From NCBI GenBank assembly GCA_948144175.1, contig CANXME010002317.1, positions 1,674,001-1,738,000 on the forward strand: a DNA stretch of 64,000 bases, read 5' to 3'. This document shows, piece after piece, positions 1-64,000 of this stretch. Made by a program: the position numbers and the translations under genes. The stretch is from Closterium sp. NIES-65 (taxonomy: Eukaryota; Streptophyta; Zygnematophyceae; Desmidiales; Closteriaceae). Positions within the stretch are counted from its first letter, which is position 1; every line of letters begins with the position of its first letter. The notes under the pieces are model-generated. The model searched no databases. It had not been told where the DNA came from and saw nothing but the letters and a program-made list of their open reading frames with translations.

Positions 1-1037
1 TTGCAGCAATGGGGACGCCGACTTGCAGCAATGGGGACGCCGACTTGGACGAGCTGGTCGACGGGGTTGGTCGACTTGCACGGCGCCACTGCAATGCCGC
101 CGACTTGGGAAGCCGGCAGCCGACTTCAACTGGTGGTCGGCGATGTGGCACGTCGACCTGGAAGTCGGCACCGACTTGCCAGGTCACCGACTTGCCAGGT
201 CACCGACTTGCAAGGTCACCGACTTGCAAGTCGGCGCCGACTTGGGAGGACGCCGACTTCGAGAGGTCAGCCTGGAAGTCGGCGCCGACGTAGAAGGGGC
301 GTCGACCTGGTGACGCCGACTTTGGGTAGCCGACTTGGGTGGTCGGCTGACAACTGCACTGGTCGACCAGGAGTGACGTTGACCTGGAGCTGGTCGACCA
401 GAGGAGTGGTCGACCTGGTGAGGTCGACTTGGTGTGGTTGTCGACTTGGGAGGTCGACGAGCACATACAGGAGCAGCTGGTCGACATAGTTGCCCGGTCG
501 ACCAGGATACCTGGGTGACGAGGTTCTGCGAAGGAGTGCGACGGTCACCCAGGCGAAGTTGGCGAGACCGACCTCCATGGTGGTATCCCGAGGTCGTCGT
601 GGCAGATCAGAGGCAGCCGTCAGTCTGAGGCTGACGTGGTGTGTGTGCTGTGCAGGTGATGAGGCTCGGTATACCAATCATCTGCACACACCTGCAGAGC
701 GGGTGCACTGCTGGCACACCGTCGACCTCCAGCGTTGGAAAGGTGTCGACTTTGCACTGCTGGAGCGCGGTCGACCAAGTCGTGTTGGAACGCGGTCGAC
801 CATGCTGTGCTGGCAGTTGACCAACCTGAGTGCTAGCTCTGATGTAGTCTTGCATTGCCAACTTCATTGGCCCCATTGTTGTGATCTTTTCTTAGTGAAA
901 CTCTTGCCAAATTGCCCCGTGAACTAGCAAGTAGTGTGAGCACTAGGAAAACGTCTAAGGACCAACGAACGCAGAGATCACACGAGCACACGTGCCTAGC
1001 CAGTAGTCTAGCTCCCGTAGTAGTAGTTATCTCTGCA
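1..1037 (+). repeat. 5' LTR of copia element A (left end outside window)
   Basis: This matches 6517-7531 at a constant offset of 6494 without indels. By eye I found four substitutions in about 1,015 bp, so the insertion is young. The first 44 bases hold a 22-bp tandem duplication that is single in the 3' copy. The LTR ends in TCTCTGCA at 1037, and TGG at 1038 may start a primer binding site, although it is not the classical TGGTATCAGAGC. The left half is packed with GCCGAC/ACCGAC and GTCGAC words. Short reading frames across the LTR are low-complexity by-products of these words and are not annotated. Confidence 0.9.
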
Positions 1038-1143
1038 TGGTGCGGTGAGCGTGGACGGCACACGACTTACCTTTCAGTCAGGTCGACGTATACACCACTT
1101 ACCTATTTCGTAGTTCCAGGACGGCAACTGTGCGGTAGTCACT

Positions 1144-2643
1144 ATGGTAGGAGCCGTAGGTGACGCGGGGGTGGCGGACACCCTGGAGGCACGGTTGGAG
1201 AACGCGAGGAGGAAGCATGAGGCCAATGAGTATGGCGACCTGCCCTGGGCGGTCGTCGAGGATGGACTCCGCTCCACGTGGGCGACGGAGCACCCGTCTC
1301 GACCTACTTCCCCTCGTCCGGTGAACAACGAAGGCGGCGTCGACTTGGGCGTCAACGCCGGTGGTGGTCAGGTCGGCAGCAGTGCTGGAGGCACGTCGAG
1401 GCAGAGAGGTGTGATACACGCCGGTGAAGTCGGCGGCGTTCAGGCGCGAGGGATGCAGTCGTCGGCGGCTGCAGGCTCCTCGCAGGGTGACGTCGGAGGT
1501 CGACGGAGTGGGCTGTCGTCGATGTCGGCGTCCCAGGTGACAGCAGGTGGAATTGCGCCGAGCTACGGCTACTTCAAGTTCACGCCGGACAGGATCTCGG
1601 TCACCCCCCCACTGGTCGGTCGACCCGACATTCTCACCTGGAAAGAAGCTATCGAGCCCCAGCTGGAGATGGCCGGGCTGATCGGCTTCGCCCGAGGTAC
1701 CGTGGCGACACCTGGAGAGCACCACCCCGACTTGCGAGCGGAGTTTCGCGCCGTGCAGCTGCTGACCTTCACGGTCATCTCGCGGTGCTGCTCGCCGAGC
1801 GTGCAGATCGCCTTAAAGTGGTGCCGGGAGTACATCGACGCCGGCCACCGGGCGTGGCACTTCATCGAGTCGACGTACCAGGTCACCGACGACCTGTTCA
1901 TCGCCCAGCTGGAGGGACAGCTGACGCACCTGCGTATGGGTGACGATGAGACAGCGACCGACTACTGCAACCGAGCCCGGCGAATTCTCGCCACCATCAG
2001 GATGGCCGGCGCGCAGTACTCCACGGTGTCATACATCACCCATGTCATGCAGGGACTCTCGAGCAGCTATAACCTCCTGAAGCGGCTGTCCATGGCGCCG
2101 AGCACGAGGGCGACGCTCAACGAGGACAACTTGACCTCGTACATCCTGCAGGACGAGGCAATGCAGGAGGCTGAGCGATCGCAGGAACTCTTGGCGCAGG
2201 CCAACTTCGTCGCCCCGGCGAAGCAAGGAGGCCGACCAGGAGAGCGCGGACAGTCTGGTGGCGGCGGGAGCGGTGGCTGGAAGTCAGCCAAGGAGGTCGA
2301 CAAGAAGAAGTCGACCAAGAACAGCGGTCGAGGAGGAGGAGGTCGACGACGGGAGTGCTGGCTGTGCGGCGACCCCGACCACCTCTCCTTCGAGTGCCCC
2401 GACCGCAGTGACTCCGACGACGACGACAAGGGCGGCCGCGGGAGGTCGAGCAGTCGTCGTCCTCGTCAAGGAGGAAACCGGCCGCGCAAGGAGAAGCAGT
2501 CGACCAAGACGTCGACTTCGGCGAAGGACGCCGACTCCCCTGCTGGAGGCAAGGCGCGAGACGACAAGACGGCGTCGTGCTCGCTGGTCGGCGTTGTGGA
2601 GCCGACCGTCTCGTTGGCGCCGGAGGCTGGGGAGGACTTCTAG
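1144..2643 (+). CDS. gag: Gag of copia element A
   Basis: This 499-residue frame encodes the capsid/nucleocapsid polyprotein of a Ty1/copia retrotransposon, which packages element RNA into cytoplasmic particles. The middle (about residues 230-350) has the UBN2-type copia Gag pattern, with a helical stretch rich in Leu, Met and Gln. A CCHC zinc knuckle, CWLCGDPDHLSFEC, lies near residues 405-418 and is followed by a basic Ser/Arg/Lys-rich tail. The frame ends at a TAG (2641-2643), after which the same frame runs straight into protease, so Gag and Pol are separated only by one amber codon. The start is the first ATG after the LTR and leader. Classification is secure; whether the amber is functional is unknown. 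Confidence 0.9.
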   Translation: MVGAVGDAGVADTLEARLENARRKHEANEYGDLPWAVVEDGLRSTWATEHPSRPTSPRPVNNEGGVDLGVNAGGGQVGSSAGGTSRQRGVIHAGEVGGVQARGMQSSAAAGSSQGDVGGRRSGLSSMSASQVTAGGIAPSYGYFKFTPDRISVTPPLVGRPDILTWKEAIEPQLEMAGLIGFARGTVATPGEHHPDLRAEFRAVQLLTFTVISRCCSPSVQIALKWCREYIDAGHRAWHFIESTYQVTDDLFIAQLEGQLTHLRMGDDETATDYCNRARRILATIRMAGAQYSTVSYITHVMQGLSSSYNLLKRLSMAPSTRATLNEDNLTSYILQDEAMQEAERSQELLAQANFVAPAKQGGRPGERGQSGGGGSGGWKSAKEVDKKKSTKNSGRGGGGRRRECWLCGDPDHLSFECPDRSDSDDDDKGGRGRSSSRRPRQGGNRPRKEKQSTKTSTSAKDADSPAGGKARDDKTASCSLVGVVEPTVSLAPEAGEDF

Positions 2644-5600
2644 GCGGTGGCGGCAGCTGTGCAGGCGAACCCGGCGGTGGTCCTGCTCGACAGCGGGTGC
2701 TCCCACCACCTGATGGGGACGAAGGAAGCCTTCGTCGACATGCAGCCGAGCGGCTTCATCAAGCACGTGCGTGGTTTCAATGGGGCGCTGCAGGATGTCC
2801 AGGGCCGCGGCACCGTCGCCCTGCAAGGGGAGGCCGGGAAGCAGGTGCTCATCCCCGATGTGCTGTACGTCCCGGGTGTGCGGGCGAACTTGCTGTCGTC
2901 CGGCCAGCTGAAGGAGCACGGTGTGAAGCTGCAAGAAGACGGCGACGGGATGCTGCTCGTCTCGGCAACGGGAGAGGTGCTCGGACGGGCGACGTACTCC
3001 GGGCGTGTCCTCTGTACCGACGTGCGTCCCTGCCCAACGAGGTCGACGTCGACCACGCCAGAGGTTGTGGCCCTGCGGGCGATCGTCTCGAAGACGAAGT
3101 CGACGCCGGACCGAATGCATGCGAGGCTCGCACATGTCGGCATGGACACCATACGGAGCTCGGCGAAGAACGAGGTCGCCATTGGGCTGGACCTCAAGTC
3201 GGCAACGGGCGCCGACTCCCCGTGTGTCTCGTGCGTCGGCGGGAAGCTGGCGCGGCACACCTTCCCCGACCAAGGCTCCGACGCCGACGATGTGCTGGCC
3301 GTCGTGCACATCGACCTGTGCGGGCCGTTCCACGTGGCTGCCAAGGATGGCAGCCTATACTTCTTGTTGCTGAAGGACCGCAAGACCCGCTATGTGTGGG
3401 TGAAGCCGGTCGCCAAGAAGTCAGATGCGTTGCCGGTGTTCGTGCAGTGGCTGGCGGTGGTTGAGCGGCAGACGAAGAAGTCGGTGTTGATGCTGCGCTC
3501 AGACCGGGGAGGGGAGTTCCTCGGGAAGCAGTTTACCGACTTCGTGAACGACAAAGGGATCGTCCACGACCTGACCTACCCATACACCCCGCAGCAGAAC
3601 GGCATGGCGGAGCGGGAGATGCGGACGGTGGTGGAGTCGGTGCGGACAATGCTGCTGCACATGGGTGTGCAGCACCACTGGTGGCACCTCGCTCTGCGGC
3701 AGGCCGTCTGGGTCCGCAACTGTCTCGAGAGGTCGACGCTGCCGCCGGGGACGACGCCGTACCAACTGCTGACCGGGAAGAAGCCCGACTTGTCGCTGGC
3801 GCGGGTGTGGGGCTGCATGGCGCAGTTCTTAGTCCCCAAGCAGCAGCGTGGTGGGAAGCTGCAGCCGAAGGCAAAGTGGGGTCTGCACCTTGGAGTGTCG
3901 ACACCGAGCAAGGGCTGGGAGCTCCTCGACGTCGACACCGACCGGGTGGTCACCACGTCGGACGTGGTGTTCTACGAAGAGATGTCGCTGGCCGAGTGGA
4001 AAACGGCGTACGGGTCGGTGTCCGGCTGCCCGTCGCTCACTCCGCCATCTGACACCTCGTCGGCGACGCTGCCACTGCTTGCCGAGATTGGTGAGCTTCC
4101 TGCCCAGGACGTCGAGGACGTCCGCCCACCTGCTCCTCCTCCTGCGAACCCCGCCCCTCCCCTCATGGTCGATCTACGTCGGCTGACCTCGGTGTCGGCC
4201 TCCGGCGATGAGGGGAGTAGTGCGACAAGTGCGACGCCGCCTTCGGCCAAGTGCATCGCCGGTGGCCGACGCGACGAGCGGCAGGACGACGTGGGCTTGC
4301 AGTCGACGACGACAGGGGAGGAGCAGGTCGAGAAGCAGGTCGAGGACCAGCGGCCAACAGAGAAGCAGGCAGCAGTGACGCCGACCAAGGAGCAGTCGGC
4401 GACCGGGCAGTCGACAGGGGAGCCGACCATAGGGGAGAAGTCGGCTGGAACGCCGGCTGACGAGCAGCAGGACGTCGAGGGCAGCGGCAACAATGGAGGG
4501 GACGCCGAGGAGGTTCAGCCAGGACCACGGCGTTCAGGCCGACTTCGGAGGCCACCTGACTTCTTCATCCCCGCTGCCTTCACCACGGTGTACGACGTGG
4601 ATGATGAGGCCGACGACCTGCTGTACGACGATGCCGAGGAGGATGAGGAGTTTCCAGAGCTCGACCCCGACATGTTAGCCGACCCCGAACGCCGTTGGGA
4701 CATCTCGACGATGACGGTGAAGGAGGCGTTGGCGAGCTGGAAGGGCCCGGCGGTGAGAGCCGCCATGGAGGAGGAGATTCGCAGCCTCCTCAACATGGGA
4801 ACGTGGGAGTTGGTCGAACGTCCGCCGGGAGTGAACGTCATGAAGAACCGGTGGGTGTTGACGACGAAGTACCATGTCGATGACACCGTCGAGCGCGAAA
4901 AGGCGAGGCTGGTGGTGAAGGGCTTCACGCAGGTGTATGGCGCCGACTACGACGAGACGTTCGCGCCGGTGGGCAGCTACGTCACGCTGAGGATCTTCCT
5001 CAGCATCGTCGCCGTCCGCAACCTCAATCTGATGCAGCTCGACATGAAGAACGCCTTCTTGCAGAGCAAGCTCGACAGGGTGCTCTACATGTCCCAGCCG
5101 GACTACTTCAACGACGGGACCGGCCGGGTGTGCAAGCTGCTGAAGAGCCTGTATGGGCTAAAGCAGTCGCCACTGCTGTGGTACTTGGCGCTCAACGACG
5201 TGCTGGTCGACGCCGGGTGGAAGAAGAGCCAGGTCGACGAGGCTCTCTACTGCAAGGTTGGAGAAGACGGAGTGGCCTGCTGGGTGCTGGTCTACGTCGA
5301 CGACCTCCTCGCCGCCAGCAGCAGCGCCGCGATGTTGAAGGAGTTGAAGGAACTGCTGGAAGCCGCCTTCGAGCTGCGTGAGATCTCGCCGGTGCGGAAG
5401 TACCTCGGGCTGGAGATCGTCCGCGACAGGTCGGCGGGGAAACTGTGGCTGCACCAGCAGGGCTACGCCGACAAGCTACGTAGGCGCTTCATCGACGAGA
5501 AGCAGACCGGGCGCACCCCGAAGACGCCGGTCTCGGTCGATGCCTACGCCGAGCTCACGTTCAATGACGAGGAGGCACAGGAGCGACAGGAGGAGGAGTA

Positions 5601-6303
5601 CCGGCAGAAGGTCGGCTCGCTGCAGTTTGCGGCGACGACGACGAGGCCGGACATCGCCTTCGCCTGCAGCAAGCTAGGGAGCGGCCTCACGGTGAGGAGC
5701 GACCAGCACTGGCGTGAGGTCGACCGCTGCCTCGCCTACCTCGCCAATACGCGCGACACCGCCCTGGAGTTCGGCGGTGGACCTGAGTCGCTGGAGCTGG
5801 TCGGCTACGTGGACGCCGACGACGCCGGTGACAAGCAGAAGAGAACGAGCACGAGTGGCTACGTGTTCGTCTATGGAGGGGCTGCAGTCTCCTGGTCGAG
5901 CCAGCGCATCAAGTGCGCGACGCTGTCGTCGACTGAGTCGGAATACGTGGCAGCCACCGAAGCCGGCAAGGAAGGACGCCGACTTCGCTTTCTTCTGGCA
6001 GAGTTCCGGCAGCTGGATGCCGGGAAGCCGACCGTCCTTCGGGTGGACAACAAGTCGGCTATCACAGTCGCCGAGGGCATGGGGTTGACGGGCAACCTCA
6101 AGCACATGGAGCGGCGACAGGCCTGGCTGCAGCACATGGTGAAGCGCGGGAAGTTCTCGTTGAAGTACATCCCGACCACTGAGCAGCCGGCCGACTTCCT
6201 GACGAAGGCGCTGCACTATCCGGCCTTCAACCGGTGCTCCGTCGCAATCGGCCAGGTGCGCCTGGCCGACGTGGGCGACGGCGACAACGACGTGCAGCAG
6301 TAG
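2644..6303 (+). CDS. pol: Pol of copia element A: protease, integrase, reverse transcriptase, RNase H
   Basis: This frame of about 1,219 codons is in phase with gag and intact. Domain order is copia type. Aspartic protease has LLDSGCSHH near residue 15. The GAG-pre-integrase zinc region has H-x3-H-type residues and CVSC. The integrase core has HIDLCGP, SDRGGEF and NGMAERE, giving the DDE triad. Reverse transcriptase contains LVYVDDLL (YVDD active site), and RNase H has YVDADDAG and STESEY. A Glu/Gln/Thr-rich linker lies between integrase and RT. Integrase preceding RT separates it from Ty3/gypsy. No internal stop is present, so the protein is probably competent if the amber at 2641 is read through. 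It ends in TAG at 6301-6303. Confidence 0.93.
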   Translation, partial: AVAAAVQANPAVVLLDSGCSHHLMGTKEAFVDMQPSGFIKHVRGFNGALQDVQGRGTVALQGEAGKQVLIPDVLYVPGVRANLLSSGQLKEHGVKLQEDGDGMLLVSATGEVLGRATYSGRVLCTDVRPCPTRSTSTTPEVVALRAIVSKTKSTPDRMHARLAHVGMDTIRSSAKNEVAIGLDLKSATGADSPCVSCVGGKLARHTFPDQGSDADDVLAVVHIDLCGPFHVAAKDGSLYFLLLKDRKTRYVWVKPVAKKSDALPVFVQWLAVVERQTKKSVLMLRSDRGGEFLGKQFTDFVNDKGIVHDLTYPYTPQQNGMAEREMRTVVESVRTMLLHMGVQHHWWHLALRQAVWVRNCLERSTLPPGTTPYQLLTGKKPDLSLARVWGCMAQFLVPKQQRGGKLQPKAKWGLHLGVSTPSKGWELLDVDTDRVVTTSDVVFYEEMSLAEWKTAYGSVSGCPSLTPPSDTSSATLPLLAEIGELPAQDVEDVRPPAPPPANPAPPLMVDLRRLTSVSASGDEGSSATSATPPSAKCIAGGRRDERQDDVGLQSTTTGEEQVEKQVEDQRPTEKQAAVTPTKEQSATGQSTGEPTIGEKSAGTPADEQQDVEGSGNNGGDAEEVQPGPRRSGRLRRPPDFFIPAAFTTVYDVDDEADDLLYDDAEEDEEFPELDPDMLADPERRWDISTMTVKEALASWKGPAVRAAMEEEIRSLLNMGTWELVERPPGVNVMKNRWVLTTKYHVDDTVEREKARLVVKGFTQVYGADYDETFAPVGSYVTLRIFLSIVAVRNLNLMQLDMKNAFLQSKLDRVLYMSQPDYFNDGTGRVCKLLKSLYGLKQSPLLWYLALNDVLVDAGWKKSQVDEALYCKVGEDGVACWVLVYVDDLLAASSSAAMLKELKELLEAAFELREISPVRKYLGLEIVRDRSAGKLWLHQQGYADKLRRRFIDEKQTGRTPKTPVSVDAYAELTFNDEEAQERQEEEYRQKVGSLQFAATTTRPDIAFACSKLGSGLTVRSDQHWREVDRCLAYLANTRDTALEFGGGPESLELVGYVDADDAGDKQKRTSTSGYVFVYGGAAVSWSSQRIKCATLSSTESEYVAATEAGKEGRRLRFLLAEFRQLDAGKPTVLRVDNKSAITVAEGMGLTGNLKHMERRQAWLQHMVKRGKFSLKYIPTTEQPADFLTKALHYPAFNRCSVAIGQVRLADVGDGDNDVQQ

Positions 6304-6433
6304 GTGCAATGCCCTCTTGCATGGCTGGTGCGGTGGACGACGTGCTGTGTGTTGGGTGCACGTCGATGAGCTATTCTCCGAGGAGTACTGCCGAGTGGAC
6401 TTGGGGGGGCCAAGCGTGAACGCGGCAGGGGAG
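6304..6433 (+). other. Untranslated 3' internal region and polypurine tract of element A
   Basis: This is the short non-coding stretch between the pol stop and the 3' LTR. The purine run GGCAGGGGAG ends at 6433, directly before TGTCAACGGG, and is the likely plus-strand primer (PPT). Confidence 0.65.
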
Positions 6434-7531
6434 TGTCAACGGGAGTTGTGTGTTGGCCCCGTCCACGCTTGGGCAGAGCCGACTTTGTGGTGGGGTGTAC
6501 GGAAGGTACAGCCGACTTGCAGCAATGGGGACGCCGACTTGGACGAGCTGGTCGACGGGGTTGGTCGACTTGCACGGCGCCACTGCAATGCCGCCGACTT
6601 GGGAAGCCGGCAGCCGACTTCAACTGGTGGTCGGCGATGTGGCACGTCGACCTGGAAGTCGGCACCGACTTGCCAGGTCACCGACTTGCCAGGTCACCGA
6701 CTTGCAAGGTCACCGACTTGCAAGTCGGCGCCGACTTGGGAGGACGCCGACTTCGAGAGGTCAGCCTGGAAGTCGGCGCCGACGTAGAAGGGGCGTCGAC
6801 CTGGTGACGCCGACTTTGGGTAGCCGACTTGGGTGGTCGGCTGACAACTGCACTGGTCGACCAGGAGTGACGTTGACCTGGAGCTGGTCGACCAGAGGAG
6901 TGGTCGACCTGGTGAGGTCGACTTGGTGTGGTTGTCGACTTGGGAGGTCAACGAGCACATACAGGAGCAGCTGGTCGACATAGTTGCCCGGTCGACCAGG
7001 ATACCTGGGTGACGAGGTTCTGCGAAGGAGTGCGACGGTCACCCAGGCGAAGTTGGCGAGACCGACCTCCATGGTGGTATCCCGAGGTCGTCGTGGCAGA
7101 TCAGAGGCAGCCATCAGTCTGAGGCTGACGTGGTGTGTGCGCTGTGCAGGTGATGAGGCTCGGTATACCAATCATCTGCACACACCTGCAGAGCGGGTGC
7201 ACTGCTGGCACACCGTCGACCTCCAGCGTTGGAAAGGTGTCGACTTTGCACTGCTGGAGCGCGGTCGACCAAGTCGTGTTGGAACGCGGTCGACCATGCT
7301 GTGCTGGCAGTTGACCAACCTGAGTGCTAGCTCTGATGTAGTCTTGCATTGCCAACTTCATTGGCCCCATTGTTGTGATCTTTTCTTAGTGAAACTCTTG
7401 CCAAATTGCCCCGTGAACTAGCAAGTAGTGTGAGCACTAGGAAAACGTCTAAGGACCAACGAACGCAGAGATCACACGAGCACACGTGCCTAGCCAGTAG
7501 TCTAGCTCCCGTAGTAGTAGTTATCTCCGCA
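6434..7531 (+). repeat. 3' LTR of copia element A
   Basis: This is a direct repeat of the 5' LTR (about 1,098 bp if it begins TGTCAACGGG and ends TCTCCGCA). It carries the same clustered RCCGAC and GTCGAC words. Directly after it the sequence becomes reverse transcriptase of another copia element (E), so A inserted into E. The matching target duplication lies left of the window and cannot be checked. Confidence 0.88.
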
Positions 7532-8077
7532 GCTAAGTACTATTTGGGGGTGCAAATTGAGCGTGTTGAGAGTGGCATCTTGATTCATCAGGAGAGGTAC
7601 ATTCTCAACATGCTTGAGTCCTTCGGGCTTTCAGAGGCTAACCCCGTGCGTACCCCTCTCCTAGCAGGGTTTGACGTGCATGCACATGCTGAGGAGCCCT
7701 TGCTGAGATATGAGCTGGTCCGGCTCTATCAAAGCATTGTGGGGTCTCTCATGTATGCAAGCACGACCACACAGCCGCAGATTCCTTATGCAGTGTCACA
7801 GCTGTCCAAGGTTGTGTCTTGTCCCAAGGCATTTCACCTGCAGGCTGCTAAGAGAGTGCTAAGGTACTTGAAAGGTTGTGTCAAGTTAGGTATCTTCTAC
7901 CCCGCACACAGCAAGCCTCAGGTCGAGTTGGTGGGCTTTAGTGATGCTGATTATGCTGGAGATTCAGCTGATCGCAAGAGTCACACCGGCTATGTATATT
8001 GCCTCAATGGTGCAGCCATCTCTTGGCAGAGCAAGAGGCAGCCGGTGGTTGCATTGTTCACCACTGAGAGTGAGTAC
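7532..8077 (+). pseudogene. Copia element E, RT/RNase H fragment (left part)
   Basis: This encodes the C-terminal reverse transcriptase and start of RNase H of an older copia element: KYYLGVQIE, the IVGSLMYA and SDADYAGD stretches, and TTESEY at the break. Its upstream part lies left of the window, cut off by element A. At 8073-8077 the sequence AGTAC is the target duplicated by element B, and the frame resumes at 14619. An apparent ORF from 7406 joins LTR sequence to this fragment and is an artefact of the insertion. Confidence 0.88.
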
Positions 8078-8965
8078 TGTTAAAGACTAAGGACGGAGTC
8101 TATGAAGATTAGGTGCCCAAATTTTTCAAAATCGTTGGTCTCAATTTCTGGACAGAAACGTCGACTTCACAAGAAACGTTGTCGACGAAACGTGCACTGT
8201 TAGAATCCCACGAAAATCGAATATGTTGTAGCCCTAGACTGTGGCTACATATCCCAATTTGAATCGTATCTAATTATCAAGTAAATCTTGAGTTATACTT
8301 TTCGGCGCACTAGGGGGTATGCTGCCACAGAAATTTAACTCGATCAAAATTAACTCACAATAGTTTCACAAGTTCACAAGAGTTGCACACAAGAGAGTTA
8401 GAGTAGCACTAAACCAGGTAGGAGGAAAAAGGAGGACGAGAGGGAAGGTCCCAAGGAGTCCCCAACCAAAGAAAACTCCATGCCACACAATTCCCTTCCC
8501 CATAGGCAACCCAACTTTGACCTTTGTCACTATCCCAACCTCCACAATCCACCTCAACCCAACTTGGCCACACTTGCCAACCTGGTTTGGTTTCTCCCAA
8601 CCAATTGGCAGCAACTACAGTAGTAGTGACGAATTTCCCAACCCCCAAAAGTCTGTACCCCATATTGAGTCAACCCCACAACTCTCCATGGTCACCACAA
8701 CCAAATTATCAAAAGCATACGAACTCCAACGTTCGTAACTTTCTTGTTCATGCTCCGATTGAAGTGATTCTTGGTTCGTCGGAAAGCTCTTGAGCAGTGG
8801 AGTCACTTCAGATATCTGCTCAAGCCAAATAACATTCACACACACTCAGAAAATCCAAACCACAGAAAATACAAATTCTTGCGCACGCTCATTTCACACA
8901 TGCAACGCACGAACACATGATGGGAGGCAGACAGACGTGAATGCAAATGATAGCATCACATAACA
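8078..8965 (-). repeat. 3' LTR of copia element B
   Basis: This 888-bp LTR begins TGTTAAAGAC and ends TAACA on the plus strand, and its equal-length partner is at 13726-14613. About nine substitutions (1%) separate the two by eye. It is flanked on the left by the target duplication AGTAC (8073-8077). Small frames inside it (such as 8366-8614 minus) also occur in the partner LTR and are not genes. Confidence 0.93.
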
Positions 8966-8984
8966 AACTCCCCCTCTGGCTGCC
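8966..8984 (-). promoter_or_regulatory. Polypurine tract of element B
   Basis: On the minus strand this reads GGCAGCCAGAGGGGGAGTT, directly abutting the 3' LTR. This is the normal position and composition of a copia PPT. Confidence 0.85.
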
Positions 8985-9022
8985 AACCATCATCCCACAT
9001 GCCATAGCTCAAGCATGCACCC

Positions 9023-10825
9023 TCAATGCACACTCATCCCAGCAAGCTTCATGCCCTTCCAATGCTCAGGTTCTGCCAGGCGTTTGGTGAGAATGTCAGC
9101 CGCCTGCTGCTGGGTCTTCACAATCTCCAGCCGCACCTCCTTGTCCTTGAGCCTCCTTGTCCAATGCCACTTTGACCTGATGTGCTTTGTCAAGCCATGA
9201 AGACAGGCATTCTTCGCAAGCTTCACCGCCGACTCATTGTCACAGAAAATCACAGTCGGCTCCCTCTGACACACTCCGATTTCCTCCAACAAACGCCTCA
9301 GCCACACCACCTCCTTTGCCCCATGATGAAGGGCCATGTACTCGGTCTCACACGAGGACAGCCCCACCTCGTTCTGCTTCTTGCTACGCCAGCTCACTGC
9401 ACCACCTCCAAAGAGGCACACATAGCCTCCAATGCTGGTGCCATCTGCCTTCACAGAGTTGAAGCTAGCGTCGGTGTAGCAAGTCAGGCGCATCTCCCCC
9501 TTGCTCAAATCAGCTGCACCCCTCTGCAGCCTTTGCCTCACAGCACTGTACTCCAGACCCACAGACGCTGTAGCGCTCACATAGCGGACCAACCTCTTGG
9601 CCGCTTCCAGCTGCTCATGACTGGGGCGTGAAACCACACTGGCAAGCCTAGATGTTGCAAAGGCAATGTCAGGCCGTGTGTGGTTAGCCGCATAGTTGAG
9701 TGCCCCAACCATGGAATGAAAAAGTTTCCTGTCACTCTCACCCACCACCTCCTCATCAGCACAGGGCTCCACAGTGAACCCCGAAGGCAGAGGGGTGGCT
9801 GGCTTTCCTCCATCTTGCAGCCCATACTTCTTAGCCAGCCCCTCACAATACTTTCTCTGGTGCAACCTCAACACTCCCTTGTCAAGGTCCCTCTCCACAT
9901 GCATCCCAAGGTAGTACTTCACATCTCCCATCTTGGAGCACTTGAACTGCATTTCCAGCATCTCATCCACACGTTCAATCATTGCAGACGACTCAGAGAA
10001 GAGCAGGATGTCGTCCACGTACACCAGGAGCATGAGGAACTGCTCCTTCTCTTGCAGCAGAAACAGGCTGTGATCACACTCGCTCTTCGTGAACCCCCCG
10101 GCCAGCAGTGTCTCCTCCAGCTTGTGGTACCATGCGCGAGGAGCCTGCTTCAGGCCATAGATGGCCTTCTTGAGCCTGCACACCCTGCCGCTCCCATCAT
10201 CCAACCCCTCAGGCTGCAGCATGTACAGCTCCTCCAGAATGATTCCATTGAGAAATGCAGTGATTATGTCCATCTGCTTGATCTTCCAGCCACGGTTTGC
10301 AGCCATTACCAACATCGTCCTCAGTGTAGTGCCTTTCCCTACAGGAGCAAAGATATCATCAAAATCCTTCCCCTTTGTCTGTTGGAACCCCTTAGCCACA
10401 AGCCTTGACTTGTAGCGGGTCAGCTCCTCATCGGGTCCGTACTTATGCCTGAAGATCAGCTTAGAAGAAATGGCCTTCTTCCCAGGTGGCAGCTCACACA
10501 GCTCCCACGTCTCATTCTCCAGCAGAGAGTCATACTCCTCCTTCACACTCTGCTTCCACTTCTCAGCGTCGGGCCCGCTCAATGCCTCGGCTAACGTCTT
10601 GGGCTCAGGGACGGCTGCCCAGTAGCAGTGTGCTATCTCATCCTCATCACACTGCTCAGCCACACTCCCAGCCCGTACCACCTTTGGCCTGCCAAAGCTC
10701 GGATAGGTCAGCCGGTTAGGAGGGCGCACTTCCCTCCGGGGACGGTCAGCCGGACGCGCGGCACCTTGTGGAGCACCTTGCTGCTGCTGCTGTGGCTGCT
10801 GCTGCTGCTGCTGCGGCTGCTGCTG
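9023..10825 (-). CDS. pol: Pol C-terminal half of element B: reverse transcriptase and RNase H
   Basis: This copia RT/RNase H segment has LVYVDDILL (YVDD), HTRPDIAFATS, YTDASFNSV, SSCETEYMAL and DILTKRL near the end, and stops with TGA. It is in the same frame as the upstream gag-protease-integrase segment. The only interruption is a TAG at 10826-10828 inside a Gln-rich linker made of CAG codons. The N-terminal part of the segment is that poly-Gln/Pro linker. The enzyme motifs are intact. Confidence 0.92.
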   Translation of the reverse strand, partial: QQQPQQQQQQPQQQQQGAPQGAARPADRPRREVRPPNRLTYPSFGRPKVVRAGSVAEQCDEDEIAHCYWAAVPEPKTLAEALSGPDAEKWKQSVKEEYDSLLENETWELCELPPGKKAISSKLIFRHKYGPDEELTRYKSRLVAKGFQQTKGKDFDDIFAPVGKGTTLRTMLVMAANRGWKIKQMDIITAFLNGIILEELYMLQPEGLDDGSGRVCRLKKAIYGLKQAPRAWYHKLEETLLAGGFTKSECDHSLFLLQEKEQFLMLLVYVDDILLFSESSAMIERVDEMLEMQFKCSKMGDVKYYLGMHVERDLDKGVLRLHQRKYCEGLAKKYGLQDGGKPATPLPSGFTVEPCADEEVVGESDRKLFHSMVGALNYAANHTRPDIAFATSRLASVVSRPSHEQLEAAKRLVRYVSATASVGLEYSAVRQRLQRGAADLSKGEMRLTCYTDASFNSVKADGTSIGGYVCLFGGGAVSWRSKKQNEVGLSSCETEYMALHHGAKEVVWLRRLLEEIGVCQREPTVIFCDNESAVKLAKNACLHGLTKHIRSKWHWTRRLKDKEVRLEIVKTQQQAADILTKRLAEPEHWKGMKLAGMSVH

Positions 10826-13054
10826 CTACTGCTGCTGCTCCTCCACCTCAGGTTCTCCCCCATCCTCAGTCACCCCAGAAATCTCCTCCTCTGAGACAGT
10901 GACCTGCACTTGCCTCGAAGGCCGCTGCACCTCATCAGCCTCAATGATCAGCGGTGTAGTGGGAAGCTTCTGCTGCTGCTGCTTCCACTCCTTGTAGTAC
11001 AAGGACTCAAGGAACTTCACATCCCTCGACACAGTCAGCTGCTGGCTGGTCAAGTCCCAAATCAGCCAGCCCTTGTGATCCTTTGCAAGCCCCAAGTGCA
11101 CACCCCATCTCCCAGAAGCTTCCAGTTTTCCCCTCTTCTCCTTAGGCACATGAAACACCACCATACAGCCATAAGTTCTTAGCATGTTGACTGCAGGCAC
11201 ACTCCCATACCACTTGGTGTAGGGGACCCATTGCTTGTCCCCCACAGTCGCCAGCACCCGGTTCTTCACAACAACGACCTGCCGCAGTGCTGTCACCCAA
11301 AACGGATCCGGCAGCCCTGCACGCCCAAGGAGAGTGCGAGCACCTTCCTGCAGGGTCCGGTTGAACCGCTCAGCCACGCCATTTTGCTGAGGGTTGTAAG
11401 GCACTGTGAGCTGATGCTGGATCCCCTTCCGCTTCAGCTCCTTCTCAAAATCAGCGCCGATGAACTCTCCTCCGTTGTCAGTGCGGATCACCTTCACCTT
11501 GTGTCCGCTCTCCGTTTGTGCTCTTGGCATCCATTCCTTAAGAACAGCCGCTGCCACCTCCCCCTTAGTCTTGAGAGGGTACACCCACACCGCACGCGTG
11601 TGGTCGTCCACAATTGTCAAGAAGTAGCGGCTGCCCGAGAGAGAAAGGGCCCTCGTGGGGCCCACCATATCCATGTGCACTAGTGCAAGTGGTGCCTTTG
11701 CTGGTCCTGTGCTGCTGCTGAAGGGAAACTTCGTGAATTTGGTCTCAAGGCAGGTAGGGCAGCTCCCAATCTCCTTTGCTCCCCCCTTCACCTCCAGCCC
11801 CTTCAAGCACCCATCCTTTACCAACTTCTGCAGCATAGGAATGTTCACATGGCACAGCCTCTCATGCCACGTCTCCCAATCAGCCTCACCACTCCTAGAT
11901 GAAGCCTTTGCCCATGCAGCTGTCGCATCCACACAAGCAAGCACCTCACCATGTGGCTGTTGTGGCTGCTGCACCTTCTTGACTGCATCCAGGGCCCCAT
12001 CAGTTGGTGCAGTCTCCTCTCCTCCCGCAGTTGCTTTAGCCGTTGCCGCTGCCTTTGCCGTTGCTGGTGGTTTCCCCTTCCAAGGGATGATGGGCAGCTG
12101 CCACAAGTCCTTGATGCAGCTACTCTTCTCCTCCAAATTCCACAGCAGCAACTTCCCAAGCTTTGCACGGCAGCAGGTTGGGCCGAACGTAACTTTGGCC
12201 TTGCTTTTCTGCAGCCGGCGCACAGAGAGGAGGTTAGCGGATAAACCTTCAACCAACAGCACATTTCCCAGCCCCACAAGCCCCCCATTAGCTCCCATAA
12301 CCTTGGCATTCCCAACACCAATCACAGGGAGCAAGGCACCTGAAGCGGCAGCCACAAACTTTATCTTCCCAGGGGGCTTCACCTCATCAAGCAAATCTGC
12401 CCGTGGAGTCATGTGACTCGTGCAACCTGAATCGATCACCCAGTGAGTGAGGGGGTGCATCACAACCTTCCCAACTGAACCCACATCACCCCCACTCCCT
12501 TGCACGTCCTCAACCATGAGGAACATCCCAGGGTCGGCTTTACCTTGTGCACCATTACCTTGTGCACCTGAACCTTGCACAGCACCACCTCGTGCACGTT
12601 CACCACTTGGCGGCTTCATGCCTGGAGGCGCCCATCCTTCAGGCCGGCTGAAACACTTAAACCATGGATGTCCAGCCTTCTTGCAGTACCAGCACGCACC
12701 CTCCATTCGGGTACTCCCCCTGCCACCAGAGCTCCTATGCCCCTCATTGTAGTCACCTCGGCCTCTCCTTCTGCCAAAGCCTCTCCCACGGCCTCGGCCT
12801 CTCCCTCCCCCTCTCCCCCTGCTGCCTCCTGCAGCTCCATACCCCTCAGCAGTTTTGTTAGCAGCACCACCTCCAGTGTGGCGCCTGCGGAAGTCCTCCT
12901 GCAGGATCTGCTGCCGTAGCCACTCAGGCGTCCATTTGTTCTGCTGAACGTTGAGGGTGGGGATGAGGTTGTCCCACGAGTTGTCGAGCACCGAGATGAT
13001 CTTGGTGCATTGTTGCATCTGCGACACTTCGCTGCCCGCCGCTGCCATCCTCGC
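10826..13054 (-). CDS. gag-pol: Gag C-terminal part, protease and integrase of element B
   Basis: From N to C terminus this has a Gag C-terminal half, a Gly/Arg-rich region and a CCHC knuckle (CWYCKKAGHPWFKC). Protease follows with WVIDSGCTSHM, then a GAG-pre-integrase segment (WHERLCHVNIPML) and the integrase core with VHMDMVGP, IRTDNGGEF and NGVAERF (DDE). It is continuous in frame with the N-terminal Gag at 13055-13504, with one TAG (13055-13057) between them, and ends at the TAG at 10826. Both ambers would have to be read through or repaired for a full polyprotein. Confidence 0.9.
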   Translation of the reverse strand, partial: ARMAAAGSEVSQMQQCTKIISVLDNSWDNLIPTLNVQQNKWTPEWLRQQILQEDFRRRHTGGGAANKTAEGYGAAGGSRGRGGGRGRGRGRGFGRRRGRGDYNEGHRSSGGRGSTRMEGACWYCKKAGHPWFKCFSRPEGWAPPGMKPPSGERARGGAVQGSGAQGNGAQGKADPGMFLMVEDVQGSGGDVGSVGKVVMHPLTHWVIDSGCTSHMTPRADLLDEVKPPGKIKFVAAASGALLPVIGVGNAKVMGANGGLVGLGNVLLVEGLSANLLSVRRLQKSKAKVTFGPTCCRAKLGKLLLWNLEEKSSCIKDLWQLPIIPWKGKPPATAKAAATAKATAGGEETAPTDGALDAVKKVQQPQQPHGEVLACVDATAAWAKASSRSGEADWETWHERLCHVNIPMLQKLVKDGCLKGLEVKGGAKEIGSCPTCLETKFTKFPFSSSTGPAKAPLALVHMDMVGPTRALSLSGSRYFLTIVDDHTRAVWVYPLKTKGEVAAAVLKEWMPRAQTESGHKVKVIRTDNGGEFIGADFEKELKRKGIQHQLTVPYNPQQNGVAERFNRTLQEGARTLLGRAGLPDPFWVTALRQVVVVKNRVLATVGDKQWVPYTKWYGSVPAVNMLRTYGCMVVFHVPKEKRGKLEASGRWGVHLGLAKDHKGWLIWDLTSQQLTVSRDVKFLESLYYKEWKQQQQKLPTTPLIIEADEVQRPSRQVQVTVSEEEISGVTEDGGEPEVEEQQQ

Positions 13055-13504
13055 CTAGGTGTCCTTGATCTTGTCAAGGACCGGCTTCACATCATCTCCC
13101 GGCCGCATGGAGAGGGCAGCCAACTCCTTCTCCAATACGATCACCATCGGCAGCGTGTTGGGTTGAACCACGTCGCGTAGCAGCTTCCACGCCTTCGGTC
13201 CCGAGTCATCGAGCTCCACCAAATCCTTGATATGCTGGAACATGTCGTTGTTGACCGGCTGTAGAATCAAGTCGTACAGCACCGCGCTCCGCTCAATCCA
13301 CCGATCGCGGGCATCTCCTTCCTCCGGCATTTTCTCTTCTCCCATAGCCAATTTTAGCAGCTTGTAGCGCTTGAAGGCGCTCCTCATCCGCCCACTCCAT
13401 TCCTCATAGTTGGAGCCATCCAATGCCTCAATCTTGGATGGTGGCGGCTCACTCTTCTTCTCAGCTGCTTCTCCACTCCCTTGACTCATCTCCTCTTCTC
13501 CCAA
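13055..13504 (-). CDS. gag: N-terminal Gag of element B
   Basis: This 149-residue frame starts MGEEEMSQGSG and contains the copia Gag N-terminal pattern LDGSNYEEWSGRMRSAF near residue 30. Its last coding triplet is followed by TAG, after which the same frame continues into the rest of Gag. The 220-bp leader between this ATG and the LTR has no other convincing gene. Confidence 0.88.
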   Translation of the reverse strand: MGEEEMSQGSGEAAEKKSEPPPSKIEALDGSNYEEWSGRMRSAFKRYKLLKLAMGEEKMPEEGDARDRWIERSAVLYDLILQPVNNDMFQHIKDLVELDDSGPKAWKLLRDVVQPNTLPMVIVLEKELAALSMRPGDDVKPVLDKIKDT

Positions 13505-13709
13505 TCAGAGGTTTCAGCTCCCCTTTTTGCTGGTCAATGTGTAGATCCACACAATCTTCACAACTGTCGGCGCCAACGAAATTTCGGCAGAGTTTCCCCT
13601 TAGCGGAAGTCACATTCAACCTCCAGAACTCCACTTAGGCACGCCCACAGGCCATGGTGGGTCTAGGAGGGTCTTCAAACTTCACTAGACTCTCCACAAA
13701 GTCCTTAAT

Positions 13710-13723
13710 GAGCTCTGATACCA
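13710..13723 (-). promoter_or_regulatory. Primer binding site of element B (initiator tRNA-Met type)
   Basis: On the minus strand this reads TGGTATCAGAGCTC, two bases downstream of the 5' LTR. It is the classical complement of the 3' end of plant initiator tRNA-Met used by copia elements. Confidence 0.92.
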
Positions 13724-13725
13724 CT

Positions 13726-14613
13726 TGTTAAAGACTAAGGACGGAGTCTATGAAGATTAGGTGCCCAAATTTTTCAAAATCGTTGGTCTCAATTTCTGGA
13801 CAGAAACGTCGACTTCACAAGAAACGTTGTGGACGAAACGTGCACTGTTAGAATCCCACGAAATTCGAATATGTTGTAGCCCTAGACCGTGGCTACATAT
13901 CCCAATTTGAATCGTATCTAATTATCAAGTATATCTCGAGTTATACTTTTCGGCGCACTAGGGGGTATGCTGCCACAGAAATTTAACTCGATCAAAATTA
14001 ACTCACAATAGTTTCACAAATTCACAAGAGTTGCACACAAGAGAGTTAGAGTAGCACTAAACCAGGTAGGAGGAAAAAGGAGGACGAGAGGGAAGGTCCC
14101 AAGGAGTCCCCAACCAAAGAAAACTCCATGCCACACAATTCCCTTCCCCATAGGCAACCCAACTTTGACCTTTGTCACTATCCCAACCTCCACAATCCAC
14201 CTCAACCCAACTTGGCCACACTTGCCAGCCTGGTTTGGTTTCTCCCAACCAATTGGCAGCAACTACAGTAGTAGTGACGAATTTCCCAACCCCCAAAAGT
14301 CTGTACCCCATATTGAGTCAACCCCACAACTCTCCATGGTCACCACAACCAAATTATCAAAAGCATACGAACTCCAACGTTCGTAACTTTCTTGTTCATG
14401 CTCCGATTGAAGTGATTCTTGGTTCGTCGGAAAGCTCTTGAGCAGTGGAGTCACTTCAGATATCTGCTCAAGCAAAATAACATTCACACACACTCAGAAA
14501 ATCCAAACCACAGAAAATACAAATTCTTGCGCACGCTCATTTCACACATGCAACGCACGAACACATGATGGGAGGCAGACAGACGTGAATGCAAATGATA
14601 GCATCACATAAAA
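13726..14613 (-). repeat. 5' LTR of copia element B
   Basis: This is the 888-bp partner of 8078-8965. It is followed by AGTAC at 14614-14618, completing a perfect 5-bp target-site duplication with 8073-8077. Confidence 0.93.
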
Positions 14614-14618
14614 AGTAC

Positions 14619-15089
14619 ATCAGTCTGTGTCAGTGCATTCAGGAGGGTGTGTGGCTGAAGCGTTTGTTTGGGGAGTTTGGGCTTTGAGTTTGCTGGTGGT
14701 GTGCCTGTGTTTGTGGACAATTCGTCTGCCATTGCCCTTGCACAGAATGCATGCTTGCATGGCCGCACCAAGCACATGCAGGTTCGGTGGCATTTCATCA
14801 GGGAGATGGTGGCGTGCGGCGAGGTGATTCTCCGGTGGTGCCCCACCAACCGTCAAGCAGCAGATATACTCACCAAACCCCTCCCTTTTGAGCGGCATGG
14901 TGTGTGCATGTCCTTGATGGGGATGCAGCCCCATGTCAGCATGGTGCCTGAGCAGGATGTGGGAGGACTGGTGCTTCTCTGCATTGACGACCTCATGCTG
15001 TGGATGGCTCCCTTCTCTGGGCAAGGGGGAGTGAAGTGAAGGATTTTGCCCAGTGGTGTTCAGCCACCTCCAGCACGAGCAAGGGGGAT
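14619..15089 (+). pseudogene. Copia element E, RNase H end (right part) and PPT
   Basis: This continues element E's RNase H exactly from the AGTAC target. It has CIQEGVWLKRLF, then, after a one-base insertion (an extra T near 14687), VFVDNSSAIALAQNACLHGR and ADILTKPL. The shift breaks the reading frame, so E is dead independently of the two nested insertions. The purine run AAGGGGGAT at 15081-15089 is the likely PPT. Confidence 0.85.
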
Positions 15090-15360
15090 TGTTGATTGTG
15101 TAGGTGGTTGTGGTATTTTGCTCTAGCTGGTTGTGGGCTAAGGGTTTGGGCAAAATGTGGTACTTAGACTTGTTGCGGGCTGGTATTGATCTCGCACCCA
15201 ACAAGCACCAACAAACCTTTGCTATTCACTACAACACCTTTGATGTTGCTAGTTTAGCACTTTGGGTTGTTGGGGATTGTTGTAGGGCAAGGGTTGGGTT
15301 GGTAGGGTTTGAACAACTCGTCACTTTTCAGATCTGAACTCTTGCTAAAGCTAGTCTTTT
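15090..15360 (+). repeat. Probable 3' LTR of element E
   Basis: It begins TGTTGATTGTGTAGG directly after the PPT. The right end is uncertain because the partner LTR is outside the window; the end given is approximate. I see nothing recognisable between about 15360 and 15600. Confidence 0.5.
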
Positions 15361-15602
15361 GGTCTAATCCATGGCTGCCTACTAATTCCGCCAGAATACA
15401 CCGTCGCACTTAAATCGCGATAGCGATCGGCCTAGATCTTGGTTGAAAGCGTGCGTTACCATTCTGAAAAGTAGAGATTAAGACCGTTCCAACGCGTATC
15501 TGCTCATAGTTTAAGGTTACGTGAGCTGCACGCAATTTTCCGTCGAAGTCGGCGGACTTAATCTCTTGTACGCTCTCCAGATTCACGCGCTTTCCATCAG
15601 AG

Positions 15603-17094
15603 ATGGCCTCCTACGGATCCACAGGCACCTACGTCGACGAGGTTCCCCCCCCTGGGGCGAACGTAGTCGATGGCATGTGGATCTACAGGGTGAAGCGACC
15701 ACCTGGATCTCCTCTGGTCTTCAAGGCGCGCTACGTGGCTAGAGGTTTCAGTCAGCGCGAGGGAGTTGACTTTTTTCAGACCTTCGCGCCTACCCCGAAG
15801 ATGACCACTCTTAGGGTGTTACTGCACGTAGCAGCACAAAGAGACTACGAGTTACACTCTCTCGACTTCTCCACTGCTTTCCTTCAGGGTAGCTTACACG
15901 AGGAGGTCTGGCTGCGTCGTCCCTCTGCCTTCACTTACACTTTCCCTCCTGGGACCCAGTGGAGGCTGAGGCGACCTGTCCACGGTCTTTGTCAGGCTCC
16001 TCGTGAGTGGCACGACACTCTTTGCTCTACCCTCTCTGACCTTGGGTTCCAGCCGTCTTCTGCCGACCCGTCGCTGTCCGTTCATCGTGGTTCCACACCG
16101 TTCTTTGTTCTGGTCTACGTCGACGACCGGGTTTTCGCCACTGCTGACAGGGTTGCCTTGGCAGACGTGAAGTCCGAACTGTAGAAGAGACACACGTGCA
16201 CTGACCTTGGTGAGCTGCGTCACTACCTTGGCCGGCAGATCACCAGGGACAGAGCTGCTCGCACCATTACACTCTCACAGTCACACATGGTGTAACAGGT
16301 CCTTCAGCATTTTGAGCTTCAGCACTCCACAATACAGCGCACACCTCTTGTTGTTGACCACAGACTTACTGGACCCTATCCTGATGAGCCGTTTGAGTCT
16401 AGTGGTCCCTACGCAGAGCTGGTAGGCTGCCTCATGTACGTGATGACTTGCAATCGCCCGGACCTCGCCTTCCCTCTCAGCATCCTTGCTCGCTTTGTTG
16501 CGCCAAGGAGACACCGTCGTGTTCACTGGACGGCAGCTGTGAGGGTGGCAAAGTACCTAGCGACGACATCAGGCGTGGGGCTAGTTCTTGGAGGGCAGCA
16601 ACCTGTCGTACTCACTGGTCACTGTGACTCTTCTTACGCTGACGACGGTGAGACTCATAGGTCTACTCAGGGGTACTGTTTCAGCTTGGGTTATGGAGCT
16701 GTTTCGTGGCGGTCCACGCGCTCCTCTTCGGTCTCAACCTCTACAGCTGAGGCTGAGATCTACGCTGGTGCCATGGCGGCACAGGAGCTGCGTTGGTTGA
16801 CCTTCTTGCTCGCCGACCTTGGTGAGCGGCCGAGCTCTGCACCGACCTTGTTCAAACAAGGCGTCGATTCTCCTTTGCCGAGAGCCGCGACTGGGGAGCA
16901 GAGTGAAGCACATTAACGCCAGGTACTTTCTTCTGCAAGAGTTGCAGAGACATGGACATGGTCGCTTCGAGTTTGTGGAGTCTGAGGCCAACACTGCAGA
17001 CATCTTCACCAAGGCGCTTCCGCCTTGTGACCACCAGAGGTGTTGTGTGCTGTTAGGCCTTGTTGACATAGTTTCTAGTCGTGTACAGGCTTGA
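15603..17094 (+). pseudogene. Copia element D, decayed RT/RNase H
   Basis: This copia RT fragment lacks gag and integrase. It has FKARYVARGFSQ, LDFSTAFLQGSL, LVYVDD, GPYAELVGCLMYV and AEAEIYAG motifs and an ANTADIFTKAL end. In one continuous frame it carries a TAG (16182-16184) and a TAA (16293-16295), each where relatives as I recall them have Gln. Near 16857 a small deletion removes the RNase H VDN aspartate region and shifts the frame, which resumes in another phase to 17094. The loss of gag and integrase and the multiple lesions mark it as an old copy. Confidence 0.85.
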
Positions 17095-17400
17095 GTCTAC
17101 AGTTTGCTTTGCTTGTACTCTTGCTATACACACTTGTGAACTCTCGAACTGGCCTTGTGGCCCCTGTTGCTTGTGCTCAGAGTGTGTGGTGACGTTGTGA
17201 TCCACCCTGAGCTTTGTTTATTTGTGACTGGTCTTGTGACCGTACACTTTTGGTTTTGCTTGACACCCCTCACTTAGGCTATGGGATTGTGTCAAATGTT
17301 GTAGCTTGTAGTGAGGTTTGTCTTAGGGGGTACAGATGTTAGGGTTTGTTACATGTACCCCAACCCACATCAATGAACCAACACTTTCATTCTTGACACC
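17095..17400 (+). repeat. 3' flank and probable LTR start of element D
   Basis: The run GGGGGTACAGA precedes TGTTAGGGTTTG at about 17337, resembling a PPT followed by an LTR start. No partner is visible, so the boundaries are tentative. Confidence 0.4.
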
Positions 17401-17588
17401 TTCAGCCGCACCAGAACTGAGGCGTGTCTGAACCAAACCTCAGCCGCACCGGACCTGAGACATATCTGAACCGACCCTCAGCCGCACCAGGCCTGAGGTG
17501 CACCTAAACCGAACGTCTGCCTAACCGAACCTGACGAGTACCTGAACCAAACCTTAGCTGCACTGGACCCGAGGCGTACCTGAACCGG
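17400..17588. repeat. 38-bp minisatellite, five copies
   Basis: Five successive units of about 38 bp start TCAGCCGCACC or variants and end CTGAACCRA. Copies diverge by several bases each. No coding signal is seen from here to about 18130. Confidence 0.75.
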
Positions 17589-18136
17589 GGCGATGGGAGG
17601 AGGACTGAGAGGGTTGGAAGGAGGAATAGGAGGAGGGAGAGACACACTGGCATTGAAGTTGGTGGTGCTGTCACTGCCATAGTTACTGCTGCTGTAGGTG
17701 TGGTGGGTAATGCAGCAACAGCACCCATGGGTGCAACGCAGGATAGGTTATGTGGTTCTGTGGCAGTGTGGCAATGTGGTTCTATGTGTGCATCTCGCGT
17801 TTTGCTCGTACTAAGTCCAGAAGGGGTAGCTTATTTTAATGGGAGTATAACTAATAGTACACTAAAAGTTGCATATGCAGTACTGTCAAGGTTCCATAGG
17901 TGGGTTCATGCATGCTTGGCCATTGATTTGAGGGCTTATCTTCTGAAAAAGCTCACTCAAGTAAACAAATGCAACCAGAAACGAAATATTCACAGCAGCA
18001 GATACAAAGGCAATGTCAATAGTAATAACCACCACCACCAATAAAACTCTCCTACTCCACAAATAGGTTTCAGCACACAGCCAAGCGGAATGGTTGGACT
18101 TACCATCCCGTGAACAACCTGAAAATCCCAACCAAC

Positions 18137-18290
18137 CCCTGTATGCATCCTAAACCAAAGCATGTGATGAGGCGATTTTTGACTCAAAAAAGCCCCTGTA
18201 TGTTTTTGAGACGTCTCAAAAACAGCCTCGCTTCACGTGGCTACTAAAAAAAACCCCTGTATGCATCATAAATCAAAACATGATCGCCTT
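18137..18290. repeat. Duplication pair around palindrome GTTTTTGAGACGTCTCAAAAAC
   Basis: A perfect 22-bp palindrome with ACGT core lies at 18202-18223. To its left (from 18137) and right (from about 18253) are two similar copies of an ACCCCTGTATGCATC segment followed by related A-rich sequence. Part of an extended left arm (GTGATGAGGCGATTTTTGA) is visible near 18164-18190. This is the leftmost example of the dispersed palindrome family. Confidence 0.8.
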
Positions 18291-18383
18291 TTCACTTCAC
18301 CAACCCCTCAAGAAAATCGTATGCAGTGACGTCCTACCGTGTTCCCCTTGGCGTCACCTTCAAAGCTCTGTCGAATCTGCTTA

Positions 18384-19226
18384 TCACGGGTACCACTGCC
18401 TTCCGCCTCCATACAGGCGACGGCTGTACATTTTGGGGGGAGACCAGGGGCGCCCGCCTCCATACAAGCGGCGGCTGTACATCTTGGGGGGAGACCAGGG
18501 GCGTCCGCTTCCCCACAGGCGGCGGCTGTACATCTTGGGGGGAGACCAGGGGCGCCCGCTTCCCCACATGCGGCGGCGCATCTTGGTCTTTCCGCCCGCC
18601 AGTGCGTCGTCGCGGGAGGATTCAATCAGTTGTGGGCGCTCTAATTCGCGCAGCTGCACCCCGTCGCTGCTGTACGGCGCGCGAGGCTCCATCGCGCGCA
18701 GCACGTTTCCACTAGTTTCGAAGTCGGCGCAGTAACTGTAGCTTTCCGCATAGGCATATTCATTAGACCAGTACGGGGTAGTCCCGTCGAAGCCACCCCC
18801 GTTACACTGCGGGTAACCAGATTCACCACAGTCGTAATTCCCCGGACATTGCAGCTGTTTGATTCCCTCCTCGATATAATGCGTGTCGGCCTGTTGGCCG
18901 CTGCTGTACTCGTAACCGGAGAGGTCTATATCGCAGCAACGCGCGAGCCTGTTCGCTTTCCACTTGCAATCATGGCAGTAAAGCGCGCCAGCCTGCACGA
19001 GCGCGCACTTAGTCGAGTCGCCCGGGGAATAGCCGCCGCCGTAGAGACACGTGCGACGCCACCCGTTTCCATTGCAGAAGCTCAGGACCGCAACGGCCGC
19101 GTTTGCCTCGTTTGCGCAGTCCAAGTCGTACGCGCGCACCGGGGCGAGCGGGAGGAGAAGGCAGAAGAGGAGGAGATTCGCGAGGAGTTTTCGGAGAAGA
19201 ACGGGAGGGGTGTTTCCGGCCGCCAT
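18384..19226 (-). CDS. Secreted Cys-rich protein with Arg-Arg-flanked C-terminal repeats (copy 1)
   Basis: This intact 280-codon frame stops with TGA. Residues 1-33 form a signal peptide: a basic start, a Leu-rich core and LAPVRA before the mature YDLDC. Residues 34 to about 190 are a Cys-rich domain (DLDC, SFCNGNGWRRTC, YCHDC, ARCCDI, LQCPGNYDCG, PQCNGGGF, YCADF), which I do not recognise. From about residue 218 come three 17-residue repeats plus a shortened last one, each RR followed by MWGSGRPWSPPKMYS, LWGSGRPWSPPKMYS or LYGGGRPWSPPKMYS. The regular dibasic spacing resembles precursors cleaved by Kex2-like proteases into several near-identical peptides; this is inference. It could instead be a coding minisatellite on an extracellular or wall protein. 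A paralogue lies at 24290. Confidence 0.75.
   Translation of the reverse strand: MAAGNTPPVLLRKLLANLLLFCLLLPLAPVRAYDLDCANEANAAVAVLSFCNGNGWRRTCLYGGGYSPGDSTKCALVQAGALYCHDCKWKANRLARCCDIDLSGYEYSSGQQADTHYIEEGIKQLQCPGNYDCGESGYPQCNGGGFDGTTPYWSNEYAYAESYSYCADFETSGNVLRAMEPRAPYSSDGVQLRELERPQLIESSRDDALAGGKTKMRRRMWGSGRPWSPPKMYSRRLWGSGRPWSPPKMYSRRLYGGGRPWSPPKMYSRRLYGGGRQWYP
18404..18595 (-). repeat. 51-bp coding tandem repeat of the secreted protein
   Basis: There are three and a half copies of a 51-bp unit encoding the RR-bounded repeat. Copies are nearly identical at DNA level, implying recent expansion or gene conversion. A matching array of two and a half copies is at 24305-24440. Confidence 0.85.
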
Positions 19227-20187
19227 CGGCGCTGGTGATGCGTCGTAGTAGTAGCTGATGACTACTTTTAAAGAGAATGAATTACGAAATAACTAAATTT
19301 GCCTTTATGCTACTCGCTTAAAAATAGGACCTCGAAATTCGCCAACGAAAGGCGAAGAGTTGCGCAGAGACGCTGAATACAGCTGACTGAATCGTGCCTA
19401 GAAAAACAGGCTACTGGATAGCTGTGACAGTAAGCAAGCTTGGAGTTGGCGAGGCACAGCCTGGGACGAACTAAAATACTAGACGATGAGTTGAGGCAAG
19501 GGAGAGGGGGGAACCCTAGGAGAGAGCGGGGAAGGGTGCGCAGGGAGGGATGCAGTCAAGCCGCAGGCGCTGAATCCCGCTGATGTGTATGCTGCGTGAG
19601 TTGTCAGGACAGCAATGCATGGAGTTCAAATCGCGCCGAGTCACCAATTTCGCTGTGCGACGCCACGCACGCATTTCGCGAGTTTCTTCCGAGTCTTGCA
19701 GTGCCCTCGATTTTTGCAAGCTTGTGTCGTGCGTTTCTTACCGAGTTGTTCAGGGCTATGGGCTAACAAGACTGGCCCTCGATGCTGCTCTGTTACGGCA
19801 TGAATGGCTGGCGAATCTCCGCTGGCAGCATCGCAGCTGATGTTTGACTTGATTGGGAGAAAACAACCCTTACAACCAGATTCGCTATTCAGCGAGTGTC
19901 AGGTAAACCCTCACATGAATCAATTACAACAGCTTCCTCCCTCCATTTGATAAGGTGGTTCACTATTTTTTAGAAAGGAAGTTAACATAGGCCCATGATA
20001 CCCTAAAGTGCACAGGAAATTTCTGTGTTGATACACCAAATATATCAGGTAGAAAACGTATATATTATGTACACCTAAGATGGGTTCTCTCATTATGTTC
20101 ATACTCCCAAATGATAGGGAACACTACCTAGGGAAGTCCATGGTAATGAAATTGAACCATGGTAAAGTACACTTGTCCATTTACCAC
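19227..20187. other. Intergenic region between secreted gene copy 1 and ArsS-like fragment 1
   Basis: No gene is seen. The part at about 19590-19800 is clearly related to 25485-25700, including a GTTGTCAGGACAGCAATGC stretch and a TTTCGCGAGTTTCTTCCGAG stretch. It therefore belongs to the duplicated segment and probably holds the 5' flank of the secreted gene. Confidence 0.6.
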
Positions 20188-20797
20188 CTACACCACCGCG
20201 CCGGTACAGCTGGAACCACTGCCAGCTGTACACCTGCATCGAGACATGAAGAGATGAAAAAGAAGCGCGAAGGAATTAACGGGCAAGCGATGTCGACTCC
20301 AGAGGTGCACAGAAGCGGCCAAATAACTTTCCGACGCAACGCAAAGTGGCAGTTCGGGTTCACTAAACAAGTACATTCAGGAAGAATAATCAACTTGCAG
20401 AATTGCGTTCCGTTGCTTATTTGTCAGTCCACAAGCTCCTCCCAATTGACTCACAACACACGCTATACTACCTATACATGCTCACTACCACAAATACCGT
20501 AAGAGCTACCAATTACATAGAACCAGCAACTCACCTGCAGCAGTGCACTGTCGTGGCTATGGGGGGCAATCAACAAGCTCGTCCAGTGATTCACAACACA
20601 CGCCACAGATAAGAATCACAAAGTATGTAGAATGAGTAACTCACCCGAAGCAGTGTGCCGCTGTGGCTATGGGGCGATCCACAAGCTCCTCCAGTGATTG
20701 GATGTCAAAGACAGAGCGGGGAGGAGGGGGAGGTGGAGGGGCGAGGGGAGAGTTTGTTGCAGTGGATGGCTTGGGGGGAAGGCTGAGGTTGAGTTGC

Positions 20798-21675
20798 TGG
20801 TTGAAGTCACAGTCGAAGAGAGCGCCCTGCCTGGAATGTGTGGGGAAGAAGGGAAAAAACAAGAGGGGAAGGGAGAGGCGAGAGTTTGTTGCAGCGGAAG
20901 AGGGAGAGGAAGGCCGAGGTTGAGCTGCTGGTTGAAATCACAGTCAAAGAGGGCGCCTTGCCTGCAAGAGGGGAGGGGAGGAGATCAGAGAAGAGGGACG
21001 GAGAAACGAAAGAAGGGGCGAAGAAGAGGAAGGCTGAGGGCGAGCTACTGGTTGAAATCACAGTCGAAGAGGGCGCCTTGCCTGCAATGGGCATATCGAG
21101 TAGGAGGCCCGGGGGTTTGGAGAGAGGGGGGGACACAGAATAAGAATGGAGCGCAGAAAGGGGAGAGTTGGGTGCACTAGATGGTTTGGGAGGAAGGCCG
21201 AGGGCGAGCTGTTGGTTGAAATCACAGTCAAAGAGAGCACCCTGCCTGTAGTGGGTGAGGAGAAAGGGGGACACAGAACAAGAATGGAGAGCAGAAAGGG
21301 GAGCGTTGGGTGGGTTGGGAGGAAGGGCGAGGGCGAGCTGCTGATTGAAGTCACAGTCGACAAGAGCGCCTTGAAAGGAATGTGTGGGGGAAGAAGAGGA
21401 CACAGAATAAGTATGGAGAGAGGAGAGAAGAGAGTCGGGTGCAGCAAATGGCTTGGGGGGAAGGCTGAGGGCGAGCTGCTGGTTGAAGTCACAGTCGAAG
21501 GGAGCGCCTTGCCTGCAGTGGGTTGGATGAGCAGAGGAGAGAAGGAAAGACAGAAAAAGAATGGAGTGCAGAGAAGGGAGAGTCGATTGCAGTAGTTAGT
21601 GGGGGTGAGAGGCCGACTTTTGAGTCACCTCGGGCGAGCTGCTGGTTGAGTCACAGTTGAAGAGAGTGCCTTGTC
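20798..21675 (-). repeat. Array of seven [10 protein letters not shown] exon copies (copy 1 locus)
   Basis: Seven copies of an exon start, each reading on the minus strand roughly GCAGGCAAGG, GCGCCCTCTTC, then GACTGTGATTTCAACC, recur every 110-165 bp near 20798, 20923, 21044, 21208, 21340, 21476 and 21640. Each keeps an AG acceptor. Intervening sequence is A/G-rich and also duplicated. Confidence 0.8.
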
Positions 21676-22599
21676 TGCGGTGTGAGGGGGAAGAAGGGGA
21701 AACGAGAGGAGAGGGGCGCCCTGCCCGAATTACACCAGATTCTTCCTCCCCCTTCCCCCTCCCCTCCTCCTCTCTCCTCCCCCTCCTTCACTCCTCTCCC
21801 ACACACACACACACGAGTCAATGCTGACCAAATTTCGACACATCACGCTGCCCACTGCTGCTGGGTTGACCACCGATTTAGCCTAACAATTACTACCCCA
21901 CATATGCATTACCCCCTTCAACCCCCCCCCCCCCCCCCCCGCGCCCTCCTCCCCACGCACCAGTCAATGTTGATCAGGTTTGTGCACATCACGTTGCCCA
22001 CTGCTGCCGGGTTGAACGCAGAGATCTGCGTGGGTGGAATGGGGTGGAATGGGGTGGGTGGGGCGACATATTATGCTTGAATCACCAGTCAGGTTTGGAC
22101 TCATCACGTTGCCCACTGCTGCTGGGTTGAAAGCAGAGACCTTTGTAGGTGAGAAGAGGCAGCAGAGAGGGAGTGGGTGGGAGAGAATGCAGCAGAGGGG
22201 CACACTTGAGGAACAATAATCTTTACCCACTGCTGCTCGGTTGAACGCAGGTACCTGCGTGGTTGAAAGGAGAGGCAGGCAGGGTAATGGAGGAGGCAAC
22301 AGAGGGAGTGGGATAGATGTGTGTATGTGTGCATGCATGTGACTGCTATGCTTACTGCATGCCAGGATGCACGCATGCCACCAGCATAGAACCACTAGAT
22401 GTACTCCATACAAGCATCTCAACTAAAAGGCTTACCAGCAGCTGCATGCATTCCTCGAGTCGGCTCTGCCTATGCAGAAGCGATGCGAACACAGTTGTAC
22501 TCCATATAAGCAGCTCAATACAAGGTTCACCAGCGGCTGCATGTAGTCCTCGACCTGGCCCTGCCTATGCAGAAACGATGCGAATCTGTGAACGGATGC

Positions 22600-23220
22600 A
22601 TCAGCGACAAACACGCATGGAAAGACGCATACGCAAAACATGCTTGAAACAAGCAAGCATAACCTTGGCATGAAACGGAACCAGTAGCAGTGCCTTCCCA
22701 ACATGAAACCCACGTTAAATTGTAGCATTGACATAGGCTAACTATGTAAGCATACCACCCAAATCTCAAGTGTACACTTCCACTAAGACCCCCCAGTCCT
22801 TCTTGTTGAAGGTCCACCCAACCCAACCGTTAATGGACATTCCGATTATTGGTGGTCATGCCTCCAGCTTATTGGGTGACCAAACAGACACATAGGACTT
22901 CCATCCATCGGGCCAACCAGTAGTGTTGGAGGGAATTCCAAATCTGGTCAACCCAATCTCTCCAACGACGTATTCCCTTGCTCTCTCCAAACAATCACCG
23001 TTCAGTTTCCTTCAACCCCACTTGTCAGGAACGTTGGTGACGGTTTGAGGTTCAGTGACCCCCTCTTTTGAGCAACAGGCTCTGTTCGCCTCAGCTCGCT
23101 GGACACCTCTGCACACCTCTGCACACCACTGCGTGCGCACCTCTGCTGACCCCTGCTCACTCCTGTTCATCTCTCCTCTCCTCTACTCACCTCTGTTCAC
23201 CACTTTCAACTCACAACTCG
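22600..23220. other. Non-coding stretch within the duplicated ArsS-like fragment
   Basis: I see no convincing exon. Near 23030 there is a worn match to the LFTITN exon. The rest appears intronic. Confidence 0.5.
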
Positions 23221-24026
23221 CCTCTTGACAGTTATGTTGGTGATGGTGAACAGGCTGCGATATTCTCTGTTCACCGCTCACCGTACACCACTCACCACCC
23301 GCCACCCATCATGCCTCTCACAATAACCCACTTTTGACAGGCATGTTAGTGATAGTGAACAGGATGTTGAGAAACATGCTCTACTCACCTCTGTTCACCT
23401 CTGTCAACCACTCACTACCGCTCATCACTCACCGGGCGTGTTGGTGATGGTGAACAGCCCGACAGGCTTTAGTTTTTCGTTTTCTCAACAAAGAGAGAGG
23501 CTATTGGTGAAGCCTCTGATGATAGTGAAACGAAGAGAACTTTAGTGAAAGCTTTTGTGATAGTGAGGAGGCTGTTGAAACAATATGCACCGAGTACCAC
23601 CCAACCCAGCCCTGTTCACCCTTGCGCACCACTCACTACCGGCCACTCACCTCTTGACAGGCATGTTAGGTGATGGTCAAGAGGGTGCTGAACGATATGA
23701 TCTGCTCACAACCCAACAGAACCCTCTTGACCCCCCCTTCACCACAGTTTCCCCCTGTTCACCACTCACCACCACCACTCACCTCTTGACAGGCATGTTT
23801 GGTGATGGTCAAGAGGGTGCTGAACGATATGCCCTGCCCACGAACCAACACACAACTCTTCATTTCCGTTAACCCCTGTTACTCGCTGCTCACCCCTTTC
23901 CACTTTTTTCAACAATAATAGAAAGTCATGTATAATCTGCATTCAGGTACTGCATGTATCCCTCACACCCCCACTCTCCCCTACACTCCGTTGAGCTGAG
24001 ATCACCAGGAAACCGAAACAGACTTC

Positions 24027-24197
24027 TGAGGTGCCTCAAAAACCAAAAACGGACTTCTGAGGTGCCTCAAGAACCATAAACCGACTTCTGAGGTGCCTCA
24101 AAAACCATAAGCAGACTTCTGAGGTGCCAAAAAAAACTTCAACAGACTTCTTAGGCACCTAAAAAAACCTTAACAGACTTCTTAGGCACCTAAAAAA
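24027..24197. repeat. Six-copy tandem array of a degenerate palindrome unit (period about 31 bp)
   Basis: The units start ACTTCTGAGGTGCCTCAAAA, grading into ACTTCTTAGGCACCTAAAAA. Each contains a near-palindrome GAGGTGCCTC or TTAGGCACCTAA followed by an A-run and CAG or CGG. The core resembles the dispersed TTTTGAG-NNNN-CTCAAAA palindromes, here organised as a tandem array just 3' of secreted gene copy 2. Confidence 0.8.
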
Positions 24198-24289
24198 TAA
24201 TGAAATGCTCAACTAAGCATGTGCCTCAGAACTAAACAACCTCCATCAATCTAACCTCCTTCCCACGGACAGGGCGGCCACGGGTACCA

Positions 24290-25051
24290 CTACGGGTACC
24301 ACTGCCTCCCGCTTCCCCACAGGCGGCGGCTGTACATTTTTGGGGGAGACCAAGGGCGCCCACTCCCCCACAGGCGGCGGCTATACATCTTCGGGGGGGG
24401 CCAGGGGCGCCCGCTTCCCCATAGGCGGCGGCTCATCTTGGCCTTTCCGCCCGCCAGTGCGCCGTCGCCGAGGGGAGCAATCGGGCGCGGCGGTTCTGCG
24501 CGGATCTCGTCCGCCTCAGCGGCGGATTCCTCCCACGGACGCTCTAGTTCGCGCAGCTTCACTCCGCCGCTGCTGTCCCCGCGGGGCTCGAGCCCGCGCA
24601 GTATCGTTCCCCTGAATTCGGGGCAAAATTCATAACCTTGCACATAGGAATATTTATCTAACCCGAACCACGAATTAATACCGTCGAACCCACCCCCGTT
24701 ACACTGCGGGTAACCAGATGTAGCACAGCCCGTATTCCCTGGGCACTGTAGCAGACCGATTCCCCATTCAATGTCATACGTGTTGGCCTGTTGGCCGGCG
24801 CTTAGCTCGTAACCGGAATCGGAAACTCGGAGGTCTACGATATCGCAGCAACGCTCGAGTTTGTGCGCATTCCCTTGGCAGTCCTCGCAGTAAAGCGCAC
24901 CGGATTGAACGAGCGTGCACTCTCCGGAACCGTCCGTGGCATAACCGCCGCCGTAGAGACACGTGCGACGCCACCCGTTGCCGTTACAGAAGCTCAGCAC
25001 GGCAACGGACTCGCTGGCCTCGTTTGCGCAGTCCAAGTCGAACGCGCGCAC
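24290..25051 (-). CDS. Secreted Cys-rich protein with Arg-Arg-flanked repeats (copy 2, start damaged)
   Basis: This paralogue of 18384-19226 has the same Cys-rich domain (FDLDCANEA, SFCNGNGWRRTCLYGGGY, YCEDC, PQCNGGGF). It ends with two full repeats, RR-LWGSGRPWPPPKMYS and RR-LWGSGRPWSPPKMYS, and the shortened RR-LWGSGRQWYP before TAG. The stop sits where copy 1 has TGA. The homologous ATG (about 25136) is followed by a one-base deletion relative to copy 1 in the signal-peptide region, so the signal peptide and mature domain are in different frames. Either this copy is a pseudogene, an error is present, or a hidden splice restores phase. The coordinates give only the open part. Confidence 0.65.
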   Translation of the reverse strand: MRAFDLDCANEASESVAVLSFCNGNGWRRTCLYGGGYATDGSGECTLVQSGALYCEDCQGNAHKLERCCDIVDLRVSDSGYELSAGQQANTYDIEWGIGLLQCPGNTGCATSGYPQCNGGGFDGINSWFGLDKYSYVQGYEFCPEFRGTILRGLEPRGDSSGGVKLRELERPWEESAAEADEIRAEPPRPIAPLGDGALAGGKAKMSRRLWGSGRPWPPPKMYSRRLWGSGRPWSPPKMYSRRLWGSGRQWYP

Positions 25052-25139
25052 CGGAGCGAGTGGGAGCAGAAGGCAGGAGAGAAGGAGAGTCGCGAGGAGT
25101 GTTCGTAGAAGCGCTTAGGAGTTTTTCCGTCCGCCATCG

Positions 25140-25997
25140 GCGCTGGGTGATGCGTCCGACGAGTCGTCGGTACTACTAGTAGTACCTATCGAATGCGACT
25201 AAGCATAAAAAGGAACGTAGCAGAAGTTCTGCTTACTCGCTATAACAACAGACGTTGAGATTTCGAAACTAGAGGCGAAGAGTTGCAGAAATTGGTAAAT
25301 ATAGCTGACGAATTCGTGCTTTACGGAAAAGGCTACCTGGATAGCTGTGAGAGTAAACAAGCTGGGATTGATGAGACACAACAGAAGTGGAGCGAAGTAA
25401 ATGTGGAAGGCGATGTCTGGGAAGGGCGCGGGGGGGTGGGAGGTAAGATCCAGTCGTCAGCCAAAGCTGTGCGAGGAATGTGGGTGAGTTGTCAGGACAG
25501 CAATGCACGGAATTTGAGTCGCGCCGAGTCACAAAGCTCGTCGTGCGACGCCACGCAATCATTTCGCGAGTTTCTTCCGAGTCATGCTATGCCCTTACTT
25601 TTCGCAAACACTTTTCGCGCGTTTCTTCCCAAGTTGTTCAGAAGTTCAGGGCTATGCGGTCCAGCAGACTGCCCCTGAATGCTGCTCTGTTACGGCGGGA
25701 ATGGCTGGCGAAGAAGTCACTGCAGTTTGCGAATAAAAGTTTTTACCTAGCGATATCACAGCAGATGGTGACAGGGAGAAAAACATGATGCAGTGAACAC
25801 TCTTACAAACGGATTCGCTAATCACAACTATTTGCTTCCACCCATTGAGAGTAAGAAGCACTAGGATGATGCTTTCCTAACAGGAGACCAAGTGCCCCAT
25901 TCTGAGAATTCTGAGAGAGAAAATCTAGAGACACGACACGACTAGATAGAAACATACTGAAGTTCAACCATTGTAGGATACACTATCCCATCTGCTG
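25140..25997. other. Intergenic region between secreted gene copy 2 and the ArsS-like gene
   Basis: No gene is recognisable. It is the duplicate of 19230-20187 and carries the same conserved blocks, diverged by substitutions and small indels. The spacing of the secreted stop to the ArsS stop is similar in both copies (about 1.8 and 1.7 kb). Confidence 0.6.
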
Positions 25998-28900
25998 CTA
26001 TACAACTGCGCCAGTACAGCTGGAACCGCTGCCAGCTGTACATCTGCAAAGAGGCATGAAGGAATAAAGCAAAAAGAAGCAGTCAATGATTCATGGAGTC
26101 GATTAAGAGTGGCCTTTACAGTAGACTCCAAAGATACAGAAAACCAGCAGCTTGCTTGTCGAAGTATTGTGTTTCAGTGGTTATGAGTCGGCTGGTCAAC
26201 AAGTTCCTTTGATTCACAACACACGCTATATCTGCTCACTACAGATACGCAGCACAAAAAAAAAAGAAAAAAAAAAGGTATAATCAGTACTCAGTAACTC
26301 ACCTGTAACAATGTGCTGCTGTGGCTATGGGGCGATCCACAAGCTCCTCCAGTGATTGGATGTCAAAGACAGAGCGAGGCGGGGGAGGAGGAGCAGAGGC
26401 AAGAGGGGAGAAGAGAAGCACGCTGCAACCACTCACAAGCTCACAGTTACAAGAGGCAAGACATCACCCACTCACCCGTAGCAATGTGCCGCTGTGGCTA
26501 TGGGGCGATCCACAAGCTCATCCATTGATTGGATGTCAAACACAGAGCGAGGTTAGAGGCGAGGAGGAAGTGGAGGAGAGGAGATGACCTGGGCAGAGGA
26601 ATGTTGATTGGACACATACGCACCCGTGACAGTGTGCTGCCGTGGCTATGGGGCGATCCACAAGCTCGTCCAGCGATTGGATGTCGAAGACAGAGCGGGG
26701 AGGGGGAGCATGCAGCACACACTAACATGGTCACACGCTCACAGTTACAAGAGACAGCACAAGAACCACTCACCCATAACAGTGCGCTGCTGTGGCTATG
26801 GGGCGATCCACAAGCTCATCCAGTGATTGGATCAGGGGGGTGGGAGATTGAGGAGAGGAGAGGAGAGAGGAACACAACCCACTCACCCGTAGCAGTGCGC
26901 TGCTGTGGCTATGGGGCGATCAACAAGCTCATCCAGTGATTGGACGTCGAAAACTGTGCGAGGCGGAGGAGGTGGAGGAGAGGCGAGGGGAGAGTTCGTT
27001 GCAGCGGATGGCTTAGGGGGAAGGCCAAGGGCGAGCTGCTGGTTGAAGTCACAGTCGAAGAGTGCGCCTTGCCTGCAGCGAGTGGGTGGTGGAGGAGAGA
27101 AGGGGAAACAAGAGGCGAGGCGAGGGGAGAGTTGGTTGCACTAGATGATTTGGGAGGAAGGCCGAGGGCGAGGGCGAGCTATTGGTTAAAGCCACAGCCG
27201 AAGAGGGCGCCCTGCCTGCGGTGTGAAGGAGCAGAGAGGAGCCTGGGAAATGAGGAAAGAGAAGGGGAGAAAAAGGAGGAAGGCTGAGGGCGAGCTGCTG
27301 GTTGAAGTCACAGTCGAAGAGAGCGCATTACCTGCGGTGGGTTGGGTGAGCAGAGGCGAGAAGGGGACACAGAATAAGATTGGAGAGCAGAGAGGGGACG
27401 GCTGGTTGCAGTGGGTGGTTCGAAGGGAAGGGCGAGGGCGAGCTGCTGGTTGAAATCACAGCCGAAGAGAGCGCCTTGCCTGTAAGAGGGAATTCCGAAT
27501 GGGAGGAGAGGAAGGAGAGAAGAGAGAAGAGAGTCGGTTGCAGTGGGTGGTTTGGGGGGAAGGCTGAGGGCGAGCTGCTGGTTGAAGCCACAGTCGAAGA
27601 GAGCGCCTTGCCTGTGGTGGGTTGGGTGAGCAGAGGCGAGAGAAGGGAAGCAGAGAAAAAAGGAGAACAGGGAAGGGAGAGCAGGGAAGGCACCGCTGGT
27701 TGCATTGGATGGTTTGCAGGGAACGCGGAGGGCGAGCTGCTGGTTGAAATCACAGAGTGCCTTGCCCGCAGTGTGGGAGGGGAGAATGGAAAACAAGAGG
27801 AGAGGGCGCCTTGCCTGCATCTTTTGAGGAGCCTCAAAAGTCGTTGTTCAGGCGCCTCACAAGAGGAGAGGGCGCCCTGCCTGCAAAACCCTCCCAACCA
27901 CCACCCCCCCCCCCCGCCTCCTTTTCTACCCCCTCCCCCTCTCCTCCCATCACCCCTTGTTGTCCCTTCTCTCCCACAGACGCACCAGTCAATGTTGATC
28001 AGGTTTGTGCACATCATGTTGCTCATTGCTGCAGGGTTGAACGCACACACCAGTCACATGGACACAGTAACCCCCCTTCTGCCCCTCTCCCACGCACCAG
28101 TCAATGTTGATCAGGTTTCGGCGCATCACGTTGCCCACTGCTGCCGGGTTGAATGCACATACTAGTCACATGCATGCGTGCATCAACCCCCCTTCTCTCC
28201 TCCCTCTTCCCCCCTCCACCTCTCCTCTCCCACGCACCAGTCAATGTTGATCAGGTTTCTGCACATCACATTGCCCACTGCTGCTGGGTTGAAGGCAGAG
28301 ATCTGCGTGGGTGGGGTGGAATGGGGTGGAAAGTGGTGGGGGGGCGACATGTGATGTTGAATCACCAGTGAGGTTTCGACACATCAAATTGCCCACTGCT
28401 GGTGGGTTGAAGGAAGCGGTCTGCGTGGGTGAGGGGGGAGGCAGGGAGGAAGAATGGGAGAGGAATGGTTGGGTTGGGTCAACGTTTGCCACTACATTAG
28501 CGGATGAAGTTCCGGCACATCACATCACGTTGCCTACTGCCGGTGGGTTGAGGGCGGTGGCCTGCATAGGTGACGTGTCATCTCACTCTCCTGACGGCAC
28601 CAGCATATAGCCATAACGTGTACACCATACAAGCAGCTCCACTACAAGACTTACCAGCAGCAGCATGTAGTCCTCGAATCGACCCTGCCTATGCAGAAGC
28701 AATGCGAACACAATTGCACTCCATATAAGCAACTCCTATACAAGGCTTACCAGCAGCTGCATGTAGTCCTCGAGTTGGCCCTGGCTATGCAGAAACGAAG
28801 CGAATCTGTGGTAGGATGTACAGACACAAACGGAGGGGCAGAAAGACATGCGTCGATTTTTGAGTCGACTCAAAAATCGACTCATCACACGCGGTAGGAT

Positions 28901-31900
28901 GTACGGGCACAAATGGAGGGGCAGAGAGACATGCACAATTTAGTTTCGAGGCGTCTCAAAACTGCTCATCCGTGGCAGGACGTACATACAAGAATGGAGG
29001 CACGGAGAGACATGCACAAAGAAATGCATGGAATGATGAACGCAGCAGCTGTGCCTGGCTGGTGACTTTTGAGTCGACTCAAAAATGAACAAAGAAATGC
29101 ATGGAATGATGAAAGCAGCAGCTGTGCCTGGCTGGTGAATGCATGGAATGATGAAAGCAGCAGCTGTGCCTGGCTGGTGAATTTTGAGTCGACTCAAAAA
29201 TGAACAAAGAAATGCATGGAATGATGAAAGCAGCAGCTGTGCCTGGCTGGTGAATGCATGGAATGATGAAAGCAGCAGCTGTGCCTGGCTGGTGACTTTT
29301 GAGTCGACTCAAAAATGAACAAAGAAATGCATGGAATGATGAAAGCAGCAGCTGTGCCTGGCTGGTGAATGCATGGAATGATGAAAGCAGCAGCTGTGCC
29401 TGGCTGGTGAATGCATGGAATGATGAAAGCAGCAGCTGTGCCTGGCTGGTGAATGCATGGAATGATGAACGCAGCAGCTGTGCCTGGCTGGTGAATGCAT
29501 GGAATGATGAAAGCAGCAGCTGTGCCTGGCTGGTGAATGCATGGAATGATGAAAGCAGCAGCTGTGCCTGGCTGGTGAATGCATGGAATGATGAACGCAG
29601 CAGCTGTGCCTGGCTGGTGAATGCATGGAATGATGAAAGCAGCAGCTGTGCCTGGCTGGTGAACGCATGGAATGATGAAAGCAGCAGCTGTGCCTGGCTG
29701 GTGAATGCATGGAATGATGAACGCAGCAGCTGTGCCTGGCTGGTGAATGCATGGAATGATGAACGCAGCAGCTGTGCCTGGCTGGTGAATGCATGGAATG
29801 ATGAACGCAGCAGCTGTGCCTGGCTGGTGAATGCATGGAATGATGAACGCAGCAGCTGTGCCTGGCTGGTGAATGCATGGAATGATGAAAGCAGCAGCTG
29901 TGCCTGGCTGGTGAATGCATGGAATGATGAAAGCAGCAGCTGTGCCTGGCTGGTGAATGCATGGAATGATGAAAGCAGCAGCTGTGCCTGGCTGGTGAAT
30001 GCATGGAATGATGAAAGCAGCAGCTGTGCCTGGCTGGTGAATGCATGGAATGATGAAAGCAGCAGCTGTGCCTGGCTGGTGAATGCATGGAATGATGAAA
30101 GCAGCAGCTGTGCCTGGCTGGTGAATGCATGGAATGATGAAAGCAGCAGCTGTGCCTGGCTGGTGAATGCATGGAATGATGAAAGCAGCAGCTGTGCCTG
30201 GCTGGTGAATGCATGGAATGATGAAAGCAGCAGCTGTGCCTGGCTGGTGAAGGCATGTTGGTGAAGCAGCAGCTGTGCCTGGCTGGTGAAGGAATGTTGG
30301 TGAAGCAACAGCTGTGCCTGCCCAACCCTCACCTCTTGACAGGCACCTCTGCTCAACCCTGCTCACCTCTGTCAACCACTCACCACCAAACACCTCTCTT
30401 CATCTCTGTCCGATAATCACCTCGTGACAGGCATGTTGGTGACGGCGAACAGGCTGTTGAATGATATGCTATGCTCACCACCCCCCACCACACCTCTCTG
30501 TACCTCCGTTCAACCCTGCTCACCACCCACACCACACCTCTATGTACCCCTGTTCACCCCTGCTCACCACCCACACCACACCTCTATGTACCCCTGTTCA
30601 CCCCTGCTCACCACGCACCACCCAACATCCACTCAACACTCACCTCTTGACAGGCATGTTGGTGATGGTTAAAAGGCTGTTGAACGATACTCTCTGTTCA
30701 CCACCCATCAAACCTCTCGTTACCTCTCTTCACCTCAGTTCACCCCCATTCACACCTGCTCACCCCTCTTTACCACTCACCTCTTGACAGGCATGTTAGT
30801 GAACAGGCTGTTGAACGATATGCACTGATTATCACCTCCCCTCCAGCTCTGTTCATCCCTGTTCACCCCTGTTCACCGCTCACTTCACTGCCTACCGACC
30901 ACTCACCTCTTGACAGGCATGTTGGTGATGGTGAAGAGGCTGTTCAGCGATATGCACTGAATACCACCCTCCGCTCCAGCTCTGTTCACCCCTGTTCAAC
31001 CCTGTTCACCCCTGTCCACCCCTGTTCACCCCTGTTCACCCCTGTTCATCCCTGTTCACCACTGCTCACCACTCATTACCAACTCGACCTACCACGCACC
31101 TCTTGACAGGCATGTTGGTGATGGTGAAAAGGCTGTTGAACGATATGCCATAGCATGACATCAGCTCGCTCTGAGAGGTATGGATGGAGTGGTATTGAGG
31201 GGTGGGGAGGGTTATGGAGAGGTATGGGACAGTGGAGGTGTTAGGAAAGGGGGAAAGGAGACTGCTGGTTGAACGATATGCTATAGCATGGCATCAACTC
31301 GCTCAGAGAAGGGTATGGGGAGGTATGGAGGGGCTTGGAAGGGTAAGGGTTCCCAGCAGCAGCACATAAATCCCATCTCATCTCATCCCACCCTACCCCA
31401 CCCCACCCCATCCCGTCCCATCCCATCCCAACCCATCCCAGCCCATCCCATCCCATCCCACCCCACCCCACCCCACCCCACCGCACCTTACCACACCCCT
31501 TCTCGTCTCGTCTCACCTTGTATGCTTCCTCCAGCTTGGCTTGAGCAGGGGGGAGGAACGGCCCAACCGGGTTGTACACCAGGTCTAGCACCAAACCCGA
31601 GCCTTCCTTGCCGTACCTGAAATGCAGGTTCGGCAAGGGAGGATGCTAGGGGAAGGATCAAGGGTCAACGGAAGGAAAAAACAGTCTCCTTCCAAAATAA
31701 TAGAATCTAGACAAAATCAAGTCGAATTGGTTGTTTGAGTCAACTAAAAAAAATTAGACAGGATTAAGAAGAACTTATAGGATTAGACAGTATCAATCCT
31801 TTACTTGAAAGACCCTTTGCAGATGCCACTGTACATCCCATTTGCACTCGGTTCCCCCCCAACAGCATCGCATCCCATCGCATTCCACCGCACTCGGCCC

Positions 31901-34900
31901 TGAGCTCGTGAGCGGCCGCACACATGCATCTCACCGCACTCATCTCTAACTTTTGAGCAAGTGACTTGTCAGAGAATCAGCTCAAAAGGCTTTCAGCTAG
32001 CCAGCCCTACACTGCACTGCACCGTACTCCATTCCACAAAACTCGCACTCAATCACATTGCATCCCACTGCACCGAGCACTTTTTTTAGTCGACAAACGA
32101 ATTAAACGCATTGCACCCCACCCCACTGCATCACACACCAGCACACCGCACTGCATTCCACTGCACCTGAGAGGCTGAAGCGCTCTGATGCTGAGCTAGC
32201 AACCAGCAAACACGAAGACTGCACTTCTGCAACCCACTGCAGCGCACTACACCGCACTGCATTCCATTGCACCTACCCCAGGCCGTTGAGAAGCTGAAGC
32301 GCCCTGATGCTGAGGTCGAACACTCCCCCTCCCCTCTGATGCACACATACACGCATTGACAGAGGGGGATATGAGCAAAGGGAGAAGGGGTACAGGTGCG
32401 GGAGGAAGGAGGGAATGTTCGATACGTATGAAGGGGGGTGAAGCGCCTTGATGCTGAGGTCAAACACTCCCCCTCCCCTCTGTTTCCCACCAGCACGCGT
32501 TGAGAGAGGAGGATATGAGCAAGCGGGGGGATACAGGTGCGGGAGGAAGGAGAGAATATGCATGGGTGAAGGAGAGAATATGCATGGGTGAAGGAGAGAA
32601 TATGCATGGGTGAAGGAGAGAATATGCATGGGTGAAGGAGAGAATATGCATGGGTGAAGGAGAGAATATGCATGGGTGAAGGAGAGAATATGCATGGGTG
32701 AAGGAGAGAATATGCATGGGTGAAGGAGAGAATATGCATGGGTGAAGGAGAGAATATGCATGGGTGAAGGAGAGAATATGCATGGGTGAAGGAGAGAATA
32801 TGCATGGGTGAAGGAGAGAATATGCATGGGTGAAGGAGAGAATATGCATGGGTGAAGGAGAGAATATGCATGGGTGAAGGAGAGAATATGCATGGGTGAA
32901 GCGCCGCTGCGCCGTTGGGTGAAGCGCCGTTGGGTGAGGCGCTGTTGATGCTTGATGCAGAGGTCAAATACTCCCCCCTAACAACAACCCCCCACCCACA
33001 CCAACTGATAAAGGCCCTCCACTCACCAAACCCGCCCACGCTGTCTTCCACCCAGTGCATGAAGGGCATACCTGCTTGTTGACATAATCAGCTGATGAAG
33101 GGTTACCACCCTGACTGACAGCCATCCCCCCCCAACCCTGCCAGCAACCAGCTCTATGCATGACGGGCATACCTGCTTGTTGACATTATCAGCTGATGAA
33201 GGGTTACCACCCTGACTGACAGCCATCCCCCCCCAACTCTGACAGCAACCAGCTCTATGCATGACGCGCATACCTGCTTGTTGACGTTATCAGCAGAGTA
33301 GCACGGGAGAGACGCCACCACATGCACCTGATTGGCTGCCAGGAATTCTGCCAAATCCTACTCAGACAGATCCACACACGGGAAACATGCACGCACGCAC
33401 GCACACACGCACGCACGCACGCACGCACACAAACACATGCATGCACACAGGGAGGCAGACAGGCAGTGGGCGTGAGACGTGGGAGCAATGCCACCACATG
33501 CACGTGATCGCCTGCCAGGAACTCTGCCAAATCCTGCTCAGACACGCATGTATCCATGGATGGAAGGGAAACGGAAGAAATGAGATGGCTCAGCAGTCAC
33601 ATGGACCTGATTGGCCGCCAGGAACTCTGCCAAACCCTGCTCACATGCATATATACGCATGGGAGACACACACAAAGGGAAGCAGGGAATCAATCACCTT
33701 ATCTCCTCACCCTTACTGCACTGGTACACACACTCCATCCACGTCAACTACTCTCATCTCTCCTCACCCCTCCTCACCCCTCCTCACCTCCTGCCCCGGC
33801 TCGAACAGAACAATGAGGTTGCAGCGGTCGATCACCTCCTTGCCCGCATTCACGTCTCCCCACTCTCAGCTCCTTACTCCCAACCTCATCCCCTACCCTC
33901 TCCTACCCTCCCCTCTCCTCACCTCTTGCCCCGGCTCAAACAGCACAGTGAGGTTGCAGCGGTCGATCACCTCCTTGCCCATTCTGCGTGCCTCTGTGAC
34001 CAGGTACCTGGAGGTGCAGTGCGGTGAGATGCAGTGGAGAGGTATGGGATGGCGGCAGTGGCATGTATTTCAGTGCGTTTGCAATGATTGCATTTCAGTC
34101 AATCATTGAATCACCTCCTTGACCATTCAGATTCCTTGCAGTCAATCTTCGCGCAGATACTTGCGCACTCTAACCGCTTCACTATGTTCGGAAAGACGCA
34201 GCTAGGACGCTGCGTCCTGCGTCCGGACGCAGCGTCCGGACGCTAGGACGCAGGACGCACGTCGAAAAAATTTTCGGGCAGCCCGAAAAAAAAAATCGAT
34301 TGCGATTTTGGCATTCGCGATTTCGACGCGAATGTCGAAATCGCGAAATTTCCCCACCCCAAGCCCAATTCGCCATTCAAAACCAGCCCCCCTAACATTC
34401 CCTAACAACTAAACCAAAATTGAATTTCACTCAAACCTCTCAACCACTTAGCATCTACGAATCCCAACCTTTGTAGCCCACCACCACCAAGCACATTTAG
34501 CATGGCAACCTTTTGTGGCTTCTCATTTTCCCTTCACCAATTCTCTTTCGTAAACCCATAGAGGTTTTAGGTCTTAGCTTAGCTTACCACCTAAACTCCG
34601 CTATGGCTTCCTCGACCATTCCTTCTTCTTCCACCGCGTCTAAGAGTGTTGAAAATTTTGTGGTTGGGGAAAATTTTGTGGTTGGGGAAATTTTGTGGTA
34701 TGACACCCCCCCGCCCCCCCTCTCCCAAGCCCTATACAATTTTTTTGGCCTGCCCGGGGGTTTTTTTTGCCCTGCCCGGGCTTGCGTCTTTTGGTGCGTC
34801 TTACAGGTCAAGGGTCAGCGTCCTGCGTCTGGACGCATGCGTCTGGACGCATGCGTCCAGGACGCAGGACGCGTCTTTCTGAACATAGCCGCTTCATCAT

Positions 34901-37740
34901 GAAAAACTTTGGCCACCTGAACAGATACCTGAGAAGTCACTCGCATTGTAACCTAGGCTTCCACCCGCAAGGAACGATCAAACCTGACTAGTTGATTGCT
35001 CAGGTTCCTCCCCGCATTAATGAAACCACCTGAGGCTAAGCCCCTCTGTTGTTCTCACCTGAACTCAGGGTTAAGCTCAGGTGCCCCCCCTGTGAGGTCA
35101 ACACAGCGCACACTTGGACAGGATGACACCAGCTGCACCTGCAAGGGGATTGGATTGAAAAATGGGGGAGGGAAGGGGGAGCGGAAGGGGAAAAAAAATG
35201 GGGAGAGAGGGGGCGTGGGACACGTTTCCTGAAAGACCTGCCTGCAGGATGTTTCCATAAAGGGCACACTTGGGCAACCTGACACCAGCTGCACCTGCAG
35301 GGGATTGGATTGAAAAGTGGGGGAGGGAATGGGGGGGCGGAAGGGGGCGAGGAGTGGAGAGGGGAAGGAAGGCGTGCTAGGGTTGAGGCTTCAAACTTAA
35401 GAATTGGGGTTTGAAGCTTGAAGCTTGGGCTTCAGGGAAAATCGGGCAGTGGGTGGGTCGCAGCTTAGCGTGTATAGGTAGGGCTAGCCGCATTGTGAAT
35501 CGAGGTAGGGCTAGCCGCATTGTGAATGCTCTCACCACTCTCTCTGCCGTTCTATGATCCATCGTCTCGGTTCACAGAGAGGAGGAGTCCACGTGGCAGT
35601 GCTGGAATGCCTGGTTGCAATACAGGCTTCAAGCTTGGGGCTTAGGGTTTGGGGCTTGGGGGTAAGGCTTCGGGCTTCACTGCTGGCTGGGATGGGTGCT
35701 CTCACCACTCTCTCTGCTGTTCTATGATCCATCATCTCGGTTCTGAGAGGGGAGGAGAGCAGACAGAGCCCATAGCAGTGCTGGCTTGGCTTGTTGACGG
35801 AACAGGGAGATCACTCACCACCCTCTCTGCCGTTCTGTGATCCATCATCTCGGTTCTGAGCGGGGAGGAGTCCACGTGGCAGTGCTGGCACGCCTGGTTG
35901 GTTGCAGAACAGTACAGGCTAGCTGGTAGGGCTTCAATGCTGGTTGGGATAGGGAGGCCACTCACCACCCTCTCTGCCGTTCTGTGCTCCATCATTTCGG
36001 TTCTCAGAGGGGAGGAGTGCACGTGGCAGTGCTGCTGGCTTGTTGAAAGAGGAGAGACAGTGAGCAAGCACTGGCCTATACGGTGTTCCAGCACTCACCA
36101 CTCTCTCTGCCGTTCTGTGATCCATCATCTTTGTTCTCAGAGGGGAGGAGTCCACGTGGCAGTGCCGGCTCGCCTGGTTGGTTGCAGTACAGTACAGGCC
36201 TATGTTGACCTAATCAAGCTTTCAGCTGGGGGTTTGGGGCTTGCAGGGTTTGGGGCTTGCAGGGTCTGGGGCTTGCAGGGTCTGGGGATAGAGAAAGATC
36301 ACTCACCACTCTCTCTGCTGTTCTGTGCTCCATCATCTCCATTCTCAGAGGGGAGGAGTCCACGTGGCAGTGCTGGCACGCCTGGTTGCAGTACAAGCAA
36401 GAAGCTGGGGGCTTACGGTTTGATAATTGCAACGCATTCCAGCACTCACCACCCTCTCTGCTGTTCTGTGCTCCATCATCTCGGTTCTGAGAGGGGAGGA
36501 GTCCACGTGGCAGTGCTGACACGCCTGGTTGCAGTAGAGCCCGATGTTGACTTGAACAGTCTCAATGACTCGACGGGTGAAGGGCAGGGGCGTGCCCTGG
36601 TGAAAGGGGGAAGGGGCGGAGGGACATAGTAGAGGTATTTAGCACGCCTGGTTGCAATACAGGCCGATGTTGACTTTAACAGTCTCAATGACACGCCGGG
36701 CGAATGGCAGGGGGGTGCCCTAATGGAGGGGGGAATGAGAAAAATAGGGAGCCAGGTGAAGGGGTGGGCACGCCTGGTTGCTGTACAGCCCTAAGTTGAC
36801 CGGAACATTTTCATGACTCGCAGGGTGAATGGCAGGGGGGTGCCCTAGTGGAGGGGGAAGTGAGAGGGGTTGTACTGTGTCGATGACACCGCGGGTGAAT
36901 GGGAGGGGGTTGTGTGTGTGGGAGGAGATTAGGGAGAAAGAGGTGACGGGGTGGAGGGGAGCAGAGCGGAGAGGAGAGTGGGAGAGGAGGGAAAAGAGGG
37001 GAGAGAAGGGGGAAAGAGGTGCAAGTGGGTGTCCACGAACGGATGTTGAGGCCCCTCAAATGTCGCAACATACATGAAAGCAGAGGAGGGGAGGGATGCG
37101 GCTGGGTTCAGGGTTTGGGGTTTATAGGGAATGGGCGTGGGAGTGGGAGTGGGGAGTGGAAGTGGGTGTGGGAGTGGGAGTGGGGAGTGGAAGTGGGTGT
37201 GGGAGTGGGAGTGGGGAGTGGAAGTGGGTGTGGGAGTGGGAGTGAGATTCGGACGGAGGGATGATAGGTGCAGGATCTCTCAGGGCTGCACTCACATGAT
37301 CGGCCATGTGCACTCACATGATCGGCCATGTGGCGAAGAAACAAGGGAACAAGCCCCTTGATTGCAGACAAGGGGAGGGAAGAAGCAGGAGTGGGAGTGG
37401 GAGTGGGAATGGGGTTGGGAGTGGGAGTGGGAGTGGGAATGGGAGTGGGAGTGGAGTGGGGAGTGGGAGTAAGAGTGGGGAGTGGGAGTGGGAATGGGAG
37501 TGGGAGGGGAAGTGGGAGTGGGACGGATGATGGTTGCAACAATTCAACTCTGAAATCTGCACTCACATGATCTGCGATGTGGCGAAGAAACGACGGCTGA
37601 GATGCAAGCACCTCCTCGGCAGACCGAGCCTCCACTTTAGGCTCGGACACACACCGAACCAGCCTCGCCGCCCTGGCTCTGCCATTCCGCGAGCCAGTCC
37701 TCCGAACGTCCTTCGCAAAAGAGAGGAGCGAGTGGAGCAG
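25998..37740 (-). CDS. ArsS-like radical SAM/Cys-rich (DUF3641) gene with multiplied exons
   Basis: This multi-exon minus-strand gene fits the arsenosugar-biosynthesis radical SAM family ArsS (known role: SAM-dependent modification of methylated arsenic; role here inferred). In gene order: N-terminal exon ending FLRHIADH (ends 37567); [20 protein letters not shown] to [10 protein letters not shown], with the CX3CX2C iron-sulfur motif (about 36450-36580); [15 protein letters not shown] (35059-35138); [18 protein letters not shown] to FEPGQE (33923-34007); [14 protein letters not shown] to [10 protein letters not shown] (33274-33357, 28 codons); [17 protein letters not shown] (32276 and others); [16 protein letters not shown] (31517-31616); [83 protein letters not shown] (25998-26042). 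Most exons occur in several tandem copies. The start codon is not resolved; sequence upstream of the first exon is rich in Arg and Ser. Confidence 0.8.
26316..26950 (-). repeat. Five tandem copies of the [15 protein letters not shown] exon
   Basis: Copies lie near 26316, 26488, 26637, 26792 and 26906. Each reads on the minus strand to ATAGCCACAGC, CAC-TG(C/T), then a GTGAGT donor. The exon ends AAHCFG or AAHCYG and joins in phase to the last exon. Two equivalents are in copy 1 (about 20550 and 20654). Confidence 0.8.
27036..27880 (-). repeat. Six or more copies of the [10 protein letters not shown] exon (copy 2 locus)
   Basis: Copies occur near 27036, 27177, 27294, 27449, 27579 and 27738, plus two short AGGGCGCC-type starts at about 27800 and 27868 that flank a palindrome. 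Frames vary and some introns are retained in phase, so long artefactual ORFs appear on both strands. Confidence 0.8.
27821..27840. repeat. Palindrome CTTTTGAGG-AG-CCTCAAAAG
   Basis: Two 9-bp inverted arms have a 2-base centre. It lies between two copies of a 26-bp exon-start segment (CAAGAGGAGAGGGCGCC, CTGCCTGCA) at about 27795 and 27860. A second partial core, CAGGCGCCTCAC, follows at 27849-27860. Confidence 0.85.
27985..28560 (-). repeat. Five copies of the [14 protein letters not shown] exon
   Basis: Copies near 27990, 28110, 28238, 28373 and 28507 each encode FNPAAVGN or close variants, then a Cys-containing segment. Several end GACTGGTGCGTGG, where GTGCGT is a plausible donor. Variants include [14 protein letters not shown]. 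Confidence 0.8.
28650..28806 (-). repeat. Two copies of the FLHRQGQVEDYMQPLV exon
   Basis: Both copies (about 28650-28705 and 28752-28806) keep the GGC-CAG-GT(C/T)-GAG-GAC core and TACATGCAG end. Equivalent copies in the first locus are at about 22440 and 22530. Confidence 0.75.
28853..28880. repeat. 28-bp perfect palindrome centred on TCGA
   Basis: The sequence is symmetric about 28866/28867, with arms TCGATTTTTGAGTC and GACTCAAAAATCGA, followed by a further CTCATCAC. A GTAGGATGTACAGACACAAA-type unit of about 60 bp precedes it and recurs after it (28891) and again (28975) after another palindrome at 28942-28963. Confidence 0.9.
28942..28963. repeat. Imperfect palindrome AGTTTCGAGGCGTCTCAAAACT
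   Basis: Two mismatched positions. It separates the second and third copies of the GTAGGATGTAC/GCAGGACGTAC unit. Confidence 0.75.
29023..30262. repeat. 42-bp intronic minisatellite with embedded palindromes
   Basis: There are roughly 28 copies of a 42-bp unit (ATGCATGGAATGATGAAAGC and AGCAGCTGTGCCTGGCTGGT GA). Because 42 is divisible by three, four long frames run through it; none is a gene. In the left part a higher-order unit of exactly 115 bp starts with TTTTGAGTCGACTCAAAA at 29067, 29182 and 29297. The array lies in an intron of the ArsS-like gene. Confidence 0.92.
30420..31150 (-). repeat. Array of [11 protein letters not shown] exon copies
   Basis: Copies near 30425, 30648, 30785, 30905 and 31100 each read [16 protein letters not shown] or close variants, with a GTGAGT- or GTGCGT-type donor after AAGAG. 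A shortened copy is near 30338. Between them are CTGTTCACCCCTG-type short repeats with no other coding content. Confidence 0.78.
31370..31492. repeat. CCCAT/CCCAC low-complexity tract
   Basis: Pentamer-like repeats in the intron immediately 3' (gene sense) of the [11 protein letters not shown] exon. Confidence 0.7.
31517..31616 (-). CDS. ArsS-like exon [16 protein letters not shown]
   Basis: This 100-bp exon is bounded by CAG acceptor and GTGAGA donor. It encodes [20 protein letters not shown] and then [13 protein letters not shown], one of the most conserved ArsS-family segments as I recall the family. I see only one copy. Confidence 0.8.
31620..32270. other. Intron sequence without recognisable features
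   Basis: A/C-rich sequence with GCACTGCA-type short repeats. No exon, RNA gene or transposon end is visible. Confidence 0.5.
32555..32902. repeat. 22-bp minisatellite GAATATGCATGGGTGAAGGAGA
   Basis: About sixteen nearly identical 22-bp copies. It is intronic, located between two copies of the [10 protein letters not shown] exon (about 32439 and 32905). Open frames over it are artefacts of the repeat. Confidence 0.92.
33062..33645 (-). repeat. Tandem copies of the DLAEFL...SADNVNKQ exon
   Basis: One full 84-bp copy lies at 33274-33357. Two 3'-part copies (SADYVNKQ and SADNVNKQ with GTATGC donors) are near 33068 and 33172. Two 5'-part copies ([14 protein letters not shown] and a variant) are near 33490 and 33600. 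The duplications therefore cut inside the exon, not only in introns. Confidence 0.78.
33788..34007 (-). repeat. Two copies of the [10 protein letters not shown] exon
   Basis: The full exon 33923-34007 encodes [18 protein letters not shown] then [11 protein letters not shown] second copy of its 3' part, [19 protein letters not shown], is at about 33788-33848. Both have GTGAGG donors. Confidence 0.78.
34182..34888. mobile_element. hAT-like non-autonomous DNA transposon (MITE), 707 bp
   Basis: Terminal inverted repeats of 18 bp (CTATGTTCGGAAAGACGC and its complement with one mismatch) are flanked by a perfect 8-bp target duplication CCGCTTCA (34174-34181 and 34889-34896). Subterminal regions hold clustered GGACGC/GCGTCC words able to fold. 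No transposase is present. An 8-bp duplication fits hAT or P superfamilies; TIR sequence alone does not decide. It lies in an intron of the ArsS-like gene. Confidence 0.88.
35059..35138 (-). CDS. ArsS-like exon [15 protein letters not shown]
   Basis: An 80-bp exon with CAG acceptor and GTGAGA donor encoding [18 protein letters not shown] and APELNPEF. A partial second copy of its 5' half ([16 protein letters not shown]) lies at about 35230-35300. Confidence 0.8.
35525..36810 (-). repeat. Seven or more copies of the radical SAM CX3CX2C exon
   Basis: Copies of the exon carrying [20 protein letters not shown] and the downstream HRTAERV plus GTGAGT donor lie near 35525, 35710, 35815, 35965, 36105, 36315 and 36450. 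Three further 5'-end copies ([15 protein letters not shown]) lie near 36530, 36650 and 36780. The copies at 36315 and 36450 keep all three cysteines. The 35525 copy reads CNQAFQHC, losing the middle cysteine. The 35815 and 36105 copies carry a two-codon insertion (GTTGGT on the plus strand) in the motif. Only one exon would be used for a functional enzyme. Confidence 0.82.
37130..37525. repeat. GTGGGAGTGGGA-type purine-rich minisatellites
   Basis: Two tracts (about 37130-37250 and 37385-37525) of GGGAGT/GGAAGT units flank two short copies of the FLRHMADH exon end (near 37295 and 37318). Confidence 0.8.
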
Positions 37741-37855
37741 GAAAGGGGGAAGAACGATCGAGTCGGTTTCTTGAATCGACTCAAAAATCGACTCATCTCA
37801 AAGAGAGGAGCGAGTGGAGCAGGAAACGGGGAAGAACGATCGAGTCGGTTTCTTC
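37715..37855. repeat. Direct duplication (about 53 bp) separated by a palindrome-family sequence
   Basis: The segment starting AGAGAGGAGCGAGTGGAGCA and ending GAGTCGGTTTCTT occurs twice (about 37719 and 37801). Between the copies is TTGAATCGACTCAA followed by AAATCGACTCATCTC, the right arm of the palindrome consensus. Confidence 0.85.
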
Positions 37856-38648
37856 GAATTTCAAAACGCCGATGGGGAAACGGCATGGGAGGTTTAGGGG
37901 GGTCAAGTTGGCTCGCTGATGGGGGGTAAACCCTTGGCGCGCTGCTGAGCGTGAGACAACTGCTTGACTACTGAATAACGAGGTGAGTTCCAGTAACTAC
38001 GAGAGACGGTTGTTGATGCGCCAAGAAGAAAAGTCAACCAATCAACTGCTCGAATTCTAACTGACTTACCGCAGCCCTACTGGACAGGCCGCCCGCGACG
38101 GTTCGCGAAGATTCGCGGACGTGGTTACTGGCTGCGCTACGGTTACTGGACCAGTTAGCGGAGCGGGCGGGGGAGATGGAGGACATTTGGGCAGTACACG
38201 CAGACATGGTAGCGCGTCGCGATCCAAGGATATTAAAATTCCTTTGTCTACCGGGACTCAAGGCCGACTGGATCCGCAAGAGCTCGTCGTCGTAACGCAA
38301 CAAGAACTTAACGAAGACTTCACTTAGCGAAAACCGAGGAATAAGTGCTGCATTCCTCGCCTCTCGTTGCGGAGTTGATCCATCAGAAACTGACGCTCTG
38401 CTGTGATCAGATGGTGACAAATTCTGTCAGATTCACATGTGGTAGGAATGATGGTATGGGAGGTCAGATTCACGGTACACAGAGGTTGTACACGAAACGA
38501 GGAATTTATAAGACGGTTTAAAACGGTAGGTGTTTGAATTTGGAACAGGTGCAGGAAACACCAACCCCTGAAATTCTTGACAGGAAAAGTCCGGGCAGTC
38601 AAATTGATAAAATGTATATATATTGTTTACTTATGGTTACCATTGCAT

Positions 38649-38720
38649 GTCGGTGTAGTTTAGTGGTTAGGATCCCACGTTGTGGCCGTGGAGACCTGGG
38701 CTCGAATCCCAGCACCGACA
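38649..38720 (+). tRNA. tRNA-His (GTG anticodon)
   Basis: A 72-nt cloverleaf. Acceptor stem GTCGGTG pairs with CACCGAC, the anticodon loop holds GTG within CGTTGTGGCC, the T arm contains GGTTCGA-like GGCTCGAATCC, and the discriminator is A. Internal promoter boxes are intact and there is no intron. A T-run at about 38740-38747 is the Pol III terminator. It matches the plant tRNA-His pattern. The G at position -1 would be added after transcription. Confidence 0.93.
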
Positions 38721-38983
38721 TTCTTTCTCTCGGGCTTTCTTTTTTTTCTTCCATGCCAAGCAGGTTCTCCTTTGGACCTGTTTCCCTTACCGTATTTTTA
38801 AACCTGAAAATGACAACTCCATTCAATGCTGGGCTTACCGGAGGCTAGTATAGCTCCTCAGAATACTAGGAAATACTTCTTCATACAATAAAGCAGAAAT
38901 AGAAAATGTAGACATTGAATGCGCAGATCAGAAAGTGCTTCATACTATTTGATATCTCAAAAAGAGAAACCTAAAAACGGATC

Positions 38984-41401
38984 TCAATCACAATCAGTAT
39001 GAACCTGCAACCCATACATGTCTCTCACACCTTTTGGTACAATCTTGCCACACCCTTTAACAGACAAGCTGTGTAGCATCTTGAGCTGGGTAAAATCCTC
39101 CGGCAGAGCAGCCAACTCCTCGCATCCATCCAGCTTAAGTTTCTTAAGCCGGCTCAGCTGTCCAAATTGGCATGGCAAGGAGCGTATGGCTGTGCAGCTG
39201 AGATTCAGCTCATGAAGGCAGGAAAGCTGGGTGAGAGAAGCAGGGAGTTGGGTGAGCGATGAGCATTCTTCAAGATTCAGCTGCCTCAGCCGCGATAGAG
39301 CCCCGATGCCGTCCGGAAGAGATGAAATTCTAGGTGCATGGATCTCAACGGACGTCAGAGACTGAAGCTCGGTCAAACCGTCTGGCAATTTTGTTACATC
39401 CGCAGCCCATCGTATCTCCAGCCGCCTCAGCTGCTGCAGGGCCGAACCAAGTCCTTCCGGAAGCTTCTACATCCAACCAGTATTTTGGACTGTTAAACGG
39501 CGGAGCTTAGAAAGGGATTCAAGAGGCAACGGAAACTGCTTTGTATATGAGACGAACTCCAGCTCTAAGTGCTCTAGAGAGGGCAGAGTCAAGCCAGCGG
39601 CCAGCCCACCCTTAAGCAGTTCACTGGTCGAGCTCAACTCCCTCAGCTTTGGAAGTGCAGGGGTTTCCAGCAAAGAGGTGAGTCGCTTGAAACTCCCTAA
39701 AGAGAGAAGCTCGAGGGAGCAGGGCAGGGATCCCGATACTTCTTCTAGCCGGGGGAGCTTGGCTAGTGCCAAAAATTTCAGCCTGCTAAGGTTGCTCAAG
39801 CTGCTGGGGATTGCAGTAAGGCTATCGCAGTCCACAACTTTCAGAACCTCTAAGCTGATAAGGTCAGTGAGAGACTCTGAAATCTTCTGTAAATTGGGAC
39901 AGGATTGGATGGTCAGTGCCCGCAGGTTACTCAGCTTCCCCACGTCCTCCGAAAGTTCTTTTAGTATCCTGCACTGGGTGATATGGAGACTTGTGAGGGA
40001 AGACAGTTGCGTGAACGAGGATGGAAGCAGCAGCAGCGAGAAACTTCCTGATAACCGGAAAGAATGGAGGTTGGTGAGCGAGCCTACGTCGTCTGGGAGC
40101 CTCAGGTCTGAGTCGAGGATACTCAAGGAGTTGAGTGCGGTGAGACAACCGAACCTTGCAGGCAGCTCCAGGATTTCGTCGCAGTGAGACAGGCAGAGGG
40201 TTTCCAGGGATGTCAGGTGGGTGAACGAATCTGGAAGGCTTGACAGAGGCAGGAGGTTCAGCGTCAACGTTTTCAGGGAGGGCAGATTTCCAAAGTTATC
40301 GGGCAGCTCGAGAAGTTTTTCGCATCCGCACAAGCTCAGTTCGTGAAGGCCTGGCAGTCGTTCGCCAATGTCGTTAGGAAGCCGCTCGAGGCTGTCGCAG
40401 TCTTTGATAAGCAACCGCTCGAGACGACTAAACGAATTTCCTGATGGAAATAAGATCTCGAACCGCGGAGACCACGTCTCGAACTCCAGGGCTTTAAGCG
40501 ACGGCATCTGGGTGAATGAAAAGGGGTTAAATGCTTCTCCGATTTCTATAGTAGGGCATGTGTTGTCGAATAAAACGAGGGTGGAGACGGCTGGGAGATG
40601 CGCGAGGCTTTCGAGATTCACATCTTCCATATCCGGAATACCGATGGATAGGGCGGTGAGACAAGTCAGGTTTGTGAATCCTGGAGCTTCGAGAAGCGAG
40701 CCTTCGGTGAGAGCGAGGGTGTGAAGGTTGGTGAGCAGCGAGAGAGAATCCGGCAGCGCGCCGTAATAGTGCAAGCAGTAGAGCGAGAGGTGCTGCAGCT
40801 GAGTGCAGCGGCGGATGAATCGGTCCAAACCGGTTACCGTCACCGGATGCTCCTCCGGCCGAAAATAGTCCCATTTCGACGTGATCTCCCTTCCTACGTG
40901 CAGCGACACCAGATTAGGGCATGTCGAAGCGAGGAAATCGAAAAACGCGTCGTTGATAGTTTCTACGCTGTTGTCGCTGAGGTGCAGATAGGAGAGGTTC
41001 GGAAAGCACTTGATGACTGTGGTGAGATCTTGAAGCGATACGGCAATGTTTTTCTTCACGACGAGCATTGAGACCTCACGGCGAGCCACGCGACGCCAGC
41101 GCTTGCAGACAGACGCGATGAGGAGATTATACGCTGGATCTGTAAGGATATTAGGAGCTGACAACGGACTAGTAATATTAGCGGTACTTGTACTAATAGT
41201 AGCGTTGTTGCCGTACGGGTTTTCGGAGGTGTACCTAGGTCGTGGTAAGATGGAATCAATGGAATCACTACGGGTTTCGGATTGACGGCGAGAAGGGACG
41301 TGCTTTTGGGAATACCAGAAGATCTTAGCGAGGAGGTCATATGAGAGGGCGTTGATGTATGAGGGAGGCATGGCTTCTGAGCTATAAACGGCTAACATCA
41401 A
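38984..41401 (-). CDS. F-box / leucine-rich-repeat protein (one in-frame TAG)
   Basis: A continuous frame of about 805 codons begins at 41401 and ends at TGA (38984), interrupted only by TAG at 39467-39469. The N terminus has a diverged F-box-like segment, INALSYDLLAKIFWYS, and, after a Ser/Thr-rich insert, LIASVCKRWRRVARREV near residues 95-112. The rest is about twenty LRRs of the LPxSFTxLxSLxxLxLxxC kind. Family role: substrate-recognition subunit of an SCF ubiquitin ligase, nuclear or cytosolic (inferred). The paralogue at 62644 has AAG (Lys) where this gene has TAG. The stop therefore truncates the protein by 160 residues or is read through; downstream LRRs are well preserved, so the lesion is recent or tolerated. 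Confidence 0.8.
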
Positions 41402-42218
41402 GAACGAGCTTCTGTGGTTCTAGTGAATATGAACTAGTTTCTGTCCGTGGAAAGAACGCAGGAAAGAACGCCAATTCAGGAAGGTCTAACAAGCTACGAA
41501 GGCTTCCTGACTCTGAGGCTTTACCCTACCAAAGCTCTGGCTTTGTCCCCAAAGGAAGAAAGAATGAAATGAACATAGCGAGAGGTGAATGGGACTGGAG
41601 GAGGAGGTGACGGCTTCGACTAATCCTTGAAACTAGAACTGGGGTCTTCCCAATCTTGAAACTCGGGACCATCGTTCCTGTTACCACATTGTCACGCGAG
41701 ATGTTCGGCACTGCTCATCCTGTGTTCGACATGCTCGCGAACAGAACTTGTAATGAACAGTCAGAATGTTACGGTGTGGAATCTCTGACTGGCTGTGAGC
41801 AGTGTGACATCGTTTCCAGTTTCGCGATATTTGCATCGCCAGAATTTCCTACAGATTGCCAACGTTCCTCAAGAATCGAAACATCGCGAATCTGGAGTTT
41901 TCTTCAAATGTACCGCGCCTCATAGCGTATTTTCAGTTCGAAATGGAAGAGTGGGTGGGTGGAAAAGAGCGGGAACAGCTGACTTTCTAGACCGTATCGC
42001 CTTTCACGCGGCGTGTCACTTGAGTTGAGTGTTACGAATGCTTGCATTCGAACGCAAACTGACAATCGAGACGAGGAAGTATTAAGTAGGCACGAGGTAT
42101 GCTGGAATAAGCTCGAGATAAAGTGCATTCGTCCTTGTCAGGCCAGCGTCGCACCGTTGCCGCATTGACAGCCGCAGTCGCAGTCGCATACAATGTCGAA
42201 TTCGCGGTCGCAACTGCG
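41402..42218. other. Intergenic region between the LRR gene and element C
   Basis: This is the upstream region of the LRR gene (minus) and, before element C inserted, of the GCKR-like gene (plus). At 42150-42223 it is rich in GTCGCA/TCGCGG words. No gene or TATA box can be assigned with confidence. Confidence 0.5.
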
Positions 42219-42223
42219 GTCGC

Positions 42224-42777
42224 TCTGAGACTTAGACGTAGTGAGTACGTGACTTAGCAGGTCACGAAAGTAGCAGTAGCGGGCTTCAAACTGGATCTGA
42301 AAGTTGAGAAATCAGGTTGCTTTCCAACCCAGGTTGCAAACAGAAAGTTTCACTATGAAAAATTGATGCAATGAGGAAAACAGAACATGATATTTAAGCA
42401 ATCTGAAATCCGAATTTCAATGTGCGCCTCGCGTAACGCGCCTCGTCGCGAATCCGAATTTCGTAACAGTAACCGGCATTGAAAACCGAAATTCAAACTG
42501 AACCGTCGGTGAAACCGCCTTTCTTCAACTCCACCGAACACCGCCTCCAGAAAGGTTGGGAACATTCTGGCGGTCCAGAACGTTCTCCCTTCTCTTCCTC
42601 CTGAAACCCTCGTTTTCACCAGATCTTCCTCAGGATCTTTCACCTAACTCTTCCCACCGTCAGAACTCGTTATTCCAGCCTATTCTCTCCCACCGCCATA
42701 GGTAAGGCAATTTCCAAGTGTCCTGTTCTGTCGTTTTCATGCTCTAGAGTCGGTGCAGCGGCGAACCACTTCTAACA
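42224..42777 (-). repeat. 3' LTR of copia element C
   Basis: A 554-bp LTR with an equal-length partner at 47695-48248; about five substitutions (0.9%) by eye. The target duplication GTCGC lies at 42219-42223. The purine-rich minus-strand sequence CACAGGGGAGATT at 42778-42790 is the PPT. Confidence 0.92.
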
Positions 42778-42825
42778 ATCTCCCCTGTGGTTTGCTTCTG
42801 CCAACCTTAGATCTGAAAATCTTAA

Positions 42826-43962
42826 TCAGTGTTCCTCCACCCTGCTCCCCTGTAAGTCCTGCAAGGTACGCATCCCGACAAGGTACTTGCAGCGCTCGAA
42901 ATTAGCCTTCGGAAGGACCTTAGTAAGGAAGTCGGCTGCTTGATCTTCTGTGCGTACGAACTCAAAGGTAAATGCCTTTTTCTCTAGCTGTTCACGCACC
43001 CAATGATATTTAATGTCCATGTGCTTGGTCCGCCCGTGCCAGTTGTCGTTTTTCGCCAATGCTATGGCCGATTTGCTGTCAGATCTGATGGTTGTTGGAC
43101 CTTGCACACGTACTCCCATTTCTTGTAGCAATCGCCTTAGCCACACTCCTTCTTGGCATGCGTAGAATAACGCCATGTATTCCGCTTCCACGCTCGAGAG
43201 TGCAATGTCGTTCAGCTTCTTCCCTTGCCATGTGATTGCTGTCCCGCCTAGGAGAAAGACGTATCCAAAAGGTCCCTTCCTGTCCTTCTTGTCTGATGCA
43301 TGGGATGCATCAGCGTATCCGATTAACTCCATTGCTTCTTCTCCGCCTTCGTATAGTAGCCCCTCTTCTCCCCGTTGCTGCAGATAGGTGATTGTGCGCT
43401 GCATCTCCTTCCATTTGCGGCCTTCTGGCTGCAGCACGTTCTGCCCCAAGAAGCTGGCAGCATGTGCACCGTCTACCCGCATACAAGAGACAGGGTACAT
43501 CACCGATCCGACCCGTGACTGGTAAGCCTTCAATGCTTGCTCCTTGCTGCCCCACTGGATGAGTTCTTCTTCTGGATTGACTTCTTTCTCTGACAGGCTG
43601 CTGAGCGAAGTGGTCACTGCCTTGGTGCAGTCCCGTGTTCCAAACCTTTCTTGCAACCGATGAATATACTTCTTTTGGTAGAGTAACAGCTTCTTCCCTT
43701 CTCGGTCCCGCTCCAGGTTCATGCCAAGGAACAACGTGGCTCTCGGGATCTGCTTCACTTGAAAAACGGCTGCAAGGTGAGTACACACTTCCTCAACTCT
43801 GTCCTCCAAAGCTCCAGCCACTAGGATGTCGTCGACGTAGAGTAGGAGGTAGACTTTCTCCTCTCCTTCGCCTTTCCAGTAAAACGCCCTGTCGCATTGG
43901 CTTTTCTGAAATCCCCCTTCGAGTAGGCGTGCATCCATAGCCTTGTACCACTCTCGAGGGCT
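42826..43962 (-). CDS. pol: RT C-terminal part and RNase H of element C
   Basis: This copia RT end has LLYVDDILV (YVDD), followed by RNase H with IGYADASHASD, SSVEAEYMAL and DQAADFLTKVL, ending in TGA. The frame continues upstream through a TAG at 43963-43965. The context GLK-stop-SPREW indicates a former Gln codon. Confidence 0.9.
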   Translation of the reverse strand, partial: SPREWYKAMDARLLEGGFQKSQCDRAFYWKGEGEEKVYLLLYVDDILVAGALEDRVEEVCTHLAAVFQVKQIPRATLFLGMNLERDREGKKLLLYQKKYIHRLQERFGTRDCTKAVTTSLSSLSEKEVNPEEELIQWGSKEQALKAYQSRVGSVMYPVSCMRVDGAHAASFLGQNVLQPEGRKWKEMQRTITYLQQRGEEGLLYEGGEEAMELIGYADASHASDKKDRKGPFGYVFLLGGTAITWQGKKLNDIALSSVEAEYMALFYACQEGVWLRRLLQEMGVRVQGPTTIRSDSKSAIALAKNDNWHGRTKHMDIKYHWVREQLEKKAFTFEFVRTEDQAADFLTKVLPKANFERCKYLVGMRTLQDLQGSRVEEH

Positions 43963-43985
43963 CTATTTCAGCCCATAGAGCGCTT

Positions 43986-46900
43986 TCAGCAGTTTGCATT
44001 TCCTGTCAGTCCCATCCTCATTCCTGTAGGCTGATCCATGTAGATGTCCTCTTGAAGTTCTCCATAGAGGAAAGCGTTCTTGATATCAAGTTGAACCATG
44101 ATGTAGTTGCGTGCCGCAACGATCTTGAAGAGTGTCCGCGCTGTAGTCAATTTGCTGACTGGTGCATATGTCTCCGTGTAGTCGATCCCCTCCACTTGCG
44201 TATAACCTTTTGCCACCAGCCGTGCTTTGAACCTCTCCAGCTGCCCCTTATCCCCTGTTTTTATCTTGAAAATCCACTTGACGCCAACGGCATGCCTCCC
44301 TTCGGGCATTTGGACGAGTTTCCAAGTGCCTCTTTCCGCAAGAGTGTCCAACTCTTCTTGTATAGCTGCTTTCCACTGCTCCTTGTACGGTCCAGAGAGT
44401 GCTTCCGCAATGCTCAAGGGTTCATGCGGCAGATTGTAAGTCTCTCTCCTTTCCTTGGTAATCAACGCTGTCACCGTTGAGGTGAGGAGGAGGTGAGTGT
44501 GCACGTCTTTCCAGCATGTCATCAGGACCTGTTGGTATTTTATATTCGGTATCTTCGTCCGCTTCCCCCTTCCCAGCTCCTCTCCTTTCACCGAAGCATC
44601 ACTTGCACCCGTGTCTGCTGCCATCTCCCCTGCTTTCTCCGTGCTTGTGCCGTCTTCCTCTCTCCCAATAAGAATGGCTCCATCCTGCAGCAAGGTGTCA
44701 ATCTCTGCAGCTCCTTTGTCATTGTTGCTCGTCTCGAAAAATTCCCACGGGTCGCTTTTTCCCTCGGTACTTGACTGATCTGCTTGTTCAGCTTCATCCT
44801 CTCCAATGTCTCCATCTTTGTCGCTTGCTGATTTTGACAGAAGTGGAGTTGCAGGCGCCGCTTCCATATCACTGTTGTCGAGCTTATCCTCCGTTGGCTC
44901 CCACACCCAATCCACTCCAGCTTGGGTATGTTCTTCTTCATCTTCTTCCCCTTCGTTGTTCGTTGTCCCCAAGCCTTCGTTTTGGGCATCTTCAAGCAGT
45001 TCCTCCGCTCGTTGAGGTGTGGCAGGTGCTGTCCTTGGAGTTGTGCCCGTGTTGCTTGCCTTCCAGTCCACGTAGCTGAGGTTTTCGTAGAATGTGACAT
45101 CCCTGGTCGCCAGAACGATCCCAGTCTCCACGTCTTTAATAATCCAGCCTTTGCTCTCCGGGCATGTCCCTAAGTGCACCCCCCAACGTGCTCTTGGCAG
45201 GAGTTTGTGATCAGCTCCAGCAGAGGGCCTGTATTGCGTCATGCAGCCCCATACTCGAAGAAACTTCAGGTTAGGTTTCCGCTTGTAGAATGCATTGTGA
45301 GGTGTCTTGTCCGCTACAAGTCCCTTTGTCGGTAGGCGATTTTTCAGCCAGCAAGCCATACCCAGCGCGTCTCCCCAGTAGGTTAGAGGTAGCTTGCTGT
45401 CCGCTATCATGCTTCGCACGCTGTTGAGCAGTGTCCTGTTCACCCGTTCCGCAACACTATTGTGTTGAGGGGTATGGGGAATAGTACGCTGCCGTCGTAT
45501 TCCCTTGGCTTTCAGGTAGTCGTTGAACTCCTTGTTGATGAACTCCCCACCATTGTCAGTTCGAAGTACTTTCAGCTGCTTGCCGCTTTGCCGTTCAGCT
45601 TCCGCCAACCAGTCCACAAAGCTCGGAAAAACCTGAGTTTTATCCATAAGTTCCGTCACCCATGTGAGTCTTGTGCCGATGTCTGTGAACGTGACAAAGT
45701 ATCTGCTGCTATGTCGTGATGTGACTCTCATGGGACCGCATACATCCGCTGCTACCACTTCCATTGCCCCATATGGCTCCTTCGGCCCATGTCTTGGATG
45801 GGGAGCCTTGGTAGCTTTCCCTTCGATACATGAGTCGCACTTCGTGTGGGTTTCCTCAGCTCCAGTCACCTTCACTCCCGCTGCCATGTTTTTCTTCATC
45901 ATTTCCTTGATCCGTTGAGTGTTCGCATGCCCCATCCTTTTGTGCAGGAGATTGATATCAACCGCTTCCGCCGCTGCTGCTACGGGAAGCTTCAGCTGCT
46001 GCAGTTCGGTCACTGCAGTATTTTCCAGCATGGTACGTAGGTCTTCTCGGGCCTTCTTCCCCTCTTCAGGTTCAGGTTGATAGGTGACCTCCTTCAGCTT
46101 CATCTCGTAGAGTCCTTGAGTCCGTGCGCCTTCCGCTAGTAGTTGCCAGTCGGGACCGAACACCCACAGCTTTCCGTTGTCACTGAACGCCTTGCAACCA
46201 CTGCTGTCCAGTTGCGTCTGACTTATCAGGTTGAGGGACAGCTTCTCCACCAGGAGAACGTTGTCCATTTTCAGCTCCACATAGGGGCTCTGTAAAATGA
46301 GGTCCCCTTCTCCTTGCACTTGAAGTTTTCCTTCATCCCCGAGTAGGACGTAAGGGACTCCGGATTCCCGGTAGTCGCGTAGCCAATCAGCGCGGTGCGT
46401 CATGTGCTGTGTGCACCCGCTGTCCATAAACCAAGCCGTCTCCTTGAATCCTTTTGACAGCAGGCACACCTCGGATGCTCGAGCAACGTTGGCTTTGTGG
46501 GCGCCTCCAAGGATGGCGTCCACCTTTGGCGTTTCTTCCACTGCTGCAGGTGCCTCCATCAGGTTTGTCTTCGCTGCTGCTGCTGGTCTTTGTTGTTGCA
46601 GCTCCTTTCCTCGGAAGTTTCTGCTAAATCGGTTCTTGTAGCAATCGGAAGCTTTGTGCCCATATTTGCTGCAATGGTTACAATTTCCATTGAAACCTCC
46701 GCTTGCCTTGTAGCCTTCTCCACGCCTTGCATCGTTGTGTTGTTGCCACTGTCCTTTCCCTTTGTAGTTCCTTCCATTGGGGTTGGAATAACAGTCGGCA
46801 GCTTTGTGCCCCTTCTTCCCGTAGTTGTAGCAGTTGCCAAAATCCCTTGGTGTTGCAGTTGCATTCAGATTTGCAGGCCTGTTGACCTCTGCTGCCGTTG

Positions 46901-47672
46901 CCACTGCTTCCCTCCTTTTCAGGTCAGATTTGACCAGCTCCAGCGCTTGGAGGGTCTCGAGCAGCTGGGTCATATCCTTGGGCGTGTTGCAGGTAAGAAT
47001 TCCGATCTCTGCTGTCCACTCCTTGGGTAGGCCGCTGATGATGTATCCCATCATGTGCTTCTCTGATTCGGGCGCCCCCATTGCTGTGAGATCATCGTTG
47101 TAGCTCTTGGCTCGATTCACGTAGTCAATGATCTTCTCCGTTGGCTCCATTGCAAGCAGCAGCAGTTTCTTTCTCACTCCAGTCAAATTCGTGTCGCTCC
47201 GTCCGAGATATACCGCTTCCATGTATGCCCATGCACGTTGTGCTGAATTGATGTCGTCCGCAAACTGGTCCAGCCCCACAGTGATGGAGTCCGAAACTGA
47301 GTGACACAGTTGGAAGAAAGCTTGCAAACTTTTCTTCTTGTATGTCTTCTTCTCTTGTGCCGTTGCCGTTGCAGGTGGAGGTACTCCTTCCTCCGTCTCC
47401 TCGTCCGCTTTGTAGAGGGGCCAGATATCAACTTCTCTTGCCCTCCGCATGAACTTAAGTCGCCATGTGCTGTAGTTGTTGCCATTGAACCGTTGCGCCT
47501 CGCTCAGGCCAATCGTTGGCCTGGCCACCACGTGCCCTTGTGTAAGGGCCTCCAAGAGGGCTTGGACTTGGGGAACTTCAGCACTTACTGAAGAACCCGA
47601 GCTTGCCTCACCATCCCCATTCAGCATGATGCAGGAACTTGTTTTGGCCCTTCTTGAATGCTTGAAACGCAC
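43986..47672 (-). CDS. gag-pol: Gag, protease, integrase and RT N-terminal part of element C
   Basis: A frame of 1,228 codons. It has Gag (FNGNNYSTWRLKFMRRA; two CCHC-like knuckles, CYNYGKKGHKAADC and CNHCSKYGHKASDC), protease (WFMDSGCTQHM), GAG-pre-integrase (HKRMGHANTQRIKEM) and integrase (ADVCGP, LRTDNGGEF, NSVAERV). The start of RT follows (WKAAIQEELDTLAERGTW, VQLDIKNAFLYGEL). A small indel near 44020 shifts the frame before the YVDD part, giving an early stop. With the TAG at 43963 this makes element C non-autonomous now. Confidence 0.9.
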   Translation of the reverse strand: MRFKHSRRAKTSSCIMLNGDGEASSGSSVSAEVPQVQALLEALTQGHVVARPTIGLSEAQRFNGNNYSTWRLKFMRRAREVDIWPLYKADEETEEGVPPPATATAQEKKTYKKKSLQAFFQLCHSVSDSITVGLDQFADDINSAQRAWAYMEAVYLGRSDTNLTGVRKKLLLLAMEPTEKIIDYVNRAKSYNDDLTAMGAPESEKHMMGYIISGLPKEWTAEIGILTCNTPKDMTQLLETLQALELVKSDLKRREAVATAAEVNRPANLNATATPRDFGNCYNYGKKGHKAADCYSNPNGRNYKGKGQWQQHNDARRGEGYKASGGFNGNCNHCSKYGHKASDCYKNRFSRNFRGKELQQQRPAAAAKTNLMEAPAAVEETPKVDAILGGAHKANVARASEVCLLSKGFKETAWFMDSGCTQHMTHRADWLRDYRESGVPYVLLGDEGKLQVQGEGDLILQSPYVELKMDNVLLVEKLSLNLISQTQLDSSGCKAFSDNGKLWVFGPDWQLLAEGARTQGLYEMKLKEVTYQPEPEEGKKAREDLRTMLENTAVTELQQLKLPVAAAAEAVDINLLHKRMGHANTQRIKEMMKKNMAAGVKVTGAEETHTKCDSCIEGKATKAPHPRHGPKEPYGAMEVVAADVCGPMRVTSRHSSRYFVTFTDIGTRLTWVTELMDKTQVFPSFVDWLAEAERQSGKQLKVLRTDNGGEFINKEFNDYLKAKGIRRQRTIPHTPQHNSVAERVNRTLLNSVRSMIADSKLPLTYWGDALGMACWLKNRLPTKGLVADKTPHNAFYKRKPNLKFLRVWGCMTQYRPSAGADHKLLPRARWGVHLGTCPESKGWIIKDVETGIVLATRDVTFYENLSYVDWKASNTGTTPRTAPATPQRAEELLEDAQNEGLGTTNNEGEEDEEEHTQAGVDWVWEPTEDKLDNSDMEAAPATPLLSKSASDKDGDIGEDEAEQADQSSTEGKSDPWEFFETSNNDKGAAEIDTLLQDGAILIGREEDGTSTEKAGEMAADTGASDASVKGEELGRGKRTKIPNIKYQQVLMTCWKDVHTHLLLTSTVTALITKERRETYNLPHEPLSIAEALSGPYKEQWKAAIQEELDTLAERGTWKLVQMPEGRHAVGVKWIFKIKTGDKGQLERFKARLVAKGYTQVEGIDYTETYAPVSKLTTARTLFKIVAARNYIMVQLDIKNAFLYGELQEDIYMDQPTGMRMGLTGNANC

Positions 47673-47680
47673 TATAACCA

Positions 47681-47692
47681 GCTCTGATACCA
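47681..47692 (-). promoter_or_regulatory. Primer binding site of element C
   Basis: Minus-strand TGGTATCAGAGC, complementary to initiator tRNA-Met, two bases from the LTR. Confidence 0.92.
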
Positions 47693-47694
47693 GC

Positions 47695-48248
47695 TCTGAG
47701 ACTTAGACGTAGCGAGTACGTGACTTAGCAGGTCACGAAAGTAGCAGTAGCGGGCTTCAAACTGGATCTGAAAGTTGAGAAATCAGGTTGCTTTCCAACC
47801 CAGGTTGCAAACAGAAAGTTTCACTAAGAAAAATTGATGGAATGAGGAAAACAGAACATGATATTTAAGCAATCTGAAATCCGAATTTCAATGTGCGCCT
47901 CGCGTAACGCGCCTCGTCGCGAATCCGAATTTCGTAACAGTAACCGGCATTGAAAACCGAAATTCAAACTGAACCGTCGGTGAAACCGCCTTTCTTCAAC
48001 TCCACCGAACACCGCCTCCAGAAAGGTTGGGAAAATTCTGGCGGTCCAGAACGTTCTCCCTTCTCTTCCTCCTGAAACCCTCGTTTTCACCAGCTCTTCC
48101 TCAGGATCTTTCACCTAACTCTTCCCACCGTCAGAACTCGTTATTCCAGCCTATTCTCTCCCACCGCCATAGGTAAGGCAATTTCCAAGTGTCCTGTTCT
48201 GTCGTTTTCATGCTCTAGAGTCGGTGCAGCGGCGAACCACTTCTAACA
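47695..48248 (-). repeat. 5' LTR of copia element C
   Basis: Partner of 42224-42777, followed by the target duplication GTCGC at 48249-48253. The insertion is 37 bp upstream of the ATG at 48286. Confidence 0.92.
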
Positions 48249-48285
48249 GTCGCACGAGCTCCCTCTCACAGAGCGACCGAATGAG

Positions 48286-62000
<13,715 letters not shown>

Positions 62001-62359
62001 ACATCTGAGGAGGGGTACGAGAAAGGGGACGAAGATCACAGTGAGGGGAGTGAGTGGGAGTCAGTGGATGGGGATGAAACAGAGCATCTGCTTCACGAAG
62101 TCAGTAGAATATACATCCAGGCTGATATAACAAATTCTCTACAACAATGCTGCATTCCATCACTAAGCAATAAGCTGATTTACCCTGAACAACCCTTGGG
62201 TTGCATTGCACCTATAGCTCACCATACCGGTAACGACTGTTTTGGGAAATAATATTCTCCATGCAATGAGCAGGAATCGAAAACGTAGACGTTGGATGAA
62301 TCATCTCATACCGTTTGACATTTCAAAAAGGCAAGTCTAAAGAGGATCATGATCAAAAT

Positions 62360-62425
62360 CAGTATGAACCTGCAACCCATACATGTCTCTCACACCCTCA
62401 GACGCAATCTCGCCACGCCCTTTAA
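62360..62425 (-). pseudogene. Detached 3' end of the second LRR gene
   Basis: The minus strand encodes the equivalent of the last residues of the first LRR gene (GVRDMYGLQVHTDFD-like), separated from the rest by the MITE at 62426. Confidence 0.82.
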
Positions 62426-62686
62426 AGCCGGCGGCCCAAATTGTTCATGCTTTTAAAAGTTGACCAGAGGGAGTTTTTCTGGTGTGGGCTTTGGCGAGAG
62501 TTTCCGATTTCGTCTAGGTTCGTTTTTTTCGCGAGACCCAGCCAACCCTCGGTTTCCCCCCTGGTGAGTGAATCTGTCTTCGAAAGTCCCAAATTGCAAG
62601 TGCGTGACTTTCAAAAGCTTGGACACTCAACTTCGTCAAGTTTTTAAAAACTTGACCCTCGCGGCCCGCAATTTGGGACGCGGGCT
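62426..62686. mobile_element. TTAA-flanked MITE, 261 bp
   Basis: TIRs AGCCGGCGGCCCAAATTG and AGCCCGCGTCCCAAATTG (two mismatches in 18) are flanked by TTAA at 62422-62425 and 62687-62690. The TTAA target and size fit a piggyBac-type non-autonomous element. It has an internal CAAGTTTTTAAAAACTTG palindrome and no ORF. Confidence 0.88.
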
Positions 62687-64000
62687 TTAACACTCAAGCT
62701 GTGTAGCATCTTGAGCTGGGTGAAATCCTCCGACAGAGCAGCCAACTCCTTGCATCCATCCAGGTTTAGTTTCTTGAGCCAACTCAACTGTCCAAATTGG
62801 CATGGCAGGGAGCGTATGGCTGTGCGGCTGAGATTCAGCTCATGAAGGCAGGAAAGCTGGGTGAGAGAAGCAGGGAGTTGGGTGAGGGATGAGCACTTGG
62901 CCAAATTCAGCTGACGAAGTCGAGATATCGCCCCGATGCCCTCTGGAAGAGAGGACAGCTTGGGTGCATGCATTTCAACGGATGTCAGCGACTGAAGCTT
63001 GGTGAAAATCTCTGGTAGCTCTGTTAACTCCTCAGCCCGCTGAATCTCCAGCCGCCTCAGCCGCCGCAACGCCGAACCAAATCCTTCCGGAAGCTTCTTC
63101 ATGCGAGCGGTGCTACAGATGATCAAGCTGCGAAGATTAACCAGCAGCTCCAAAGGTAACGGGAATCTCTCTGCCTCTCCGATCAACACCAGCTGTAAGA
63201 GGTCCAGAGACGGCAGAGTCAGACCAGAGGCCAGTCCACCCGTAAGCCCTACACCCGTTACTACCAATTCTCTCAGCTTTGGCAGTTCTGGAATTTCCAG
63301 CGAAGGGATGGGCCGCTTGAAGCTTCCTAGCGAAAGAAACTCGAGGACACAGGGGAAGGATGTAGATACTTGTGCTAACTGGGGTAGCTTGGCAAATGCC
63401 AAGGTTTTGAGCCTTGTAAGGTTGGCCAAGGTGGTGGGGATTGAAGTAAGGCTGCTGCAGTCGACAACTTTCACAACCTCTAGGTCGACAAGGTCAGAGA
63501 CAGATTCTGGAAGCTTCTTAATCTTAGGGCAGGCCTGGATTGTCAATTCCCGCAGGTTACTCAGCTTCCCCACGTCCTTTGGAAGTTCATCTAGTATCAA
63601 ACAGTCGGTGAGACGGAGACTTGTGAGGGAAGAAAGCCGCGTGGAGGAGGATGGAAACAGCTGCTCCGACTTATTCTCAGTCAGGCAAAAGGTGTGGAGA
63701 TTGGTGAGGGAGCCTATGTCGTTTGGAAGCATCGGGTACGACGTGTTGAGGATACACAAGGAGTTGAGTGCGGTGAGAAAACCGAAATTATCAGGCAGAT
63801 CGTAGAGGTCGTGGCAGAAGGACAGGCAAAGGGTTTCTAGGGATGTCAGCTGGTAGAACGAATCTGGAAGATTCCAGAGAGGCAGGGAGTTCAGCGTCAG
63901 AGTTTTCAAAGCGGGCAGATTTCCAAAGTCTTCACACAGGCTGCCCACCTCGCACGCTAAAATCGTCAGCTGCTCCAGGCAGCTTAGAGCAGTAAACTGT
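62644..64000 (-). CDS. Leucine-rich-repeat protein (partial; N terminus beyond window, C terminus altered by MITE)
   Basis: This frame is open from the window edge to TAA in the MITE. It is a close paralogue of the F-box/LRR gene at 38984-41401, with the same LRR order (LKTLTLNSLPLWNLPDSF, LDELPKDVGKLSNLREL, MKKLPEGFGSALRRL, LTQLPASLTQLSCLHELNLS). The MITE replaces the conserved last 22 or so residues with about a dozen element-encoded ones. Whether it also has the F-box cannot be seen. Confidence 0.85.
   Translation of the reverse strand, partial: QFTALSCLEQLTILACEVGSLCEDFGNLPALKTLTLNSLPLWNLPDSFYQLTSLETLCLSFCHDLYDLPDNFGFLTALNSLCILNTSYPMLPNDIGSLTNLHTFCLTENKSEQLFPSSSTRLSSLTSLRLTDCLILDELPKDVGKLSNLRELTIQACPKIKKLPESVSDLVDLEVVKVVDCSSLTSIPTTLANLTRLKTLAFAKLPQLAQVSTSFPCVLEFLSLGSFKRPIPSLEIPELPKLRELVVTGVGLTGGLASGLTLPSLDLLQLVLIGEAERFPLPLELLVNLRSLIICSTARMKKLPEGFGSALRRLRRLEIQRAEELTELPEIFTKLQSLTSVEMHAPKLSSLPEGIGAISRLRQLNLAKCSSLTQLPASLTQLSCLHELNLSRTAIRSLPCQFGQLSWLKKLNLDGCKELAALSEDFTQLKMLHSLSVKARVPNCGPRGSSF

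Follow-up and report, generated by a model that had tools for sequence, protein, structure and literature searches.

A family of short palindromes of the form TTTTGAG-N4-CTCAAAA is dispersed but clumped in the DNA of the desmid Closterium, and many of its members lie between two copies of a host segment of variable length. The family had been noticed in a sequence-only reading of a single stretch; the observation is confirmed there, and it holds outside that stretch too. Judged from their sequences, the palindromes are one dispersed family with the consensus ATGAGNCGAYTTTTGAGNCG/NCTCAAAARTCGNCTCAT, and comparison among sites supports their insertion with duplication of host DNA, the conservation of their arms and the symmetry of their core. 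We tentatively favor, with slightly less than even confidence, a process in which a short conserved sequence is added recurrently as a palindrome at staggered breaks in the Closterium nucleus, through the joining of two tails.

Source and Extent of the DNA

The window, by which we mean the whole 64-kb stretch that was analyzed, is nuclear DNA of Closterium, a desmid of the class Zygnematophyceae. It carries reading frames of Ty1/copia-type retroelements together with many local duplications. The proteins most identical to a leucine-rich-repeat protein encoded at 39467-41419 come from Closterium sp. Yama58-4 and NIES-54, with 83-84% identity across 52-63% of the query, and Closterium names are borne by every one of the top 44 among the 120 matches listed. 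A further 300 kb from the same genome brought the total read to 364 kb, and consisted of 10 kb, 10 kb from each of 20 contigs that were picked blind, and 90 kb picked beside family-rich loci. Positions with the prefix W, or with none, are those of the window; positions on C9 and C18 are counted from contig base 10001 and those on C3 from base 20001. Throughout, X denotes the duplicated host segment and E all of the DNA between its two copies.

The Palindrome Family

All 13 palindromes named in the sequence-only reading are present (13/13), centered where it had placed them, and their cores (TCGA, GCGC, ACGT, and AATT) are as it had described. Two are imperfect, with one mismatch at 51719 and two in the left arm at 61600, and two more (29190 and 29305) repeat 29075 as tandem copies of a 115-bp unit and are thus not independent. 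With up to three mismatches, the motif TTTTGAG-N4-CTCAAAA matches the window 33 times, compared with a mean of 2.95 (largest 7) in shuffled sequence, and a general palindrome scan of the window places the family among the strongest palindromes. Further window members were found at 27830, 28952, 37777, and 61177, along with weaker ones. The site at 61169 (member 61177, core GTCTGAG) was recovered through its flanking repeat; it came from a reverse survey in which local duplications were located first and the intervening DNA was examined after, and this survey recovered many of the same palindrome loci.

With up to two mismatches, the 364 kb contain 40 clusters, of which 37 are independent once the tandem copies W:29182, W:29297, and C18:126 are removed; site 61169 stands outside the 40. 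Members with the same X-E-X build are found on contigs C3, C9, and C18, which with the window's own makes four contigs. The blind set of 20 contigs (10 kb each) yielded eight clusters on three contigs, and 18 of the 22 pieces read, the window among them, have no cluster at all. The palindromes had been reported absent from the retroelements of the window, and this was borne out: the presumed retroelement frames, which cover 16.2 kb or 25% of the window, contain not one of its 20 independent clusters (p ~0.003). Two of these frames were tested with Pfam and the others judged by translation.

Searches for relatives of the family returned little. Rfam at gathering thresholds gave a tRNA gene at 38649-38720 as the sole match in the whole window and no known RNA for the family. 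In the 364 kb read, no longer relative of the palindromes was found, and no autonomous transposase-bearing relative sharing their termini was noticed among the half-sites; the family is therefore at most a candidate autonomous element. The translated arms gave five pattern matches in the 120 listed leucine-rich-repeat homologues, none of which was judged by eye to be an inserted palindrome. A literature search of titles and abstracts, which covered few subscription papers, found no such family described in Closterium, and no word starting with "palindrom" occurs in the body of the paper on Closterium genome size (PMC10407611).

Duplicated Host DNA at the Insertion Sites

It had been claimed that in nearly every case the same host segment adjoins the palindrome on both sides. 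This stands for 28866, 29075 with its two copies, 50793 (weakly), 51503, 51719, 56035, 57582, 61459, and 61600. It does not stand for 56109, which has no X pair of its own, nor in the strict sense for 18212, where the X copies lie 30-39 bp off and enclose two palindrome-like pieces.

The sites of the window, given without strand, differ in length and complexity. The complex site at 18134..18282 has X1 at 18134-18164 and X2 at 18252-18282, with a perfect 24-bp palindrome (18201-18224, core ACGT) within it. At 27793..27885, X1 (27793-27819) and X2 (27859-27885) are identical at 26 of 27 positions and enclose an imperfect E (27820-27858) with the core GAGC. The site at 28810..28934 consists of X1 28810-28851, E 28852-28892 containing a 30-bp perfect palindrome with the core TCGA, and X2 28893-28934; the same X is present a third time after a further insert E' (28939-28965, core GCGT), forming an X-E-X-E'-X chain at 28885..29019. 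Next to it, at 29012..29138, the palindrome 29066-29084 (TCGA) separates X1 29012-29065 from X2 29085-29138, and tandem copies of this unit, with palindromes at 29182 and 29297, lead into a 42-bp minisatellite. At 37718..37850, the copies X1 37718-37768 and X2 37800-37850 are identical at 50 of 51 positions around the insert 37769-37799.

Farther along the window, the site at 50761..50822 has X1 50761-50777, E 50778-50805, and X2 50806-50822; its E holds a 26-bp perfect palindrome and its X is weak (17 bp, two differences). Two longer sites follow, one at 51428..51581 (X1 51428-51486, E 51487-51519 with TCGA, X2 51520-51581) and one at 51640..51808 (X1 51640-51704, E 51705-51743, X2 51744-51808), the E of the latter sitting in a 50-bp palindrome at 51695-51744 with one mismatched pair. 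At 55963..56118, X1 55963-56024 and X2 56047-56110 flank the palindrome 56025-56046 (GCGC), with a second palindrome (core ACGT) at 56101-56118. The site at 57510..57674 reads X1 57510-57571, E 57572-57612 (GCGC), X2 57613-57674, and shortly after it, at ~57830-58960, comes a nearly unbroken TG repeat of ~1.1 kb. The last three are 61125..61238 (X1 61125-61160, E 61161-61201 with GTCTGAG, X2 61202-61238), 61412..61498 (X1 61412-61440, E 61441-61469 with AATT, X2 61470-61498, X copies identical at 29/29), and 61575..61641 (X1 61575-61594, E 61595-61621 with GCGC, X2 61622-61641).

Similarity of the flanks was scored by a strict rule, which calls for an alignment score of at least 12 between flanks lying no more than 30 bp to the left and 35 bp to the right of the palindrome and not of low complexity. 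By this rule 20 of the 40 clusters have the X-E-X build, compared with 2.2% of 1500 random positions and with none of 31 unrelated palindromes of similar strength in the 364 kb. One of the strict matches, C9:27490, is doubtful, with 17 differences in X and a poor core. The rule is failed by 17 of the 37 independent clusters; seven sites with an obvious X (C9:6375, C18:63, C18:126, C18:4656, W:29182, W:29297, and W:37769) fail through the low-complexity or gap filter and were scored as misses. A loose measure, which accepts any flank alignment within 150 bp, separates poorly because local duplications abound in this genome: at a score of at least 20, it finds 16 of 24 sites and 27.5% of 400 random positions.

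The same association is seen when duplications are taken as the starting point. Among 100 non-overlapping duplications with a spacer of 8-75 bp in the 364 kb, 13 spacers are palindromic at p<=0.02 where ~2 are expected, and 11 of these 13 belong to the TTTTGAG family. The family label, loosely applied, falls on 23 of the 100 spacers, and 11 of these 23 are palindromic at this threshold compared with 2 of the 77 others.

The length of X ranges from 12 to 71 bp (12, 17, 20, 21, 24, 27, 29, 31, 34, 36, 40, 42 … 71 bp), with the 96-bp values at W:29182 and W:29297 excluded as due to tandem copies. The two copies are identical at W:61412 and C9:41955 and up to 24% diverged elsewhere (W:28944, 13/54), a divergence that speaks against an assembly artifact. 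In the table of inserts, no common sequence or end motif at the ends of X was evident by eye.

Paralogues Lacking the Insert

Exon-like units are locally repeated in this DNA, so that many sites have paralogues with which they can be compared. At eight loci, five clear and three partial, a local paralogue has one X and no palindrome. The clear cases are W:27820, W:61161, W:61595 (two paralogues), C9:12576 (two), and C9:14183 (two). In the window, the empty paralogue of the 27820-27858 site lies at 21560..21800 on the plus strand and has a family-like fragment, TTTTGAGTCACCTC, elsewhere in it at 21618; that of the 61161-61201 site (60861..61110, plus strand) has a single diverged X and no palindrome; and the two of the 61595-61621 site (61770..61990, plus strand) each have one X and no palindrome. 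In the partial cases (W:57572, C9:15031, and C9:42219), the paralogue aligns with just a portion of X and is likewise without E, as at 57276-57360, which corresponds to part of one X of the 57572-57612 site and has no palindrome. At W:28852 and C3:4763, the alignments stop at or before the site and are little informative. No paralogue with E and a single X was found in these alignments.

Empty paralogues could in principle mimic a gain if recombination between the two X copies had removed E and one X. Where two paralogues of a site are both empty, gain would be the simpler reading. Together with the contrast in X-E-X frequency between the family and unrelated palindromes, the empty paralogues argue for insertion with a long and variable target duplication, and against slippage at arbitrary hairpins. 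Of the two origins that the sequence-only reading had suggested, insertion through staggered cuts of variable length thus gains support from the eight loci with single-X paralogues and from the 12-71 bp range of X.

Arms, Core, and Junctions

Read inward from X by eye, the arm consensus is ATGAGNCGAYTTTTGAGNC, the inner part of which, TTTTGAGNC, is nearly always present, although the motif search itself favors this. The inserts are ~18-50 bp long. By eye, their center is fixed and their outer ends are ragged, with a starting point that varies independently on each side. In perfect members the two arms meet without a loop spacer. The youngest inserts, those with X copies identical or nearly so, differ from one another in both length and core. 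Two inserts, at C9:12576 and C9:15031, are made of several units of 23 or 24 bp inside one X pair. By eye, the insert at 37769-37799 looks like a single arm that stops at the center, because its left 8-9 bases nearly recur after X2; no further one-armed insert was found among the half-sites. Of all other CTCAAAA/TTTTGAG half-sites outside the clusters in the 364 kb, only 61169 is a further insert with an X within 40 bp, and no element body was noticed in the 60-80 bp of context beside the listed half-sites.

The self-complementarity of the core was scored against shuffled core halves, the core sequence having played no role in the motif search. The core is symmetric in 28 of the 37 independent sites (TCGA 15, GCGC 7, ACGT 3, and AATT 3), compared with a shuffled mean of 10.2. 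When the TCGA sites are left out, 13 of the remaining 22 cores are symmetric against a mean of 6.3 (p 0.001). The two innermost arm positions covary. The nine asymmetric cores may have decayed, may stem from tails that differed when joined, or may not belong to the family. It had been proposed that symmetry rather than sequence is kept; this describes the covarying inner positions well, but the sequence of the arms, TTTTGAG/CTCAAAA, is itself strongly conserved.

At the junctions, the end of X was read from whichever copy has that end away from E and was checked for in-register continuation of the arm consensus. The 44 junctions came from 22 of the 40 clusters; 25 fit the consensus and 19 did not, and 23 were used, W:56027 (where the X end has a second palindrome) and C18:19679 (whose consensus string came from test sites) being dropped. 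The X ends match the arm consensus over a mean run of 1.39 bases, compared with 0.50 for random genomic ends, and a run of at least three bases is found at 6 of the 23 junctions where 0.75 are expected (p ~0.0002; permutation among junctions, p 0.001). Microhomology at the ends of X is above chance in this exploratory comparison, for which the consensus was picked after the arms had been viewed.

Proposed Mechanism

The process that we tentatively favor would begin with a break whose cuts lie 12-71 nt apart, leaving two long 3' overhangs. Each 3' end would anneal in register, over a few bases, to one short template, either RNA or single-stranded DNA, whose 5' boundary is defined, and would be extended up to that boundary, gaining a tail that ends in ...TTTTGAGNCG(N). 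The two tails would then pair through their self-complementary tips (CG, or TCGA/GCGC/ACGT/AATT), and fill-in would produce X-tail-reverse tail-X. Symmetry of the core would be required because the tails must join by their tips, the variable X would be the staggered overhang filled in twice, and inserts of several units would come from repeat addition. The overall action would resemble telomerase-type healing of an internal break.

We infer the staggered cut, the template, and the annealing of two tails from what they would bring together: a fixed center with ragged ends, a covarying core, a long and variable duplication, microhomology, and repeat units. The insert at 37769-37799, with a single arm ending at the center, speaks for two-tail joining. 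Against it, one-armed inserts would be expected wherever one end alone was extended, and they are rare (perhaps 37769). A captured palindromic fragment would also yield ragged ends and microhomology; the template RNA, the reverse transcriptase, and the staggered-cutting enzyme are all hypothetical; and known telomerase inserts mostly show deletions, while duplication is common here.

Competing Explanations

The strongest rival, which we nevertheless consider rather unlikely, is the capture of ready-made short palindromic DNA (~46 bp, with trimmed ends) by end joining at staggered breaks, so that symmetry is a property of the captured molecule and differing cores reflect different source molecules. 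It accounts for ragged outer ends around a fixed center, the junction microhomology is also expected of microhomology-mediated end joining, and the inserts of several units could be captured multimers. However, to account for four symmetric cores, a whole set of perfect palindromes would have to be kept up independently of one another, the 364 kb showed no candidate source, and trimming would have to halt short of the center in nearly every insert. Retrotransposition and a transposase are weaker rivals, given an inner end that is fixed and outer ends that are not. A very short target-primed retrotransposition, driven by LINE or SINE machinery on both strands as in twin priming, with CTCAAAARTCGNCTCAT as the RNA 3' end and X as an ordinary target-site duplication, seems improbable to us. 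Target-primed reverse transcription fits duplications of variable length, such as those found here, and in-register microhomology at the priming end. Yet the half-sites outside the clusters have no X within 40 bp (61169 excepted) and no element body was noticed beside them; 5' truncation should end anywhere, whereas by eye the inner end is fixed at the center of the palindrome; and by eye there is neither an evident cleavage motif at the ends of X nor a constant tail.

More improbable still is a tiny non-autonomous DNA transposon consisting of two terminal inverted repeats without an interior, mobilized by a transposase of unknown kind through a widely staggered cut. A dispersed inverted-repeat family that is gained with a duplication and is absent in paralogues would suit it, but to our knowledge transposases give target duplications of fixed length, and the X lengths of 12-71 bp rule out a transposon of that type. 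The ends of a transposon should moreover be its constant part; here they are ragged by eye, and the youngest inserts vary in length and core. The second origin suggested in the sequence-only reading was hairpin-driven replication slippage or template switching, in which a pre-existing palindrome duplicates the DNA beside it. The palindromes do fold strongly (a 50-mer at -21.4 kcal/mol, z -9.9), and some outer arms match the inverted flanks (at least eight bases at 3 of 37 sites compared with 1.08 expected, overall p 0.016), although one of the three longest matches, W:56027, is merely a neighboring second palindrome, which leaves inverted copying of host flanks into the arms with weak support. 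None of the 31 unrelated palindromes is tightly flanked, however, palindromic spacers are almost only those of this family (11/13), and the empty paralogues are without the palindrome as well as without the second X. The control palindromes, the survey of 100 duplications, and the empty paralogues rule out slippage as a general cause; the explanation is largely refuted, and we give it very little credence. Least credible of all is chance, an assembly artifact, or the incidental presence of the motif in ordinary tandem repeats. Local duplications are plentiful in this genome (the 100 non-overlapping pairs with a short spacer across the 364 kb), and a single unit in tandem copies accounts for three of the window sites, but the counts exceed those of shuffles, random positions, and control palindromes, and the sites lie on four contigs with X copies ranging from identical to 24% diverged.

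Relation to Known Insertions

We found no known mobile element that matches the combination of insert and duplication, which also agrees with none of the standard transposition signatures tested. Non-LTR retrotransposons, including those inserted by twin priming, share with it variable duplications, synthesis primed by microhomology, and at times an inverted structure; unlike them, the Closterium inserts have no element body seen, no constant tail, a fixed inner end, and a very short length. In plants, the repair of nearby single-strand breaks is expected to give tandem duplications of tens of bp through fill-in of staggered ends, but no conserved palindrome is inserted where the copies meet. 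CRISPR spacer acquisition by Cas1-Cas2 also places a short DNA between duplicated tens of bp by means of widely staggered nicks. The likeness is one of outline only, as that system is prokaryotic with a fixed repeat and a variable spacer, whereas in Closterium it is the insert that is conserved and the duplicated stretch that varies.

Closest in several respects are the mammalian interstitial telomeric insertions at double-strand breaks. In the available text on these (PMC2246262), as in Closterium, a short conserved sequence is found at breaks, ancestral sites are empty (here paralogues and not orthologues), microhomology is in register at the break end (exploratory here), and the target is occasionally duplicated. 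According to the same text, the mammalian inserts are telomere units, whereas those of Closterium are palindromes, and deletions dominate there (50-52%, with duplications at 4.6-16%), in contrast to the 20 of 40 Closterium clusters flanked by a duplication of 12-71 bp (PMC2246262).

Short dispersed palindromes with nuclear copies are also described in another green alga, Volvox carteri, where the available account speaks of repeats of ~50 nt in organelle and nuclear DNA that are thought to be selfish (PMC2670323). Those repeats form hairpins with a loop of 3-5 nt and reach their highest abundance in organelle DNA, and that account, as far as it is available, does not mention a long flanking duplication (PMC2670323). 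The Closterium family, in comparison, mostly has no loop spacer and resides in the nuclear DNA of a streptophyte host. A possibly organellar stretch of the same assembly (L140, 41% GC, with a tRNA-Gly) has no family sites.

Neighboring Repeats and Implications

Several tandem arrays lie close to or include family sequence. At 29012-30264, part of X recurs as the 42-bp minisatellite, and the 115-bp higher-order unit bears the palindrome three times; a similar palindrome-bearing tandem array with a 63-bp unit is found at L146:1-210. Palindrome insertions may seed minisatellites. A 31-bp tandem array at 24017-24197, whose unit contains the half-palindrome GAGGTGCCTCAAAA, lies ~90-270 bp from the end of the reading frame 24290-25114. 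This frame is related to that at 18384-19292, the two sharing a 17-residue tandem repeat (RRLWGSGRPWSPPKMYS) without a Pfam match, and a palindrome site at 18204 is ~160 bp from the end of the latter. Paralogous arrays of exon-sized units with diverged spacers between them occupy 20735-22100 and 26473-28450; many of the local duplications there have spacers of 50-240 bp without palindromes.

A broader form of two-tail joining, which we regard as speculative and unlikely on present evidence, is that a telomerase-like but non-telomeric templated machine, extending both 3' ends from a single short RNA, heals widely staggered breaks genome-wide in Closterium and leaves a palindromic scar flanked by long direct repeats, making it a new self-spreading or repair-borne insertion that seeds minisatellites. 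Were two-tail joining true, it would be a templated joining of staggered breaks with a readable scar, and sequence alone would then suffice to map breaks in a streptophyte alga. It would also provide a concrete source of local tandem duplications and perhaps of minisatellite birth. Extensive copy-number variation is reported in the available text on the C. peracerosum-strigosum-littorale complex (PMC10407611). The family is a convenient marker for the comparison of strains whether or not the mechanism is correct.
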